Of a DNA stretch of 64,000 bases, positions 1 through 64,000 are shown piece after piece. Made by a program: the position numbers and the translations under genes. The stretch's first letter is position 1. Each line of letters begins with the position of its first letter. Below the pieces are notes generated by a model that was given only the letters and a program-made list of their open reading frames with translations, made no database searches and was not told the DNA's origin. Source of the stretch: Chryseobacterium lactis (GTDB taxonomy: Bacteria > Bacteroidota > Bacteroidia > Flavobacteriales > Weeksellaceae); contig NZ_CP033924.1 of assembly GCF_003815875.1 (NCBI RefSeq), positions 5,332,001-5,396,000 on the forward strand, written 5' to 3'.

Positions 1-2
1 AT

Positions 3-239
3 AAGATCATTGACGACCTGGAACCCGAGTTGAGATTACCTGTTTTGATTAAAAAATACATCAAACAAAACGCAAAAGTAATTGCTTTTAACGTTGACCC
101 TAATTTCAATGATGCCATCGATGGATTGATGTATATCAGAATTAGTGACCTTCCGGAAAACACGATTAAACCGGTGTTAGAAGAAATGAGTGAACAAATC
201 AGAAAGGAACAGGAAAATAATCCGGCTGAGAATCAGTAA
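3..239 (+). CDS. C-terminal end of a probable acyltransferase (partial)
   Basis: The gene enters from before the window; only its last 78 codons are visible. The tail reads through a charged helix, an Asn-Val-Asp-Pro-Asn-Phe-Asn-Asp stretch and a glutamate-rich end. It resembles, from memory, the C-terminus of the fused hemolysin-like/PlsC lysophospholipid acyltransferases common in Flavobacteriia. No catalytic motif lies in the visible part, so the assignment is tentative. It ends about 60 bp before the tRNA-Phe promoter. Confidence 0.5.
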   Translation, partial: KIIDDLEPELRLPVLIKKYIKQNAKVIAFNVDPNFNDAIDGLMYIRISDLPENTIKPVLEEMSEQIRKEQENNPAENQ

Positions 240-275
240 GTTTTTAGTTTTAATCAAAAAAAGTACGATGAATAC

Positions 276-306
276 TTGCTTTGTATACTAAAACTTACTA
301 CTTTTG
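276..306 (+). promoter_or_regulatory. Promoter of first tRNA-Phe
   Basis: A TTG at 276-278 is followed after 20 bp by TACTTTTG (299-306), a perfect match to the Bacteroidota -7 consensus TANNTTTG. Transcription would start about 35 bp before the mature tRNA. The same arrangement occurs before the second tRNA-Phe. Confidence 0.7.
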
Positions 307-348
307 CATCACTTTAAAACAACGAAGTAAGTCAAACAAAAATATAAT

Positions 349-421
349 GGTTTCTTAGCTCAGTTGGTAGAGCAATGGATTGAAAATCCATGTGTCCCTG
401 GTTCGATTCCTGGAGAAACCA
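349..421 (+). tRNA. tRNA-Phe(GAA)
   Basis: The 73-nt cloverleaf has acceptor strands GGTTTCT/AGAAACC, a GGTTCGATTCC T-arm, anticodon GAA at 382-384 flanked by TT and AA, and discriminator A421. CCA is not encoded. An identical gene is at 27,587-27,659. Confidence 0.95.
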
Positions 422-425
422 CTTT

Positions 426-455
426 AAAACCTCTGATTATTCAGAGGTTTTTTTG
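426..455 (+). terminator. Intrinsic terminator of tRNA-Phe
   Basis: A perfect 11-bp stem, AAAACCTCTGA with TCAGAGGTTTT, encloses a 4-base loop and runs into a T-tract. It lies inside the 161-bp repeat. Confidence 0.85.
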
Positions 456-459
456 TTTT

Positions 460-835
460 TTATATACAATTCTTTTTCTCACACTTAGCTCCTTCCCGAA
501 AGATAACAAAACCAATATTAAAGTGTAATAAATTCCTACATAACATATTTGTTTTGGTGGCTATATACAATTTTACGCTATTATCATTGGCTATGCCAAA
601 TCTTCGATTTCCGACGAAGGAAGAATGTCAAATATGGCTAGATTCTTCATTTTACTTCGTAGCATTCAGAATGACAAAGTCATAATAACTAAGATATCAG
701 GATTAGTTTAAAATTGCATACAATCACCTTTATTTTAAAATGAAATAAAAAAATTAATCAAAAATATGGGAATTAATTTTTTATTTGACAGGTAAAACTT
801 AATTTAGTACTGTAAACCAAATTACAAGTACAATT
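460..835. other. Non-coding gap between tRNA-Phe and DUF3472 gene
   Basis: No credible gene is seen in these 376 bases. The segment around 590-680 has imperfect short repeats of the kind found as degenerate dispersed elements in related genomes. I see no clear promoter with correct spacing before the next gene. Confidence 0.4.
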
Positions 836-2182
836 ATGAGAATAAAATTATTAGCCGGTCCTTTTCTTGGCATCGCTCTGCTTGTTTTTCAATCATGCGC
901 AGAAGCCGCTACTGCAACAGAGGACACTGTTTCTGCACAAGAAAATGCATCAGCTTTAAAGAAGACATCATCCATCAGTGTTCCGGTTGCCGGAAACTCT
1001 TTTTTAACCGTAAAACCTTCAGGAGCCAGCGAGGTCATCACATCAACTAAATTAGGCAACTGGACTAACCCGAATACTGTTATCAGCACTTATTTCAGAG
1101 TGAGCAATACAGGAACATTAAATATCGGATTAAAAGCTTCTGTTCCTTCGGGTACAAGTGTTGTAAAAGTGACTGTTGGTAACATATCCAAAAATGTTAC
1201 TTTAACAGGATCTGCAAATAAAGATTTTACCGCTGGAGATTTTACGATATCTACTCCTGGCTATGTAAAGGTTGATCTTCAGGGTATCTCTAAAACCGGT
1301 GGGTACTTTGCAGATGTTACGGATATTACTTTTAATGGAACAGCTTCTACCGGAACCAATATTTACAGTAATGATCCTTCTTACTATTATTGGGCACGCA
1401 GAGGGCCTTCATGTCATCTGAACTACACAATCCCAACCACCGACAATGTCAGCTATTATTACAACGAAGTAACAGTTCCTGCAGGAGAAGATAAGATTGG
1501 CTCTTATTTTATGGCCAACGGCTTCAGTGCAGGCTATTTTGGAATGCAGGTTAATTCTGCTACAGAAAGAAGAATTCTATTCTCTGTATGGAGTCCGTTT
1601 GATACGGATGATCCCAATAATATTCCTCCTGATCACAAAATCATTCTCAACAGATCAGGGACAGGAGTTACAGTGGGAGAGTTCGGCAATGAAGGTTCCG
1701 GTGGACAGAGTTATTTTAAATATAACTGGAGCGCAGGACAAACCTATAAATTTCTATTAAAAGGAGAACCGGACGGTACCGGAAAAACAGATTTTACAGC
1801 CTGGTTCTTATCCCCGGATACTACAACATGGAAGCTGATAGCCAGCTGGAAGAGACCTCAAACCAGCACTTATCTTAAAAGCTTCTACAGCTTCGTTGAA
1901 AATTTTAATCCAGAAAACGGATATCAGGGCAGAAAAGCAGAATTCAAAAATCAATGGGTAAGAACTTCAACCGGCAACTGGAGCGCCATTTCCGGAGCAA
2001 AGTTCAGCGTGGATAACACTTATAATGCACAACAAAGAATAGATGCAATGGGAGGAACAAGTGGCAATGCTTTCTTTTTGCAAAACGGAGGATTCTTTAA
2101 TACAACCGTCGCTCCCGGTTCGCAGTTTTCTATTAGCGCACCTACGCAAGCTCCGAACATCAATTTTTCAACTCTCCCTTAA
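836..2182 (+). CDS. DUF3472-family lipoprotein
   Basis: This 448-aa protein starts with a lipoprotein signal peptide ending in FQSC, with Cys21 as the likely lipidated residue. Residues about 45-170 look like the DUF5077 beta-sandwich. Residues about 180-430 match what I know of DUF3472: YYWARRGPSCH opening, an FSVWSPFDTDDP-type core, and repeated aromatic beta strands. The family is secreted and suspected of carbohydrate binding or hydrolysis, but no reaction is established. A hairpin terminator follows closely, so it is probably monocistronic. It lies between the two tRNA-Phe repeats but outside the phage gene set, so it could be host DNA or passenger DNA. Confidence 0.75.
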   Translation: MRIKLLAGPFLGIALLVFQSCAEAATATEDTVSAQENASALKKTSSISVPVAGNSFLTVKPSGASEVITSTKLGNWTNPNTVISTYFRVSNTGTLNIGLKASVPSGTSVVKVTVGNISKNVTLTGSANKDFTAGDFTISTPGYVKVDLQGISKTGGYFADVTDITFNGTASTGTNIYSNDPSYYYWARRGPSCHLNYTIPTTDNVSYYYNEVTVPAGEDKIGSYFMANGFSAGYFGMQVNSATERRILFSVWSPFDTDDPNNIPPDHKIILNRSGTGVTVGEFGNEGSGGQSYFKYNWSAGQTYKFLLKGEPDGTGKTDFTAWFLSPDTTTWKLIASWKRPQTSTYLKSFYSFVENFNPENGYQGRKAEFKNQWVRTSTGNWSAISGAKFSVDNTYNAQQRIDAMGGTSGNAFFLQNGGFFNTTVAPGSQFSISAPTQAPNINFSTLP

Positions 2183-2201
2183 AATATAACCTAAAATTAT
2201 C

Positions 2202-2236
2202 AGCCAGTTACTTTACAATAAGAACTGGCTTTTTTA
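2202..2236 (+). terminator. Terminator after DUF3472 gene
   Basis: AGCCAGTT (2202-2209) pairs with AACTGGCT (2223-2230) across a 13-nt loop and is followed by a T-run. It lies 20 bp after the stop codon. Confidence 0.75.
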
Positions 2237-2431
2237 TTATATCTAGTTCAGATTTCCGTTTCATGATAATCATATACACTCACTCAATTGAACTGGCCAA
2301 ATACTTAAAAGCTACCCTAACTCTGCAAAACCCTATAACAAAGGAAAACCACCCCGTCTAGCCTTTTTATAGAGCATCTTTCCAAACGTCTATAGTCTTT
2401 CATTTTCAATTTCAGCCTTTATTACTACAAA

Positions 2432-2644
2432 TCAAAAAACACCCGTTTTTACAGGTGTTTTCTTTATTTTTTCTACTTGATCATATGAGATCATTTCTTT
2501 CAAAATTCTTCTGGATGGACACTTGCATGGACATTTGCATGGATAGAAAAAGAATCCTTCACCCTTTTTATCACAAGCATAAGTCCAAATTTTAGATTTA
2601 AATGAAGTTGTTTTGATTATTAAGATATATATAGGGACATTCAT
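2432..2644 (-). CDS. Small cysteine-rich ORF after the repressor gene
   Basis: A 70-codon frame starts 24 bp beyond the repressor stop on the same strand. It encodes a CKCPCKCP motif near residue 36-43, reminiscent of small metal-binding peptides. The last codons are made of the terminator hairpin itself, which is unusual for a real gene. I do not recognise it. It could be a small accessory protein of the element or chance reading of non-coding DNA. Confidence 0.25.
   Translation of the reverse strand: MNVPIYILIIKTTSFKSKIWTYACDKKGEGFFFYPCKCPCKCPSRRILKEMISYDQVEKIKKTPVKTGVF
2436..2461 (-). terminator. Hairpin terminator at left edge of the phage element
   Basis: AAAACACC (2436-2443) pairs with GGTGTTTT (2454-2461), with A/T tracts on both sides, so it may work in both directions. 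It would end the leftward repressor transcript and is the leftmost sequence I assign to the element. Confidence 0.65.
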
Positions 2645-2667
2645 TCATCAATAAAAACGAATGATTA

Positions 2668-3462
2668 TCAATCAGTTATATTCTTTTTCAGTTTCAACAT
2701 CTGCATTTCTGCTTCAAGATCATTCAATCGGTCGTAAAACTCTGCCGGATCCGGTAAATTAAAGTTTAAATGCAGCTTCACCTCCCACACCTCTTTTATA
2801 GTGCTTGGATGAATATTTTGTGTCGGATAATTTCTTCGGTTATCAGATTTACAGATCAGGTTATCATATTTCTTAATTCTGTTCAGACATCTTTTAATTA
2901 AGCCATCTTCAACTTCATTAGAAATAATCGCATAGAGTTTATTATCTTTTATTCCATGGATCCAGTCATCCACAAACTGAGCAATCACATGCGTTCTGTC
3001 CGGCAACGTTGGAAACATAGAATTTCCTTCTATCTCAAACATCCTGAAGACCCCGTTATTAAGGTTCGGAAGCCTGAAGGTAGGAAGGGTTTTAATAAAG
3101 TTAGGATCATTATATCCCTGCAGGTACCCTGCTCTTAATTTATTAGCAACAAGAGCGATATTATCACGGTTGTGCGCATCCACAGTAATTACTTGTGGAA
3201 CCTGTTGTGTAAAATCTGATGGCAAACCTATTGATTCTTTTTTATCGCCGGCGAGCATTTCCCCAACTCCAAGAACCAGCCATTCGGAATTTATTGCGAG
3301 TGCGGAGCAAATTTTTTCGATTACATTAAATTTAGGCTCCGTCCCATTGATATAGCTTCTTATATTGGATTCATTTACTCCTATCATATTGCCAAACACG
3401 GAGTTATTTCCATTCGCAAAATAATCAACAAGTTGTTTTATACGAAAATTTATTCCATTCAT
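2668..3462 (-). CDS. S24/LexA-type phage repressor
   Basis: Numbered from an in-frame TTG at 3468, the N-terminal ~70 residues form a helix-turn-helix of the Cro/CI type and residues about 130-235 an S24 autoprotease fold. Ser150 in EGNSM and Lys192 in GLIKR fit the catalytic Ser/Lys dyad; a RecA-stimulated self-cleavage that induces the element is expected from the family. I chose ATG 3462 (264 aa) over TTG 3468. A short coiled-coil-like tail follows residue 240. It is divergent from the early operon and shares a control region with inverted repeats at 3483-3531. This argues that particle production is SOS-inducible, although cleavage itself is inferred. Confidence 0.88.
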   Translation of the reverse strand: MNGINFRIKQLVDYFANGNNSVFGNMIGVNESNIRSYINGTEPKFNVIEKICSALAINSEWLVLGVGEMLAGDKKESIGLPSDFTQQVPQVITVDAHNRDNIALVANKLRAGYLQGYNDPNFIKTLPTFRLPNLNNGVFRMFEIEGNSMFPTLPDRTHVIAQFVDDWIHGIKDNKLYAIISNEVEDGLIKRCLNRIKKYDNLICKSDNRRNYPTQNIHPSTIKEVWEVKLHLNFNLPDPAEFYDRLNDLEAEMQMLKLKKNITD

Positions 3463-3482
3463 AATCAAATATTTAAATCTTG

Positions 3483-3538
3483 ATTCGAGAATTTTTTCGA
3501 ATTTTCATTTGGTTATTCGTAAAACTTTACGATATTTG
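3483..3538. promoter_or_regulatory. Divergent early control region with operator-like inverted repeats
   Basis: Two inverted repeats lie between repressor and early operon: ATTCGA/TCGAAT (3483-3502) and CGTAAA-AC-TTTACG (3518-3531). The second lies between a TTTG (3508-3511) and GATATTTG (3531-3538, one mismatch from TANNTTTG) spaced 19 bp, so a protein bound there would block rightward transcription. This is the expected layout of a lysogeny switch. Confidence 0.55.
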
Positions 3539-3563
3539 TCTCGTACAAAAGACAAACACGATA

Positions 3564-3785
3564 ATGGACAAAACTACTAAAAAAAGAACATATTACAATA
3601 CAGACATTCTGAATATTCTAAAGGAACGTCACGGTTGTTCACTCGACTTCATTCGTAAATCTTTACGTGGAGACCGAGTTGGTGAAAAACCTGATATGCT
3701 TAGAAAAGAATATAGAATTTTTTTAAGCAAAACCGAACAAGCAATTTATAACGAAGCAGAATCACTTAATAGCAAATTCCCATGA
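3564..3785 (+). CDS. Small early DNA-binding-like protein
   Basis: The 73-aa product starts at ATG 3564; reading further upstream would run into the promoter. It is basic and helical, with a NILKERHGCSLDFIRKSLRGDR stretch that could be a helix-turn-helix (second helix around SLDFIRKSLRG). Position as the first rightward early gene opposite the repressor is where Mu has ner and lambda has cro. Its stop overlaps the next start in an ATGA. Function is inferred from position and weak motif only. Confidence 0.6.
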   Translation: MDKTTKKRTYYNTDILNILKERHGCSLDFIRKSLRGDRVGEKPDMLRKEYRIFLSKTEQAIYNEAESLNSKFP

Positions 3786-3916
3786 AAAAATTATTACAAA
3801 CCTTATTCTGTCACAAAGAGATCGATGTGATAGATGCCAAAACAGGAAGAAAAGAAATTGCCACTTACCAGATCATTCTGGGTATATTTTTTAAAATCAG
3901 ATACAAACCCGGATAA
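3782..3916 (+). CDS. Small ORF coupled to the early regulator
   Basis: This 44-codon frame starts at an ATG that overlaps the previous stop (ATGA at 3782-3785), a typical sign of translational coupling. The product starts MKKLLQTLFCHKEID and ends with a basic FFKIRYKPG. I do not recognise it. It overlaps, in another frame, the first 83 bp of a longer reading of the transposase gene, which supports a later transposase start at 3954. Confidence 0.45.
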   Translation: MKKLLQTLFCHKEIDVIDAKTGRKEIATYQIILGIFFKIRYKPG

Positions 3917-3953
3917 TTATCCGACACCAAACAACAAAATAGCGAAAAAAATT

Positions 3954-6008
3954 ATGCCATTTCAATGGGGCAATATATTAACAGTAACAAAAGATGAGCT
4001 TGTTCCGATGTACTTTAACACGCTTGATTCTTTACAAAAAAAAATCCAGCGATACAGAGATTTGCCATTTGGAATAAAGCAGGTACGAAAAGGGGGAAAT
4101 GGCCGACAGATGCTTATTGATTTTGATTCATTGCCCAAAGAAATTCAGGACAGCATAGGAGATCCACGAAAAATGCAGCATCCCATGATTCCTTTCTTCC
4201 AGTTTGACCCTTCAGCAGTACGATATTTTACGGATTTCAGATTTGAAGACGGAAGCCCGTTAAAAGAAAATTTTAAACAAGAATATATAACCAACGCCAG
4301 TGTTCTTTTAGCGGCAGAAAGATTAAAAACAGCCCGCCTGGAAGAATGGAAAAAATTGAAAAAAAATTCAGGCCGGGGGCTTCTTCCTTCACTCTGTACT
4401 GACCTTATAACATTCAATGAATATTTACCCAAGCTTTTTGGAGTACAGCATACGATACCATCTTCCTACAGAGCTTTTGACAGAATATGGAAACCATTTT
4501 TTAACACATTTGAAGAAGGATATCACTACGGAAGTCTCATATCAGGAAAGCTTAAAAATCAGAACAGAAAACTGATGACAGATGAAATGATCGCATTATT
4601 AAATGACATGTTCGCAGGTCAGGAATATAAGCCATCGAGAACACAGGTAGCCAATCAGTACAAGGCTTTTTTAAGCGGAGATCTTGAAATTATCTCCAAC
4701 GAAACCGGAGAAGTCTACGACCATAGCAACAACGCAAAGTTCAAAGAAATTTCAGACAGTTCCATCATCGCCTGGTTAGGTAAATGGGAATTTAAAATAG
4801 GAACTTTTGCAAAACGCTCCGGAGATCGCCAAAAGCTGATGCAGTCATTTATTCCCTGGCACAAGCTTACTAAAATTAAAGAAGCTGGAACTCTTATCTC
4901 AATCGATGACAGACAGCCTCCTTTTATGTATGATAAAAACAGGAACCGGGTTTGGTTTTATATGGGAATCGACTTGGGATCTGAAACATGGACCTGCTGG
5001 GTTCACGGAAAGACCAAGGAAGGAATTATCATCGAGTTTTATCGTCAAATGATTAGGAATTATATAGAATGGGGATTTAATCTTCCTCTTGGATTAGAAT
5101 GTGAAAGTTCTTTAAACAGCAGTTTTAAAGACACTTTTTTAAGGAATGGAGCGATGTTCGACAATGTTAATATTTATGCAAACCGAGCAAGATCCAAAGC
5201 CATAGAAAGAAAATTTGAAGAACTCAGGTACAGACATGAAAAAAGCAGATTGGGTTGGATGGCCAGACCACACGCCAGGAAAGAAGAAAACCAAAAAAGC
5301 GGCGATGAAGAGGTTTTTATTCCTTACGAGGATATTATAGATCATTCTTTACATGACATTGAAATATGGAATAATGCTCCTCACTCTGTTCATACAGAAA
5401 AAACACGATGGGAAGTATTTTGCGAGATGCAAAACAAAAACACCCAGCCAACGAACTGGAGGGCACTACTCCCCTATCTCGGCAAGGAAACTATTTCAAG
5501 TTGTAATGCAGGAATTATCAATTTCAGAAATACCACTTATGTGTTGGGAATGGATGGGGAAATAACCCTGGGCGAAGATTTAATAAGGCTTATGAAGTAT
5601 GTGGAAGGAAAAGAGTTCAGCATTTTCTGGCTTGACGGAAATGACGGCAGCACTCTGAAGGCGATGATTTATTATGATGATATGATGCTTTGCGAAGTTG
5701 TACCTCATCCGGAATATTCAAAATCAAAACATGAAAGAACTGAGCAGGGAGACCTCAACAGAAAGCTGATGTCAGCCTATGAAAATACAGTCAATTCCTT
5801 TATGGCTCAGCAAAAAAGAGAAATAGAGCAAATCACGATCATCGATCATCGGAGCAAAACTTTGAACAATAAATTTCAGATTCCGGGCAGAAAAAAATAT
5901 ACGCAAACAGAATCTATTCCTCAGGAACTTCTTTTAGAAGAAAACACTGGATATCACTATGAAAAAACAGAAGGAACCGCAAGAAGCTGGAAATCAAATT
6001 TCAGATAA
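3954..6008 (+). CDS. MuA-like DDE transposase
   Basis: The protein is 684 aa from ATG 3954; an in-frame ATG at 3834 would add 40 residues of low-complexity sequence that overlaps a coupled small ORF, so I prefer the later start. The N-terminal ~250 residues are DNA-binding modules. The rve/RNase H-like core follows with SIDDRQ (Asp318/319), WFYMGIDLGS, LECESSLNSSF (Glu382/384) and AIERKFEEL (Glu418). These are the expected places of the DDE triad, but the second position appears to be Glu rather than Asp. A Mu-type C-terminal beta-barrel follows. It would join element ends to target DNA together with the next gene product. Confidence 0.88.
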   Translation: MPFQWGNILTVTKDELVPMYFNTLDSLQKKIQRYRDLPFGIKQVRKGGNGRQMLIDFDSLPKEIQDSIGDPRKMQHPMIPFFQFDPSAVRYFTDFRFEDGSPLKENFKQEYITNASVLLAAERLKTARLEEWKKLKKNSGRGLLPSLCTDLITFNEYLPKLFGVQHTIPSSYRAFDRIWKPFFNTFEEGYHYGSLISGKLKNQNRKLMTDEMIALLNDMFAGQEYKPSRTQVANQYKAFLSGDLEIISNETGEVYDHSNNAKFKEISDSSIIAWLGKWEFKIGTFAKRSGDRQKLMQSFIPWHKLTKIKEAGTLISIDDRQPPFMYDKNRNRVWFYMGIDLGSETWTCWVHGKTKEGIIIEFYRQMIRNYIEWGFNLPLGLECESSLNSSFKDTFLRNGAMFDNVNIYANRARSKAIERKFEELRYRHEKSRLGWMARPHARKEENQKSGDEEVFIPYEDIIDHSLHDIEIWNNAPHSVHTEKTRWEVFCEMQNKNTQPTNWRALLPYLGKETISSCNAGIINFRNTTYVLGMDGEITLGEDLIRLMKYVEGKEFSIFWLDGNDGSTLKAMIYYDDMMLCEVVPHPEYSKSKHERTEQGDLNRKLMSAYENTVNSFMAQQKREIEQITIIDHRSKTLNNKFQIPGRKKYTQTESIPQELLLEENTGYHYEKTEGTARSWKSNFR

Positions 6009-6022
6009 CACAAAATAAAAAT

Positions 6023-6949
6023 ATGGAGATCAATAAAGAATTAAGACAACAAATCCGCAATACCATGCTGCAAAACCGAAAAAACTTCGGGGGTACAGAT
6101 GCAGCATTTGCAAAATCTTTAAGTATAAGCAGCTCAATTTATAGCCGCATAAAAAAAGGAGAAACAGAGAAAGTTTTATCAACCGGCGAATGGTTGAATA
6201 TAGGACGAAAATTTCAGGTCAATATCAACAAAAACGACTGGAAATTCGCAAAAACCGAAGTATACGAACAAATGCATGAGAGCTTTCTGTTCTGCCAAAA
6301 GACAAAAAGCTCAATGATCCTTGTCGATGACTGTGGAATAGGAAAAACAGAATGCGCCAAGGCGATTATTTCTCAGATGAAAAATGCCTTCTACGTCGAT
6401 GCTTCGCAAACTCATACGAAAGTAAGATTCATCAAGCAGATAGCTCTGGTATTGGGATGTGAGACCAAAGGAAAATACCATGAAGTGCTTGAAAATGTAA
6501 AATACGCTTTAAACATTCTTGAAAACCCTTTCATCTGCATTGATGAAGCTGGAGATCTGGAATACAGCGCATACCTGGAATTGAAAGGAATTATGAACGA
6601 TACCGTCGACAATTGCGCCTGGTTTATGATTGGAGCCGATGGCTTAAGAGCAAAAATTACCAAGGGAATTAATAATCACAAAGTAGGATTTGCAGAAATC
6701 TTCAGCCGTTTTTCAGATGACTTTGTCACCCTTGTACCAAGAGGTCCGGAAGATCGCAAGAAATTTTACACAAAACTGATCGGAGATGTCGCTTATGTAA
6801 ATCTTGATGACAAATCTTCCATCAATGAGGTCATCAGAAGCTGTATGGTAAAAATAGATTCTCCATATAAGACCAGAAAAGGCCAGGAAGATGGAAAAAT
6901 CAAATCATTAAGATATTTAAAAACTCTAGTAAGCATCAATAAATCATGA
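6023..6949 (+). CDS. MuB-like AAA ATPase (transposition target selection)
   Basis: The 308-aa protein has an N-terminal helix-turn-helix (about residues 25-65, LSISSSIYSRIKKGE) and an AAA core with Walker A DDCGIGKTE (102-110) and Walker B FICIDEAGD (170-178). In Mu, MuB binds target DNA in an ATP-dependent manner, delivers it to MuA and gives target immunity. It starts 14 bp after the transposase stop and overlaps the next gene by 4 bp, so the three genes are one transcriptional unit. Confidence 0.85.
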   Translation: MEINKELRQQIRNTMLQNRKNFGGTDAAFAKSLSISSSIYSRIKKGETEKVLSTGEWLNIGRKFQVNINKNDWKFAKTEVYEQMHESFLFCQKTKSSMILVDDCGIGKTECAKAIISQMKNAFYVDASQTHTKVRFIKQIALVLGCETKGKYHEVLENVKYALNILENPFICIDEAGDLEYSAYLELKGIMNDTVDNCAWFMIGADGLRAKITKGINNHKVGFAEIFSRFSDDFVTLVPRGPEDRKKFYTKLIGDVAYVNLDDKSSINEVIRSCMVKIDSPYKTRKGQEDGKIKSLRYLKTLVSINKS

Positions 6950-7575
6950 AATCAATATCAGTAAAGCAGGCATTATCTATTGTTTTTAAGCAGTTTGAAT
7001 TCAGTGATCTCTGGTTAAAAACCTTCGGAAAACCGGAAACAACAGGATTTTGGTATCTGGGAGGTGCCGAAAAACATGGGAAAACCACTTTCGCCATGAT
7101 GCTGGCAAAATACCTTGCCGGCTTTGGAAAAGTTCTATATATCTCTGCAGAAGAAGGATTTTCGAAAGATATTATTTCAGCAATGGTCTTTGCAGGACTT
7201 TCAGATACGGATAAGAATTTCAAGCTGCTGGATTATATGCCCTGGGAAGAGCTGCTTCAAAAATTTGAATCCAGAAAATGTCCTAAAATTATATTTATCG
7301 ACAACACGACCGTTTACCGTGATGAAATCACCCGAAAAATGGTATTGGAACTTAAAGAAAAGCACAAAAACAAACTGATCATTTTCGTAAGCCATGAAGA
7401 AAAAAGTCTTCCGGATAGTGCCCTGGGAACAGTGTGGAGAAAATTATCAAAAATCATCATCCAGGCGGAAGGCCTGAGAGCAATCATCTCGGGAAGATGT
7501 CCCGGCGGAACATTAAATATTAACGAAGAAAAAGCAAACCTCTATTGGGGAACAACAACAGAAAATCAACAATAA
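6946..7575 (+). CDS. RecA/RadA-like P-loop ATPase of the transposition operon
   Basis: This 209-aa protein has Walker A GGAEKHGKTT (39-48), a conserved YISAEEG segment (65-71), and a Walker B strand KIIFIDN (114-120) followed by a possible sensor SHEE. The layout is of a short RecA/DnaB-like core, not AAA. Its start overlaps the MuB-like stop (ATGA). Mu itself has no such gene; what it does here is unknown, perhaps DNA handling or recombination after transposition. Confidence 0.65.
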   Translation: MKSISVKQALSIVFKQFEFSDLWLKTFGKPETTGFWYLGGAEKHGKTTFAMMLAKYLAGFGKVLYISAEEGFSKDIISAMVFAGLSDTDKNFKLLDYMPWEELLQKFESRKCPKIIFIDNTTVYRDEITRKMVLELKEKHKNKLIIFVSHEEKSLPDSALGTVWRKLSKIIIQAEGLRAIISGRCPGGTLNINEEKANLYWGTTTENQQ

Positions 7576-7577
7576 TA

Positions 7578-7787
7578 ATGAATACACGAGAAAACATATT
7601 AACCATCGCGTTACAATACGACAGCTACGGAGAGAAATATCTGACAGATTTTGACAGAATGTTTATCCACAAAGAATTAAGCTCCATCTGGAATGAAACA
7701 AGCTATGTAATTCCTGAAGAAGTGGAAAGCAAAATCCAGGTAAAGATGAGAATCATTAACCAGCTTCAATGGGAGTCACCCTATTAA
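7578..7787 (+). CDS. Small hypothetical early protein
   Basis: A 69-aa protein from ATG 7578, two bases after the previous stop; a longer reading from 7545 overlaps the ATPase gene and is unlikely. It is acidic and aromatic, with no motif I recognise. Tight spacing in the early operon supports expression. Confidence 0.6.
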   Translation: MNTRENILTIALQYDSYGEKYLTDFDRMFIHKELSSIWNETSYVIPEEVESKIQVKMRIINQLQWESPY

Positions 7788-7849
7788 AATTGAGAAGCGG
7801 GAAGCCCTTATAAAAAAACAATTCAACATAACACCAAAAACAAAATACT

Positions 7850-8479
7850 ATGATTACAGAAACATTAAAAATTATATCGCTTGAAGAACTTGAAGCAGAA
7901 TTAAACAACAGAAAACAACAGGAAGCTCAGAAACGTGAGGAAAAACGCAACCAATATGAAAGTTTAAAGAAGTCAGTGATCAACGATCTGGCACCTGTTG
8001 CCGATAAACTATCATCGGATATTCAAACTTTTAAGACAAAAGCTTTTTCAGAAATCGGTTCCCTGTTCGACCTTTTAAAAGATTACAGCAAAAGGCATCA
8101 GGATGGAAAAGGAAATTTTAAGGTAGAAGATGAGAATTTTAAAATTCAATTTAAAAGACAGGGAAAAGGCACTTTCGACGAACGTTCTCATCAGGCAGAA
8201 AGGCATATCATCGACTTTTTAACTTCAAAATACGAAGGTGATCTTGATACCAAAGATTTAATCATGTCTCTTCTGGAGCGTAAAAACGGAGCACTTGACA
8301 TTCTGCTGGTTCAAAAGTTATACAGCATGGAAGATCGCTTTGACGACGAGAACTGGAAAGACGGAATCCGTTTATTAAAGGAAAGCTACAAATTTTCCTT
8401 GAGCAAAGATTATATCTCCTTTTTCAAAAAAGATGAAAATAATGAATGGATCGGAATCAACTTAAATTTCTCCTATTAG
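7850..8479 (+). CDS. DUF3164-family Mu-like phage protein
   Basis: The 209-aa protein has a charged coiled-coil N-terminus (residues ~10-65) and a core with DGKGNFKVED, IQFKRQGKGTFDERSH and LLERKNGALDILLV, which matches the DUF3164 family I know from early regions of Mu-like phages. Its biochemical role is not established. It lies between transposition genes and the terminator of the early block. Confidence 0.7.
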   Translation: MITETLKIISLEELEAELNNRKQQEAQKREEKRNQYESLKKSVINDLAPVADKLSSDIQTFKTKAFSEIGSLFDLLKDYSKRHQDGKGNFKVEDENFKIQFKRQGKGTFDERSHQAERHIIDFLTSKYEGDLDTKDLIMSLLERKNGALDILLVQKLYSMEDRFDDENWKDGIRLLKESYKFSLSKDYISFFKKDENNEWIGINLNFSY

Positions 8480-8503
8480 AATGCAAAGAATTAATCTAAC
8501 AAA

Positions 8504-8833
8504 ATGAAGATTCTTTTACCACTCGACAACAGTAAATTAATAGTTCTCAACAACAGTATGCAGATTCTGGATATGCTTAATCTGCACACCCAGCCAAGGT
8601 CTCTGAAAAGCAGCATCTCAATTTGCCTGGAACTCCGGACCCAACTCCTGCAAAAAGCAATAAAAGTAAGGCAGAAAGACAAAACTTTCATCTTAAAACT
8701 ACCCTACTACAAAGCTGATGCACTCTGGCAATTCCTGAAGGAGTTTGAAATTTACTTTCCGGATGATTTTGGAAGCTATGAGACTAACGCCATTCTTATA
8801 ATGAAAAACGAACTCCACAAACAACTGCTTTAA
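8504..8833 (+). CDS. Hypothetical early protein (109 aa)
   Basis: Begins 24 bp after the DUF3164 gene on the same strand. The sequence is mixed beta/alpha, with leucine-rich helices at 20-55 and YYKADALWQFLKEFE near residue 68-82. No family is recognised. It is read as real because it fills the early operon with sensible codon use. Confidence 0.55.
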   Translation: MKILLPLDNSKLIVLNNSMQILDMLNLHTQPRSLKSSISICLELRTQLLQKAIKVRQKDKTFILKLPYYKADALWQFLKEFEIYFPDDFGSYETNAILIMKNELHKQLL

Positions 8834-8855
8834 ACAGCGATTAAATAGAATTTAA

Positions 8856-9074
8856 ATGATTAAAATAAATTGTCATTGGTACAGCAATGAAGAAATAAAA
8901 GAAGCTTTGGAGAAAAAGGGATACACGATTGTCACTCTTGAAGTAAGCACAGATCCCAGAGATTATCCACTATATGAAACCTATGCACTTAAAACCGAAG
9001 AAGAGCCCGGCACTCTGAATCTTCTAAAAAGTGTAGCCCTAAGAGAGTTTCAAAAGAAACCACTTCTCATATGA
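8856..9074 (+). CDS. Hypothetical early protein (72 aa)
   Basis: The last gene before the early terminator, 22 bp after its neighbour. The product opens with WYSNEEIKEALEKKGYTIV, a helix and strand that could be a small alpha/beta domain. I do not recognise it. Confidence 0.5.
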   Translation: MIKINCHWYSNEEIKEALEKKGYTIVTLEVSTDPRDYPLYETYALKTEEEPGTLNLLKSVALREFQKKPLLI

Positions 9075-9076
9075 GT

Positions 9077-9108
9077 AAAACGACTGTCGTAAAGGCAGTC
9101 GTTTTTTT
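9077..9108 (+). terminator. Early-operon terminator
   Basis: AAAACGACTG (9077-9086) pairs with CAGTCGTTTT (9096-9105), followed by T-rich sequence. It directly follows the last early gene. Confidence 0.85.
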
Positions 9109-9153
9109 GTTATGATATATAAGTTTCGGCTAAAGCCAAAAGGCATGTTTCAT

Positions 9154-9436
9154 ATTGATTAAATGGGCTAAAGCCCATTTCTATTGATACAAAAATCATT
9201 ATTTCCAATAACGTATTTTTCAACATCTCTAAAATCTCAACTTTTAAATGTGTTTTATTCAATTGATTAAATGGGCTAAAGCCTATTTCTATTGATACAA
9301 AAATCATTATTTCCAATAACGTATTTTTTTTATATCTCTAAAATCTCAACTTTTAGATGCGCTTTATTCAATTGATTAAATGAGCTAAAGCCCATTTCTA
9401 TTGATATAAAAATCATCACCCCCAACAACGCATTTT
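9154..9436. repeat. Tandem ~108-bp repeat with GGGCTAAAGCCC palindromes
   Basis: Two and a half copies start at 9154, 9262 and 9371. Each begins ATTGATT and carries the palindrome AAATGGGCTaaAGCCCATTT (9161-9180; variants at 9269-9288 and 9378-9397), then CTATTGATA. The palindromic part resembles REP-like dispersed repeats of Chryseobacterium. It fills the gap between early and late genes and holds no gene. Confidence 0.8.
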
Positions 9437-9455
9437 TTCACGAATCAAAATCGCC

Positions 9456-9486
9456 TTGACTCGTAAAAGAATGCGTTTTATTTTTG
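9456..9486 (+). promoter_or_regulatory. Promoter of a small gene between early and late blocks
   Basis: TTG (9456-9458), 20 bp, then TATTTTTG (9479-9486): a full match to the Bacteroidota consensus with the same spacing as the tRNA-Phe promoters. The expected transcription start falls within a few bases of ATG 9492, so the message would be nearly leaderless. Confidence 0.6.
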
Positions 9487-9491
9487 CATTA

Positions 9492-9695
9492 ATGTCTTAC
9501 AACAATAAAAATTACATCAAGCGTGCCCGGTACATTATAAGTATTTATAATGCACACAAGCATGCTGATGTTCCTGATACAAAAATAGTAAGACATACTT
9601 TCCCCAAATACAATATTCATCTTTCGTACAGACAATGGATGAACATCAAAGGAATGGTAATTCCCAAGGAAGAAACCCAGCTTACTTTATTCTAA
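9492..9695 (+). CDS. Small basic hypothetical protein
   Basis: A 67-aa product (MSYNNKNYIKRARYIIS...) rich in Lys, Arg, His and Tyr, ending in TQLTLF. Earlier starts overlap the -33 and -7 promoter elements, so ATG 9492 is chosen. It overlaps the convergent tail gene by four bases. Basic character and position between the early and late blocks would suit a late-gene regulator, but no motif proves it. Confidence 0.5.
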   Translation: MSYNNKNYIKRARYIISIYNAHKHADVPDTKIVRHTFPKYNIHLSYRQWMNIKGMVIPKEETQLTLF

Positions 9696-10237
9696 TCCTG
9701 ACCTATTGAATTAAAACTATAGCGAAAAATCTGAGCTCGGTTTTCTTCAGGGCTCGCAGACAAATCTTCATATTGAGTCGTAAAAACAACCTCTCTTACC
9801 TTAAATCCTTTATGATTTTTACTCGTACTTTTTGTCAAGGTTCTTGAGAAAGGTGAGAAATAATCTTTATTCCAGCCCTGAAGTGCTTTATATAACTTCT
9901 GCTCGATTCTTAAAAAATCCAGTCCCTGTTTTCTTTCTTCAATGGGAGCCTGATGCCATGTCTGATGCGTATCGTTAGCCACTAGCTGAAATGATACCGG
10001 CACATTGGCCAGTTGTCCGTTTGCTGACATTTCAGAATAAGAAGCTTCCGGGAAATCGACATCATATACCGCCTCCGGAAAGTCGATAAATAATGCCGGA
10101 TAAATTACCGGAGTCTGATTTCCGGAAACTCCTTCCAATTGTCCCAACTGCTGATCGATGTATTGTATTTCAGGAACCTCCTGTGCAATTCTTTCCTGAA
10201 GGTCTAATAATAGTTGTACATAAAAATATTCTTCCAT
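9692..10237 (-). CDS. Putative tail terminator/completion protein
   Basis: This 181-aa protein is on the opposite strand from all other tail genes. It opens with a helix (EEYFYVQLLLDLQERIAQEVP) and has YPALFIDFPE and VPVSFQLVAND strands, like small tail-completion proteins of contractile-tailed phages; I know similar unannotated proteins beside Bacteroidota tail modules. It is transcribed divergently from the late operon, with 221 bp between their starts. The function is inferred from context and fold impression. Confidence 0.45.
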   Translation of the reverse strand: MEEYFYVQLLLDLQERIAQEVPEIQYIDQQLGQLEGVSGNQTPVIYPALFIDFPEAVYDVDFPEASYSEMSANGQLANVPVSFQLVANDTHQTWHQAPIEERKQGLDFLRIEQKLYKALQGWNKDYFSPFSRTLTKSTSKNHKGFKVREVVFTTQYEDLSASPEENRAQIFRYSFNSIGQD

Positions 10238-10380
10238 AAGTATTAAATATAGTTTCTCAAATTACTTTCTGTTTTTTAATAGCTTAATGCAACAGGGACT
10301 TCATTTTATTCCCCGCCTACACTATTTCACATTACAAAATTGAGCTTTAAACAGGTCATTTTAAAAAAGGTGTGCAATCC

Positions 10381-10409
10381 TTGCGCTCTTATTTTCAAAA
10401 CGTTGCGCT
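10381..10409 (+). promoter_or_regulatory. Paired TTGCGCT sites before the late operon
   Basis: TTGCGCT occurs at 10,381-10,387 and again at 10,403-10,409, exactly 22 bp apart (two helical turns), about 50-75 bp before the first late gene and inside the divergent region with the reverse-strand tail gene. No good TANNTTTG follows at the right distance, which would suit an activator-dependent late promoter. Function is inferred. Confidence 0.4.
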
Positions 10410-10458
10410 ATGTTAGAAATTTGTACTCACAAAACAAGCACAACACTTAATTATTACT

Positions 10459-10917
10459 ATGGATTCATTATCTGCAACCGCATTAAAAGTCGCAATTACT
10501 CAAATAGGACAAGAGGAAAAACCTCAGGGTTCAAATTGGGGAATCCCGGTTAAAAACTACCTGGCATCAGTAGGAATCAATTTCCCTGCAAGCTGGTGTA
10601 TGGCTTTTGTGTACTGGTGTTTTAATGAAGCTTCAAAGCAGAATAAAACAACCAACACAGCGATCAAAACGGGTGGAGTTTTATATGCATGGAATAATGC
10701 TCCGAAAGAAAAAAAATCTTTAAAACCCTCTGTTGGTTCCGTATTCATTATGGATTTCGGAAAGGGTCTCGGCCACACAGGCTTTGTTGAAAAATTTGAC
10801 AGCCAATATATCTACACTGTAGAAGGAAACACCAATGACAACGGAAGCCGTGAGGGAATAAAGGTATGCAGGAGGAAAAGAGCTTTATCATCAATTAAGG
10901 GTTATATACAATATTAA
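10459..10917 (+). CDS. CHAP-like peptidoglycan hydrolase (endolysin)
   Basis: The 152-aa protein has the NlpC/P60-CHAP arrangement: PASWCMAF with Cys47, GLGHTGFVE with His106, and VEGNTN (121-126) with the third polar residue. It lacks a signal peptide, so it would need a holin or the neighbouring membrane proteins to reach the wall. Enzymes of this family cleave peptide bonds in peptidoglycan. It is the first gene of the late operon; lysis is needed for particle release. Confidence 0.8.
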   Translation: MDSLSATALKVAITQIGQEEKPQGSNWGIPVKNYLASVGINFPASWCMAFVYWCFNEASKQNKTTNTAIKTGGVLYAWNNAPKEKKSLKPSVGSVFIMDFGKGLGHTGFVEKFDSQYIYTVEGNTNDNGSREGIKVCRRKRALSSIKGYIQY

Positions 10918-10918
10918 A

Positions 10919-11440
10919 ATGAAACAATTTATTTTCTTCATATCGCTATTTTTTGTTTCGCTGGTTCAGGTTTCTTGTTTTCACAGGAAGCCTTCCGAAC
11001 CGGTGATCATCGAAAACACGAAAGAAGTTCTCACAATTGTTAAAGACACGATTTTCAGAACTGAAGCAGACAGCACCTACTACAATGCTTTTATAGATTG
11101 TATCAACGGAAAACCTGTCTTAAAAGCTTCTGAAATGAATGAAAAACTCAGTCAAAAGGCTGATCTGTCTAAAAGCGGTTTGATGGCTCCGAAAGTTTCG
11201 TTTGTCGACGGAAAGTTATCGGTAGAATGCCATCAGCAAGCTCAGGAGTTATTAAAAACATGGCGGGAAACGTACATCAAAGAACACGAGAAAACACCAA
11301 TTTACATTGAAAAACCTATATACAAAGCACAGCCTTTGTCGTGGTTTCAGGAAACACAACTATGGCTCGGAAGAATCTTTCTCGCACTACTCGCCCTGTT
11401 CGCTCTTGTATTAATCATCAGATGGAAAAGAATTATTTAA
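10919..11440 (+). CDS. Lipoprotein with C-terminal membrane anchor (spanin-like)
   Basis: The 173-aa product has a lipoprotein signal ending VQVSC (Cys20), a charged periplasmic stretch, and a strong transmembrane segment near residues 148-168 followed by RWKRII. A lipid at one end and a membrane helix at the other is what a single-protein (unimolecular) spanin needs to bridge the two membranes. It directly follows the endolysin gene by one base. No family name is recognised; the spanin role is inferred. Confidence 0.6.
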   Translation: MKQFIFFISLFFVSLVQVSCFHRKPSEPVIIENTKEVLTIVKDTIFRTEADSTYYNAFIDCINGKPVLKASEMNEKLSQKADLSKSGLMAPKVSFVDGKLSVECHQQAQELLKTWRETYIKEHEKTPIYIEKPIYKAQPLSWFQETQLWLGRIFLALLALFALVLIIRWKRII

Positions 11441-11524
11441 ATCCTATTAAACTATAAAACAGAACAGAAAAAAGATTTCTGATTCAAAAATATGTACAAC
11501 AACTTTTTAAAAAATAATTAAAAA

Positions 11525-12685
11525 ATGTCACAAGGAAATGGAACACCAAAAGTAAAAGCGAATGTGGCTTCAGGCAACTTACTTCGTCAGATTCAGGTAA
11601 TCGACGGCGTTGCAGGAATCGTGGGAACAGCTTACAAACCTACCAACATTGGTAAAGTAGAGAGAGTTTACTCGCCAGAAGACGCTAAAGCAAAAGGGTA
11701 CACTGAACAAGACGAGCCGTTTTTGTTTCAGGCAATTAACGAATTTTATCAGGAGCTTGGAGGCAGCCAGGAGTTATGGATTTTGGGAACAGAAGACAAA
11801 ACAACAATGAAAGCTGCCGTTACCAGTACCAATGCAGATGGCGTAAAAAAACTTCTTACGAATTCCGGCGGTAGGGTAAACTTAGTAGCGGTTTGCAGAA
11901 AACCGGATGCGACTTACGTTTCTCCTGCAGGATTTTTAGACAAAGATGTTCAGGATGCAGTTATCGCTTCAAAAACATTAGGTGAGTATCAGCAGTCTAT
12001 CAACAAGCCGGTAAGAATCTTTATCGAAGGTAGAGTAAATGATGCCTCTGTAGCTCCTTCATTTGAACCAAAGTCTGCTGAAAATACATTTGCAGGAGTA
12101 GTTCTTGGAGGATCAAGAAATGACGGTTCAGCATCTGTTGCATTGGTTTTAGCAAGAGCATGTAAATATCCGGCTCATGTAAAAATCGGAGACGGGCAGA
12201 ACGGAGCATTAAGCATCACGGAAGCTTACATCGGAAAAGACAAAGTAGATGAAATGCCAATTGAAAAACTGGACAATTTCACAGATGCAGGTTTCATCAC
12301 TTTCCATACCAGAGAAGGAGCAGCAGGTTATTACTTCAGCGTAGATAAAATGGCTGGTATCGATGACTTCAGAACATTAGTTCACGGAAGATTGATCGAC
12401 AAAGCACAAAGAATTTCTACCGCTACAGATACCCCGTTCCTGGAATCTTCTGTAAGAATGGATGCTGATGGAAGACTTAATGAGTCAGATGCGATCTATC
12501 TTGAAGAAGTTACAAAAGCACAACTTTTAGCCAATATGGCAGGACAAATCAGTGGAGCGCAGGTAAGCATCTCTACCGATCAGGATTTAATCAACACAAA
12601 CACCCTGGAAAAAAGAATTCAAATCCAGCCGTTAGGCTATATGACGTGGATTGTATTAAACATGGGATTAACAAAAACAATTTAA
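11525..12685 (+). CDS. Contractile tail sheath (DUF2586-like)
   Basis: This 386-aa protein resembles DUF2586, the sheath family of Bacteroidota and some Mu-like tails. It has a Gly-rich N-terminus (GVAGIVGTAY), a central alpha/beta part, and a C-terminal region with HGRLIDKAQRI and a terminal strand YMTWIVLNMGLT typical of sheath interlocking arms. Sheath contraction drives the tube through the target envelope. The tube gene follows 8 bp later, the usual sheath-tube order. Confidence 0.82.
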   Translation: MSQGNGTPKVKANVASGNLLRQIQVIDGVAGIVGTAYKPTNIGKVERVYSPEDAKAKGYTEQDEPFLFQAINEFYQELGGSQELWILGTEDKTTMKAAVTSTNADGVKKLLTNSGGRVNLVAVCRKPDATYVSPAGFLDKDVQDAVIASKTLGEYQQSINKPVRIFIEGRVNDASVAPSFEPKSAENTFAGVVLGGSRNDGSASVALVLARACKYPAHVKIGDGQNGALSITEAYIGKDKVDEMPIEKLDNFTDAGFITFHTREGAAGYYFSVDKMAGIDDFRTLVHGRLIDKAQRISTATDTPFLESSVRMDADGRLNESDAIYLEEVTKAQLLANMAGQISGAQVSISTDQDLINTNTLEKRIQIQPLGYMTWIVLNMGLTKTI

Positions 12686-12693
12686 TTTAAAAC

Positions 12694-13131
12694 ATGGCTA
12701 ATATTAATATTACATCATCAGAATGTGCATGGTCTCATTTTGAAGTGAAGTTATTATCAAAAGTAATCAAAGGATTGAGAGGTTTCTCTACCAAGAAAAC
12801 TGTAGAATCTGAACATATCTACGGATCAGGAGCTGAGCCCATTGATATTATGAAAGGAAATACAAAGTATGAAGGTAATGTAAAACTTTTAGGCTTTGAA
12901 GCTGATGCATTGAACAGAGCCGCACAGATTGCAGGTTATGATGACATCACTGAAGTTCCTCATGAGCTTATCGTCATCACAATTTCTTACAAGAAAAAAG
13001 CAACTGATAAAGTAACCACAATCGTTACCTCAGGAGTTCAGTTCACAGAAGATGGTTTCGAAATGGAACAGGGAGCTAAAAACAGAGAAGTTACCCTTCC
13101 GTACATCGCTATGAGCAGAAGAATGATCTAA
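12694..13131 (+). CDS. Tail tube protein
   Basis: The 145-aa size and position after the sheath gene fit a tail tube of the Hcp/gp19-like fold. Visible signs are alternating beta strands (VTTIVTSGVQF, REVTLPYIAMS) and a GLRGFSTKKTVESE loop. It would polymerise into hexameric rings inside the sheath. Confidence 0.8.
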   Translation: MANINITSSECAWSHFEVKLLSKVIKGLRGFSTKKTVESEHIYGSGAEPIDIMKGNTKYEGNVKLLGFEADALNRAAQIAGYDDITEVPHELIVITISYKKKATDKVTTIVTSGVQFTEDGFEMEQGAKNREVTLPYIAMSRRMI

Positions 13132-13161
13132 TCACAAAACAACAAATAAACAAAAAATAAA

Positions 13162-13569
13162 ATGGCAAACGACAAATTACAAGAGATCTTCAACAGTAGA
13201 AAGTCTAAAGAAGAAAAGAAAACCAAAGAATCCAAAAAAGATGTAGTAAAAGATCTTACCCCATTTGAGGCCAGATATACTGCAAAAAAACTGGATGAGT
13301 GGAAAAAAGAGTACGGCAACAGAGACCTTATTTATTTAAAGGTAGATGACTTCCTTGCCGTGCTCCGTCCACCCAAAGCAGACGATTTGGGAGATTATCT
13401 TACAGCCATCGGCTCCAACGGAATGAGTAAAGCCGTAGCCATGATTGTAGAGCAACTTTGGATTGAAGGAGATTATCAGCTGATCGAAGATGAAGACTGC
13501 TTTATCGCAGTATTCCTGCAGATGAATAACATCTTAGAAAGCAAGAAGGCAGACTTTTTTCGCGCATAG
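13162..13569 (+). CDS. Tail assembly chaperone (gpG-like), frameshift donor
   Basis: The 135-aa protein has a lysine-rich N-terminus and a helical body; its place between tube and tape measure is the universal place of tail assembly chaperones. The last codons are GAC TTT TTT CGC GCA TAG. The T6 run lies nine bases before the stop, and another frame continues from there to 13,747. This matches the G/GT frameshift layout. The chaperone pair would coat the tape measure during tail assembly. Confidence 0.75.
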   Translation: MANDKLQEIFNSRKSKEEKKTKESKKDVVKDLTPFEARYTAKKLDEWKKEYGNRDLIYLKVDDFLAVLRPPKADDLGDYLTAIGSNGMSKAVAMIVEQLWIEGDYQLIEDEDCFIAVFLQMNNILESKKADFFRA

Positions 13570-13747
13570 TGAAAACGGCCGGAGATCCTTCTCTGATCAA
13601 AAGACCGAAGGTATAGAGTTTCTGATTGTTTTTGGAAGTATGCAGTTTGGAGCCGATGCTTTAAAGAATTGGGGTGATGAAAAGTTTTTCTATCGCACCG
13701 GAATTGCCTTAGAAATTTGGAAAAAACAAGGCGAAAGAAAATTTTAA
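13559..13747 (+). CDS. Frameshift extension of the tail chaperone (T part of G-T)
   Basis: From TTC at 13,559 this frame stays open for 62 codons to TAA at 13,747, three bases before the tape-measure start. It has no start codon near its beginning. A -2 slip on TTT TTT (or a +1 shift) at 13,555-13,560 would give a ~195-aa fusion. Phage Mu uses a -2 shift at this gene pair (established); its use here is inferred from layout. Confidence 0.7.
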   Translation, partial: FAHSENGRRSFSDQKTEGIEFLIVFGSMQFGADALKNWGDEKFFYRTGIALEIWKKQGERKF

Positions 13748-13750
13748 ATT

Positions 13751-15394
13751 ATGAACAACAATAGTAGTATAACGGACTTCGTAAGAGACGCACAACAATG
13801 GACACAGAGTTTTTCTCAAGCATTCGATACTGTTTCACAGGATACGTACAAAAAAATGCAGGATCTTTCAGCAACAGTAAAACAAGGCTATGACCTTCTG
13901 AAACAAGATTTTGCAGCGTTTAAAAACAGTAAACTAGGTACAATACTTTCAGGTATAGGATCTACACTTGTAGGAGCAGCAGGAGCAGCGGGAACTTTTC
14001 TTCTTGATCTCACGAAAAAAGCACTGTCTTCTGCCATTACAGGAGCTATTCAAAAAGAAAAAGACATCGTTAATCTTTCAGGATTTTTAGGCAAGAAGGG
14101 AGCCACTGAAGCTTACAAAAATATTGATGCTGATTCGAATGCGACCAGCTATGACAAATCAACTTTGCTGGATGCAAATAAAGGCCTTATTTCTGTAGAC
14201 GGTGATGCCAAAAAAGCCAGAGAAGAAATTATGAACCTGGCGAATGCAGTGAGTTTTGCCGGTGGAGGAAACGATGAGCTTTCGAAACTTTCTGAACAAC
14301 TTAAAGAAATAAAAAGTGAAGGTGTGGCATCTGGTGACCAGCTTAAGCAGTTCGGTGATTCAGGTATTGATATTTACGCTGCATTATCATCATCCACAGG
14401 GAAAAGCATTGAGCAACTGAAAAGCATGAATATCACGTATGATATGCTGGCAAAATCCCTTGCAGATTCCAGAGGGAAAGGAGGAATATTTGAAGGCGGT
14501 CTGGAAGCCCAGAGTAATACTGTTGAGGCTAAATGGGATAGAATTAAAAAGACTTTTGATAGTACACTCACAGAATTAGGAACAGCATTTCTACCAATTA
14601 TATCAAGTGCATTGGACGTTGGCGTTCAATTAATGAAAGGCTTTGAACCTCTTATGACACTCGTTAAGCCTTACCTGGACGAGATTGTAGGAAGCTTAGG
14701 ATCTGCTTTGGATTTCATTTTAAATCTGGGAGGAGAAACTAATGTTTGGGGAGGATTTGTGACCACTATTCAGGAATATTTCTCTATTGTCTGGAGTACT
14801 TTGGGAAGTGTTTTCAGTGCTGTATGGAGTATTGTTAGTGGGATCATCGATTGGGCTTCAAAAAGTATGTTAATCAGTGATATCTTCACTGGTGTTTATA
14901 AAATACTGGGTGCAGTTTTAACGGTAGTCGGCTGGCTGGCAGACGGAGTAAAAGGAGTTTGGGATAATGTATTAAGACCTATTCTTGACAAAATAGAAAC
15001 CGCTTACCGATGGATCAGAAAGATCGTCGCCGGAGAAGAAGTTGCTATTGAACCCAAAGTTAAAATTACTCCTCCTAAAGATTTAGCCAAAGATTTCAAA
15101 GCACAGGAATTGGGATTCAATTTCAAACCTACGGGTACAGATCTGACGTCAAGAACTAAGCCTACTGCCATCAATCAGGGAGATACTCTCAGAAGAAGCA
15201 ATGTTGCAAAATCCAAAGATACGGGAGATACCGTTTCCGGTGGTGGCCAGAAAACCATCAACATCACGCTAGGCAAATTCTTCGATACCATCCAGTTTAA
15301 TACACTGAACTCAGGAGAAACATCAGACCAGTTAGAAAGTATAGTAATGGAATGCCTTGGACGTGTTCTATATAACGGCGCAAAAGTAATGTAA
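13751..15394 (+). CDS. Tail tape-measure protein
   Basis: The 547-aa protein has helical N- and C-terminal stretches, a hydrophobic segment near residues 75-90 (GSTLVGAAGAAGTF), a TP901-like central part with GDSGIDIYAALSSSTGKS and LAQS-like helices, and several more hydrophobic segments (about 335-400). At roughly 1.5 angstrom per residue it predicts a tail of about 80 nm, short as in R-type pyocins and Mu-like tails. Its start follows the chaperone extension by three bases. Confidence 0.85.
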   Translation: MNNNSSITDFVRDAQQWTQSFSQAFDTVSQDTYKKMQDLSATVKQGYDLLKQDFAAFKNSKLGTILSGIGSTLVGAAGAAGTFLLDLTKKALSSAITGAIQKEKDIVNLSGFLGKKGATEAYKNIDADSNATSYDKSTLLDANKGLISVDGDAKKAREEIMNLANAVSFAGGGNDELSKLSEQLKEIKSEGVASGDQLKQFGDSGIDIYAALSSSTGKSIEQLKSMNITYDMLAKSLADSRGKGGIFEGGLEAQSNTVEAKWDRIKKTFDSTLTELGTAFLPIISSALDVGVQLMKGFEPLMTLVKPYLDEIVGSLGSALDFILNLGGETNVWGGFVTTIQEYFSIVWSTLGSVFSAVWSIVSGIIDWASKSMLISDIFTGVYKILGAVLTVVGWLADGVKGVWDNVLRPILDKIETAYRWIRKIVAGEEVAIEPKVKITPPKDLAKDFKAQELGFNFKPTGTDLTSRTKPTAINQGDTLRRSNVAKSKDTGDTVSGGGQKTINITLGKFFDTIQFNTLNSGETSDQLESIVMECLGRVLYNGAKVM

Positions 15395-15395
15395 T

Positions 15396-16031
15396 ATGCA
15401 GACAGTTTTTGATTTACAAAATTTATATAAAAGCTATTTCTCGAGAAATCCGATTAATATTCCAACTTCAGGAACCGAGGTCATGCAGGATTTTAAAAAT
15501 CTCAGTCCTTCTAAAAATAAAAACAGAGGCGAGATCTTTACCAGCACAAAAGGAATCGACTTCAATAAAACAGGAGCTTATGGTCAGGATATTTGGTTTC
15601 CTGTGGAGTTCAGAATCAACGGAAGCGATTCTCTGACGATAGATGCCTGTACTATTGCTGTCAACCTCAGCAAAACGGTTATCAGAACAGCAGTAAGCGA
15701 GAGAAAAGGAACCGTTAAGGAAATGTTCAGTATTGATGATTATAAGTTTACCATCAGAGGTTTTTTAATTGATAAAAACAGAAAAGTACCGGAAGCTGAT
15801 ATCGATAAGCTCAAAATGATTTTCGAAACAGATCAACCGGTAACAATGCACGGAGGATATCCGGAAATATTTCTGAAAGAAAGCACCCGGGTTGCCGTTA
15901 CATCTCTGGAATTTCAGGAAGTACAAGGAAAAGTGCATTGGATAAGACCATTTAGTCTTACCTGTGAGAGTGATTTTATTGCAGATGTAAAAGATTTAGA
16001 AGTACCCAAAAAGAATGCTAATACTAACTAG
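15396..16031 (+). CDS. DUF6046-like baseplate or hub-connecting protein
   Basis: The 211-aa protein has an N-terminal helix and long beta stretches (IWFPVEFRING, YKFTIRGFLID, VHWIRPFSLTCESDF). I believe this matches DUF6046, found in Bacteroidota tail modules between tape measure and hub. This position corresponds to proteins that link tube and hub in other contractile tails. Its 3' end overlaps the hub gene by 17 bp. Confidence 0.55.
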   Translation: MQTVFDLQNLYKSYFSRNPINIPTSGTEVMQDFKNLSPSKNKNRGEIFTSTKGIDFNKTGAYGQDIWFPVEFRINGSDSLTIDACTIAVNLSKTVIRTAVSERKGTVKEMFSIDDYKFTIRGFLIDKNRKVPEADIDKLKMIFETDQPVTMHGGYPEIFLKESTRVAVTSLEFQEVQGKVHWIRPFSLTCESDFIADVKDLEVPKKNANTN

Positions 16032-17016
16032 TGATATCTCTATCGGAGAGGTAAAAGACATAAAAGCAAGCAAAGTAACCTGGAAAAGCGAGGTAGGATC
16101 TTTTATTGATTCATGTACTATTGAACTTCCGAGAATCAGCTATCTTAAAAATACCCAGCTACAGCAGACTGTGGACCTTAATCAGGAGCAGGAAAGCAGT
16201 AAGCGGATGGGATACGCTTTTAAAGAAGGCGACAAAGTCTGCATCTCTTTAGGATACAATAAAGTCAACCAAAAGCGTTTCGAAGGTTTTGTAAAAAGAG
16301 TCAATATGGGAGTTCCCGTCAAGATAGAATGCGAAGGATACGGATACCAGCTGTATGATAAGATCTTTAATAAAACATACGATTCTGTAACCGTGAGAAA
16401 GCTTCTGGAAGAACTTACAATAGGAACCTGTATTATTGTTTCCAAAGAAATTCCTGATATCCCACTAAAAAATGTAAGATTCAAAAATGTAACCGGCATC
16501 AAGGTTCTAGAATGGTTGAAAGACGAATGTAAACTTGCCGTTTATTTTAACATGAATGAAATCTTTGTCGGGACTCTTTATGGAAAAACCGAGAACAGGA
16601 TCAAAGCAAGAATAGGCTGGAATACGGTAAAAGACGATGAATTCCGACAAAAAGCAGTGGATAAAACCACCAAAATTGTCATCACTGAAAAGAACGATAA
16701 AGGAGAAGTCAACAAAACAAAGTCTGACCAACGGGAATCTTCAGGTGAAAAAAGCTTAAAAGTAAAGGCAGGAATTCCTGCTCAGTTTTTAAAGCAAATC
16801 GCCAATCGCTTACAAACCAAAGAAAACTACAAAGGTTATGAGGGAAATATCACCCTATTTCTCGAGCCATATGCTGTAAAAGGGATGGTTTTGGAACTTG
16901 ATGGCGGCATGTACCCGGATAAAACCGGAGAATATTTTATAGAAAGTGTAAGTGGTGAGTTTGGCTCATCAGGAGGAAGACAAACCGTAACCTTAGGATT
17001 TTTAATGCAGAAATAA
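16015..17016 (+). CDS. Baseplate hub protein (gpD/gp27-like)
   Basis: The 333-aa protein has the beta-rich layout of late-control D/gp27 hub proteins: DSCTIELPR, a GDKVCISLGY strand and RFEGFVKRV near the N-terminus, a helical middle (KVLEWLKDECKLAVYF), and a C-terminal YFIESVSGEF...VTLGF pair. It precedes the spike gene with a one-base overlap, as in Mu, P2 and VgrG. A charged linker of about 220-245 is longer than I expect. Confidence 0.75.
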   Translation: MLILTSDISIGEVKDIKASKVTWKSEVGSFIDSCTIELPRISYLKNTQLQQTVDLNQEQESSKRMGYAFKEGDKVCISLGYNKVNQKRFEGFVKRVNMGVPVKIECEGYGYQLYDKIFNKTYDSVTVRKLLEELTIGTCIIVSKEIPDIPLKNVRFKNVTGIKVLEWLKDECKLAVYFNMNEIFVGTLYGKTENRIKARIGWNTVKDDEFRQKAVDKTTKIVITEKNDKGEVNKTKSDQRESSGEKSLKVKAGIPAQFLKQIANRLQTKENYKGYEGNITLFLEPYAVKGMVLELDGGMYPDKTGEYFIESVSGEFGSSGGRQTVTLGFLMQK

Positions 17017-17507
17017 TGGCAACACCAGAATACATACGAGAAGGATTAAAACAAATTGCAAGCTCACACGCACCCGCTGTAAGTAACATCGCACAGGTGA
17101 AATCTGTGAATGAAGAAAAAGCGACCTGCATATTGATTGATGAAGATGGCCAGGAATATCTGGATGTGCGACTTCGCCCTGTTCTTACAGGTAACAAGAG
17201 TTTCATTCAGATTCCTAAAGTGGGAAGTTATGTACTGGCTGTACGGGTGGAAGATGATGACGACTGGATGATCATTGCCTGTGATGTGGTAGAAAAATTT
17301 TACTGGAAAACAGAAAGTGCAAATCTTGAGCTGAGTGATAAAATCCACATGGAAGCCAACGGAAAAAACTTTGCCAAGCTTGTAGATACGCTTTTTGATG
17401 CCATCCGGGATATGAAGTTTACGACCAATTACGGACCTACCATCAACCTGATCAATCTTCAGGATTTTGAAAAACTTAGAAATGAATTTAAATCGCTTTT
17501 AAAATGA
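17016..17507 (+). CDS. Baseplate spike (gpV/gp5 OB-fold)
   Basis: The 163-aa product begins with an OB-fold: VKSVNEEKATCILIDEDG, LDVRLRPVL, IPKVGSYVLAVRVEDDDDWMIIACD. This fits the N-terminal domain of phage spikes. The C-terminal helical part (residues ~115-163) replaces a long beta-helix, so the needle is short. It sits at the tip of the tube and pierces the target outer membrane. Confidence 0.7.
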   Translation: MATPEYIREGLKQIASSHAPAVSNIAQVKSVNEEKATCILIDEDGQEYLDVRLRPVLTGNKSFIQIPKVGSYVLAVRVEDDDDWMIIACDVVEKFYWKTESANLELSDKIHMEANGKNFAKLVDTLFDAIRDMKFTTNYGPTINLINLQDFEKLRNEFKSLLK

Positions 17508-17728
17508 GTTTAGACACAGCAGAACCAATACTCGTCAATGCATTACTTCAGATAATGAAAGACGAGGCCAACGAAGAGAACAGCGCAGAATCATCCAGAG
17601 CAAGAATTGCCGAAAAAATGGCCGGTGCAATTAAAGATTTTGTAAAAGCCGGTCAGGTAAAAGTAACAGTAGCTACCACAGGGACGGCAACGGCTCAGAC
17701 AGGTACAGGAATCGGAAATATGATATAA
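17504..17728 (+). CDS. Small tail protein with Thr/Gly-rich end
   Basis: A 74-aa protein overlapping the spike gene by four bases. After an amphipathic helix it ends in a VKVTVATTGTATAQTGTG stretch, a low-complexity beta-type motif I know from small proteins next to phage spikes. It may cap or extend the spike; this is inferred. Confidence 0.55.
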   Translation: MSLDTAEPILVNALLQIMKDEANEENSAESSRARIAEKMAGAIKDFVKAGQVKVTVATTGTATAQTGTGIGNMI

Positions 17729-17729
17729 T

Positions 17730-18023
17730 ATGCCTACAGATATTCTTTTAAATGAAAATTTTGAACTGCAATTTGCAGAAGGAGATTTTGTTTTTGGTGA
17801 AAGCACCTATGAACATCAGAGAAGTTTGCTACTTGCAGATAAAGGAGAAATAAAACTTTTCCCAAAAAACGGTGTAGGAACACGCAGATATCTTGAACAT
17901 GAAGCACCTGAAGAACTGGCGAGAGAAATCAGACAGGAGTTTTTTGCCGATGGAATGAACGTGCATGAGATAGAAATTAGCGATACCCTTGATATAAACA
18001 TAAACGCAGATTATGGAGATTAA
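17730..18023 (+). CDS. gp25/gpW-like baseplate wedge protein
   Basis: The 97-aa size and sequence fit the gp25 lysozyme-like wedge family: an N-terminal acidic strand, a Glu-rich helix EHQRSLLLADKGE, and EELAREIRQEFFADG. gp25 starts sheath polymerisation and connects baseplate to sheath in contractile systems. It overlaps the next gene by 11 bp. Confidence 0.75.
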   Translation: MPTDILLNENFELQFAEGDFVFGESTYEHQRSLLLADKGEIKLFPKNGVGTRRYLEHEAPEELAREIRQEFFADGMNVHEIEISDTLDININADYGD

Positions 18024-18312
18024 AGTACTCAACAGGCAATCGATTTTAGATATCTCCATACAATATACAGGAGATGTGCAGAAATGTTTTGACATCGCCA
18101 TTGCCAACGGAATGTCGGTTTCAGATCTTTTAGCATCCGGAACCCAACTGATAATTCCGGATGAAATAGAAAAAAATCCTGATGTCATCAACTATTATAC
18201 ATCAAGATTGATAAAACCCGCTACAGGGACAACATTAGAACAGGAAAACCAATTACCGACATTGAAAGGAATTGGATATATGCAAATCGGAAATACTTTT
18301 AAAGTAAGTTAA
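18013..18312 (+). CDS. LysM-like tail protein (gpX/gp53-like)
   Basis: The 99-aa protein has a LysM pattern: QSILDISIQYTGD, a helix DVQKCFDIAIANGMSVSDLLASG, then TQLIIPDE. In phage tails such proteins (gpX, gp53) hold wedge and hub components together. A short C-terminal extension is unassigned. Confidence 0.65.
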   Translation: MEIKVLNRQSILDISIQYTGDVQKCFDIAIANGMSVSDLLASGTQLIIPDEIEKNPDVINYYTSRLIKPATGTTLEQENQLPTLKGIGYMQIGNTFKVS

Positions 18313-18313
18313 C

Positions 18314-19231
18314 ATGAATAAAACGCTTCAAGAAATAATCAATGAGATCCTAAAGCTTAAAAACGACAACCCGGATTTGCAAGCTCTCAACACCAATTCC
18401 AAAACCTCTTTCTGGAGAAAGATATTTGAAACGATAGGTTTTGTGATCTGGAACTTCCAGGAAGCTTGTAAACTTCATTTAAAGGAAATTGAAACTTTAA
18501 TTCAAGAGCAGAAGGTTCCTACCTTAAGATGGTACAGAAACGAAGCTCTCAGATTCCAGTATGGGTTCAGTCTGCTTCCGGAAAGCGATCAGTTTTCCCC
18601 TCAATATGAAAATAGTGAAGGAGAACTTGTAGATGCTACCCTTCAGGAAATTGAAGACTCAAAGGTCATCAAATATGTAGCTGTTACCAAAGCGGTAAGC
18701 AGTTCAAAAATTTCAATGAAAATTGCTACTGAACAGAGCGACGGCGAAATTGTACCTGTAAATGACGATATCGGATTAGCTTTTAAATCTTATATAGAGC
18801 AAATTCAGGCTGCGGGCGACAATATCACCATTGTCAATTACAGACCTGATATTTTAAGGCTAAAATTTAAAATCTGCTACAACCCTGCTATTATTTTAAA
18901 AACAGGGATGAGCATCAGAACTTCCAGATATCCTGTTCAGGATGCGATAAAAAGGTTTTTGAAAAATCTTCCTTTTAACGGAGAATTAAGTGTGCAGAAA
19001 TTAGAAGCTGCCATCCTGGCTGTAGAAGGAGTTACCGATTTATTAAATATAGAAGTTTCCAGTAAATGGATTGAAGCAGGTTCGCCTGGTTATGGACCTT
19101 TCCAGCCTATTGAAATCAGCAGAATCCCAAGTTCGGGAAGCTTTACATTAAGACAGTCTGCAGATCCGTCAGACCCGGATTATGAAGAAGACTGGAGTGG
19201 CATTACCTACATTAATTATCAGGCACAGTAA
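18314..19231 (+). CDS. Baseplate J-like protein
   Basis: The 305-aa protein has the length and order of gpJ/gp6-like wedge subunits, with VAVTKAVSSSKISMKIATE, a central VPVNDDIGLAFKSYIEQIQAAGDN and a GELSVQKLEAAILAVEGVTDLLNIE segment that resembles the conserved baseplate J end. It follows gp25 and LysM proteins, the expected wedge order. Confidence 0.72.
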   Translation: MNKTLQEIINEILKLKNDNPDLQALNTNSKTSFWRKIFETIGFVIWNFQEACKLHLKEIETLIQEQKVPTLRWYRNEALRFQYGFSLLPESDQFSPQYENSEGELVDATLQEIEDSKVIKYVAVTKAVSSSKISMKIATEQSDGEIVPVNDDIGLAFKSYIEQIQAAGDNITIVNYRPDILRLKFKICYNPAIILKTGMSIRTSRYPVQDAIKRFLKNLPFNGELSVQKLEAAILAVEGVTDLLNIEVSSKWIEAGSPGYGPFQPIEISRIPSSGSFTLRQSADPSDPDYEEDWSGITYINYQAQ

Positions 19232-19233
19232 TC

Positions 19234-19782
19234 ATGAATGATAAATTATTTACCATCAATTTTAAAAGACTGGCAAGCTGGTGGCTGTTTACGTTCTGGC
19301 GAACAAAATCAGTATTAAACCTGGTGTCTGTTCTTATTTTCTGCATTGAGGACCTTTATAAAAGTGTCATGGAAGAAAGAAAAGGAAATCTGGAAAAGAT
19401 GAATTACAACTACCAGAAGTTTTCACTTGAAAAAGTCCTCAATCGTAAGCATGATCGGGTTGCCAAGAGAATTAAAATTATTAAAGCCGTCCAGTATGAA
19501 GGTGTTTACATATACACTGAAGCCGAGGACAATCAGGGCAGCACGCCTACTCCGGGAGGAGGAATTTATAATCCGAAAACCAAATGGCTCTACGGAGATA
19601 CCAATCCTCTTTATCTGAGAATGGAAGCAGAACTCTACAGCGAATACGACTTTATTGTACAGATACCTGTGAATAGTGATAATCCTGATGAACCATTATT
19701 GAACATAGACCAGCTGAAAGCTGATATAGATTTTTACAAATTACCTTCCAAAAGGTACCAAATACAAACAAAAGCATATTAA
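19234..19782 (+). CDS. Baseplate/tail protein (gpI-like position)
   Basis: The 182-aa product starts two bases after baseplate J. Its N-terminus is hydrophobic and aromatic (LASWWLFTFWRTKS), and a Gly/Pro-rich loop lies around residues 95-105. In P2 and Mu the gene after J encodes the protein that joins fibres to the baseplate, so this may be a fibre-attachment factor. No family is recognised. Confidence 0.5.
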   Translation: MNDKLFTINFKRLASWWLFTFWRTKSVLNLVSVLIFCIEDLYKSVMEERKGNLEKMNYNYQKFSLEKVLNRKHDRVAKRIKIIKAVQYEGVYIYTEAEDNQGSTPTPGGGIYNPKTKWLYGDTNPLYLRMEAELYSEYDFIVQIPVNSDNPDEPLLNIDQLKADIDFYKLPSKRYQIQTKAY

Positions 19783-19783
19783 T

Positions 19784-20620
19784 ATGAAATATAATTTCAA
19801 ATTTTTACAAACAGGCGGTGTTCCTCTAACGAATGACCTCATGGCACTTATTGAAGAAGCTTATGAAATTTTTGAGGTTCTTGGAGATCTGGCAGGAAAT
19901 AAAACCATTTTATCAGGAGGTGAAGTTGTAGGATCCTTTGTGAATCCGGGAATTGTAGCCATTGATGGAAAGCTTTATTACTTCGAAGGAGGAAGTGTAA
20001 GCTCCAACCTATACATCCACACTGAACCCATTGAAAAAGTATTTGAAAGCCAGGAATCAAAGGTTTTAATTGAAAAAAGAACCGTTAAATTCGGTACAGG
20101 TACCGGCTCCAATAACTATCTATGGTCGGAATTCGTTAAGCTGTCTACTTTAAAAGAAATCCAGGTAAAATTAAATAATATGGCGTCGCAACCTGATGTT
20201 AACGCTTTAGCACAAAGAGTTGCTGCGCTTGAGCTTAAAACGTCACCTATTGTCAACGGAGGAGTGGTCTTTGTCTGGAAAAAACCGGTATCAGAAATTC
20301 CTGCAGGCTGGAAAGAATGCCAGGACTTTAGAGGAAAAACGGTAATGGGATGGAATCCTAATGATAATTCTTTTTCAACACTTGGAGCTGAAAGCGGTTC
20401 TAAAACCAAAATAATTACCAAGCAGAATTTACCTGATTTAACGACTTCGCTTTCATTACTTAATCCATATGAAGGAAACATCGGTGGAGGTGGATTTGAT
20501 GGGGGTAATAACAGATGGCATTACAGTACAGGAACCTTCAATCCGGGGGGAACTTCTCAGCCTTTCGATGTTCTTAACCCTTATAGAATAGTCAACTTTA
20601 TTGAACCTAATTTCCAATAA
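19784..20620 (+). CDS. Tail fibre with phage collar domain
   Basis: The 278-aa protein ends in a phage tail-collar-like domain: GWKECQDFRGKTVMGW, LGAESGSKTKIITKQNLP and NPYRIVNFIE (residues ~170-278). The N-terminal half has strands and a coiled coil at 130-150. It could be a short fibre, or the adaptor that carries the three long fibres encoded downstream. It is in the same tight operon. Confidence 0.65.
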   Translation: MKYNFKFLQTGGVPLTNDLMALIEEAYEIFEVLGDLAGNKTILSGGEVVGSFVNPGIVAIDGKLYYFEGGSVSSNLYIHTEPIEKVFESQESKVLIEKRTVKFGTGTGSNNYLWSEFVKLSTLKEIQVKLNNMASQPDVNALAQRVAALELKTSPIVNGGVVFVWKKPVSEIPAGWKECQDFRGKTVMGWNPNDNSFSTLGAESGSKTKIITKQNLPDLTTSLSLLNPYEGNIGGGGFDGGNNRWHYSTGTFNPGGTSQPFDVLNPYRIVNFIEPNFQ

Positions 20621-20629
20621 AAAACAAAA

Positions 20630-22612
20630 ATGTCAACACCATTAAATACCATACTCAGCTATTTTGAGACCGGAGACTTTCCTACTCAGGAGCAGTTTCA
20701 GGCTTCATGGGAATCTTTCTGGCACAAGGATGAAACAATTCCTACCAATAAGGTTGCAGGATTAGACAGCCAGCTGCAGAATAAAGCTGATAAAAATATA
20801 TTTGAAGCACACACTTCAAACCCGGATTCCCATACAGCTTATTTAGCCAAAAAAGATGCGTCTAACTTAGATAATACGAATGTTCAGGCCTGGAAAAATG
20901 CTCTAGGTGTAGGTGAACTGCCGGAAAATATCGCCACGGTTGACAATGAAAATAAGTTTGGAAATGTCTATTCAAAAGACCAAAGCAATGAAAGGTTTTT
21001 AACATTCAATGACTACGTTAATGACGATAGAAAAATCCGGGCTGATAAAATTGAAGCTTTAGGCTTAACAACCCTTATTGAAGCTACGGAAACATCTATT
21101 TCAGAATTTGCGGCACATTCAGGTTCATATACATTTGAAGATAATGACTTTATAGCCATTCCTGACAACAATGGAAATTTTGGCCTGCATATGTTTAAAG
21201 GAGGCAATAAAACAGAGGTTAAAAACTATCTGGCAACAGGACTTTCCAATATCACCATGGCAATGGTAGAGGGGCTACAAGACGCTTTGAATGAAAAAAT
21301 GCGTAAACCTTCTTATAATGGTAATTTCTTTATCAGAGGACTTGGCCCGGGACCAATTTACGCTCCCATATCACCCGCTTCCAATTATTTGCTGTCGTGG
21401 GATGGAAGTGATTTCAAAGAGTCTACCATGTATTATAAAGACGGAAGATTTGGTATCGGAACCAAAACTCCGGAAGCGCAGCTTCACTTATTAGGAAATG
21501 TAAGATCTTCCGCATATGCTTTTGATACCAATAATGAAGCAAAAAGAGATCAGATTACCTATGATGGGTCGAAATTCTGGGGAGCAAATAATGCTTCTGT
21601 AAGACGACCTTTTATGTTTGCTGATTACGCCGCAGAAGTAGAATTGTGGAGCAGCCTGACAGATGCACAGAAAACTGATCTTAAAACAATTATGAATGGT
21701 GGCTGGAGTACAGGAACCATGAGTGTTGCACTCATCACACCGCCTGTAGTAGATATTTCGGACAAAAACTATTGGATCAGCTTAAAAGGAGCTAATTTAA
21801 ATCTTAACCCTACCAGCTACAGTCTGGAAATTATGGCAAATGATGGAGTGACTCCTATAGCGATTATCCCAAATTCTCAGGTTCAGCTCTATACCAATGG
21901 TTTGGATTTATCTTTCTATTTCAACTTTAAGAATATTCCCAGGGGAAGTTATAAATTAAGATTATGGAATGGCGTTGCCAATTATCTAACATCAATGACT
22001 GTAAATGTTGTTGACAAACTTCAGCTTATCAACCTGAATAATCTTATATGGGAGACCAAACTATATACACCAGGCACTCCCGGAGTTGTGAATATCGCCG
22101 GAGGTGCAATGAGCTATGTGGCTTCTTACCAAAATAAACCTTTTGCCCGGGAGGCTGTTATTGTAGCAGCAATGAAAAGCAGTGAACTTATTCCTGCCGG
22201 ACAAAATTTCAGTATTTCAGGAACTTTCAGGTTAAGGGATGCATCCAATTCAGCAATGAATATTGTATTAGGTTTAATAAGTAAAGACAACAACCTCAGC
22301 TTAAACAATAATGCCAATTTTCAGACAAGTATTAATAATAACAACCTTGCCAATTACTCAAAAACTGTCAAGGGAGATAATTTAACGGCAATCGTTACCG
22401 GAAATGAAACCGAAGTAATCGCAGGATTTACCATGGCCAGGAACGGAAATTTATTCACTGTTATCATTGAACAGGGAGGAAAGATTGCTGTAGGAACTAA
22501 AGTAGGAATTGAAGATGCGTTATGTTTGGTTTCCTATATCAACAACACTCTGAATAACGACGGAATAGGTGCCGACGCGGGCTTTAATATACAATCTTGC
22601 TATATATTTTAA
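20630..22612 (+). CDS. Long tail fibre 1 (receptor binding)
   Basis: The 660-aa protein shares its first ~230 residues with the next two genes (LNTI-SYFETGDFPTQEQF, SNPDSHTAYLAKKDASNLDNT, IEALGLTTLIEA). The first ~75 residues should bind the baseplate. Residues ~280-460 are also shared with fibre 2 (PEAQLHLLG, MNGGWSTGTMS, SLKGANLNLNPT), then the last ~190 residues diverge into a beta-sandwich-like tip. Shared base and variable tip are the pattern of receptor-binding proteins. Confidence 0.78.
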   Translation: MSTPLNTILSYFETGDFPTQEQFQASWESFWHKDETIPTNKVAGLDSQLQNKADKNIFEAHTSNPDSHTAYLAKKDASNLDNTNVQAWKNALGVGELPENIATVDNENKFGNVYSKDQSNERFLTFNDYVNDDRKIRADKIEALGLTTLIEATETSISEFAAHSGSYTFEDNDFIAIPDNNGNFGLHMFKGGNKTEVKNYLATGLSNITMAMVEGLQDALNEKMRKPSYNGNFFIRGLGPGPIYAPISPASNYLLSWDGSDFKESTMYYKDGRFGIGTKTPEAQLHLLGNVRSSAYAFDTNNEAKRDQITYDGSKFWGANNASVRRPFMFADYAAEVELWSSLTDAQKTDLKTIMNGGWSTGTMSVALITPPVVDISDKNYWISLKGANLNLNPTSYSLEIMANDGVTPIAIIPNSQVQLYTNGLDLSFYFNFKNIPRGSYKLRLWNGVANYLTSMTVNVVDKLQLINLNNLIWETKLYTPGTPGVVNIAGGAMSYVASYQNKPFAREAVIVAAMKSSELIPAGQNFSISGTFRLRDASNSAMNIVLGLISKDNNLSLNNNANFQTSINNNNLANYSKTVKGDNLTAIVTGNETEVIAGFTMARNGNLFTVIIEQGGKIAVGTKVGIEDALCLVSYINNTLNNDGIGADAGFNIQSCYIF

Positions 22613-22639
22613 ACATCCTTTTATTTTAATTTAAAAATC

Positions 22640-24574
22640 ATGTCAATCCCATTAAATACCATATACAGCTACTTTGAAACAGGAGACTTTCCTACCCAGG
22701 AACAGTTTCAGGCTTCATGGGCGTCATTCTGGCACAAAGATGAATCTATCCCTACCAACAAAGTTGCAGGATTAGACAGCCAGCTGCAAAATAAAGCGGA
22801 TAAAAATATACTTGAAACCCATATTTCAAACCCCGACTCTCATACCGGTTATTTAGCCAAAAAAGATGCTTCCAACTTAGATAACACAAATGTCCAGGCC
22901 TGGAAAACAGCTTTAGGAGTTGGTGAGCTTCCGGAAAACCTTGCTACAGTTGATAATGGAGGTCAATTTGGAAATGTCTATTCGAAAGACCAGAGCAACG
23001 AAAGGTTTCTGACATTCAACGACTACGTCAATGATGACCGAAAGATCCGTGCCGATAAAATAGAAGCTTTAGGCTTAACAACGCTTATCGAAGCTAAGGA
23101 AACTACCATTTCTGGATTCGCTGCCAATGCAGGTTCATATCAATTTGAGGACAACGACTTTATTGCCATTCCTGATAGTTCCGGAAACTTTAGCCTGTAT
23201 ATGTTTAAAGGTAATGAGAAAACAGAGGTTAAAAATTATCTGGCAACAGGACTGTCCAATGTAACCATAGGAATGGTAGAAGGCTTACAGACCGCTTTGA
23301 ATTCAAAAATGGATAAACCTTCTGCCACCGGCAATTTCAGCTATGTTGCTTCTGTAAAAAATGGCGTGGTGACCTGGAGTCCTATATTGATGTCTCCCAA
23401 TTACATGGTGTATTGGAACGGTATTGAATTTATGGCAGCTAATGTTGCCTATCAGCAAGGAAAAGTTGGTATTGGTATAGGCAGTCCCAGTGAGCAACTG
23501 CACGTCATAGGAAGAGTACAGACAGACGCTGTTGTTCTCAGCATGAATACAGAAACCAGAAATAATCAGTTAACCTATGATGGAACAAAATTCTACGGGA
23601 CAAACGTATCAAATATCAAACGTCCTTTCATGTTCTCCGATTATGAAGGCGAAGTTGAATTATGGAGCAATCTTACCGATACACAAAAGACCAATTTAAA
23701 GACCATTATGAACGGGGGCTGGAGTACCGGTACGATGAGTGCTGCATTGATTAGTCCTCCAATTGTTGATCAAACAAAAAATCAACCTTCCTGGATAACA
23801 TTGAAAGGTGCTAATTTAAATTTAAATCCAACTACTTTTTCTGTTGAATTACTCAATATTGACACCAATATTTATACAACTATTCCTGGCAGCCAGATCC
23901 AGTTATTTACGACAGGATTAGACCTTGTTTTTTGGTTTAACTTCAATACAATTCCGGAAGGAAATTATAAAATCAGATTATGGAATGGAGTAGCCTACTA
24001 TACAACACCAATGACTTTAAAATCGTTATCAAAATTAGTTGAATTTGATATGACAAGTATTGTATGGACTCCTTTAAAAGCTGATGGTAGCACAACATCA
24101 GGAAGCTATGGCAATAACGGATATGGCACGATTACTCCCGGAGGAGTCTGGACAGCCTTAAGGTCATCAGTCTTATTTAAAGAAAATGAAGATTTCAGTT
24201 TGTCTTTTAAAATTAACTCACAATTACCGATCTCCAATCAGGTTAATTATGTCGGAATTGTAAGTGGTTTAATTCCGCTTTCAACAGTTAATAATTTCAG
24301 CATTGAATGGAAATACCAGGATTATGCTTCATGGGGAGGTTCCGGAAATGTGCTACTCAATGGAAACCTGGCAGGAACCGGAAGTACAAACTTTACAGAT
24401 ACAATATATATAACAAGGCAAGGAACACTTTATAGTGTCATGGTGGTAAAAGGAGATGGAAAGGTTCATTATTTTAATATTACCACTCCGGCAGTTCCCG
24501 TTACATTAGGATTACTTGGTATTGTAGGAACAGAAACTTTAACCATCCAACAAATTTACTCTTTAAATCAATAG
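22640..24574 (+). CDS. Long tail fibre 2 (receptor binding)
   Basis: The 644-aa paralogue begins 28 bp after fibre 1. It shares the attachment and shaft sequence with fibre 1 to about residue 455, including RPFMF-DYEGEVELWS and IMNGGWSTGTM. Its C-terminal ~185 residues differ: a Gly/Ser/Thr-rich beta domain (TTSGSYGNNGYGTI, SLSFKINSQLP) that could be a lectin-like tip. This suggests duplication followed by tip replacement. Confidence 0.78.
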   Translation: MSIPLNTIYSYFETGDFPTQEQFQASWASFWHKDESIPTNKVAGLDSQLQNKADKNILETHISNPDSHTGYLAKKDASNLDNTNVQAWKTALGVGELPENLATVDNGGQFGNVYSKDQSNERFLTFNDYVNDDRKIRADKIEALGLTTLIEAKETTISGFAANAGSYQFEDNDFIAIPDSSGNFSLYMFKGNEKTEVKNYLATGLSNVTIGMVEGLQTALNSKMDKPSATGNFSYVASVKNGVVTWSPILMSPNYMVYWNGIEFMAANVAYQQGKVGIGIGSPSEQLHVIGRVQTDAVVLSMNTETRNNQLTYDGTKFYGTNVSNIKRPFMFSDYEGEVELWSNLTDTQKTNLKTIMNGGWSTGTMSAALISPPIVDQTKNQPSWITLKGANLNLNPTTFSVELLNIDTNIYTTIPGSQIQLFTTGLDLVFWFNFNTIPEGNYKIRLWNGVAYYTTPMTLKSLSKLVEFDMTSIVWTPLKADGSTTSGSYGNNGYGTITPGGVWTALRSSVLFKENEDFSLSFKINSQLPISNQVNYVGIVSGLIPLSTVNNFSIEWKYQDYASWGGSGNVLLNGNLAGTGSTNFTDTIYITRQGTLYSVMVVKGDGKVHYFNITTPAVPVTLGLLGIVGTETLTIQQIYSLNQ

Positions 24575-24596
24575 TTCACCCTTATAAACAGAAAAT

Positions 24597-26855
24597 ATGT
24601 CAATACCATTAAACACCATATACAGCTATTTTGAAACCGGAGACTTCCCTACTCAGGAACAATTCCAGGCTTCATGGTCATCATTCTGGCACAAAGATGA
24701 ATCTATCCCAACCAGTAAGGTTACAGGCTTAGAGAGCCAGTTACAGAACAAAGCCGATAAAAGCATCTTCGAAAGCCATATTTCAAACCCGGATTCTCAT
24801 GCCAGCTATTTAGCAAAAAAAGATGCTTCAAATCTTGACAACACTAATATCCAAGCCTGGAAAACAGCCTTAGGTGTTGGCAACCTTCCCACAAATATAG
24901 CTACCGTGGATGATGGCAATACATATGGGAACGTGTATTCAAAAGATCAAAGCAATGACAGATTTTTAACATTCAATGACTATGTGAATGATGACAGAAA
25001 AATTCTTGCTGAAAAAATAGAAGCTTTAGGTTTAACAACCCTTATCGAAGCCAAAGAAACTAATCTTCCAGCTTTTGCAGGAAACTCAGCTTCTTATCAG
25101 TTTGAGGATAATGATTTCATTGCCATCCCTGATAGTGCCGGAAACTTTAGCCTGTATATGTTTAAAGGAGGTGAAAAAACAGAGGTGAAAAATTATCTAC
25201 CGACAGGAATATCCAATGTAACTATAGGAATGGTAGAAGGTCTTCAAGCCGCTTTAAATGAGAAAGTAAATAAACCCGCTACAGACGGTAAGTTTTATAT
25301 CAAAAGAGATGCTGGTGTTACTACAACCGAAGTCTTACCGGATGAAACACTTGCTACCGTTGTCAACAGAAACAACTATTGTCCTAAAGGCATCGCTTTT
25401 ACTGAAGACAAAACAGGAAGCGGTAATCCGGGAACAGTGGCTGTTTTGGGAATCAACAGGTCTACGTATTCTTTCTCTTTTGGTAATATTAATGCTAATC
25501 ATACAGGAACTTACAATATCGCCTGGGGATACAATACATTACCAGCAGTAACTTCCGGGCAATCCAATACGGTAGTCGGACATTTTGCAGGTAAGGATGT
25601 AACTACCGGCACAGCCAATGTTATCATGGGAGTAGAGGCTGGAACAGGACTTGTAACAGGTACAGACAATACACTGATAGGAACATCGTCCGGATATGGA
25701 TTGAAAGAAGGTACCGGAAATACCATGCTTGGAAAGTGGACAGGCTGCTTTATTGCCGGCGCCAACAATACCTTTTTGGGTTATCAGGCAGGACAATACT
25801 GGGGTAAGGGAGGTACCGGTTTATGGTCATCCAATGTCGTCATCGGAGGAGGAACTTCGGGCCATGGTAATGGAATCTGGGGCGAAAACAACCTTATTCT
25901 CGGGTCTAATATTGAACTGATCGGGGCACAAAATAATAAATTCATTATCAACAACTTCCTCAGAAAGGATAATAATTATTACAAAACCCATTTCATCGAA
26001 GGAAATTTTGCTGATCGTTGGTTAAGATTTGACACCAGCTTACAGGTGTTAAGGCTACCCGTCGCAGATGCCACATTTACTAAAAATGTTGTAGCAAAAC
26101 CCGACGGAACTTTTGGAGTGGAAGAAAAACAAACGATCTCCCAGGATTATATTCCATTAGCAGGAACATCTGCCGGTAAACCTGTAAAGGGTACCATAGA
26201 ATTTGCAAAAGAAGGAGGCGGAGAAATGAAAAGTGGCGTAGCATCAATTGCTATGGAAGACGGGTTTACATTTATTACTTCAACAGACATAGCTACCGGT
26301 CAGGTTTCTCGATTAAGCGTAAGCCCAACACAGGTCTTTTTATCTCAAAACGGAGGTGAAAACAGAAAATATATCAACCTGTCTAAAGATATGGATAGAA
26401 TTGATATAGGTTCACCAGCACTGGGTCCGGGTATTGTAGGGTCAAATTATTACGGAGCAAATTATACAGACAACTCTTTCGTTCAAAAGAAATGGGTAGA
26501 TGAAAAATTAAAAACAATTAGACCGGGCTTTAAAATTTATAAAGCTTTGATGTATGTAGACCGTTACCTGGAGCCTAAATTCACAGTTCTGGAAAATACA
26601 TTGGGAGACATTGTATGGAAACGTGAAGATACAGGAAGATATATGGCAACATTACAAGGGGCATTCCCTACTGACAGAACATGGATCAATAGTAAGGTAA
26701 ATGCCCGGTCAGGAAAGAAATATGCGTACGACTGTCTTACAGATATCATATCGGATGATGCATTATACCTTCATCTTCTTAACTGTGACGATGTCAGCAG
26801 CCCCACCGATATTGTAGGCCAATTTGGAGTGATTGAAATCTACGTATACGATTAA
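24597..26855 (+). CDS. Long tail fibre 3 with YadA-like repeats (receptor binding)
   Basis: The 752-aa protein shares only the first ~235 residues with fibres 1 and 2. The middle (about 300-450) has a repeated pattern, as in GTGNTMLG, GANNTFLG and SNVVIGGG, typical of left-handed beta-roll heads of trimeric adhesins (YadA, Hia). The C-terminus (~610-752) is another unshared domain with cysteines. This is the longest and most different of the three tips and could target a different receptor. Confidence 0.78.
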   Translation: MSIPLNTIYSYFETGDFPTQEQFQASWSSFWHKDESIPTSKVTGLESQLQNKADKSIFESHISNPDSHASYLAKKDASNLDNTNIQAWKTALGVGNLPTNIATVDDGNTYGNVYSKDQSNDRFLTFNDYVNDDRKILAEKIEALGLTTLIEAKETNLPAFAGNSASYQFEDNDFIAIPDSAGNFSLYMFKGGEKTEVKNYLPTGISNVTIGMVEGLQAALNEKVNKPATDGKFYIKRDAGVTTTEVLPDETLATVVNRNNYCPKGIAFTEDKTGSGNPGTVAVLGINRSTYSFSFGNINANHTGTYNIAWGYNTLPAVTSGQSNTVVGHFAGKDVTTGTANVIMGVEAGTGLVTGTDNTLIGTSSGYGLKEGTGNTMLGKWTGCFIAGANNTFLGYQAGQYWGKGGTGLWSSNVVIGGGTSGHGNGIWGENNLILGSNIELIGAQNNKFIINNFLRKDNNYYKTHFIEGNFADRWLRFDTSLQVLRLPVADATFTKNVVAKPDGTFGVEEKQTISQDYIPLAGTSAGKPVKGTIEFAKEGGGEMKSGVASIAMEDGFTFITSTDIATGQVSRLSVSPTQVFLSQNGGENRKYINLSKDMDRIDIGSPALGPGIVGSNYYGANYTDNSFVQKKWVDEKLKTIRPGFKIYKALMYVDRYLEPKFTVLENTLGDIVWKREDTGRYMATLQGAFPTDRTWINSKVNARSGKKYAYDCLTDIISDDALYLHLLNCDDVSSPTDIVGQFGVIEIYVYD

Positions 26856-26885
26856 ATTTTCAGAGATGAATTAAATATAAAAAAC

Positions 26886-27227
26886 ATGATTGAGTTATTC
26901 AAAGAACATATAGGTACTTTTCTCAGCTTAGTAGTTTCGGGCTCTGCAGGATGGTTTTTCGGAAGAAGAAAGCTGAATGCAGAGGTAGAAGGAATGGATG
27001 CGGATAATGAAGGTAAAAAGCTGGAGAACGACGAGAAACTCGTTAATCTTTATAAAGAAGCTTTGGATGACCTTGGAAATCGTTATGAATCAAAGTTCAA
27101 AGAATTTTCAGAAATTTCAGAGCGAAAGATTAAATTGCTGGAAGAAGAAATCAATATTCAGAAACGCATCAATGAGCAACTGAGAGCAGAAAATGCTGTT
27201 CTTAAAGCAAAATTAAAAGAGAATTAA
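26886..27227 (+). CDS. Small membrane protein with coiled coil (holin candidate)
   Basis: The 113-aa product has one hydrophobic segment at residues ~10-27 (GTFLSLVVSGSAGWFFG) and a long charged coiled coil from ~40 to 113. It is the last gene before the late terminator. A single-span small protein at an operon end could be a holin or a membrane anchor for assembly, but no family is recognised. Confidence 0.55.
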   Translation: MIELFKEHIGTFLSLVVSGSAGWFFGRRKLNAEVEGMDADNEGKKLENDEKLVNLYKEALDDLGNRYESKFKEFSEISERKIKLLEEEINIQKRINEQLRAENAVLKAKLKEN

Positions 27228-27240
27228 ACTTATAATTTAC

Positions 27241-27268
27241 AAAAGCATCTACAACAGATGCTTTTTTT
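27241..27268 (+). terminator. Late-operon terminator
   Basis: AAAAGCATCT (27,241-27,250), loop ACAAC, AGATGCTTTT (27,256-27,265), then T-run. A perfect 10-bp stem ends the tail operon. Confidence 0.9.
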
Positions 27269-27352
27269 GTATTTATAGGGTAAAAATTTTTAAACGTGGA
27301 CGTTTGGAAAAAGAATTACGGCATTTGAAATTGGTGTCTGTATTACGGTGAA

Positions 27353-27387
27353 AATCCTTGTCAAGGTTTAAAATCTTGACAAGGATT
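27353..27387. repeat. Perfect 13-bp inverted repeat in the gap before the second tRNA
   Basis: AATCCTTGTCAAG and CTTGACAAGGATT enclose a 9-nt loop. A smaller palindrome AAACGT-GG-ACGTTT lies at 27,292-27,305. No T-run follows, so this is not a clear terminator; it may be a dispersed palindromic repeat. The rest of 27,269-27,536 holds no gene that I can see; the right end of the transposable element should be here. Confidence 0.7.
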
Positions 27388-27513
27388 GAAACTTACCTTT
27401 TCATTTAATAAAAATTTTGAATTATTTAAAAAAATAATTCTTTGATGAACAGACAATTACCCCTAAAAACCATCCTCACTAATCTATTTTTTCAAAAAAA
27501 CTCTTCTAAAAGC

Positions 27514-27544
27514 TTGCACGGTATTATAAATTATTATACTTTTG
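27514..27544 (+). promoter_or_regulatory. Promoter of second tRNA-Phe
   Basis: TTG (27,514-27,516), 20 bp, then TACTTTTG (27,537-27,544). Spacing and elements match the first tRNA-Phe promoter, but the sequence between differs, because the 161-bp repeat begins only at the -7 element. Confidence 0.7.
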
Positions 27545-27697
27545 CATCACTTTAAAACAACGAAGTAAGTCAAACAAAAATATAATGGTTTCTTAGCTCA
27601 GTTGGTAGAGCAATGGATTGAAAATCCATGTGTCCCTGGTTCGATTCCTGGAGAAACCACTTTAAAACCTCTGATTATTCGGAGGTTTTTTTGTTTT
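27537..27697 (+). repeat. Right copy of 161-bp direct repeat with tRNA-Phe
   Basis: Partner of 299-459, one mismatch in the terminator stem. Recombination between copies would remove 27,238 bp and leave one intact tRNA unit. Confidence 0.9.
27587..27659 (+). tRNA. tRNA-Phe(GAA), second copy
   Basis: Identical in sequence to 349-421. It stands between the phage-like element and the peptide-biosynthesis cluster; its terminator hairpin also faces the end of the ABC transporter gene. Confidence 0.95.
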
Positions 27698-27734
27698 ATA
27701 AAGTTGTTGAATAATGTAAGAAGGATTCTAAGAA

Positions 27735-29936
27735 TTAATTTCCAAGCTCCAGTTGATTCTTTACAAGATTATAATAATCGGATCTTCTGGAAACCAGTTC
27801 CTGATGGCTGCCCTGCTCTACAATTTCGCCATGTTTTAATACGACAATCTGGTCAGCATTTTTCACCGTTGAAAGTCTATGTGCTACAATGACAGCAGTT
27901 TTACCATTAAAAAAAGATTGCAAATTGTCATGAATTATTTTTTCATTATCAGCATCAAGAGCAGAGGTAGCTTCGTCAAAAAAGATAAACTGCGGGTTCT
28001 TATACACAGCCCTTGCAATCAATATTCTTTGTTTCTGTCCTCCGGAAATCCCATTACCCGCAGCTCCAATCTTGGTTTTCAGTCCCAATGGAAGTTCTTC
28101 AACAAAAGATTTAATATTAGCAGTATATAAAGCTTTCTCAAGCTTTATATAATCAATATCTTCATCCCCTGCAACAATATTTCGTTCTATGGTATCAGAA
28201 AATATAAAACCATCCTGCATTACAGTTCCACAGTTTTTTCTAAGGTCTTTTGGTGAAATATCTCTACTATTTAAATGATTGAAAAAAATTTCACCTTCTA
28301 TCGGTTCATAAAACTTCAGGAAAATTTTCATGAGGGTACTTTTTCCGCTTCCGCTCGCTCCCACTATTGCCGTTATTTTTCCTTCAGGAATAAAAAGATT
28401 GATATTTTTTAAAACATAAGGAGATCGGGGACCTTCATATTGATAAGAGACATCCTTAAAATAAATTCCCCTCTCTATTCCATTCTGTTCAGTATATTTT
28501 TTACTGAGTAACGGAACCTGGTTTTCGTGTTCTTCATTGGGATGATCCTGTACTTCGTTTAATCTTGATAAACTCAGTTTGGCGTCCTGCAAAGATCGAA
28601 AGAATTGAATAAGCTCATTCACCGGAGAATTCATTTGTCCAATAATATAAGAAACACTTAATAACTCTCCTAAGGTCATATTTCCTTTTACCACAAATGA
28701 AGCTGCCAAAAAAGTGACAATGATATTTTTTAACTGATTAATAAATTCAAATCCTGAAAGTTGTATCTGATCCAACTTGAGTATTCTTACATTGGTCTTC
28801 AACAGCTTCTTCTGTATTTCTTTCCATTTATGGCGGTTATACTCCTCAAATTGATTAAGCTTCATTTCTGAGACTCCATTGATGATCTCATAAATGGATT
28901 CCTGGTTCTCACTTCTTTGCTGGAAACGGAAATAATCTAAAATTTTCCTTTTCTTCATCCAAAACAAAGACCATGTTATGGATATTGAAGTCAAAATCAG
29001 ATATACGGATAAAATCGTAATATCATAGTACCAAAGGACACCAAAGAAGACAATGAAAGTGAGTGCTGAAAATAATGTAATAAGGCTCTGGGAGGTCAAA
29101 AAACTCTCTATACGTTCATGATCCTGTATTCGTTGGCTGAAATCGCCCAACAGTTTCGTATCAAAAAACTTAATAGGTAACTGTAAGAGTTTTTTCAGGA
29201 AATCAGAAATAATACGGATATTAACATTAGTTCCTACAATCAGCATTATCCAGTTGCGAAAAACATTGAATATAATATTACCCACGAAAAATGCTAATTG
29301 AGCAATAAGTATATATGAAATAACTGAAAGATCCTTTTTACTCACCCCTTCATCTATTAATTTCTGTGTTAGAACAGGAAGTACGACAGTAGTGATGGTT
29401 CCCAAAAGGAGAAATACAAGCATCTGAAGCATTTGCTTTTTGTACGGTTTCAGATAGTTTAATAAAAATTTTACTGATATTTTGGTTTCTTGTTCTGAGG
29501 TTTGTTTATAGAACTCTTCCGTTGGCTCTAAAAAAAGAGCTACTCCTTTTTCACCTTCAGAGATCCAGTTATTTTTAAATTTTTCTTCCGTTAGTGCTAT
29601 ATATCCATGTGCAGGATCTGCTATTTTAAATATCAGTTTTCCTGTTAAGATATTTTTTGAAATTTTGTATAGAACAACAAAGTGATTCTGGTTCCAATGT
29701 AGTATACATGGTAGAAGACTACTATCTAAGTTATTCATTTGCAACTTAGTAGCAACTGTATCAAACCCTATTTTTGCTGAAGCTTCAGTGATTCCTAATA
29801 GCGAAACTCCTTCTCTGGTAATGAAGCTTTTGTCCCTTAAATATTGTAATCTGAAATTTACTCCATAATGAGAGGAGATCATAGCGAGACATGCCGGGCC
29901 GCAATCCATCTGATCGTGTTGAGGAACAAAAATCAT
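27735..29936 (-). CDS. Peptidase-containing ABC exporter (C39, leader-cleaving)
   Basis: The 733-aa protein joins three domains: C39 peptidase (residues 1-130; Cys12 in QMDCGPAC, His85 in NHFVVLY, Asp107 in ADPAHGY), a six-helix transmembrane domain (~165-450), and an ATPase with Walker A GASGSGKST (526-534), signature ISGGQ (629-633) and Walker B FIFFDEAT (129 residues into the ATPase). Such exporters cut after a double glycine and move the mature peptide across the inner membrane. The precursor in this operon has such a site. It is the last gene of the leftward operon. Confidence 0.92.
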   Translation of the reverse strand: MIFVPQHDQMDCGPACLAMISSHYGVNFRLQYLRDKSFITREGVSLLGITEASAKIGFDTVATKLQMNNLDSSLLPCILHWNQNHFVVLYKISKNILTGKLIFKIADPAHGYIALTEEKFKNNWISEGEKGVALFLEPTEEFYKQTSEQETKISVKFLLNYLKPYKKQMLQMLVFLLLGTITTVVLPVLTQKLIDEGVSKKDLSVISYILIAQLAFFVGNIIFNVFRNWIMLIVGTNVNIRIISDFLKKLLQLPIKFFDTKLLGDFSQRIQDHERIESFLTSQSLITLFSALTFIVFFGVLWYYDITILSVYLILTSISITWSLFWMKKRKILDYFRFQQRSENQESIYEIINGVSEMKLNQFEEYNRHKWKEIQKKLLKTNVRILKLDQIQLSGFEFINQLKNIIVTFLAASFVVKGNMTLGELLSVSYIIGQMNSPVNELIQFFRSLQDAKLSLSRLNEVQDHPNEEHENQVPLLSKKYTEQNGIERGIYFKDVSYQYEGPRSPYVLKNINLFIPEGKITAIVGASGSGKSTLMKIFLKFYEPIEGEIFFNHLNSRDISPKDLRKNCGTVMQDGFIFSDTIERNIVAGDEDIDYIKLEKALYTANIKSFVEELPLGLKTKIGAAGNGISGGQKQRILIARAVYKNPQFIFFDEATSALDADNEKIIHDNLQSFFNGKTAVIVAHRLSTVKNADQIVVLKHGEIVEQGSHQELVSRRSDYYNLVKNQLELGN

Positions 29937-29957
29937 GAAAAATAAGTTATTTTAGGA

Positions 29958-30860
29958 TTAATATTTTAATGCCTCGTCAATTCTGGCTGGTGTTTTGATT
30001 TCATTTAATAAGGAATCAATTGGTACTGTCGAAGTATAATCAACTGATTTATTGATGAAATTTTTAATAACATCAGCATCCAGTTGCTGATGATCCACAG
30101 CACTTTTCTTTAGTATTATCCAATATAAATAGCTTTTTAAATCATTATTCACAGCTGCTTCATTTTCAAATACTTCATGAAAGGTGCGGTCCAAAATTTC
30201 AACTTTGTTTTCGAGTTTATCCAAAAAAAGAATGTATTCATTGGTAATTTGTCCTAACATCAGTTTTCTTAATTTTTTTAAAGCTTCAGTGCTATCTTCA
30301 TAGAAAAAAGTAATCTCCTGATAATTTACTTCTTCAGAAAGCAATAAATTTCTGTATAATAAATTAAAAATAATAACCGTATTGTCAATATTCTTTTCTT
30401 TCATTTCAATTCTTGACATATTATGCAACTGCTGGATCTTATGATACGATATAGAAGGATTGTATCCTTCAAGTTTTTCATCGAACAACATCGTTTCGTA
30501 CGTCTGTTGTTTTGCTATCATATAGTTTGTTTTTTTATAGCTTAAAAATGCCTGAATTGGGAGACTTATCAAAGTATATACATCCTTTTCTACAATTGAC
30601 AATACATCAAAATCAATACACTTTTTAGCACGCATCATCAGCATTTCTGCTTTTTGTACATTCCCCATTCTTGCCTCTTTGAGTGCTTCATGATTATTGA
30701 GACTGTAGAAATTAAAAGCTTCCTTATCTTTGCATACCATATTGATGAATTTATCCATTTCCTGTTGAAAAATGAAATCATCCTTATAATGAATAATATT
30801 CGCAGATATAAGCTTTTTATGTTTTTGTAATAGCTCGATGGTGTAGATGTTATTCTCCAT
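29958..30860 (-). CDS. Unrecognised helical protein of the peptide cluster
   Basis: The 300-aa protein is almost all alpha-helical, lysine- and leucine-rich, with TPR-like stretches (EALKEARMGNVQKAEMLMMRA). It has no signal peptide or enzyme motif. It sits 4 bp after the radical SAM gene and 21 bp before the exporter, so it must belong to the pathway. It might be a leader-binding scaffold, a second maturation factor, or immunity protein; none of these is proven. Confidence 0.55.
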   Translation of the reverse strand: MENNIYTIELLQKHKKLISANIIHYKDDFIFQQEMDKFINMVCKDKEAFNFYSLNNHEALKEARMGNVQKAEMLMMRAKKCIDFDVLSIVEKDVYTLISLPIQAFLSYKKTNYMIAKQQTYETMLFDEKLEGYNPSISYHKIQQLHNMSRIEMKEKNIDNTVIIFNLLYRNLLLSEEVNYQEITFFYEDSTEALKKLRKLMLGQITNEYILFLDKLENKVEILDRTFHEVFENEAAVNNDLKSYLYWIILKKSAVDHQQLDADVIKNFINKSVDYTSTVPIDSLLNEIKTPARIDEALKY

Positions 30861-30864
30861 TTTA

Positions 30865-32262
30865 TCAACTCATTAAATATTCTGCTCCTTTTTCCTGTAT
30901 AATATAATTGATGGCAAGCTTATCCTGAATATTGAATTTATTGGAAGGGCAGGCAATAATTCCCTCTTCCCAGGATTTAGGACATCCTCCTCCACAAACC
31001 GGAAACATTTTGCAGGTATGGCATGGATATCCTTTTTCATCAGCAAGAACAATATCGTTCCAGTTTTGTAAATGAGGTGAATTAAACTTTTGGTCAATAT
31101 CAATATCTTTTATATTTCCAAGTTTATACTGTGAATTATCATAAACAGGAACATAGGATACTTCGGTGCAGTTGTATATATTGCCGAATGCATCTATTAA
31201 TTCTGCATCCTGATTAGTAATCATACAGAGTTCGTGATTTCTTACGGGAAGAATCAAGGGTGAGAATCCATATTTATATTGTTCTAGAATCCATTCTATC
31301 TCTTTCTCAGCAAATGTTTCTTTTTCCAGGGATACCAAATGTGCTTCATTACCCCACGAGTGAATAGGTGCTACGTAAAAATGGGAAATTTTATCCTGAA
31401 AACCATGCTGATACAATAACTGTAATAATGGAACTACTGACTGGTAATTGGTACTGTCAACATTACATCTTATGGAAATATGAGCTCCGAGATCTTTGTA
31501 ATTTTCAATACTAAAAATATCAACTAAATTTTTAAAAATAAGATCAAATGATTTCTCGCCTGATTTCACAAATCGTCTTTTATCATGAAATTCTGCGGTA
31601 CCATCCAATGTTATTTCTATTGTTTTTATATGATGCTTATTAACCAACTCCAGAAATATATTTTTTTTCAATGCAAGACCATTGGTGGTAATTTTAGCAT
31701 TGTACCCAATTCCTAAGTCTGAGGTAAGTTCTTTTAATTTTTCCGTTACTTTTCGCAATGTGTGTAAGCTCATCAGGGGCTCTCCTCCAAACCAGCCAAT
31801 AGACAAGGCCTTATACTCTTTTAAAGAAAGTTTATATTTTATCCGCTCAATTAATTTTTCGTAATCCTTGGCCTGCAGATCATTTTTGGTATGTTGCTGC
31901 CCGCAATACCCGCAACCCAGCTGACAATTTGATGAAGGCTGAATGACCTGATACAATACATCATTACCTGAAATCATCATTTTATTTTCTTCTATAATTT
32001 CCATTAATTCATCTTCAAAAGAAGGAACTAAAATAACAGCTGTAATAAGCTGGTTTTTTATATCGGAATCGACTTTATCAAAGTGTCCGTTGATCAGGAA
32101 ATTATAATTCTCTTTCTCCAGGAGAAGTACTTTACAACTTCTGGTAGAAAAGATAACATATTTATCCTCCGAAACCTGTGTAGAAATAGTATAATGAGAT
32201 AGTTTATAGTTCATTGGTGCACGTTTATAATTAAAAGATAAGTGTTCATAGTTTAAAGACAT
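30865..32262 (-). CDS. Radical SAM/SPASM peptide maturase
   Basis: The 465-aa enzyme has an N-terminal ~100-residue leader-binding-like part, a radical SAM core with CQLGCGYC (Cys113, 117, 120 bind the SAM cluster), GWFGGEPL (156-163) and ITTNGL, and a C-terminal SPASM domain with Cys346, 365, 414, 417, 423, 427 and 438 for two auxiliary clusters. Family members form thioether, C-C or other crosslinks in ribosomal peptides, or modify cysteines. The precursor next to it has two core cysteines. A second ATG 16 codons in is an alternative start. Confidence 0.9.
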   Translation of the reverse strand: MSLNYEHLSFNYKRAPMNYKLSHYTISTQVSEDKYVIFSTRSCKVLLLEKENYNFLINGHFDKVDSDIKNQLITAVILVPSFEDELMEIIEENKMMISGNDVLYQVIQPSSNCQLGCGYCGQQHTKNDLQAKDYEKLIERIKYKLSLKEYKALSIGWFGGEPLMSLHTLRKVTEKLKELTSDLGIGYNAKITTNGLALKKNIFLELVNKHHIKTIEITLDGTAEFHDKRRFVKSGEKSFDLIFKNLVDIFSIENYKDLGAHISIRCNVDSTNYQSVVPLLQLLYQHGFQDKISHFYVAPIHSWGNEAHLVSLEKETFAEKEIEWILEQYKYGFSPLILPVRNHELCMITNQDAELIDAFGNIYNCTEVSYVPVYDNSQYKLGNIKDIDIDQKFNSPHLQNWNDIVLADEKGYPCHTCKMFPVCGGGCPKSWEEGIIACPSNKFNIQDKLAINYIIQEKGAEYLMS

Positions 32263-32303
32263 TAAACACAGTCGGTCTGTTAGAAGTTATTCCACTTCCG
32301 ATG

Positions 32304-32447
32304 TTATGCTTTTGCCAGACATCCGGAATTACATACCAGATTCAGTGGTGCTGTTCCTCCTTTGATTGAAGATAATTCTCCTTCTTTTAACGTGGTCACA
32401 TCCGCTGAAATTTTAGTCAGCAGGTTTTGTAATTTTGAATTTTTCAT
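32304..32447 (-). CDS. Precursor peptide with double-glycine leader
   Basis: The 47-aa peptide starts at ATG 32,447; longer readings are not supported. A helical leader ends with GELSSIKGG (23-31), the Bacteroidota GG-type cleavage site, then a 16-residue core TAPLNLVCNSGCLAKA with Cys39 and Cys43. It is the first gene of the operon, 41 bp before the maturase. The core could carry a thioether or disulfide ring between the cysteines. Its sequence is not one I recognise. Confidence 0.85.
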   Translation of the reverse strand: MKNSKLQNLLTKISADVTTLKEGELSSIKGGTAPLNLVCNSGCLAKA

Positions 32448-32675
32448 TTTAATTAATTTTAGTAATAAGATGTTTAGAATCATAGTTTTTGAAGTGTATA
32501 ATTCTTTCGACTTTTTCACACTTTCCTTGCAAGGGATATTTACAAAATGTTTCATTTGCATAGTACTCTACAAACTACTTTATTTGATAAAATCTATTAT
32601 TTATTTTTTAGCTAACTGATGACCGGCAAAGGTTAATTATTACACCTCATTCCTAAGAATAGGATGATGACTGAT

Positions 32676-32891
32676 TTATTTTCTGGGGGGAATGTTCTTA
32701 GGGTCCTCAGTGATAATGTCACTTTCAGTACTTGTAAATGCTTGAAGGCTGCTGCTTCCTATTTTCTTTATTTGTACTTTTTCGGAATTACTGGCAATCG
32801 AATCAACCGTATCAAACTCACTATCATTTCTGTTTGAATTCATTACAATCAAAAGCAAAACGAGCACAAAATAAAAATTGAGCGTTTTCAT
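32676..32891 (-). CDS. Small secreted protein next to the regulator
   Basis: The 71-aa product from ATG 32,891 has a signal-like hydrophobic N-terminus (LNFYFVLVLLLIV) and a C-terminus EDPKNIPPRK. I have the impression of similar small proteins beside TPR/AraC regulators in Chryseobacterium, but no family name. It is divergent from the regulator gene and upstream of the precursor peptide on the same strand; it may be a signal peptide or unrelated. Confidence 0.55.
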   Translation of the reverse strand: MKTLNFYFVLVLLLIVMNSNRNDSEFDTVDSIASNSEKVQIKKIGSSSLQAFTSTESDIITEDPKNIPPRK

Positions 32892-33140
32892 AAAAATCAG
32901 TTTTTGTTTTCTGTTTGGAAATGTATAGAGGTAAAATGAAACTGACAAAATCTAAAATCAGTTTCATCACTATCTTGTGAAAAAAGAATTATATATATAC
33001 AAATAAGAATTATATTTTAATAAAAAAGATCTTTCTTTTCATAAATCATAAACATATAATATCCTGTTTTTAAATTATTTAAGTTTTTTTCACCAATAGA
33101 AGAAAAATTTATTTATTTTTATATTGTTTTATAGCTAAAA

Positions 33141-34853
33141 ATGAATAATTTAAAGTATATTTTTCTTATTTTATTTCTTTTTGGAGGATTTTTTTCTCTA
33201 TTTTCTTCACGATATAATCAAAAGCAAGTCGGTACTATGAGTTATTCCGAACTGGAACTGACTATTCAAAATTTAGAAAATAAACCTGATGAACAGTGGA
33301 AATACATCAATAATTTCATCCGAAAGGCTAAAAAAGAAACCAACCCTGAAAAGACGAGAAGAGGTTATGTTCTGGCAAGTTTTAATAAGAGAGGCAAGGA
33401 ACAGATATTATATGGAGACAGCATATTAATTATTGCAAAGAAAATCAACGATAATAATATAATCGGTGACAGCTATTTGTCTCTGGGAATGTCTTATACT
33501 AATAATGAAAATTACCCTAAAGCATTGGATGCTTTTATTAAAGGATACGATTATATTAAAAAAAATAAAAATCCTTATTTAATTCATAATGCTGAATATC
33601 AAATAGCTCAAACCAAATCGTATCTGGGATTATATCAGGATGCACATGAATTATTAACGGACTGTGTTTCCTTTTTCAGATTACATCATGAAAAAATTGA
33701 AGATACCCATTATGCCTATTATTATCTTTATTCTTTAATTGCTCTGATAGAAACAAATAGTCATTTATCAAATTTTAATGCTAATACAAGCCTTATACAG
33801 GAAGGCATCGACTTTATAAAAAAGAATCCGGATTTCAAAGAATATTATGCTTATTTTATTTCTTCACAGGGAACTGATCTTTATTATCAGCATAAATATG
33901 ATCAAGCTGTAGTAAAAATTCACAAAGCCATTCAATTATATAATGATTCATGGAAACATCTTACTGACAAGTTTTATCTGGGAATGTCACTTTGGAAATT
34001 GGGAAAAAAGGAAGAAGCACTCCCCTATTTTTTATTATTCGATCAGGAATATAAAGAAACTGGAAAATTAGATCCTAAATTCCGGCCGGCCTTTGAAATT
34101 CTCATTCGACATTATTCAGAAAATAATGACAGTGAAAAGCAGCTCGAGTACATCAATACACTTCTTATACTGGATAAAGCGTATGAAAAAGATTATAAGT
34201 ATCTGAATTCTACGTTAAACAAAGAATATGATACAAAAAAGTTACACGAGGAAAAAGAAATACTTGAAAATAAAATTAAGTGGGAAAGGTTTTTTTATTT
34301 TACACTTATTGGCTTCGGATTTCTAGTGATTTTATTTTTAACATTTTTGCTTACCAAATATTATAACAGAAGAAAATATTCTAAAATATTGAATGAAAGA
34401 TATTTTGAAATACAGGATGAAGACATTCCAGTTCAAAATGAAATGTTCGAACAGACTAATGATGATGCAATAATTGATGACCAATTAGGAATAAATCCTT
34501 TAATTGTTGAAAATGTGCTTAAAACATTATCTTCTTTTGAAAAAGATAAACAGTATCTCAAAAAAAACATCTCCCTTGCCAGTATGTCTAAACTTTGTGG
34601 AACGAATACAGTTTATCTATCCAGAATTATCAATTTCTATAAGAAAAAAAGTTTCAATGAATATCTTAATGAATTAAGGCTGGATCACATCGTTTCTCAA
34701 TGGAAAAACAAACCTAAAACAAGATACATCAGTATACAAAAAACAGCAGAAAATGCAGGTTATAATACTACTCAAACTTTTACAAAAAATTTTCAGGAAA
34801 AATATAATATTCCACCTACCTATTTTCTCAATCAACTCAATAAAGAAAGCTAG
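33141..34853 (+). CDS. TPR-transmembrane-AraC regulator
   Basis: The 570-aa protein has a signal/anchor at residues 1-22, TPR repeats in the extracytoplasmic part (~75-370), a transmembrane helix at ~388-410 (FFYFTLIGFGFLVILFLTFLL) and a C-terminal AraC-type helix-turn-helix (~465-570: ISLASMSKLCGTNTVYLSRIIN, TAENAGYNTTQTFTKNFQEKY). This one-piece sensor-regulator is common in Flavobacteriia. It likely senses a periplasmic signal and controls the adjacent divergent peptide genes; the target is inferred. Confidence 0.82.
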   Translation: MNNLKYIFLILFLFGGFFSLFSSRYNQKQVGTMSYSELELTIQNLENKPDEQWKYINNFIRKAKKETNPEKTRRGYVLASFNKRGKEQILYGDSILIIAKKINDNNIIGDSYLSLGMSYTNNENYPKALDAFIKGYDYIKKNKNPYLIHNAEYQIAQTKSYLGLYQDAHELLTDCVSFFRLHHEKIEDTHYAYYYLYSLIALIETNSHLSNFNANTSLIQEGIDFIKKNPDFKEYYAYFISSQGTDLYYQHKYDQAVVKIHKAIQLYNDSWKHLTDKFYLGMSLWKLGKKEEALPYFLLFDQEYKETGKLDPKFRPAFEILIRHYSENNDSEKQLEYINTLLILDKAYEKDYKYLNSTLNKEYDTKKLHEEKEILENKIKWERFFYFTLIGFGFLVILFLTFLLTKYYNRRKYSKILNERYFEIQDEDIPVQNEMFEQTNDDAIIDDQLGINPLIVENVLKTLSSFEKDKQYLKKNISLASMSKLCGTNTVYLSRIINFYKKKSFNEYLNELRLDHIVSQWKNKPKTRYISIQKTAENAGYNTTQTFTKNFQEKYNIPPTYFLNQLNKES

Positions 34854-34860
34854 ATTAAAA

Positions 34861-35625
34861 TTATTTATTCAACCAAATCAGGCATTCTGAAATCTGTGTC
34901 TTGCTGATAAATACTTCAGTATTCACTTCCGGATCCGGAGAAAGCTTGAGCTCTACTTTCTGGCTGGAATGTTTGATAATTTCAGTAATTGCTTCTTTAT
35001 TAATGATAAATTTCCGGTTTACTTTGAAGAAAACCTCCGGGTTTAACTTTTGAATAATATCCTTAATGGTATCATCATAAATATAGGTCTGATGATCCAA
35101 AGTCGTTAGAAAAAGATATTTACCGGATGCAAAAAAATAAGCCGTATTATTTTCGTCTATTGACTTCAGCTTATTTCCCTCTCTTACCATAAAACGCTTC
35201 ATCACTTCATGGTTATTTCCCTGTTGTAAGGTTGACATAGATTTCAATAAGGGTTCGGGATCAAAATTATTGCGTATTGAAATGAATTTCTGTAATGCTT
35301 TATGCAAATCCTCTTCTTCAAAAGGCTTGAGAAGATAATCTATCGTAAAATGCCTGAACACCCTCATCGCATATTCATCAAATGCCGTGATAAAGATAAT
35401 GGGAGTAAAAACTTCCACATGTTCAAAAATTTCGAGGCTCATCCCATCACCTAAATGAATATCCATAAAAATGAGATCTGCAGAATTGTTTTCGAAGAAG
35501 TCTATTGCCTGTTTTTTTGATCGAAGAATAACTGTTTCGGTAACAGGAATGATATGTTGTTTATCCAAAAGATTTTTCAGATAATTAACAGCCAGCAATT
35601 CATCTTCTATAATGGCAATTTTCAT
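34861..35625 (-). CDS. LytTR response regulator
   Basis: The 254-aa product from ATG 35,625 (further upstream the frame enters a terminator) has a receiver with IIEDE (5-9), phosphoacceptor Asp55 in FMDIHLGD, and Lys in DYLLKPFEE, then a LytTR DNA-binding domain (~150-254, FFKVNRKFIINK). Its partner is likely the LytS-type kinase at 43,069-44,652. A terminator separates it from the susD-like gene. Confidence 0.88.
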   Translation of the reverse strand: MKIAIIEDELLAVNYLKNLLDKQHIIPVTETVILRSKKQAIDFFENNSADLIFMDIHLGDGMSLEIFEHVEVFTPIIFITAFDEYAMRVFRHFTIDYLLKPFEEEDLHKALQKFISIRNNFDPEPLLKSMSTLQQGNNHEVMKRFMVREGNKLKSIDENNTAYFFASGKYLFLTTLDHQTYIYDDTIKDIIQKLNPEVFFKVNRKFIINKEAITEIIKHSSQKVELKLSPDPEVNTEVFISKTQISECLIWLNK

Positions 35626-35641
35626 AACATTACAAAAGTAC

Positions 35642-35677
35642 AAAAAAACCGCCAGAACGATTAAGTTCAAGCGGTTT
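35642..35677 (-). terminator. Terminator between susD-like and response regulator genes
   Basis: Read on the minus strand, AAACCGC pairs with GCGGTTT across 18 nt and is followed by a T-run (A-run at 35,642-35,648 on +). It should end or attenuate the metalloprotease-susCD transcript before the response regulator gene. Confidence 0.75.
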
Positions 35678-35699
35678 CAGGGGTTGTTAATATGAAGTG

Positions 35700-37028
35700 T
35701 TATAAATTAGGATTATTTCTCTTTGCACTCATCGGATATTCAATCGTATATCGTACATCATTTTGTTGAAGAATATATTCCTTACCACTAATTAAATGGC
35801 TTATTTTTTTCTGGTTTGCTCTCCTTAAATCGAACCAACGCTGTCCTTCCAACGCAAATTCTCTGTATCTCTCATCCATTATGAAATTCAGGAATGCTCC
35901 TGCATCCATGGAGGAAATGGTATTCTGTACAGAAGCATATCCATCCGGAGTATACCTGTTTTTTAATACCTTTAAAAGCGTTTCTTTAGCCTCATCAAGC
36001 TTATTCAACTTTAATAATGCTTCAGATTTTATAAAATATTGTTCTGCTGTTCGGAAAGACACTCTGAAATCTGAACTTCCGCCCTTAATAACTTTATATT
36101 TGCTACCGTTCTTTTCAAAATAAATTCCAAATCTTTTGTCTGCAGTAGTATTATAGGCTGCCAACAAGTCCGAAGATACAAAACAAAGGTTTTTTATAGA
36201 ATTATCCCATGTATTATCCAAAGCCATGATAGATTCCGGTGATGCAAAATGATTAGGTACCGTATTCGTAGTATTTAAATTAACCAAATCACTTTTTACA
36301 GCCAGCACCTGATCAGCATAGCTTACCGCTTTATTCCAGTCTCCTTCATAAAGAGCCGTTCTAGCCTGAAAAGCCATTAATGCAGTTTTTGAGAATCTAT
36401 AATTGACACCTGCCACCTGCTTTTGCTCTACCATAAGCTCTTCTGCTTTCCGGATATCAGCATGCACCTGGTTATACACTTCCTGTACCGAAGATGGCTT
36501 CAATACTTGTTCAATATCAATTTCCAGACTGATGGGAACTCCTTTGTCTGTAGAAGCTGTTGCACTATTGTAGGGAATCCCATACAGATTTACCATATCA
36601 AAATACAGATAGGCACGAAGCGCGTAGGCTTCCGCAAGAATCTGATTTTTTTCCGAAGAATCCTTCATCGTCTTACTCCCCTCATTAATGATTTGATTCA
36701 GATAAAAGTTCACGGAATAAAAACCTACCCATGGAAATTCTGTAGATGACGGATCGTTATTGGAATCCTTCCACATGGCAATTTCACGATAGGAAATAAA
36801 ATCCATTCCGTTTTCATCAATATTCACCTCATCTGTACGAAGGGCTGTTAAAGACTTGTGAACGGGATATTTTGAATAGGCAGATGTAAGTACTTTACGA
36901 TAATCCTCAGCAGTCGTAGGGATAATTTTCCCTTCAGGCTGAATATCTAAAAACCTGTCACATCCTACACTGATAAAGCTTATTGCTGCAATTGCTATAA
37001 ATGTTGTAATTTTTCTCATTGTTTTCAA
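35700..37028 (-). CDS. SusD/RagB-like outer-membrane lipoprotein
   Basis: The 442-aa protein has a lipoprotein signal ending SVGC and the SusD TPR-like helical fold, with FLDIQPEGKIIPTT near the N-terminus, EAYALRAYLYFDMVNLYG in the core, and a C-terminal ERYREFALEGQRWFDLRRAN typical of the family. SusD caps the SusC channel and binds the nutrient. The gene lies 3 bp after its susC partner. Confidence 0.92.
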   Translation of the reverse strand: MKTMRKITTFIAIAAISFISVGCDRFLDIQPEGKIIPTTAEDYRKVLTSAYSKYPVHKSLTALRTDEVNIDENGMDFISYREIAMWKDSNNDPSSTEFPWVGFYSVNFYLNQIINEGSKTMKDSSEKNQILAEAYALRAYLYFDMVNLYGIPYNSATASTDKGVPISLEIDIEQVLKPSSVQEVYNQVHADIRKAEELMVEQKQVAGVNYRFSKTALMAFQARTALYEGDWNKAVSYADQVLAVKSDLVNLNTTNTVPNHFASPESIMALDNTWDNSIKNLCFVSSDLLAAYNTTADKRFGIYFEKNGSKYKVIKGGSSDFRVSFRTAEQYFIKSEALLKLNKLDEAKETLLKVLKNRYTPDGYASVQNTISSMDAGAFLNFIMDERYREFALEGQRWFDLRRANQKKISHLISGKEYILQQNDVRYTIEYPMSAKRNNPNL

Positions 37029-37031
37029 GTT

Positions 37032-40000
37032 TTAAAAGGAAACATTAAATCCTACAGTTATCGACTTGGCTATGGGCTGTACATAAATATTACCATAAGT
37101 TTCCGGATCAAAATATCCTTTATAGCCATTACTGAATACGAAAAGGTTACGTCCTTCGATGCTTAGTCTCAAGCTGCTGATTCCCATGGGGCTTGTAAGT
37201 TCTTTAGGAAGTGTATATCCTAAACGGATACTGCTGATCCTCACATAGCTGATCTCTTTTGCCCATACATCCAGCAAGCTGTATACATTGGAGCGGTTTC
37301 CGGCAAACCATTTATTGGCCATCCAACCGTCAGGATTGGCATCCATATCAGGACTCGTAATCCCGGGAAGCGAAGATCCTGCTTCATAGATCTCTCTTGT
37401 GTAGTTTCTTCCTCTATCAAGCTCCATTCCGCGGTATGAAGGGGTTCTCATTACCGTCTGCTTAAGATTGACAGTTGCAGAAATCGTCAAGTCAAAATTG
37501 TGTACTTTAAAAGTATTGATGATCCCTCCTGTAAACTTCGGATCTCTGTCTCCGATATAAGTAAACATATTTCTCAGTTCAGCATTTGAAAGTTTTGTAT
37601 CTACAAGCTGTCCCGGAAGAAAATCTGCATATACATCATACAACTTAAAGAACTCTACTGCTGATATCTTTTCATTTCCTTTCCAAAACATAGGATTACC
37701 CTGCTCATCCATTCCGGCAGTTTTTAAAGCAAAAACAGCATTCACCGGAAGACCTTCTCTGGAAGGGAATATGGAATTGTCACGAGCTTGCTCGCTCAAT
37801 ACTCTACTCTTGTTATGAGCGAAATTAATTGTGGTTGTCCATTTGAAATTATCTTTATTGATATTTCTGGTAGAAAGAGCCAATTCAAAACCTTTGTTCG
37901 TTAAGCTTCCCCAGTTCATCATCGTATATTCAAATCCGGTTTCAAGCGGAGTTTCTTTCATACTGATCATATCAGTCCCTTTTCTGCTGTAAACATCTGC
38001 GGTAAGGTTGATACGATTTTGGAACAAGCCCAGATCAAGTCCAAAGTTAACATTGGTTGTTTTTTCCCAACGCAGCTTATCATTCGGAGGACTGATAACA
38101 TTGATAATATTTTCCTTTGATCCCGGAAGAATCGTTGTATCACTATATTCTCCAATAAAGAACGGTGATGTATTACGGTCGATATTTCCCTGAAGACCAT
38201 AAGATGCTCTTAATCTAAGGTTAGAAACAGCAGAAATATTTTTCATAAAATTCTCCTTCGTCACCAACCATGAACCTGAAACGGCCCATATCGGCAGGTA
38301 TTTATATTTTTTATTAACCCCGAATAAATTTGTACCGTCATACCTCACACTTCCAAAGAAAGTATATTTCTGATCATAGGTATAAGAAGCAGTAGCAAAC
38401 ATGGAAGCATAGGCATTCTCAATCGGAGGCATCTCACGATAGGTTTCATATCTTTTATCCGATCCAAAAGTTGAATTCGGAAAGACAATTGCGGTACCTC
38501 TTCTTGTGGTAGGATCATACCCGAATGCTCTGGTCACTGTAGTATTATCTTCTGTTTTACGCATCTCAGTTCCTGCCATCAAATCAATTTCATGTACTGA
38601 ATTGATCTTTGTACTGTACATTCCTTGCAATTTCCAGTTGTATTGAAAGAAATCATTATTCCAGTTTTGCTTTACTGCACCCGCAGGAAGGAAGTAGTGG
38701 TATCCGCCATCCTTATAATAACGGGTATTTTCTCTCATCTTTCTGGTGAAGTATGTATTTTCAGCGGCATATTTCTCTGTTTTATTAGCATCATACTGAA
38801 TGCCTAATTGAGACGTAAACCTCAAACTTTTTGAAACCTTATATTCTAAATCAAATATTGCTTTCAGTGAATTGTTCTTCAGAGTATAGCTTGTATTTTC
38901 TCTTTCTTCCAGGAAGTTAAAAGGAATATAACGATCATCAAAACCATCCATATCTCTATCATACCTGTAACTTCCGTCCGGATTGAAAGGAGTCAGATAA
39001 GGATTCACATTTCTTGAATAATTCATGGGATTGATTGATGCATCAGCATCTGTCACAAACGATTCGCGCTCGCTTTGTGTACCGAAAATAGAGATTCCTG
39101 CATTTAACTTATCGCTTAATTTATAATTGTTTTTTAAAGTCAGGTTATAACGCTTAAAACCGGTACCGATTGTGGTTCCTTCCTCATCATAGTATCCTAA
39201 CGAGAAGTAATAATCCGAACGGTCACTACCTCCCGAAATACTCAGTCCGTATTGTTTGTTGATGGCGTTTCTATACAATAATTTTCCCCAGTCTGTATTA
39301 TTATTTCTCAGACCGTTAATCTGCTGACGAGTCATGGAATTCAAGGCATCCAACCCTCCACTTCTGAAAGCATCCAACTGGCCGTTTTGCGTTAAAATTC
39401 TCATTATTTCCCCTTTATCAGCACGATACGTCAAATCTGCACGCTTGGCAAGCATCAATTCAAGATCAACCTTTTCAGAAGCGTTCATCAGATTAAGTTT
39501 ATCAAAATCAGGACGGGTTGTCACAAAGGTATCAGCAGAGAAATTTAATTTCAGGCTTCCTTTTTTTCCTTTTTTAGTTGTAATGGAAATGACCCCGTTT
39601 GCAGCTCTTGCTCCGTAGATTGCTGTTGCTGCGGCATCTTTAAGGATGGTAATATCTTCAATATCGTTAGGGTTTAATCCTGCAATGGAGAAGTTCTGAA
39701 GCTGGTCAATATTATCTTTATCAGTAAAGTTGGGTACATCATTCCCTTCCAATGGTAATCCGTCAATTACCCAAAGCGGATCTTGTGGACCGGAAAGCGA
39801 AGCTGTTCCTCTGATTCTGATTTTTGCCGGACTTCCAGGAGCTCCTGTTTCCGGAGTAACTGCTACCCCTGCAATCTGCCCTGATAACATCTGATCTACA
39901 CTGGCAACACCAGCCTGATTGATATTATCCATCTTTACGGTTGCAACAGCAGAAGTCTGCTTACGCTTCTCAATCTTCTGATAACCGGTAATGATAACTT

Positions 40001-40364
40001 CCTGTATTTTATTTTTATCTGAAACCTCAGCAACCAATCTTATGGTATAATTGGTCTGACCTTCATTAAGTTGAATAACCCTGGATTCATAGCCGGGATA
40101 GCTTACCAGTACAGACTTGGTGTCTGCTGGAATTTCCAGGATAAATTTTCCGTTTTTATCGGTTACGGTACCTACAGATACACTTTCAATAATCCCTTCC
40201 AGTTCTGTTTTGGTAGAAACCGACTGAGTTTCTATTTTTATAGATGCTCCGGTGATTACACCGGAAGTGTTTCCGTCTTCAATTTTTCCGGTAATGGTTT
40301 TCTTTTCCTGGGCCAGTGCAACCTGCGCCGCCAAAAGAGGTAAAAGTATTAGAGTTTTTTTCAT
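37032..40364 (-). CDS. SusC/RagA TonB-linked outer-membrane transporter
   Basis: The 1,110-aa protein has a signal peptide (ends AALAQ-type, VALAQ), a carboxypeptidase-D-like regulatory domain (~22-120), a plug (ITGYQKIEKRKQTSAV, IRIRGTASLSG, ITILKDAAATAIYGARAANGVI) and a C-terminal 22-strand barrel ending in aromatic FNVSF. The insert in CarboxypepD-like domain is slightly longer than usual. It would import an oligomer captured by the SusD lipoprotein; the neighbouring metalloprotease suggests peptide or protein-derived nutrient. Confidence 0.92.
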   Translation of the reverse strand: MKKTLILLPLLAAQVALAQEKKTITGKIEDGNTSGVITGASIKIETQSVSTKTELEGIIESVSVGTVTDKNGKFILEIPADTKSVLVSYPGYESRVIQLNEGQTNYTIRLVAEVSDKNKIQEVIITGYQKIEKRKQTSAVATVKMDNINQAGVASVDQMLSGQIAGVAVTPETGAPGSPAKIRIRGTASLSGPQDPLWVIDGLPLEGNDVPNFTDKDNIDQLQNFSIAGLNPNDIEDITILKDAAATAIYGARAANGVISITTKKGKKGSLKLNFSADTFVTTRPDFDKLNLMNASEKVDLELMLAKRADLTYRADKGEIMRILTQNGQLDAFRSGGLDALNSMTRQQINGLRNNNTDWGKLLYRNAINKQYGLSISGGSDRSDYYFSLGYYDEEGTTIGTGFKRYNLTLKNNYKLSDKLNAGISIFGTQSERESFVTDADASINPMNYSRNVNPYLTPFNPDGSYRYDRDMDGFDDRYIPFNFLEERENTSYTLKNNSLKAIFDLEYKVSKSLRFTSQLGIQYDANKTEKYAAENTYFTRKMRENTRYYKDGGYHYFLPAGAVKQNWNNDFFQYNWKLQGMYSTKINSVHEIDLMAGTEMRKTEDNTTVTRAFGYDPTTRRGTAIVFPNSTFGSDKRYETYREMPPIENAYASMFATASYTYDQKYTFFGSVRYDGTNLFGVNKKYKYLPIWAVSGSWLVTKENFMKNISAVSNLRLRASYGLQGNIDRNTSPFFIGEYSDTTILPGSKENIINVISPPNDKLRWEKTTNVNFGLDLGLFQNRINLTADVYSRKGTDMISMKETPLETGFEYTMMNWGSLTNKGFELALSTRNINKDNFKWTTTINFAHNKSRVLSEQARDNSIFPSREGLPVNAVFALKTAGMDEQGNPMFWKGNEKISAVEFFKLYDVYADFLPGQLVDTKLSNAELRNMFTYIGDRDPKFTGGIINTFKVHNFDLTISATVNLKQTVMRTPSYRGMELDRGRNYTREIYEAGSSLPGITSPDMDANPDGWMANKWFAGNRSNVYSLLDVWAKEISYVRISSIRLGYTLPKELTSPMGISSLRLSIEGRNLFVFSNGYKGYFDPETYGNIYVQPIAKSITVGFNVSF

Positions 40365-40370
40365 AGCGGA

Positions 40371-42938
40371 TTATTTATTTAAAGCCTCTTTAATACGGAT
40401 GATTAAGTCTGCATAGTGAGCCCTGGAGGCATCATCTCCTTTATATTCTCTTTTATATAGTAAGTCCAGTACCTTCTGTAATTCCGCTCTTTTGTAAGTC
40501 GTTACTTCAGATACTCTTTTCATGGATGAATAATTAATATTTCTCAGGCCCTGTTCGTCTTCATGGAAATTACAAATCGTTGGAACCTTTAGGGTATTGT
40601 CGATCTTTAAGGCTTTAACAGCTGTTTTTTCGAATAGTTTATTCACTGAAACAATCAATGCATCCACATAATTCTTTTGAGCCATCTTTTCAAGAATATT
40701 AAGATTTCCTTTTTTATTGAAAACAGATCCTCTTACCTGATCAAATAGATTCTCAACGGTGTAGATCTCTTCTTTAGACCCTGAAACCTGATGTTTTAAT
40801 TCATTTTCAAGCAGCCTCAATAATCGGTCATCCATCAACAGGGAGTAAATATTGGCATACTGCATTCCCCTTGCCAGTGTATATGGAGTTTGTTCAAACG
40901 GCCCCATCGGCGAGTTTTTAACCGGGTATGTTTTTTCTGTTATCGGATTAAAGAATAACCATTCCGGAAGGCTGATTGCATTTTTAATAAGATAATCAAC
41001 TGCTCTTTTCTGAGTCTCTGCCGGTACTGCTTCATACGCTTTTTTCTTGCTGCCAAAAACAGTATTGTTCAGGTAAATTCCTCCCACATTCGCCATTACG
41101 TGACCGGTATACAAATCCCATTGTCCGATAACACCCATATATAATTTTCCGGCATTGGTATAATCTTTACCATCTTCATAGGTCCAGCTTAACAGATTGT
41201 TGACAACAGTTTTTAAGTTTTTCAACCCGTATTCACTGGCCCTCATCGCATCATCTCCAAGGTCTTCAGATTGTGAACGCGGATCGATTGTTTCTAAGTA
41301 GCTTTGTTGTTCTCCGTAGAAATACATGGGGTCGTCCTGATGTTTTTCTATTAAATTTCTCAATGCTTTTTTCTCAGACATTTCATCCGGATACCAACGA
41401 TAGCCCCATTCAATAGCATATTTATCATACACTCCTATTTTCGGAGTAATAGCCGTTACTCCGTCTTCCGGCTGAGCCACGTAATTGTAACGGGCATAAT
41501 CCATAATAGAAGGGGCAGTACCGCCCATTTTATCGGTAAATTCTTTGGAACGAAGCGACTCTACAGGAAATGCAAAAGAAGCTCCCATATTATGTTTCAA
41601 TCCGAACGTATGCCCTACTTCATGAGACGACACAAAACGAATAGCCTCACCCATATGTTCATCACTAAATTTATTACCTCTGGATTTCGGATCTATGGGT
41701 CCGGTTTGAATTCTCATCCATTCCTGAAGTGAAGTCATAACATTGTGCCACCAGATGATATCAGATTCGATAATTTCACCACTTCGCGGATCCACTACTG
41801 AAGGCCCCATCGCATTTGCTTTAGGTGAAGCTGCATAGGTAATCACTGAATATCTTACATCATCGATATCAAAATCTTCATCTTTTTCATCAGGCATTTT
41901 TGCAATTACTGCATTTTTAAAACCTGCCTGTTCAAAAGCAGCCTGCCAGTCGTAAACTCCGGCAATGATCTTTTCACGCCATTGTTTAGGTGTTGAAGGA
42001 TCAATATAATAAACGATCTGTTTTTTCGGTTCTACTAATTCTCCCCTCAGGTACTTTTCTCTATCTTCGTCTTTAGGTTCAAGGTTCCAACGGGTGATGA
42101 AGAATTTTTCATCCATCTTCTGCTGGCGGTCGTTGAAAGCCCAATGCTTTTCTGTGAAAAATCCTACTCTTGAATCGGAGATTCTTGGTTTCATAGGGTT
42201 CCTGGAAAGCAGTACAAGATTGGTAGTAACTCCTAAAGTTACCGGCAGATCAACTCCTCCTTCATTTACAGAGGTTGTCAGCTGAGATTTCACGACAAGG
42301 TTTTTAGGAAATGTCTTTACTCCTTCAATATAAGAAAGACTCGATTTTACCGACCCACCCAATCCAACATTAGCCAGTACATCATTAAAACTTTTCTGAT
42401 TTCCATCAAAGACTTTATTGACTTTAATAGCCACAGAAGTGGAATCACTGTTTTGTGCTTCAATATCAAAAACTTCAATGACAGATTCCGAAAAGTTATC
42501 TTTTACAGATTTTGTAATGGCATCATTCTTAGGTGAGGATACTTTTACGTCCGAAGTTTTTACCCAAACTTTTCTGGCTACATTATCACGGTGAAAAGTG
42601 ATGATCTTATTTTCATAATTCATTCCTTTGTTCAGGCCTGCCTCGTTAACCTGCATAGGAACCTGAGACAGCTTATTAACCACCAAAAACTGGCGTCCCA
42701 TTAAACTGTCCGGAATTTCAAAGTAAACATCCGTTTTTACCTGAATAGTATTAAAAAGCCCTTTTTTATAAGTCCCTTTCTTGATCAGGTCTTCTATTTT
42801 TTTTGCCTTCTTTGATGATGAAGTTTCTGTTTTATCAGTTTTGTCTTTATTGACCTTTACTGTATCTTTCTTCTGTGCCAGTGCCATTGGTGAAGCCATA
42901 GCAAGTCCTAAATACAGTGCCAGTCTGTAATTCTTCAT
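40371..42938 (-). CDS. Secreted zinc metalloprotease (DUF5117/DUF4953 type)
   Basis: The protein has a signal peptide (MALAQ end) and the extended zinc-binding motif HEVGHTFGLKH (His439, Glu440, His443, His449 from ATG 42,938; an ATG six codons earlier is possible). The surrounding 855-aa architecture, with large beta N-terminal domain and helical C-terminal part, matches the DUF5117-DUF4953 proteases that occur with Bacteroidota SusCD pairs. It lies 6 bp before susC, so the enzyme probably makes the peptide that the transporter imports. Confidence 0.85.
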   Translation of the reverse strand: MKNYRLALYLGLAMASPMALAQKKDTVKVNKDKTDKTETSSSKKAKKIEDLIKKGTYKKGLFNTIQVKTDVYFEIPDSLMGRQFLVVNKLSQVPMQVNEAGLNKGMNYENKIITFHRDNVARKVWVKTSDVKVSSPKNDAITKSVKDNFSESVIEVFDIEAQNSDSTSVAIKVNKVFDGNQKSFNDVLANVGLGGSVKSSLSYIEGVKTFPKNLVVKSQLTTSVNEGGVDLPVTLGVTTNLVLLSRNPMKPRISDSRVGFFTEKHWAFNDRQQKMDEKFFITRWNLEPKDEDREKYLRGELVEPKKQIVYYIDPSTPKQWREKIIAGVYDWQAAFEQAGFKNAVIAKMPDEKDEDFDIDDVRYSVITYAASPKANAMGPSVVDPRSGEIIESDIIWWHNVMTSLQEWMRIQTGPIDPKSRGNKFSDEHMGEAIRFVSSHEVGHTFGLKHNMGASFAFPVESLRSKEFTDKMGGTAPSIMDYARYNYVAQPEDGVTAITPKIGVYDKYAIEWGYRWYPDEMSEKKALRNLIEKHQDDPMYFYGEQQSYLETIDPRSQSEDLGDDAMRASEYGLKNLKTVVNNLLSWTYEDGKDYTNAGKLYMGVIGQWDLYTGHVMANVGGIYLNNTVFGSKKKAYEAVPAETQKRAVDYLIKNAISLPEWLFFNPITEKTYPVKNSPMGPFEQTPYTLARGMQYANIYSLLMDDRLLRLLENELKHQVSGSKEEIYTVENLFDQVRGSVFNKKGNLNILEKMAQKNYVDALIVSVNKLFEKTAVKALKIDNTLKVPTICNFHEDEQGLRNINYSSMKRVSEVTTYKRAELQKVLDLLYKREYKGDDASRAHYADLIIRIKEALNK

Positions 42939-43068
42939 TAAAATAGTCCGATTCATTCCAAATAGTAAATATCTTAGTTTCAGCTAGCAAAGCTATAGGT
43001 ATAGTGAATTATATGGGGTGCATTAGGGAGTGAGAGGCTCATTTTCGGGAGTGAATGGATTTTTAATT

Positions 43069-44652
43069 TTACTCCATTAATGGTAAAAAACATATGAAAT
43101 ATTCACCATCAACAGAAATATTAAGAGAATTAATCCTAAAATATTCATAAATTTGATTCAAATAATCAATTCCGAATTTCTCTCCCTGTACGGCTTCCGT
43201 TTTAGGTTGCCATGTATTTTTTACCGTAATCCCATGCTCCTCAACGGTAATAATAATCTCCAAAGGTTGATCTATTGTGGCAATATTATGCTTTATAGCA
43301 TTTTCCGTGACTACCTGAAGTGATAGGTAAGGAATTCTCTTTTCCAGACTTTTTTCATCCTTAATGATGAGATTAAATGTCATTTCTTCATCAAATCTGC
43401 TTTTCAAAAGATCCATATACTGCTTTATAAACTTAATTTCCTGAGAAACGGGAACAATATTCTCTTTAGGAGGCACGATGAGATACCGATAAATCTTGGA
43501 AAGATTCATGGTAAACTTCTGAGCATTCTCTTTATTAATTCCGATCAGCATATAAAGAGAGTTCAGAGAGTTAAAAAGAAAGTGAGGATTGATGTTGTTT
43601 TTAAGCTGCTGTAACTGATTGATCACTTCTGCTTTATGCATCTTTTCATTCTCAATCAGAAGCATATTCTTTTCCGACTGTACTTTTTCTTTCTCTTTGT
43701 AAGCAATAGCAGTTGCTCTCTGAAATAAAATAAAAACGGTTACAATAAGAAACAGGGCTGCCAGGAAAATGTAAATGGTATAGGTCTTTATCTTGTTGAT
43801 ATTTTCATCAATAATGAAATTAACATGGTTTACCACTGTATATCCATCAAAATTATCGGTCTTTAAAGGTTTTATAAAGCGGGTTACCTCAACTCCCAGA
43901 TATTCTGAGATGGCTGTACTTTTAGTATATCCGGATTCAGCAGTCCTACATAACGTATCCTTTGGCTGTATATCTGTAAAATCATAAATATTCTTCCCAA
44001 TATATTTTTTTTCAGGATGGGTGATACAAATTCCTTCTTTTGTAAAAACGTAAGCGTAGGTATTTGAACTTTTATCTACATTGATAAAGTATTGATGCAG
44101 ATCGTCAAGACTTACGGTAGACCCATAATACAATCGGTTTTTATCGGGAAGTACGAGAGAATCGTAACTCACCCAATACATACTGTCTTTTCTGGTAACT
44201 AAAAGATCTTTGAAATGTCCGGGACCATTATTTTTGATAACAATTGACTGTTCCGGATTTTTCTTATTTTCAAAAATATCCGATAATGGATTATTACTTT
44301 CAGTCTTTCCGGAACTACTGTTTTCGTATTGGTACCAGCTGTAAGGTAACAGATTTCGTTTTTTATTTAAGTCATTTAAAACAGAAGAATATTCCTTATA
44401 ATTCTTAAGGCCGTCTTTTTGGATCAGTGCCCGAAGCAAATACTGATATTCTTCAATATTCCGAAATTCATGCTCTACCGATTCATATTTGCGAAAGAAA
44501 GTTTTCTTGGCAAAATCATCGGTATTTTTACGACTGTCTTCGGCAATTAACAGACTTAAAACGGCAAATGCTGCCACAGCAATGAAGCAGGCAGACAAAG
44601 CGGTTATGTAAACAGATTTTTGGGATAAGGCGTGTTTAAAATTAATATTCAA
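43069..44652 (-). CDS. LytS-type sensor histidine kinase
   Basis: The 527-aa protein has a transmembrane helix at ~13-36, an extracytoplasmic Cache-like sensor (~40-285, FTKEGICITHPEKKYIGKNI), a second helix at ~291-311 and a His_kinase/HATPase core with NINPHFLFNSLNSLYML (His357) and VVTENAIKHN. The Cache fold usually binds small amino acids or organic acids. It heads the leftward cluster protease-susC-susD-response regulator, and probably forms a two-component system with the LytTR protein at the other end. Confidence 0.88.
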   Translation of the reverse strand: MNINFKHALSQKSVYITALSACFIAVAAFAVLSLLIAEDSRKNTDDFAKKTFFRKYESVEHEFRNIEEYQYLLRALIQKDGLKNYKEYSSVLNDLNKKRNLLPYSWYQYENSSSGKTESNNPLSDIFENKKNPEQSIVIKNNGPGHFKDLLVTRKDSMYWVSYDSLVLPDKNRLYYGSTVSLDDLHQYFINVDKSSNTYAYVFTKEGICITHPEKKYIGKNIYDFTDIQPKDTLCRTAESGYTKSTAISEYLGVEVTRFIKPLKTDNFDGYTVVNHVNFIIDENINKIKTYTIYIFLAALFLIVTVFILFQRATAIAYKEKEKVQSEKNMLLIENEKMHKAEVINQLQQLKNNINPHFLFNSLNSLYMLIGINKENAQKFTMNLSKIYRYLIVPPKENIVPVSQEIKFIKQYMDLLKSRFDEEMTFNLIIKDEKSLEKRIPYLSLQVVTENAIKHNIATIDQPLEIIITVEEHGITVKNTWQPKTEAVQGEKFGIDYLNQIYEYFRINSLNISVDGEYFICFLPLME

Positions 44653-44934
44653 TTCTTCTACATTCTTATTTTCCTTAAAGAAAAATTCAGCAACACTTAC
44701 AAAAGAGCTTCTTTTAATATTCTTTCTTCTACAGATAAATTATTCGTTTGCAAAGATATAACAAAGATTCCAGGACCATAAAGTGAATTAAAATAACAAT
44801 GATTTTTTTTGATTTTGAAGGAATAATAAAGGAAGCAGTAAGTCTTAAAATTAGTTAATATACATGCTTTAACAGCATAATCAGCTTTTTATATTTTGAA
44901 AATTAATTATCTTCGCCTACAAATCGTATTTGAA

Positions 44935-46110
44935 ATGAAGAAGATCATCTCCGGGATATCTATTTTTTGTGCTGTCATTATTTCTGCTCAGGAAGCAATT
45001 CAGTTTCAGGAACTACCATACAAAGACATTATTGCAAAAGCCAAAAAGGAAAAAAAGTTGGTTTTTATTGATGCTTATGCTTCATGGTGTGGCCCCTGCA
45101 AAATGATGGAAAAAAATGTGTTCACTCAAAAATCCGTCGGAGAGTATTTCAATACCAACTTTATCAATGCAAGATTTGATATGGAAAAGGGAGAAGGGAG
45201 AGAAATCGCTTCCAAATTTGGAGTTCGCTCCTACCCTACCTATCTTTTCCTGAATGGTGAAGGCGAGCTTGTGTCAAGAAACACCGGTTATATGGAGGAA
45301 AGTCTTTTTGTGGCAATGGCCCAGGACATCAACGCTCCGGGTAATAAAAAAGGATCCCTGAAGGAACGATTTGCCAATGGAGAAAAGAATCCTGAATTCC
45401 TGATCAATGTAATGAAGTTGAATTCAGAAACGGATTATAACTTTGCGAAAAAAGCTTCTGAAAGATATTTTGAAAATAAAAAGAAAACAGAGGAACTTTC
45501 AAAAGAGGAAGTTGGTTTCCTGTTGTACTTCTTAAAATCAACTGAAGATGGCAATTATTCTACCTTTACTTCCAGGAAAGCCGAAATTATTAAATTCCTC
45601 CCGGAAGAAACTTACAACGAATTTGATGCTCAGATTAAATTATCAAAAATAGTAGAACAGTCTATTGATGATAAAAACAAAAGAATCAACGAAGACTCCT
45701 TTATGAAGGCCGCTGAACCTTTGGTAGGAAAACAAGCCGCTATGACGAAGCTCAACCAGACAAAACTTGCCTTCTACGAGCAAAATGCTAATTTTCCGGA
45801 ATACGAAAAAGCTGCATTAGACTACTATAAAAATTCGGATAGTTTTGAGCCTAATGAACTTTTAAGAGCTGCATGGGTATTCGCTGATCATGTAAAGACA
45901 GTCTCCTCTTTAAAGAAAGCTACAGAATGGGCAGAAAAATCTGTCATGAGAGGAGAAACCTCCGAAAATACCTATATTCTTGCAAAGCTTTATTACCTGA
46001 CTGGCAATAAAGAAATGGCTAAGAGCTATGCAGAAATGTCGAAAAATATGGCTGTACAAGCCAACAGCGATTCTAAACTGGCAGAAGAATTATTAAAGCA
46101 AATAAAATAA
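44935..46110 (+). CDS. Secreted thioredoxin-fold protein
   Basis: From ATG 44,935 (391 aa) there is a signal peptide (AVIISAQ), then a thioredoxin domain with YASWCGPCK (Cys52, Cys55), and a long helical C-terminal part (~160-391, TPR-like). Such proteins reduce or oxidise cysteines in the periplasm. The following DUF3575 gene is 7 bp away. Confidence 0.85.
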   Translation: MKKIISGISIFCAVIISAQEAIQFQELPYKDIIAKAKKEKKLVFIDAYASWCGPCKMMEKNVFTQKSVGEYFNTNFINARFDMEKGEGREIASKFGVRSYPTYLFLNGEGELVSRNTGYMEESLFVAMAQDINAPGNKKGSLKERFANGEKNPEFLINVMKLNSETDYNFAKKASERYFENKKKTEELSKEEVGFLLYFLKSTEDGNYSTFTSRKAEIIKFLPEETYNEFDAQIKLSKIVEQSIDDKNKRINEDSFMKAAEPLVGKQAAMTKLNQTKLAFYEQNANFPEYEKAALDYYKNSDSFEPNELLRAAWVFADHVKTVSSLKKATEWAEKSVMRGETSENTYILAKLYYLTGNKEMAKSYAEMSKNMAVQANSDSKLAEELLKQIK

Positions 46111-46117
46111 TACATTG

Positions 46118-46747
46118 ATGAATTTTAAATTAGTAACAGCAGTTTTAGCCTTCTTATCAGTTGGAACTATCAATGCTCAGGAAAATGGACAGGGACAGGA
46201 TAAAAGCTTATATATAAAAGGTAATGCTCTGTTTATTCCGATCGGGATTTTAAATGCAGGAGTAGAAAAACAAATCAGTCCCAAATATACGATCCAGGGA
46301 GATGTTTTTATTTCCCCATGGAAATCTTTTGCAGGACACGAAATGCAATTTTATTCTGCATCCATTGAAGGAAGGTATTATTTCAAAGAGGCTTTCAAGC
46401 ACTGGTACGTTGGGGCTAATATTGCATTTGCTGCTTACAATGCACAAAAATGGAATTATTGGAATAATAACAATCTTACTGTGACGGACAATGGAGATAT
46501 TCTCTTAAGTTCCAATCTATATCAAAAGGGATATTCAGTAATGCTTGGTGCTACAGGAGGATACCAATTTCAACTGTCCGATCGTTTGAATCTTGATGTG
46601 TATGCCACAATTGGAACATCACAAGGCTTTTATAAAGGTTATGACCGTACAACAGGACTTCGTTATGATGGAGCAGACAAACTTAATAAAAGCGGGGAAA
46701 TCATCCCTTACAGAGGCGGTATCATGATCTCTTACAAATTAAAATAA
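46118..46747 (+). CDS. DUF3575 outer-membrane beta-barrel protein
   Basis: The 209-aa protein from ATG 46,118 has a signal peptide (GTINAQ) and barrel strands YIKGNALFIPIG, YYFKEAFKHWYVGANI and RGGIMISYKLK ending in a charged-hydrophobic strand, as in DUF3575. The role is unknown. It appears co-transcribed with the thioredoxin-fold gene. Confidence 0.78.
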   Translation: MNFKLVTAVLAFLSVGTINAQENGQGQDKSLYIKGNALFIPIGILNAGVEKQISPKYTIQGDVFISPWKSFAGHEMQFYSASIEGRYYFKEAFKHWYVGANIAFAAYNAQKWNYWNNNNLTVTDNGDILLSSNLYQKGYSVMLGATGGYQFQLSDRLNLDVYATIGTSQGFYKGYDRTTGLRYDGADKLNKSGEIIPYRGGIMISYKLK

Positions 46748-46751
46748 TATA

Positions 46752-46958
46752 ATGAAACCATTCGGAAAAAATCATATTATCATTTCAGTGATCACTTTTG
46801 TGATCCTTTTTTTAATGAATTATATCGGGAATGATCTGCCTGATAAACTACAAAGGGCATTGCTAACAGCTTTTGCAGGAGTTGTCGGTTTAACGCTGGG
46901 TCTTTTTATATTGAACAGGGGCAAGAATGATAAAAACCCGCCCCAGAATTTTGATTAA
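46752..46958 (+). CDS. Small two-helix membrane protein
   Basis: The 68-aa product has two membrane helices (IIISVITFVILFLMNYIG and ALLTAFAGVVGLTLGLFIL) and a basic tail. It follows the DUF3575 gene by 4 bp and its stop abuts the convergent namZ-like gene. Function unknown. Confidence 0.65.
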   Translation: MKPFGKNHIIISVITFVILFLMNYIGNDLPDKLQRALLTAFAGVVGLTLGLFILNRGKNDKNPPQNFD

Positions 46959-48155
46959 CTAATCTTTGTACATTACATACCTGGTTCTGATTTTTTCAAA
47001 ACCTTCCAGATCTTTTTTCCATGAAGCTTTAATCTCCGGAATTGATTTTCCTGCAATAATTTGCTTTCTGAATTCATCAGTTCCGGAAAGAGTATCAAAC
47101 CATAAGTTTTTCAAAAAGAAATCCAATTGAGGATTTTTATAATTTTTATAGGCTTTGATCACCCATTCCAGATTCAATTCCCTTAAATCTTTCGGATAAT
47201 CGGAAAGATTTTCACCGTAGCACAATTTGCCATTCAGGAAAGGATCTTTTGCTCCATAGCTAGGCTTTGGAGTAAACTGGTAAGGTAATTTTTCCGTCCA
47301 GGGAGAACCGTAAATCTGAAAAGGCAACTCTGTACCTCTTCCTACAGAAACCTGAGTCCCTTCAAAAAAACATAAGCTCGGATATAAGTTAATTGCTTTA
47401 TCATTAGGTAAATTTGGAGAAGGTTTATCTAAAATCTGATAGCGTTGTTTTTTATGATAATTCTTCATAGGAACCACCGTATATTTTGCCTGAACGCCAT
47501 TTTTAAGCCACTTTTCACCATTTACCATTTTTCCGTATTCACCAATTGTCAGCCCATAAACCACAGGAACTTCATGCATTCCCACAAAACTTGCCCATTT
47601 CTTTTTTAAAACCGGTCCGTCGGTATATCCATCATGTGGATTCGGGCGATCCAGCACCATTACCTCAACATTATTTTCAGCACCAGCTTCCATAAGGTAG
47701 GTTAAAGTAGAAATATAAGTATAGAATCGCACTCCAACATCCTGAATATCAAAAACAACGATATCAATATCTTTTAACTGTTCCGGTTTTGGTTTTTTAT
47801 TATTTCCATATAAAGAAACAATGGGGATTCCGGTTTTAACATCTACTCCATTTTTCACTTTTGCGCCTGCATCTGCATCTCCTCTGAAACCATGCTCCGG
47901 AGCAAAAATAGCTTTGATCTTTATATTATTTTTTACTAAAAAGTCTACCAAATGGGTTCTGTCATTCATCAATCCTGTTTGATTGGTTACAATTCCGATT
48001 GTTTTATTTTTTAACAACGGCAGATACACTTCAGGTTGATCCGCGCCGGTTTTGAAATCCGGTTGAACTTGAGTTTGAGAATAATATTGATTGAATACTC
48101 CTAAAAAAATTAGGCAAATCAGAAGTAAATTTTTAATTTTGAAATCTAAATTCAT
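46959..48155 (-). CDS. namZ: Exo-beta-N-acetylmuramidase NamZ (DUF1343)
   Basis: The 398-aa protein starts at ATG 48,155, where a signal peptide (LLLICLIFLGVFNQYYSQ) begins; longer frames read antisense into the divergent permease gene. The DUF1343 signature is clear: GIVTNQTG, FAPEHGFRG, DIQDVGVRFYTYISTLTYLME, DRPNPHDG and YPSLCFFEGTQVSVGRGTELPFQ. Family members remove terminal MurNAc from peptidoglycan fragments. It is a cell-wall recycling enzyme. Confidence 0.88.
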   Translation of the reverse strand: MNLDFKIKNLLLICLIFLGVFNQYYSQTQVQPDFKTGADQPEVYLPLLKNKTIGIVTNQTGLMNDRTHLVDFLVKNNIKIKAIFAPEHGFRGDADAGAKVKNGVDVKTGIPIVSLYGNNKKPKPEQLKDIDIVVFDIQDVGVRFYTYISTLTYLMEAGAENNVEVMVLDRPNPHDGYTDGPVLKKKWASFVGMHEVPVVYGLTIGEYGKMVNGEKWLKNGVQAKYTVVPMKNYHKKQRYQILDKPSPNLPNDKAINLYPSLCFFEGTQVSVGRGTELPFQIYGSPWTEKLPYQFTPKPSYGAKDPFLNGKLCYGENLSDYPKDLRELNLEWVIKAYKNYKNPQLDFFLKNLWFDTLSGTDEFRKQIIAGKSIPEIKASWKKDLEGFEKIRTRYVMYKD

Positions 48156-48159
48156 AAGC

Positions 48160-49389
48160 TTGAAGTTTCCTTTATATTTCTCTAGAAAAATAGCGTTTTC
48201 CAAAGATAACAAAAATAACCTTTCAAGGGTTATCATCTTCATTGGCAGGCTTTCTGTAGCGTTGGGAATTATTGTATCCTTAATTACAGTAGCAACCGGT
48301 TTCGGCTCCAAAAAAGCTATTAAAGAAAGACTGGCAGATTTCAGCGGACATGTTACGGTGAGATCTACCCGTTCCAATTCCTCTTACAACACATCCATAC
48401 TTGACAATCAGGGACTCAATATTTCTAAAATAAAAGAACTTCCGGATGTAGAAAGCGTGCAAAAATACGTTACCGTCACCGGAATCATGCGTAATGAGCA
48501 CAATTTTGCCGGCATTATCTTCAAGGGAATAGGGAAAGATTTTGACAGTTTGAGATTTAAGAAATTTCTTATTGCCGGGACCACACCAAAAGTGACTGAA
48601 ATAGGCTTTAATAATGATGTGACGATTTCGCAAAAAATAGCCAATGACCTTCACCTTAAATTAAATGACAGCATTGTCACCGTTTTCTTAAAAGCTGATC
48701 AGAAACCTCTTTATCGTAAGTTCAGAATTGTCGGAATCTATAAGACGGATATTAAACTGATCGATGAACAATTTGTAATCGGGGGAATTAATCATGCAAG
48801 AAAAATTCAGGATATGAAACCTGATGAAATAGGTGGAGTTGATATTTTCCTGAAAAATGTAAATGATATTGACAAGGATTTTCCTGAAATTGAAAAACTG
48901 ATCGGTTATAAAAATTATGCAGAAAAAGCTACTGAAAAGTTCCCACAAATTACAGACTGGATCAGTATTTTTGACACCAATATTGCATTGATTATCATCA
49001 TCATGCTAATTGTAGTCGTTATCAACATCATTATGGTTCTGTTGATTCTTATTATTGAGAGAACAAATTCTATTGGTTTGCTGAAGACTTTAGGAGCTAG
49101 TAATGCACAGATAAGAGCTACTTTCATCAATTATACCCTGATCATTATGATTCCGGGACTTTTATATGGAAATGCTATTGGACTTGGACTTATTTTAATT
49201 CAAAAATTCTTTGGAATCATAAAGCTTAATCCTGAAAATTATTATGTGAGTACCGTTCCGGTAGACCTTAATCCGGTTGCCATTATTTCTATTTCTGTAG
49301 GAATTCTGATTATATCCGGATTCGCTTTGATTATTCCAAGCTATCTGATTAGTAAGATTTCTCCGGTTAAGGCTATCAAGTATAATTAG
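48160..49389 (+). CDS. ABC transporter permease (LolE/FtsX-like)
   Basis: A signal-like first membrane helix (SVALGIIVSLITVATGFG), a MacB-type periplasmic domain (~55-260) and three C-terminal helices (IIIIMLIVVVINIIMVLLILI; YTLIIMIPGLLYGNAIGLGLI; VAIISISVGILIISGFALI) give the LolC/LolE layout. The start is probably TTG 48,160, which reads MKFPLYFSRKIAFSK, as in relatives; ATG 48,091 would overlap the divergent namZ start. Length would be 409 aa. It probably exports lipoproteins with a separate ATPase. Confidence 0.8.
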   Translation: MKFPLYFSRKIAFSKDNKNNLSRVIIFIGRLSVALGIIVSLITVATGFGSKKAIKERLADFSGHVTVRSTRSNSSYNTSILDNQGLNISKIKELPDVESVQKYVTVTGIMRNEHNFAGIIFKGIGKDFDSLRFKKFLIAGTTPKVTEIGFNNDVTISQKIANDLHLKLNDSIVTVFLKADQKPLYRKFRIVGIYKTDIKLIDEQFVIGGINHARKIQDMKPDEIGGVDIFLKNVNDIDKDFPEIEKLIGYKNYAEKATEKFPQITDWISIFDTNIALIIIIMLIVVVINIIMVLLILIIERTNSIGLLKTLGASNAQIRATFINYTLIIMIPGLLYGNAIGLGLILIQKFFGIIKLNPENYYVSTVPVDLNPVAIISISVGILIISGFALIIPSYLISKISPVKAIKYN

Positions 49390-49431
49390 AATTGATCATT
49401 GAAAGGTAATTTTTTTCTATTGGCAGCAGTG

Positions 49432-49463
49432 TTATTCACAACTTATCAACATGTTATCCACAG
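49432..49463 (+). promoter_or_regulatory. Cluster of three DnaA-box-like sites
   Basis: TTATTCACA (49,432-49,440), TTATCAACA (49,444-49,452) and TTATCCACA (49,455-49,463) lie in the same orientation 12 and 11 bp apart. The third is the E. coli consensus, the others one mismatch each. They lie in a 122-bp gap before the cysteine synthase gene. They may be a chromosome origin, a DnaA titration site or a DnaA-controlled promoter. Confidence 0.55.
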
Positions 49464-49485
49464 TCGGAATAATTTTAAAAGCCTT

Positions 49486-49493
49486 ATCTTTGC
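49486..49493 (+). promoter_or_regulatory. -7 element before cysteine synthase gene
   Basis: TATCTTTG is a perfect TANNTTTG match 19 bp before the start codon. No TTG is seen at the ideal -33 position, where the DnaA-like cluster ends instead. Confidence 0.55.
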
Positions 49494-49511
49494 ACCGCTT
49501 ATAAAACATTT

Positions 49512-50495
49512 ATGAAATACGCAAAAAATATTCTTGAAACTATAGGAAATACACCGTTGGTAAAACTTAACAAAGTATTAGGTGAAGATTTCCCGGCATT
49601 AGTTTTAGCAAAAGTAGAGACCTTCAATCCCGGAAACTCTGTAAAGGACAGAATGGCTCTTAAAATGATAGAAGACGCTGAAAAAGACGGCAGATTAAAA
49701 CCTGGAGGAACCATTATCGAAGGAACTTCCGGAAATACAGGAATGGGATTGGCACTTGCTGCGATCATCAAAGGCTACAAATGTATTTTTGTAACCAATT
49801 CCAAACAATCAAAAGAAAAATGCGATATTCTTCGTGCTGTAGGAGCAGAAGTTATTGTTTGCCCTACCGATGTAAAACCTACGGATCCTCGTTCTTATTA
49901 TTCAGTATCCAAAAGACTGGCTAAAGAGACCGAAAACGGTTGGTATGTTAATCAATATGACAACTTATCCAACAGAGCCGCTCACTATGAGTCTACAGCT
50001 CCTGAAATCTGGGAACAAACAGAAGGGAAACTGACTCACTTCGTTGTAGGAGCAGGAACGGGAGGTACCATTACAGGATGTGGAACTTTCTTCAAGGAAA
50101 AAAATAAGGATATTAAGGTTATCGGAGTTGATACTTACGGTTCTATTCTTAAAGAATTCCATGAAACCGGAGAATTGCACTATGACCACGCCTACACTTA
50201 TATTACAGAAGGAATCGGAGAAGACATCATTCCTGAAAACTATGATATGGCAGTTATTGATCATTTCGAAAAAGTGACAGATAAAGATGGTGCGATCTAC
50301 GCAAGAAAGCTGGCTAAGGAAGAGGGGATTTTCTGTGGATATTCTGCAGGTAGTGCCATTGCTTCTTTGATTCAGATGAAAGATCAGTTTACTAAAGATG
50401 ATGTCATCGTTGTATTACTTCATGACCATGGTTCGAGATATGTAGGAAAAATCTACAACGACGAGTGGATGAAAGAAATGGGGTGGCTAGAATAA
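49512..50495 (+). CDS. PLP-dependent cysteine synthase/cystathionine beta-synthase-like enzyme
   Basis: The 327-aa protein is a fold-type II PLP enzyme: NPGNSVKDR with Lys45 as the Schiff-base residue, EGTSGNTGMG for substrate/PLP binding, and GAGTGGTITG for phosphate. The C-terminal domain lacks a CBS pair. The likely reaction is beta-replacement of activated serine with sulfide to form cysteine, or with homocysteine to form cystathionine. A bidirectional terminator follows. Confidence 0.88.
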   Translation: MKYAKNILETIGNTPLVKLNKVLGEDFPALVLAKVETFNPGNSVKDRMALKMIEDAEKDGRLKPGGTIIEGTSGNTGMGLALAAIIKGYKCIFVTNSKQSKEKCDILRAVGAEVIVCPTDVKPTDPRSYYSVSKRLAKETENGWYVNQYDNLSNRAAHYESTAPEIWEQTEGKLTHFVVGAGTGGTITGCGTFFKEKNKDIKVIGVDTYGSILKEFHETGELHYDHAYTYITEGIGEDIIPENYDMAVIDHFEKVTDKDGAIYARKLAKEEGIFCGYSAGSAIASLIQMKDQFTKDDVIVVLLHDHGSRYVGKIYNDEWMKEMGWLE

Positions 50496-50540
50496 GCGAA
50501 AGAGTAAGAAATAAATTTACTTTTTAATCATTATAAAACA

Positions 50541-50567
50541 AAAATCAGAGCCGTTGGCTCTGATTTT
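50541..50567. terminator. Bidirectional terminator
   Basis: AAAATCAGAGCC-GTT-GGCTCTGATTTT is a perfect 12-bp stem with A and T tracts on both sides, placed between convergent genes. Confidence 0.9.
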
Positions 50568-50570
50568 TGT

Positions 50571-51101
50571 TTATTGCTTATCAATATTATTTTTTAATAT
50601 AGTTTTGAGGAGATTATATTCCTTCTCACTCATTGATTTCTTTGGAAACATATAACTGTATTTTCCTTCCAGCGCGATAAACTCATTATTGCTGTCAAAA
50701 AAAGAAAAATCTTTCCATTCACTGGTTTCTTTTTCGCCGTCAATATTCACTGTGAAAAAGTTCTGATCCCATCTGATCTCGTAAATCTTGCAGCGGTCGA
50801 GCACATTCAGATAATGATTTACCTGCTTCTTCCATCTTGAAACTTTATTAACGCTTACAGACAGAAAAACTGCACACAGCAGGAATATGAAACTCAAAAA
50901 GTATAAAATCCCATGGCTTTCTTTACTAAAACTATCTTTCAAAAGAAATACAATCAGTAAAATAAGAGCTGCAGCAATGGTTGTTATTGTTTTACTTCTT
51001 GTTGTCGGGGAAAAAAGTAAACTTCCCTGATTTCCATTAAAATAGATATCTTCAAAACTCTTCCTGTCAGGTTTCAATATAATGACCTTCTCCTCATTCA
51101 T
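50571..51101 (-). CDS. YcxB-like membrane protein
   Basis: The 176-aa protein has two membrane helices at ~38-54 and ~65-84, followed by a cytosolic PH-like beta domain (NFFTVNIDGEKETSEWKDFSFF, FPKKSMSEKEY). This is the order of YcxB family proteins, whose role is not established. It is monocistronic or last in the chaperone transcript. Confidence 0.6.
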   Translation of the reverse strand: MNEEKVIILKPDRKSFEDIYFNGNQGSLLFSPTTRSKTITTIAAALILLIVFLLKDSFSKESHGILYFLSFIFLLCAVFLSVSVNKVSRWKKQVNHYLNVLDRCKIYEIRWDQNFFTVNIDGEKETSEWKDFSFFDSNNEFIALEGKYSYMFPKKSMSEKEYNLLKTILKNNIDKQ

Positions 51102-51137
51102 AATTAGTAGTTTGCTTTAAAAAGCTACAAAGCTAAA

Positions 51138-51440
51138 CTAAATATCTTCATATTGCTCACTTATCGCCGAAAGTTTGTTCATCAGCTCTCTATTTCTTTG
51201 GTTTAAAGCTTCCAGTTTTTTAAGCATATTATGGATAACTTCCAAGCCAGGAAGGTTGATTTCAAGATCATAATGCCAGTTAGCAAATTTTTCAAGTTCC
51301 GGTAAATCTTCATACCCCAAATAGTGAATATTATTCTCTATCTGAATCTGTAATAAACCATAATCTACAAGCTCATCAAAAAAAGTAATTTCAATGTTGT
51401 ATATTTTTACGAGTTCTTCCCGTGATATTCTTTCACTCAT
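51138..51440 (-). CDS. cbpM: Chaperone modulator CbpM
   Basis: The 100-aa protein has the MerR-like fold of CbpM (ISREELVKIYNIEITFFDELVDYGLL; LEKFANWHYDLEINLPGLEVIHNML). It inhibits CbpA, the J-protein encoded 3 bp upstream in the same operon. Confidence 0.85.
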   Translation of the reverse strand: MSERISREELVKIYNIEITFFDELVDYGLLQIQIENNIHYLGYEDLPELEKFANWHYDLEINLPGLEVIHNMLKKLEALNQRNRELMNKLSAISEQYEDI

Positions 51441-51443
51441 AGC

Positions 51444-52355
51444 TTAGGAATTTTTTAGTTGTTCAAAAATTTCTTTCTGCTTTTCAGTAAGATTGGTTGG
51501 CAGTTTCACTTCATAGGTTACAAAGAGATCACCATGTTCTCCATCTTTTTTATAGACAGGAAAACCTTTCCCTTTTAACCTTACAGTAACTCCATTTTGA
51601 GTTTCCGGTTTTACCTTAAGATTTACACTTCCGTTCAAAGTATTCACTTTTACATCTCCTCCCAGAACTGCTGTATAGAGATCAATAATTACTTTCGTTT
51701 TCAGATCATCACCAATTCTTTCAAAATCCGGATCCACAGGAATATTGAACGTGATGTACAAATCTCCGTTCGGGCCTCCGTTTACGCCCGGATTCCCATG
51801 TCCTTTCAGTTTGATCTGCTGACCGTCATAAACCCCTGCCGGAATTGTGATTCTTACTTTTTTCCCATTTATTTCAAAGGTTTGCGGGTGTGTTTGGGCG
51901 GCATCTCTCAAATTCAGATTCAATTCAGCTTTTACATCCTGTCCTTTGAACTTACCGGAAGCTCTTCCTCTGGAACTTTTTCCAAAACCACCGCCTCCAC
52001 CGAACATATCTTGGAAGAAATCGGAAAAATCTTCCCCTTCTCCAAAATCAGCTCCGGAATAACTACCGCCATAGTTTTGCTGTTGATATTGCCTTTGTTG
52101 CTGCTGTTGAGCTTTTTCATACTCCTCACCATGTTTCCAGTTTTCACCATACTTGTCGTACTTTGCCCGGTTTTCAGCATTACTAAGGACTTCATTAGCT
52201 TCATTCAGTTCTTTAAACTTTTTTTCAGCTTCTTTATCATCTGGGTTAAGATCAGGATGCAATTTTCTGGCCTGTTTTCGGTAGGCTTTCTTAATATCAT
52301 CCTGGGTAGCGCTTTTATCTACGCCTAAAATTTTATAGTAATCTATATAAGCCAT
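51444..52355 (-). CDS. cbpA: DnaJ-like chaperone CbpA
   Basis: The 303-aa protein has an N-terminal J domain with the HPD motif at 33-35, a Gly/Phe/Gln-rich linker (~70-135; [13 protein letters not shown]), and a C-terminal substrate-binding domain ([20 protein letters not shown]). It lacks the zinc finger of DnaJ, as CbpA does. It stimulates DnaK; pairing with CbpM confirms the type. Confidence 0.92.
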
Positions 52356-52446
52356 AGAAACGATATTTACTCAAATTTATGAAATTTAGGTCTGAAAATT
52401 GTATAACAGAATGTTAAAAATAAAACTATCTTTGATAAAAAACCGC

Positions 52447-53649
52447 ATGAAAGAGGTATTAAAAAACTACTCCGGAATTCTATTTTTACTGTTGGGAATA
52501 ACTGTTGGAAGTATTATAGGAATCGTAGCACCCAATTTTGTAGAATATATTAAACCCATAGGAGATATTTTCCTTAATCTTCTTTTTGTAAGTGTAGTGC
52601 CTCTGGTATTTTTTGCCGTATCCAATTCTATTGCGTCTCTGGAGCACCAATCTAAATTTGGGAAGATCATTCTCATTATGACTCTTACCTTTTTATTTTT
52701 TATTCTTACGGCTGCAATCTTTACGATCTGTGCAGTCTACCTTTTCCCTGTTTCAGGAGTATCGGGAAGTTCTGAGATTATTGCTGAGACGGCTACTGAA
52801 GACACCTGGGGAAATAGAATTGTAAGCTTTTTTACGGTTGGAGAATTTACCGAACTTTTTTCACGGAGAAATATGCTGGCTCTTTTGGTATTTGCTTTTA
52901 TGACAGGATTTGCAGCCAGAAAAACCGGAGAAAAAGGTGAACCGTTCAGGGTTTTTATTGCTTCGGGATATGAAGTTATGAAGGAGTTGCTTTTATTGGT
53001 TATGAAACTGGCTCCGATTGGGCTGGGTGCGTATTTCGCTTTTCAGGTAGCCACTTTGGGGCCACAACTTTTCGGATTTTATGCTAAACCATTAGGATTA
53101 TATTATATTACCGGAATCATTTATTTTCTGGTCTTCTTTTCCATCTATGCGTTTATGGCCAATGGTCAGAATGGGGTTAAAAGTTTCTGGACTAATGCGA
53201 TCTACCCTACTCTTACGGCTGTAAGTACGTGCAGCAGCTTTGCCACCATGCCTGCTAATCTACAGGCTGCATCTAAAATTGGTATTCCTAATTCGGTGGC
53301 GAATCTGGTGATTCCGATTGGCACAACGCTGCATAAAAACGGATCTTCCATGTCTTCTATTATCAAGATCTATGTGGCTTTTCTTATTATTGGAAAAGAC
53401 TTTTTTGATCCTGCAAACTTACTTTTAGCATTAGGAATTACTGTTTTTGTAAGTATTGTAGCGGGTGGAATTCCCAATGGCGGATATATTGGTGAAATGC
53501 TGATGATTTCTGTTTACAAATTACCACAGGAAGCCATTCCGGCAGTAATGATCATTGGAACTTTGGTAGATCCTCTGGCCACTGTTTTAAACTCCGTAGG
53601 AGATATTGTCGCTGCTATGTTTGTCAATCGTTTTGTAAAAGTCACCTGA
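52447..53649 (+). CDS. Dicarboxylate/amino acid:cation symporter
   Basis: The 400-aa protein from ATG 52,447 has the DAACS fold: eight membrane helices, a serine-rich hairpin TLTAVSTCSSFATMPANLQ and a helical end with NSVGDIVAAMFVNR that binds the substrate and sodium. It imports glutamate, aspartate or C4-dicarboxylates. An upstream ATG at 52,399 is possible but adds an unusual basic leader. Confidence 0.88.
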   Translation: MKEVLKNYSGILFLLLGITVGSIIGIVAPNFVEYIKPIGDIFLNLLFVSVVPLVFFAVSNSIASLEHQSKFGKIILIMTLTFLFFILTAAIFTICAVYLFPVSGVSGSSEIIAETATEDTWGNRIVSFFTVGEFTELFSRRNMLALLVFAFMTGFAARKTGEKGEPFRVFIASGYEVMKELLLLVMKLAPIGLGAYFAFQVATLGPQLFGFYAKPLGLYYITGIIYFLVFFSIYAFMANGQNGVKSFWTNAIYPTLTAVSTCSSFATMPANLQAASKIGIPNSVANLVIPIGTTLHKNGSSMSSIIKIYVAFLIIGKDFFDPANLLLALGITVFVSIVAGGIPNGGYIGEMLMISVYKLPQEAIPAVMIIGTLVDPLATVLNSVGDIVAAMFVNRFVKVT

Positions 53650-53687
53650 TTTAAAATAAATTTTTGATATTTTAAAATAAGGAATAT

Positions 53688-54071
53688 TTATTCACTGCGC
53701 TTCACGGGCTCCAGATTTTCATATTCTTCCGGAGAAAAAAGTCTGTAATGTACTTTAAATGTTTTTCCTAAAGGAGTTTCTAATGAAAAACCACCGGGAC
53801 CAAATCCATCGGTTACATCAAGTGTAAAATGGGAGTATTGCCAGTACTCAAACAAATCGCGGTCTATCCAGAATTCATATCCGTTGATGGTTCCAATCAT
53901 TGCATCATTCATTCTGGGAAAGAATCCTCCTTTTTCGAAACATTGCGGTTGTGTACCTTCACAACATCCTCCTGCCTGATAGAACATCAGGGGACCGTAT
54001 TGATTTTCAAGCTGACGGATGACGTTAAGTGCTTTTTCCGTTGCGGCGAGTCTTGATATTTTTGTTTCCAT
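53688..54071 (-). CDS. DUF779 protein
   Basis: The 127-aa protein has YQAGGCCEGTQPQCFEKGGFFP, a cysteine-rich part that may bind metal, and the FGPGGFSLETPLGKTF core of DUF779. It is almost always encoded next to aldehyde dehydrogenase genes of this type, as it is here, and so a helper role is inferred. It lies 324 bp after the aldehyde dehydrogenase gene, separated by a structured GC-rich repeat. Confidence 0.82.
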   Translation of the reverse strand: METKISRLAATEKALNVIRQLENQYGPLMFYQAGGCCEGTQPQCFEKGGFFPRMNDAMIGTINGYEFWIDRDLFEYWQYSHFTLDVTDGFGPGGFSLETPLGKTFKVHYRLFSPEEYENLEPVKRSE

Positions 54072-54259
54072 TTTTTATTTTTTGATTGAATAATCTTCTG
54101 ATACTACTTTTTTATGAAAAAGTCCGGCAAACTTATATTTGCCGAACCTGATCACTCATCACGTTCAATTTGAGCAGTAGATTACATTCAAATATGATTC
54201 TTTTATTCATCTACACCATTTACCATTTTAGTAAATTCTGAGAAGATCTTTATCTTTTG

Positions 54260-54388
54260 CGTGAGGGATAGTAAGGGCGGCGAGGAACGAGCCGGTGCGC
54301 AATGCAATGGAGCACCGAAACGAAGTGCAGCCCTGAATAGCCCGACCGTTTGCCCCGGGAAAAGCCAGGGCAATCGGGCACGTCCTAA
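54260..54388. repeat. GC-rich structured repeat or RNA element
   Basis: This ~130-nt segment is far richer in GC than its surroundings. It can fold as two arms: AGGGC...GCCCT enclosing GGTGC...GCACC (around 54,275-54,333), and GCCCGA...TCGGGC enclosing TTGCCC...GGGCAA (54,339-54,379). I recall similar elements dispersed in Chryseobacterium genomes. It lies between DUF779 and aldehyde dehydrogenase genes and encodes no protein. The rest of the 324-bp gap (54,072-54,259) is AT-rich with no gene. Confidence 0.6.
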
Positions 54389-54395
54389 ATTAATA

Positions 54396-55925
54396 TTAAA
54401 AGAAGCCTAACTTATTTTTGTTATAGGAAATCAACATATTCTTGGTCTGACGGTAATGGTCGAGCATCATCTTGTGATTTTCTCTTCCTATCCCAGATTG
54501 CTTGTACCCACCAAAAGGGGCTCCTGCAGGATAAGAATGGTATTGGTTCACCCAAACTCTTCCCGCTTCAATCTGACGTGGAACATTGTACAGCTGATGG
54601 GCATCTCTGGTCCATACTCCCGCACCCAATCCATAGATTGTGTCGTTGGCAATTTTTATAGCTTCTTCTTCGTCTTTAAAGGTTGTAAATGCCAGTACGG
54701 GGCCAAAAATCTCTTCCTGGAAAATTCTCATTCTGTTGTTTCCTTTGAAAATGGTAGGCTGAATATAGAATCCGTCTTCCAGCTCTTCTCCAAGATTGTT
54801 GATATCACCTCCAACCAGTACTTCCGCTCCTTCTTCTTTTCCTAACTGGATGTAGGAAAGTATTTTATCTTTTTGAATCTGTGAAGCCTGCGCCCCCATC
54901 ATCACTGTTTTGTCTAACGGATTTCCTACTTTAATCGCTTTTACCCTTTCAATAACTTTATCGATAAAGGCATCAGCAATACCTTCCTGAACCAGTAATC
55001 TTGACGGACATGTACAGATCTCTCCCTGATTAAGGGCAAATAAAACAGCTCCTTCAATTGCTTTATCCAAGAACTCATCATCTTCATCCATTACAGAATT
55101 GAAGAAAACATTGGGAGATTTCCCTCCCAATTCTAAGGTAACAGGAATGATATTTTCTGTTGCATACTGCATTACCAGGCGGCCTGTTGCTGTAGAACCG
55201 GTAAATGCTGCTTTTGATACTTTAGGATTGGTCACTAAGGCTCTTCCCAGTTCTGCTCCGAAACCATTGACGATATTGACAACGCCTGCCGGTAAAAGGT
55301 CTCCTATTAATTCCATTAAAACCATAATGGAAACGGGAGTACTTTCTGCGGGCTTTAATACCACACAGTTTCCTGCCGCCAATGCCGGAGCCAGCTTCCA
55401 TACTGCCATTAATATTGGAAAATTCCATGGAATGATCTGTGCAATGACTCCTAGAGGTTCGTGTACAATCAGGGAAACGGTATCTTTATCCAATTCGTTA
55501 TGGGATCCTTCTTCAGCCCGGATTACAGAGGCAAAATACCTGAAATGATCAATAGCCAGAGGCATATCTGCCGCTAATGTCTCTCTCACGGCTTTACCGT
55601 TATCGATGGTCTCTACGGTAGCAAGGTATTCTAGATTTTGCTCAATCCGGTCTGCTATTTTATTGAGGATAATGCTTCTTTCTGTTGATGAGGTATTTTT
55701 CCAGGTCTGAAATGCCTTATCCGCTGCATTGACAGCCAATTCCAAATCTTCTTTGGATGAATGAGCCACCTTGGTAAAATTCTTGCCGTCTACTGGAGAA
55801 ACTACATCAAAATATTGTCCTTTAACGGGTGGAGTAAATTTCCCGTCAATATAGTTATCGTATTTACTTTTGAACTCAGGACGTTGTAAAAGCGTCGCTG
55901 ATCTTGGTTCTGTAAGAGTGCTCAT
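54396..55925 (-). CDS. NAD(P)-dependent aldehyde dehydrogenase (AldB/ExaC type)
   Basis: The 509-aa protein contains PWNFP (Rossmann/substrate), FTGSTATGR (NAD binding), Glu265 in LELGGKSPN as general base, and Cys304 in NQGEICTC as nucleophile. This length and the CTCPSR pattern fit the AldB/acetaldehyde dehydrogenase group, which oxidises aldehydes to acids. Neighbours are a DUF779 partner and a divergent AraC regulator 180 bp upstream. Confidence 0.93.
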   Translation of the reverse strand: MSTLTEPRSATLLQRPEFKSKYDNYIDGKFTPPVKGQYFDVVSPVDGKNFTKVAHSSKEDLELAVNAADKAFQTWKNTSSTERSIILNKIADRIEQNLEYLATVETIDNGKAVRETLAADMPLAIDHFRYFASVIRAEEGSHNELDKDTVSLIVHEPLGVIAQIIPWNFPILMAVWKLAPALAAGNCVVLKPAESTPVSIMVLMELIGDLLPAGVVNIVNGFGAELGRALVTNPKVSKAAFTGSTATGRLVMQYATENIIPVTLELGGKSPNVFFNSVMDEDDEFLDKAIEGAVLFALNQGEICTCPSRLLVQEGIADAFIDKVIERVKAIKVGNPLDKTVMMGAQASQIQKDKILSYIQLGKEEGAEVLVGGDINNLGEELEDGFYIQPTIFKGNNRMRIFQEEIFGPVLAFTTFKDEEEAIKIANDTIYGLGAGVWTRDAHQLYNVPRQIEAGRVWVNQYHSYPAGAPFGGYKQSGIGRENHKMMLDHYRQTKNMLISYNKNKLGFF

Positions 55926-56104
55926 ATTCGTATTATTTTATTTTTCGCTACTGCCAAATTACATTTCCAGGGCAAAAACCTATAGCACAATCGTATAAAA
56001 AAAGTGGAAAATAGTACAGGGTTTCAATTTTATTATTTTATTAACAGCAACGTTGGGTCAAATTTTCTATATTTGAGTAACCCGCTTTCACAAAATATTT
56101 AGAA

Positions 56105-57031
56105 ATGAATAACAATAGTAAGATTTTATTAAATACTCCTGAATTACGCAATGAAAATCAGCTATTGAGCCTTGTTGAAAATCAAACAAAATTCAATCTG
56201 AACAATTGTGAATTCAGCATTTATGAAACGCATAAGGCCGCTTATGATGTAAGGCTTCATTTTGACAATATTGCATTTACAGCGATGTTGAGAGGTAAGA
56301 AACATATGAAGCTGGATAATAAAACCAATTATTTTGATTATTTCCCGGGAGAAAGTATTCTGGTTGCTCCTGGCGAAACGATGGTTATTGATTTTCCGGA
56401 ATCTGATGAGACTCCTACTCAATGTATTTCTTTAAGTCTGAATCCGGATTTTATAGAGGATTCTCTTAATTATTTAAATTATCATCTTCCCAAAGTGGAT
56501 GAAGCTTCGGAATGGAATGTTCAGCTGGATGAATATTTTCTTTTTAATAATAAAGCTCTGGCATCTGCTACCAATAATATTATGAGAATTGCAATGGATG
56601 ATAATTCTCAAAAGGATATTATGGCTGATTTCGCTTTAAAAGAGCTCCTGATCAGATTGATGCAAACGCAGGCAAGAAGCATGGTAGAGAAAAATATGGT
56701 AAAAAATAAATCAAGGATAGGATTTGCCGTGGATTATATCAAGAGAAATCTGCATCAGAAATTATCTATTGACAGCATTGCCAAGCTGGCTTATGTAAGC
56801 AAATCAAACTTTTTTAAAATGTTCAGGGATGAGTTGGGAACTTCTCCCAATGATTTTATTTTGCAGGAAAGAATCAGTAAGGCGAAGGAATTATTAGCCG
56901 GGCAAAACAGCATTAAGGAAACAGCTTATCAGACAGGATTTTCGGATACTAATTATTTTACAAGGGTATTTAAGCAGCTGGAAGGAATCACGCCGAAGAG
57001 TTACCAGAACGGGATGATTGTACGGGAGTAA
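56105..57031 (+). CDS. AraC-family regulator, likely controls aldehyde dehydrogenase
   Basis: The 308-aa protein has an N-terminal cupin-like effector domain (residues ~1-180; LNNCEFSIYETHKAAYDVRLHFDN, PGESILVAPGETMVIDFPE) and two C-terminal helix-turn-helix units (LSIDSIAKLAYVSKSNFFKMFRDELG; IKETAYQTGFSDTNYFTRVFKQ). It is divergent from the aldehyde dehydrogenase gene and so is its probable activator. Confidence 0.88.
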   Translation: MNNNSKILLNTPELRNENQLLSLVENQTKFNLNNCEFSIYETHKAAYDVRLHFDNIAFTAMLRGKKHMKLDNKTNYFDYFPGESILVAPGETMVIDFPESDETPTQCISLSLNPDFIEDSLNYLNYHLPKVDEASEWNVQLDEYFLFNNKALASATNNIMRIAMDDNSQKDIMADFALKELLIRLMQTQARSMVEKNMVKNKSRIGFAVDYIKRNLHQKLSIDSIAKLAYVSKSNFFKMFRDELGTSPNDFILQERISKAKELLAGQNSIKETAYQTGFSDTNYFTRVFKQLEGITPKSYQNGMIVRE

Positions 57032-57112
57032 AATTGAATAGATTCGGGATACGTGGTTCGTATTCTCCTTTACTGCTCAATTTAATTTTCCTTATCAAAT
57101 TCAAATAAAAAA

Positions 57113-57134
57113 GAGCCCCATGAAAATGGGGCTC
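57113..57134. terminator. Terminator between AraC regulator and susD-like genes
   Basis: GAGCCCCAT-GAAA-ATGGGGCTC is a perfect 9-bp stem preceded by an A-run, serving the leftward susCD operon and possibly the rightward regulator gene. Confidence 0.85.
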
Positions 57135-57159
57135 ATATTATGTAAACAATTGTTGATTA

Positions 57160-58626
57160 TTAATAATCGTCGTTTTGCTTAATGTTTGGATTCGCCTGAA
57201 TCGCCGTGATAGGAATCGGCCATTGCCATTTAGAACTTCCTGCAGCAAGAGTTTGCTTAACTGCCGGTGAACCTGTACCGTCAAAAAGGTCTCCTTTTCC
57301 TGATCTCTGAACAGAAAGGTTTAATCTTTTTAATGTATACCATCTGTCATTTTCAAATGCAAGTTCCAGTCTTCTTTCTTTTAAGATCGCATCTAAAATA
57401 GCTTGACCCGCTTCTGTTCCAGGAGTAAATGAAGAATATCTTTCTTTTCTTAATTTATCCAGTAAAGTAAGAGCCTGAGCAGGGTTACCCGTTTTATAAT
57501 ATGCTTCAGCAACGTTTAACAATACCTCAGCTGATCTTAAATATTTAATAGGCACAACATTAGAAGGGCCACCATTACCAGCATATTTTGTTACGTGATT
57601 ATATTTTTCTTTACTATATACCCCAGTAGTAAAATAAGCTGATTTTCTGATATCATTTGCTGTATAAGCTGTATATAAATCATAATCTACAACAAATTCA
57701 GATCTTAGACTAGGAACAGACTGGTTGTACGCTGCTCCTACAGTATTGTTAGACTCAGCCGGAGCATTTGATAATTGGAATAAAACACCATCCGTAATTC
57801 TGGACAATCCTTCATTTTCCTTCCATATTCTGGTAAAGTTATCTATTGTTGTAATACTAGGTGATAATCCTAATGCCAATTCTCCATATTTGATGGTATT
57901 AGCAAAGTCTCCTTTGTAAAGATTCACTCTTGATAATAATCCATAGATAGCACTTTTACTCAATCTTCCTTTGTCAGCATCATTTTGTGTAATATTATCT
58001 GCAGCAAATAAAAGATCTGCAATAATTTTATCATACACTTGATCAACAGTTAAGTTTCTGGATGCTGTATTACTTAAAGGAGAATATTTTTCTGAATAAT
58101 AAATTCCAATTGCATTTTTAGCTCCTGCAGATTGCGTTGGGATTTGAGAATAAGCTCTTACAATATCAAAATGAGCAATGGCCCTAAGCCCTCTTGCTTC
58201 AGCTTCTATATTTGTTTTTTTTGTACCTGATAACACTCCGTTATTGATATATGACAATACAAAGTTTGCTCTACTGATAGCTAAATAAGCAGCACTGTAT
58301 AATCCTGTTGTTTGTGAGTTATCTGAAGAAAATTCGAAGTTTGATGCTGCAAAATTGGTATTTCTTCCTGAAGCTGTACGAACTAAATTATCGGTAGTAA
58401 GATCTCCCATAATAAGTTGGCTACCTGTATCTCCGTTATAATATCCACTTCCTTTAAATGCTGTATAAGCACCATCCAAAGCCTGTCTGAATGATTCAGC
58501 TCTGGTCATCGACTGATCCTGATCCTCGTTAATTGATGAGATTTGATCTAAATTTCTGTCACAAGAAGTCAACGAAACAAATGTCGTTAACGCAACTAAA
58601 CTTATTTTTATTATGTTCTTTTTCAT
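57160..58626 (-). CDS. SusD/RagB-like outer-membrane lipoprotein
   Basis: The 488-aa protein has a lipoprotein signal ending LTSC and a RagB-type fold, with EARGLRAIAHFDIVRAYSQIP in the core and LKERRLELAFENDRWYTLKRLN near the C-terminus. It pairs with the susC-like gene 14 bp upstream; the substrate cannot be read from sequence. Confidence 0.92.
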   Translation of the reverse strand: MKKNIIKISLVALTTFVSLTSCDRNLDQISSINEDQDQSMTRAESFRQALDGAYTAFKGSGYYNGDTGSQLIMGDLTTDNLVRTASGRNTNFAASNFEFSSDNSQTTGLYSAAYLAISRANFVLSYINNGVLSGTKKTNIEAEARGLRAIAHFDIVRAYSQIPTQSAGAKNAIGIYYSEKYSPLSNTASRNLTVDQVYDKIIADLLFAADNITQNDADKGRLSKSAIYGLLSRVNLYKGDFANTIKYGELALGLSPSITTIDNFTRIWKENEGLSRITDGVLFQLSNAPAESNNTVGAAYNQSVPSLRSEFVVDYDLYTAYTANDIRKSAYFTTGVYSKEKYNHVTKYAGNGGPSNVVPIKYLRSAEVLLNVAEAYYKTGNPAQALTLLDKLRKERYSSFTPGTEAGQAILDAILKERRLELAFENDRWYTLKRLNLSVQRSGKGDLFDGTGSPAVKQTLAAGSSKWQWPIPITAIQANPNIKQNDDY

Positions 58627-58640
58627 AAAGCTATTCAGTA

Positions 58641-61436
58641 TTAAAATTCTAATTGTAATCCCATCAGGATTGTTCTTACAGCAGGGTAAGTATAAAGATT
58701 GTATGATCCCGGAACGAATAATGCTGTAGAGTCAGCAGATCCTACTGAAACCTCAGGTTCTCCGTGGAATTTAGTTACCGTGAATAAATTCTGTCCTTGT
58801 ACATATACTCTAAGTTTGTTGATAGGTGAATCTTCTCCAAGAAATGCTTTATCAAAAGAGTATCCTAGTGTAAGTGATCTCAATCTTAAATAATCTGATT
58901 TTTCAATCCATTGATCGGAATCACGCATACCATTACTATCTACTTTCTGGAATACGTTAGTATCACCAGGTTTTTGCCAAACATTAGCTGCCTGCTGCGC
59001 CATATTTCTACCCGCAACAGCCAAAGTTGGATTAACAGCAGCGTAGTACATATTGTTATAGGTATAACTACCCATCTTAAATGCAAAATCTGCACTAAAA
59101 TCAAGTCCTTTATACTGAACTGTCGTTCCGAATCCACCGAAGCTTTTTGGGAAAGGTGATTTGTCAGTAAGAGGAACTGCATTGGATGCGCTGTAAACAT
59201 TAGTAATATTTCCAGCTTTATCATAATATAAAGCATCACCGTTATTCGGATCTACTCCTGCAAATCTCACATTGTAGAATGAATATGGAGATTCACCTAC
59301 TTTAAGATAAGTATCTCCTAAGTTTCTTTCCGTTTGTCCATCTGCAAGCTTATCAAGAATTGACTTTTGGAAAGAGATGTTTGCATGTAAATTCCAATTG
59401 AAGTCTCTTTTCTTGATAACATCAACGCTAAGTTCTACCTCTAGACCTTTCTGAGACATATCTCCAGCATTGATATATTGATAATATCCACCTTCTTGTT
59501 TATCTAGAGGAACAAGTTGCACGAAATCTTTTCTCTTATTCTTGTATACCTCAACAGATCCACGAACTCTTCTGTTCCACATTGTGAAATCAACTCCTAC
59601 GTTGGTAATCGCATTCGACTCCCATTTAAGATTTGTGTTACCTATAATATAACTGCTTTGAGCGTATGTTCCAGGATATAAAGTTCCGTTAGAACCATAT
59701 AGACCATAGCTTACATTACTTACGTTGTAATAATCAGGTAATGTTCCATCGTTACCTGTTGTACCATATGACCCTCTAAGCTTTAAATCATTAATAAATC
59801 CTCCTTTCATGAAGTCTTCCTTAGCAATATTCCATGCAGCACTTGCGGACCAGAATACCCCACTTTGGTTATTCATCCCAAATCTTGATGAAGCATCTCT
59901 TCTTAAAGATCCTGTTACTAAATATTTACCTGCATAGTCATAGTTTAATAAACCTGCTAAACTGAATAAAGTATTTCTGGTCTTAATTCCGGTAAATGTA
60001 TTTCTGTCTGAAGGCGTAGTAATTGAAGGAACACTGATTACAGGAGATTTCAACCCATAAGCTCCTCCATTCATTGTTTCATTGAAATTATCGTTATATT
60101 CGATAAATCCTAAGAAATCAAAGTTGTGGCTTCCGAATGACTTTTTATAGTTGATAGAGTTATTCCAGGTATAGTTAAATCCATAGAACGAATTTTTGTT
60201 TAATGAACCTGTAGGAATGGTATTAACTGTTAAGTCCAAGTTTGAACCTTTCTTCAACCATTGAGTTCCCATGAACCAGTCGTAAAGACCATTGAAATTG
60301 GTTTTAAACTTCAGACCATCAATGATTTTATATTCAGCAAATAAAGTTACAGGAATTCTCAATCTCTGATCATCCAATCTATAAGTACTAATCTGCTCTA
60401 CTACGTTAGAACCTGCTCTCATAGTCTGATTATAACTTCCATCCGGGTTATAGATCGGCTCATATGGCGCATATTTGTACATGGCACCGAACGGGTTCTG
60501 AGTATTGTTTCTGTCTCTGAAATTTTGTGTAACCTGGTACTGAACTCCAAGGTTGATTCCTACATTAAGTTTTTCACTTAATCTGTTTGTAAATCCGAAG
60601 TTACCTGTATATCTTTTCAAACCATCAATGTCTCTGATAATACCGTTATCAGAATCATATCCTAATGAGTAATAAAAAGTACTTTCTTTGGAACCTCCTT
60701 GTGCACTAAACAAATAAGACTGGATGCTTGAAGGTTTTAGCAGGTCTTTTTGCCAATTGTGATCAAAAGCAGCTAATCTATCCATTTCCTGTTGAGTTCT
60801 TGGCTTAAACCCAAGATATCCCAATTGGTTCTGGAAGCCCATTAACTCTCTTGAGTTCATCATGGTGTAGTTATTGTCTTTCAACCTTTCACTGAAACCA
60901 AATTTAGTTTCAAATGAATAGTGAGTTTTCCCGGCTTTCCCGGCTTTGGTAGTAACTACCACTACCCCATTTGCACCTCTAGCACCATACTGCGCCGTAG
61001 CCGCAGCATCTTTAAGGATTGAAATGGATTCTACGTCTGCAGGGTTAATCGCACTAAACTGTCTTGCAGTCATGTACATCCCGTTTACCACATAAGTAGG
61101 CTCTGAAGAACCACCAACACCAGCAACCCCTCTCACCTGAATGGTAGCAGCAGCACCTGGCTGTCCGGTAGTACTTTGTACAAATACTCCGGAAGCTCTA
61201 CCCTGTAAAGAGTTTCCGATAGAGGTTGTAGGAGAGTTTCTTCTGATTTCGTCTCCTCCAACAACGGCCTGAGCCTGGGTGATTTCATCTGCTTTCTTCT
61301 TCTGATATCCGGTAACAATAACCTCTTCGATTTTGTTTTCCTTCAGAATAGAATCATTCTTAGTTTTTTGCGCAAAGGCAGCTTGTCCTAAAAAGAACAA
61401 AGCTCCAGCACTTAATACATGCAACTTCACATTCAT
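58641..61436 (-). CDS. SusC/RagA TonB-linked transporter without regulatory domain
   Basis: From ATG 61,436 (931 aa) the signal peptide (ALFFLGQAAFAQ) is followed almost directly by the plug (EEVIVTGYQKKK, IQVRGVAGVGG, SISILKDAAATAQYGARGANGVVVV). The carboxypeptidase-D-like domain that most SusC proteins carry is absent. The barrel ends in an aromatic strand (ILMGLQLEF). Absence of the extra domain is seen in a subset of flavobacterial SusC proteins. Confidence 0.9.
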   Translation of the reverse strand: MNVKLHVLSAGALFFLGQAAFAQKTKNDSILKENKIEEVIVTGYQKKKADEITQAQAVVGGDEIRRNSPTTSIGNSLQGRASGVFVQSTTGQPGAAATIQVRGVAGVGGSSEPTYVVNGMYMTARQFSAINPADVESISILKDAAATAQYGARGANGVVVVTTKAGKAGKTHYSFETKFGFSERLKDNNYTMMNSRELMGFQNQLGYLGFKPRTQQEMDRLAAFDHNWQKDLLKPSSIQSYLFSAQGGSKESTFYYSLGYDSDNGIIRDIDGLKRYTGNFGFTNRLSEKLNVGINLGVQYQVTQNFRDRNNTQNPFGAMYKYAPYEPIYNPDGSYNQTMRAGSNVVEQISTYRLDDQRLRIPVTLFAEYKIIDGLKFKTNFNGLYDWFMGTQWLKKGSNLDLTVNTIPTGSLNKNSFYGFNYTWNNSINYKKSFGSHNFDFLGFIEYNDNFNETMNGGAYGLKSPVISVPSITTPSDRNTFTGIKTRNTLFSLAGLLNYDYAGKYLVTGSLRRDASSRFGMNNQSGVFWSASAAWNIAKEDFMKGGFINDLKLRGSYGTTGNDGTLPDYYNVSNVSYGLYGSNGTLYPGTYAQSSYIIGNTNLKWESNAITNVGVDFTMWNRRVRGSVEVYKNKRKDFVQLVPLDKQEGGYYQYINAGDMSQKGLEVELSVDVIKKRDFNWNLHANISFQKSILDKLADGQTERNLGDTYLKVGESPYSFYNVRFAGVDPNNGDALYYDKAGNITNVYSASNAVPLTDKSPFPKSFGGFGTTVQYKGLDFSADFAFKMGSYTYNNMYYAAVNPTLAVAGRNMAQQAANVWQKPGDTNVFQKVDSNGMRDSDQWIEKSDYLRLRSLTLGYSFDKAFLGEDSPINKLRVYVQGQNLFTVTKFHGEPEVSVGSADSTALFVPGSYNLYTYPAVRTILMGLQLEF

Positions 61437-61809
61437 ATTAACAGATTTTAATATATTCAAGGTCACAAATATGTTAATAAAAATTAACAACATCAATTTA
61501 TTAAGCCCTGAAAACAACCTGTCATAAAGGGTACATCCGCACATATTTCACTAAATCAATAGGGAATTATTTTAATTGTATTTGAAATATTAAGGAAAAC
61601 AAAAGCAATCTAAGCTTTAGTATAATTTTAACAAAAATTAAAATAAAAATCAAAATTCATTAATTAACCAAAAACAGAAAAAAATATTAACCAATACCAA
61701 AATTATAAACGAAAAAAATAAAATAAAAACGTTCGTTATTTGGCTCAAAACAGTGAAAAAAGAAGGCAAAATTTGCATTATTTATTAAAAAAAGAACCTA
61801 TAAAAAAGC
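61437..61809. other. AT-rich upstream region of a susC-like gene
   Basis: No gene is seen in about 370 bases. The region is extremely AT-rich with long A runs on the + strand (61,560-61,750). It must hold the promoter for the leftward susCD operon; no single element stands out with correct spacing. Confidence 0.4.
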
Positions 61810-61839
61810 AGAAAGGCCATCTTTTCAGACGGCCTTTCT
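61810..61839 (-). terminator. Terminator of the last susCD pair
   Basis: AGAAAGGCC (61,810-61,818) pairs with GGCCTTTCT (61,831-61,839); the A-run at 61,802-61,807 becomes a T-run on the minus strand. It lies 30 bp after the stop of the susD-like gene at 61,869. Confidence 0.85.
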
Positions 61840-61868
61840 TATGTAAATTAAAAATTTGTTAATTATGT

Positions 61869-63416
61869 TTAATACCCAACATTCTGAACAATACCCGGAT
61901 TTGCATTCAATTCATCCTGAGGAATTGGTAAAGCAAATTTATAACTACTATTTGGTAGATTTACAGGATTTGCAGCTGGAAAATTTGAAGAACTAGATGA
62001 ATAATCAGCAGGATCCCTATCAATCGTAACATTAGCCAATGTACCCAATCTTTTAATATCTATATAACGATGCCCTTCATAAGCCAATTCCAATCTTCGT
62101 TCTTTTAAAATACCCGCCCAGGCTGCTTGTATATTTGTGTATAAAGGAGCAGTTTGTACAGTGCCAAGTCTTGCATCTAATATAGATTTTAATACCAATC
62201 CTACTCCTGCTAAATCTCCGGCATTAGCTCTTGCTTCAGCTTTAATAAGATACATTTCAGATATCCTCATTATTTTATAATCATTATTAAAGCCATTAGT
62301 AGCTGTTACTGCCGCTGTTGTTTTCCCAGTCTCTGTTCCTCCATATTTTTGAATAATTAATTTATCAGTATTTAAATAATCAGCTGAAGTTGTATAATTA
62401 GGATCAATAATGGATGAAGGAGCCACAATTACATTTCTTCTAACATCTGTTGGCCTTTGATCCAGTATATTGAATAAAGATCTGCTCACTTCGTAGAAAG
62501 GGGATCCATCTAAATTTGGTGCTACAGAACACCAACCATTATGCAAATTAGTTGCTTGAGTATTTTGTTGAGGTGTTCTTTTTAGTCTAAAAATTACTTC
62601 TTTATTAGAAGATTCATCATCTGTAAAAAACACTTTACGGTAATCAGCCTGATTAGCCAATGTTACTTGAGAAGTATTTATAACTTCATCTGCCCATTTC
62701 TCTGCATTTATATAATCTCCCTTATAAGCATAAGCTCTCGCTTTGAGTCCTTTTGCAAAATTTCTATTAGCAATCTTATTATCAGCCGTATATCCACTAA
62801 GTCCATTATAAATTGCTAAAGCATCATCTAAATCTTTATGAATCTGCATGTAGAAGACCCCATTTGTTGTTCTTGAATTTACTTTTTCTTCAGAAGTAAA
62901 TACTTTGTTGGCTAGTATCCCGGCCAGAGCATTTTCATCTTTAAGACTAGGTGAATAATAAGCTAATATTCTCAAATGTCCGTAAGCTCTCATTGTCAAG
63001 GCTTCAGCTCTTAATCTAGAAATTAATGCTGCATCAGCAGCATTTGCGGGAACTATTTTATCTGCATTCTGAATCACTCTATTAGCTCTTGCTAAGGCAG
63101 AATAAGTTCCTACCCAAATATTAGCAGGTCCTGGAGAAGAGGGAATCAATAAGAAAATATATTCTGTTGAAAGCCCTTGCCCACCATTTGCATATCCAAT
63201 TCCAACCTCATCTGTAAAAACAGAAGAAAATACAACTTCTGATCTATCCGAAAAAATATTATAAGTTGAATTCATTAATTTTTGTAAATCTGAAGATGTA
63301 GTAATTGCGTTTTCTTCAGTTAGTGAGCCTGGAGTAAAAGGAGTCAACAGATCACTACTACAAGAAGTAAATAATAATCCGGAAACTAATGTTATATATG
63401 TTAATATTTTTTTCAT
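61869..63416 (-). CDS. SusD/RagB-like outer-membrane lipoprotein
   Basis: The 515-aa protein has a lipoprotein signal ending FTSC, a RagB fold with LRAEALTMRAYGHLRILAYYSP and LKERRLELAYEGHRYIDIKRLG. It follows a susC-like gene (63,442 onward) by 25 bp. Nutrient identity is not visible. Confidence 0.92.
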   Translation of the reverse strand: MKKILTYITLVSGLLFTSCSSDLLTPFTPGSLTEENAITTSSDLQKLMNSTYNIFSDRSEVVFSSVFTDEVGIGYANGGQGLSTEYIFLLIPSSPGPANIWVGTYSALARANRVIQNADKIVPANAADAALISRLRAEALTMRAYGHLRILAYYSPSLKDENALAGILANKVFTSEEKVNSRTTNGVFYMQIHKDLDDALAIYNGLSGYTADNKIANRNFAKGLKARAYAYKGDYINAEKWADEVINTSQVTLANQADYRKVFFTDDESSNKEVIFRLKRTPQQNTQATNLHNGWCSVAPNLDGSPFYEVSRSLFNILDQRPTDVRRNVIVAPSSIIDPNYTTSADYLNTDKLIIQKYGGTETGKTTAAVTATNGFNNDYKIMRISEMYLIKAEARANAGDLAGVGLVLKSILDARLGTVQTAPLYTNIQAAWAGILKERRLELAYEGHRYIDIKRLGTLANVTIDRDPADYSSSSSNFPAANPVNLPNSSYKFALPIPQDELNANPGIVQNVGY

Positions 63417-63441
63417 TACAATTATCTTAAAAATTTATCAA

Positions 63442-63999
63442 TTAAAATTTAATGTCAAAACCTAAAGTTATAATTCTAGGCGTAGGATATTTTTGCTGGT
63501 CACTAATTCTTGGACTTTCAGGATCAAATCCCTTCCAATTTGAAATAGTAAGCAAGTTCTCTGCTTGCAAAATAACTGAGAGGCTATTTATAAAAGTATC
63601 TTTCAAATATCGCTGAGGAAATCTATATCCAACCTGCACATTTCTCAGTCTTAGATAGGATGCATCTTTTATAAATCGATCAGAATTACTTTGAAGCCCT
63701 AGATTGGCAGCCTTTAGAGAAGGAATATCAGTATTAGTATTAGTTGGCGTCCATGCATTTAGCATTGCCTTATCTACTGTGAAATTTCTCAGATTATTAG
63801 GATTGTATAAACTAGACATATCATAATCATAGCGCACTACTCTGGCAACAAAAGTAAATGTAGTAGAAGCAAAGAAATTTTTATAATTAAAATCCATTCC
63901 GAAACCTCCCTGATATTTTGGCAAATTATTTTTTCCATATAGCCTTCTGTCTGCAGCAGTAGGATTTTCTGTAGGATTACCATTAATATCTTCAAACAA
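63442..63999 (-). CDS. SusC-like transporter, C-terminal part (partial)
   Basis: The last 185 residues of a TonB-linked barrel are visible, ending in ITLGFDIKF; the gene runs past the window end. RLRNVQVGYRFPQRYLKD and QAENLLTISNWKGFDPE are typical of SusC barrel ends. It pairs with the SusD-like gene after it. Confidence 0.88.
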   Translation of the reverse strand: MFEDINGNPTENPTAADRRLYGKNNLPKYQGGFGMDFNYKNFFASTTFTFVARVVRYDYDMSSLYNPNNLRNFTVDKAMLNAWTPTNTNTDIPSLKAANLGLQSNSDRFIKDASYLRLRNVQVGYRFPQRYLKDTFINSLSVILQAENLLTISNWKGFDPESPRISDQQKYPTPRIITLGFDIKF

Positions 64000-64000
64000 T

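Follow-up and report, generated by a model that had tools for sequence, protein, structure and literature searches.

Can a locus that encodes a headless contractile tail also be a transposable element? The question is raised by a 64,000-nucleotide stretch of Chryseobacterium lactis DNA (contig NZ_CP033924.1; hereafter the window), in which Mu-type transposition genes are followed by lysis and tail genes (Table 1). A reading made from the sequence alone had listed a repressor, MuA, MuB, a DUF3164 gene, lysis genes and the genes of a contractile tail but none for a head, and our gene calls from PHROG and Pfam scans, together with tblastn and profile searches, bear out this content. We consider it probable that we are dealing with a transposable tailocin, in other words a Mu-type element that would produce a headless contractile tail.

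Table 1. Features of the element, in window coordinates.
Feature	Position	Strand	Evidence or remark
Left end TACACTCACTC...	2275..2298	+	Ends common to 7 elements
CI-like repressor	2668..3468	-	phrog_4 E 2e-15
First early-operon gene, 73 aa	3564..3785	+	Conserved in sisters, conserved ATG
MuA-type transposase, 684 aa	3954..6008	+	phrog_310 E 5e-34; listed ORF 3834-6008
MuB-type transposition ATPase	6023..6949	+	phrog_296 E 2e-35, AAA_22
Phage ATPase	6946..7575	+	phrog_6891 E 4e-54
DUF3164 protein	7850..8479	+	PF11363 E 2e-16
72-aa early gene	8856..9074	+	67% identical in headless G127
67-aa protein, candidate late activator	9492..9695	+	By position and conservation only
Tail terminator (predicted)	9692..10237	-	Predicted fold; sole gene left of divergent head operon
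Motif TGTGCAATCCTTGCGC	10371..10386	+	Divergent intergenic region
CHAP endolysin	10459..10917	+	PF05257 E 8e-14, phrog_9589
Membrane/lipoprotein-like protein	10919..11440	+	Position, sequence; conserved in relatives
Tail sheath	11525..12685	+	DUF2586 E 2e-24, phrog_907
Tail tube	12694..13131	+	phrog_4579 E 1e-8, position
Tail assembly chaperone-like	13162..13569	+	Position; phrog_19076, unknown function
Tape measure protein	13751..15394	+	TMP_3, phrog_1686
Baseplate hub proteins, two ORFs	15396..17016	+	DUF6046, phrog_5233, phrog_4930 E 5e-50
Spike-, gp25-, LysM- and baseplate J-like genes	17016..19782	+	Names from the sequence-only reading, position, weak matches
Baseplate/fibre protein with Gp10_C	19784..20620	+	PF21939, phrog_5795
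Three tandem fibre genes, common N-terminus	20630..26855	+	Repeats D1-D3
113-aa coiled-coil protein, last gene	26886..27227	+	Conserved in 7/7
Right end CGGCATTTG...GTCTGTA	27319..27342	+	Identity 0.70 inside vs 0.29 outside

In the early region, the repressor gave a Pfam HTH match below the cut-off and a weak S24 match (E 0.03), also below it. MuA probably starts at 3954; the N-terminal 40 residues of the listed ORF were judged non-coding, with stops there in the sisters G193 and G296, and from residue 41 to the end the gene is open in all seven elements. Its residues D318/D319, E382 and E418 are invariant in an alignment of 15 rows and may well be catalytic; searched against solved structures, the MuA profile matched no transposase. 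Two small ORFs looked truncated, the first early gene (G152, where a stop interrupts the longer ORF that begins at 3480) and an 80-aa ORF (G193, G296), and the stops precede a conserved internal ATG, as shown for G152 and G193. The 67-aa protein is 59-99% identical across headless and head-bearing relatives, is modelled with low confidence as three helices and had no meaningful family in a family search; that it is the late activator is our guess. NCBIfam gave no useful match for 10 window proteins, and an ORF at 2432-2644 was judged probably spurious.

Among the late genes, when nine head-module proteins of a relative were used as tblastn queries, the tail terminator was the sole match in the window, and iterative profile searches for TerL, portal, protease, capsid and MuF found no match in window positions 1-28000. 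Each ORF longer than 250 aa could be tied to early or tail genes, by a match of its own or by paralogy to an ORF with such a match; one of 305 aa matches best a family without known function and has a weak tail match besides. Taken together, these searches and the ORF sizes revealed no hidden head gene, the presence of which the sequence-only reading had itself named as grounds for abandoning its view. Moreover, profile searches found neither Portal_Mu (PF06074) nor PF05136 in the whole 5.6-Mb genome, and Portal_Mu was present in none of the seven genomes with a headless element vs all eight head-bearing ones. Taken literally, two PHROG labels would contradict headlessness. The best match of the tube is a family named “major head protein” (phrog_9206, E 2e-15), over 139 of 501 profile positions; the tube also matches a tail protein (phrog_4579) and, in the window and in the relatives alike, its gene directly follows that of the sheath. 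Over about 100 residues the third fibre matches two “virion structural” families that PHROG assigns to its head and packaging category, and this fibre also matches a tail spike family (phrog_4636), while family scans returned no match for the first two fibres. The membrane/lipoprotein-like protein may act in lysis, family scans giving nothing informative on it, and the spike-to-baseplate J region contains a match to phrog_38413 (E 2e-61), of unknown function.

What was removed can be seen from head-bearing Mu-type prophages of Chryseobacterium and its kin (L033, L037, L082, L083, L104 and L110), whose sheaths are 60-67% identical to that of the window and which share its late motif and terminator, yet carry eight head genes that the window is without. 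In these relatives a divergent promoter separates the capsid and protease genes from six others (terS, terL, gp36-like, portal, MuF and MuG); in the window the head genes are gone from both sides, whereas the promoter motif, tail terminator, lysis genes and tail are kept. The motif sits between terS and the protease gene, with 0-2 mismatches, in six close head-bearing relatives. In a seventh, L035, a search allowing 3 mismatches failed to find it; L035 resembles a decaying prophage, with TerL unmatched and the protease split in two. The minus-strand gene at 9692-10237 is, by its predicted fold, the tail terminator, resembling the Mu terminator, the R2 pyocin and diffocin collars and the monocin cap; this gene had gone unnamed in the sequence-only reading. 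Where seen (G179, G242, G171), MuA of the head-bearing prophages shows about 28% identity across a part of its length, and the nearest MuA (73-75%) belongs to another phage type (G190, G179, G234 and others).

The element occupies positions 2275-27342 (25 kb), with termini TAC...GTA. Both ends are conserved among seven elements, but the flanking DNA is not; at the left end, whose boundary was picked by eye, mean pairwise identity is 0.72 inside vs 0.26 outside. A related phage in G190 is present in two copies, with ends TACTCCCC...GATTGTA and 4-bp target site duplications (TSDs), while none is recognisable in the seven elements, the best being a 3/4 match (G299). Far from being confined to one strain, the headless form was found with identical gene order in seven Chryseobacterium species (each represented by one genome, in several cases a draft), and the comparison of sisters that had been proposed for this locus places it at four to five chromosomal sites. 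Two of these, B and C, are separated by 7.5 kb on the window's map, and G103 has an empty site matching the position of the window's element; chromosomal rearrangement could explain part of the site changes. MuA and sheath searches found a single copy per genome, which together with the lack of recognisable TSDs gives no sign of recent activity. A tRNA-Phe duplication was rejected as attachment site, two tandem tRNA-Phe genes being present also in 7 of 8 related element-free loci.

The MuA, MuB, lysis and tail genes are open across the seven species, and in a trio of species sharing one site their dN/dS is at most 0.44. For the early genes of the trio, dN/dS is 0.028-0.039 (dS 0.38-0.74), near the 0.020-0.026 (dS 0.35-0.69) of three host genes; thus long vertical residence did not relax MuA and MuB, which are, judging from these ratios, under strong purifying selection. 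Such core-like constraint, the shared neighbourhood of the trio, the single copy and the lack of recognisable TSDs would also fit a domesticated tailocin that keeps MuA and MuB in place for another role, e.g. regulation, its sites differing by rearrangement or homologous transfer. We regard this as unlikely, though it is the best of the alternatives, since within the trio both DNA ends are conserved (20-22 of 24 nt at the right end) and the flanks are not, the acidic residues of MuA are invariant, and at least four neighbourhoods are occupied in the seven genomes.

In a phage, the terminator is also the point at which the tail joins the head. Perhaps, then, the element is a transposable satellite that joins its own tails to the heads of a helper phage for packaging, as the kept ends and transposase and the many carrier species would allow; we find this improbable, given that all seven host genomes are devoid of Portal_Mu, that the head operon has lost its gp36-like and MuG-like genes too, and that the partial agreement of element and host trees does not ask for frequent transfer. 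The earlier suggestion of a mobile tailocin stands as regards a headless locus that kept its transposase and ATPase and changed its place; its spread through packaging by another phage or through conjugation found no support in the same portal survey or in the sole plasmid sheath match, a distant one (27.7% over 56% of the query). Least probable of all is an ordinary defective prophage, its head deleted and its remainder surviving by chance: deletion derivatives of Mu-like phages are expected and L035 seems to be such a decaying case, but the MuA, MuB, lysis and tail genes stayed open in seven species and constrained in the trio, no sheath locus among 63 had matches to just one, two or three of the five head families, and the headless form originated repeatedly.

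As a transposable tailocin, the element would have lost its head once, in the ancestor of the Chryseobacterium headless clade. We infer that the CI-like repressor silences the early operon and that, upon induction, transposition driven by MuA and MuB would replicate the element and with it the tail genes. The terminator and the lysis/tail operons would be turned on by a late activator, for which the 67-aa protein is a candidate, and cell lysis would free tails that may kill relatives. Rare transposition in a surviving lineage would relocate the element.

Compared with known systems, the element shares with R-type tailocins the contractile tail genes, the absence of head and packaging genes and a terminator/collar of predicted fold, but it has constrained MuA and MuB where tailocins should have no nucleic acid replication genes. 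With Mu-type phages it shares MuA, MuB and conserved ends, while head, portal and terminase are missing. Contractile injection systems of the PVC/Afp type (eCIS) have an AAA+ ATPase in the tail operon; Pfam and PHROG matched none among the tail-operon ORFs here. In R-pyocin, diffocin and monocin a terminator fold caps the tail, as predicted for the window's element, and to our knowledge these are without a transposase. The P2-like origin that the sequence-only reading assigned to R-type pyocins is not general: according to excerpts of a 2024 review (PMC12090994), the R-type tailocin of P. syringae derives from Mu and is thus, like the element, a headless contractile tail of Mu-type phage origin. 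The same excerpts describe tailocins without nucleic acid replication genes, unlike this element, which kept MuA, MuB and its ends and changes site. BceTMilo of Burkholderia cenocepacia (PMC5411513, in part) is likewise a tailocin locus that has kept genes for DNA mobility, namely those for a tyrosine integrase and a putative Xis, but it is P2-like (KL3-like) with a site-specific integrase, and “transpos” is absent from the main text of that paper. As far as portions of another report go (PMC12135933), Hankyphage p00 (OY725603) and other Bacteroidota Mu-type phages share the early module order of the window and have a CI-like master repressor and replicative transposition, and the Hankyphage-type late region has a minus-strand head operon followed by a plus-strand protease/amidase/tail operon. 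Hankyphage p00 carries a head module, and its MuA is 30% identical to that of the window over 29% of the query. Our literature searches among open-licence papers found no tailocin described with MuA and MuB. A headless tail locus with an intact-looking transposition system stands against the review's picture of tailocins stripped of replication genes. The spread of a tailocin between sites and genomes becomes directly testable, comparison with the relatives reveals which genes a phage sheds and which it keeps on becoming a weapon, and the locus suggests amplification of weapon genes by transposition.

The headless pattern recurs in four further lineages, two members of the family and two IMG/VR contigs, the IMG/VR hub matches L240 and L298 being left out of this count. 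A single clade for 11 headless sheaths was rejected (p-AU 4e-8), so that, on phylogenetic grounds, the design arose several times. Among the 63 sheath loci, 37 match all five head families, 6 match four and 20 match none. In the phages and plasmids collections close relatives were absent, the best full-length sheath being 28% identical and the best MuA 26% (full length) or 30% (partial). Tentatively, and with less assurance than for the element itself, we propose that transposable tailocins are a recurrent class of Bacteroidota mobile elements, Mu-type elements that repeatedly shed their heads but retain the terminator along with the lysis and tail genes, and in which replicative transposition would amplify a weapon operon upon induction and relocate it, making no virions. 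Headless tail loci in the same genus where MuA was not found (L330-L334) offer a natural comparison.

No portal, terminase, protease or capsid gene was found in the element by PHROG/Pfam scans, by tblastn with the head proteins of a relative or by iterated profiles, and neither Portal_Mu nor PF05136 had a match anywhere in the 5.62-Mb, single-contig genome. In these searches the tail locus is as headless as the sequence-only reading had held it to be. Two PHROG labels containing the word "head" do occur among the element's matches in the PHROG scan.

The missing genes can be placed by comparison with six close head-bearing relatives (L033, L037, L082, L083, L104 and L110), in which a minus-strand operon reads terS-terL-gp36-portal-F-G-terminator, the tail terminator gene being last, and a plus-strand operon is led by protease and capsid. 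The motif TGTGCAATCCTTGCGC lies between terS and protease in all six (0-2 mismatches). In the window it lies between terminator and CHAP endolysin, and an alignment of six headless elements, which did not include G296, shows it at matching positions in all of them; thus, head genes are absent on both sides while the promoter region is kept. At ≤3 mismatches the motif was found neither in G190-type phages, which bear heads and a related MuA, nor in L035, a seventh head-bearing relative (sheath identity 59%), where a TerL match was also not found. The endolysin type differs as well, CHAP in the window's element versus amidase in L037.

The element represents a conserved lineage and is not the product of damage in one strain. 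Searching 173 Chryseobacterium genomes for the sheath gave matches in 24, and the surroundings of all 24 were examined: 12 have head genes, five have a headless tail without detected MuA (upstream DNA covered, ~15 kb for G202, G238, G253 and G289, ~3 kb for G269), and seven carry the headless element with its complete early module, so that headlessness is not confined to a single strain as the earlier reading had allowed. MuA is open across 684-685 codons in all seven when residue 41 of the annotated reading frame is taken as the start. A 9-residue terminator insert, common to six aligned headless elements and absent from five head-bearing terminators, is consistent with a single origin of this clade.

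Features of the element, its chromosomal sites and related loci (window positions unless stated)
Feature	Genome or locus	Position	Remarks
Element	window (G000)	2275 to 27342
Repressor	window		minus strand; first in element order
MuA, MuB, ATPase, DUF3164	window		early operon, after repressor
67-aa gene	window		after early operon
Terminator	window	9692-10237	minus strand; after 67-aa gene
CHAP endolysin, membrane protein, sheath, tube, chaperone, tape measure, hubs, baseplate, three fibres	window		late genes, in order
Short direct repeats	window	2512-2547	ATGGACAYTTG-like
Tandem repeat	window	9108-9433	three copies of 109 nt
Fibre genes	window	20630-26855
Transporter cluster	window	27735-32262	adjoins element
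Site A	G193 (C. indologenes), G296, G281 (MAG)	msrA at 2,998,721 on window's chromosome	msrA/alaS side common
Site B	window's element	5,334-5,359 kb on window's chromosome
Site C	G149 (C. angstadtii)	LytTR, 34,867-35,625
Site D	G152 (C. arachidis)	dnaK at 5,518,028 on window's chromosome
Site E	G299 (C. vrystaatense)	cobT at 2,932,732 on window's chromosome
G190 prophage, first copy	G190	G190:C1:1,647,497-1,689,133	41.6 kb
G190 prophage, second copy	G190	near 3.31-3.36 Mb
Headless elements	G127 (L044), G090 (L045)		same family
Headless element	G302 (L279)		23.9 kb; IMG/VR record
Headless element	G301 (L231)		21.8 kb; IMG/VR record
Headless tail locus	G092 (L311)	10720-14833 (L311)	MuA not found

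Looking for the element at other chromosomal places, as had been suggested, gave four to five sites among the seven genomes, defined by flanking genes; the count is given as a range because only 7.5 kb separates the neighbouring sites B and C, where the elements have opposite orientations. For the site-A trio (G193, G296, G281), "same site" rests on common neighbours, since flank lengths are unequal and three left-side genes are absent in G193. The window's site is unoccupied in G103 (acyltransferase, tRNA-Phe, DUF3472, tRNA-Phe), and site E is without the element in G218, G179, G149 and the window's own genome, with gaps of 0.05-3.4 kb. The ends of the seven elements resemble those of the related head-bearing Mu-type prophage present twice in G190, a recently active relative with ends TACTCCCC...GATTGTA, 4-bp duplications CATC and TATG, and ~7-kb ends 97.7% identical between copies; no clear target duplication was seen at the seven elements. 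Over the terminal 24 nt, mean pairwise identity is 0.70 at the right end and 0.72 at the left, compared with 0.29 and 0.26, respectively, in the sequence immediately beyond, with boundaries picked by eye (TAC start, GTA end), which biases the inside values upward.

Within the trio, pairwise Nei-Gojobori dN/dS is 0.04-0.06 for MuA, 0.02 for MuB and 0.01-0.03 for the repressor, which argues that MuA/MuB were needed throughout the trio's descent. Terminator (0.11-0.19) and sheath (0.05-0.16) follow, and the top values, 0.28-0.44, belong to a 74-aa tail gene and one fibre pair, whose value is unreliable. Concatenated early genes (dN/dS 0.028-0.039; dS 0.38, 0.74, 0.69) resemble three host genes (0.020-0.026; 0.35, 0.69, 0.65), and this similarity in dS suggests vertical inheritance inside the trio. 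Element and host trees both recover the trio but disagree on the placement of G152; the host pair G149+G299 is kept by the tail tree and broken in the early-gene tree. The nearest MuA (73-75% identical) comes from phages whose sheath is only 25-26% identical or under the search threshold, and phages nearest by tail carry distant MuA, so the element probably arose by recombination between two types of phage.

The headless design recurs. Four further headless elements, in G127, G090, G302 and G301, have MuA, MuB, ATPase and terminator. In a sheath tree of 28 sequences, 11 of them from headless loci, the headless label requires five changes. A single headless clade is rejected (p-AU 4.4e-8), a value weakened by choosing the headless group with the data in view and by the long branch of G301. 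The pattern may come partly from regain of heads via recombination. Among 63 sheath loci, drawn non-randomly from sheath and MuA searches with headless cases included (matches elsewhere in the bacterial family, in G073, in G099 and a third in G065, were left out), all five head families occur in 37, four in six, one to three in none, and 20 have none; five of the four-family loci lack MuF and the sixth, L035, lacks TerL and has its protease split in two pieces. The 20 comprise 11 with MuA (for L300, in an adjoining piece), six without detected MuA (L311, L330-L334) and three not classifiable (L031, L320, L322). An IMG/VR MuA scan confirmed 162 places, of which 80 were kept; seven are headless, namely L231, L279 and five of the Chryseobacterium clade, some being genomes already counted, and the remainder are head-bearing or not classifiable within 10 kb. 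Portal_Mu occurs in 0/4 headless records, 0/2 short fragments and 4/4 records of 33-45 kb.

The Chryseobacterium loci L330, L331, L333, L334 and the short L332 have terminator and sheath, with MuA/MuB not found, and seem to form a second type of tailocin that lacks a transposase. In L330 and L334, the two whose ORFs were inspected, a gene with a patatin-like motif lies nearby. L311, in which MuA was likewise not found, is another transposase-free headless tail locus, with repressor-like, small HTH-like, terminator and sheath genes beside nuo-like genes.

Architecture, missing genes, constraint and site differences being established, a cycle can be proposed. The CI-like repressor (S24 match weak) would govern induction, and replicative transposition would amplify the element, by analogy with hankyphage, for which it is reported once the repressor is silenced (PMC12135933). 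Late genes would be activated at the conserved motif, the endolysin would release tails, and these would kill. Tailocins, as described in a review (PMC12090994), are without nucleic acid replication genes, a rule that the window's element breaks. The same review derives the P. syringae tailocin from Mu, which corrects the earlier reading's emphasis on a P2-like origin of R-type pyocins. Retention of mobility genes by a tailocin has some precedent, since the BceTMilo locus includes genes for an integrase and a putative Xis (PMC5411513). No report of a tailocin with MuA/MuB was found in searches of the open-licence literature.

Some minor features were also observed. The short direct repeats near the left end, present in all seven elements, are possible transposase or repressor binding sites. 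The tandem repeat lies between two early genes, a space of 54-100 bp in five sister elements. The three tandem fibre genes have a common N-terminus and divergent C-termini; G149 has three as well, and the remaining sisters two. The cluster adjoining the element holds ABC transporter and radical SAM genes, like a peptide (RiPP) export cluster.
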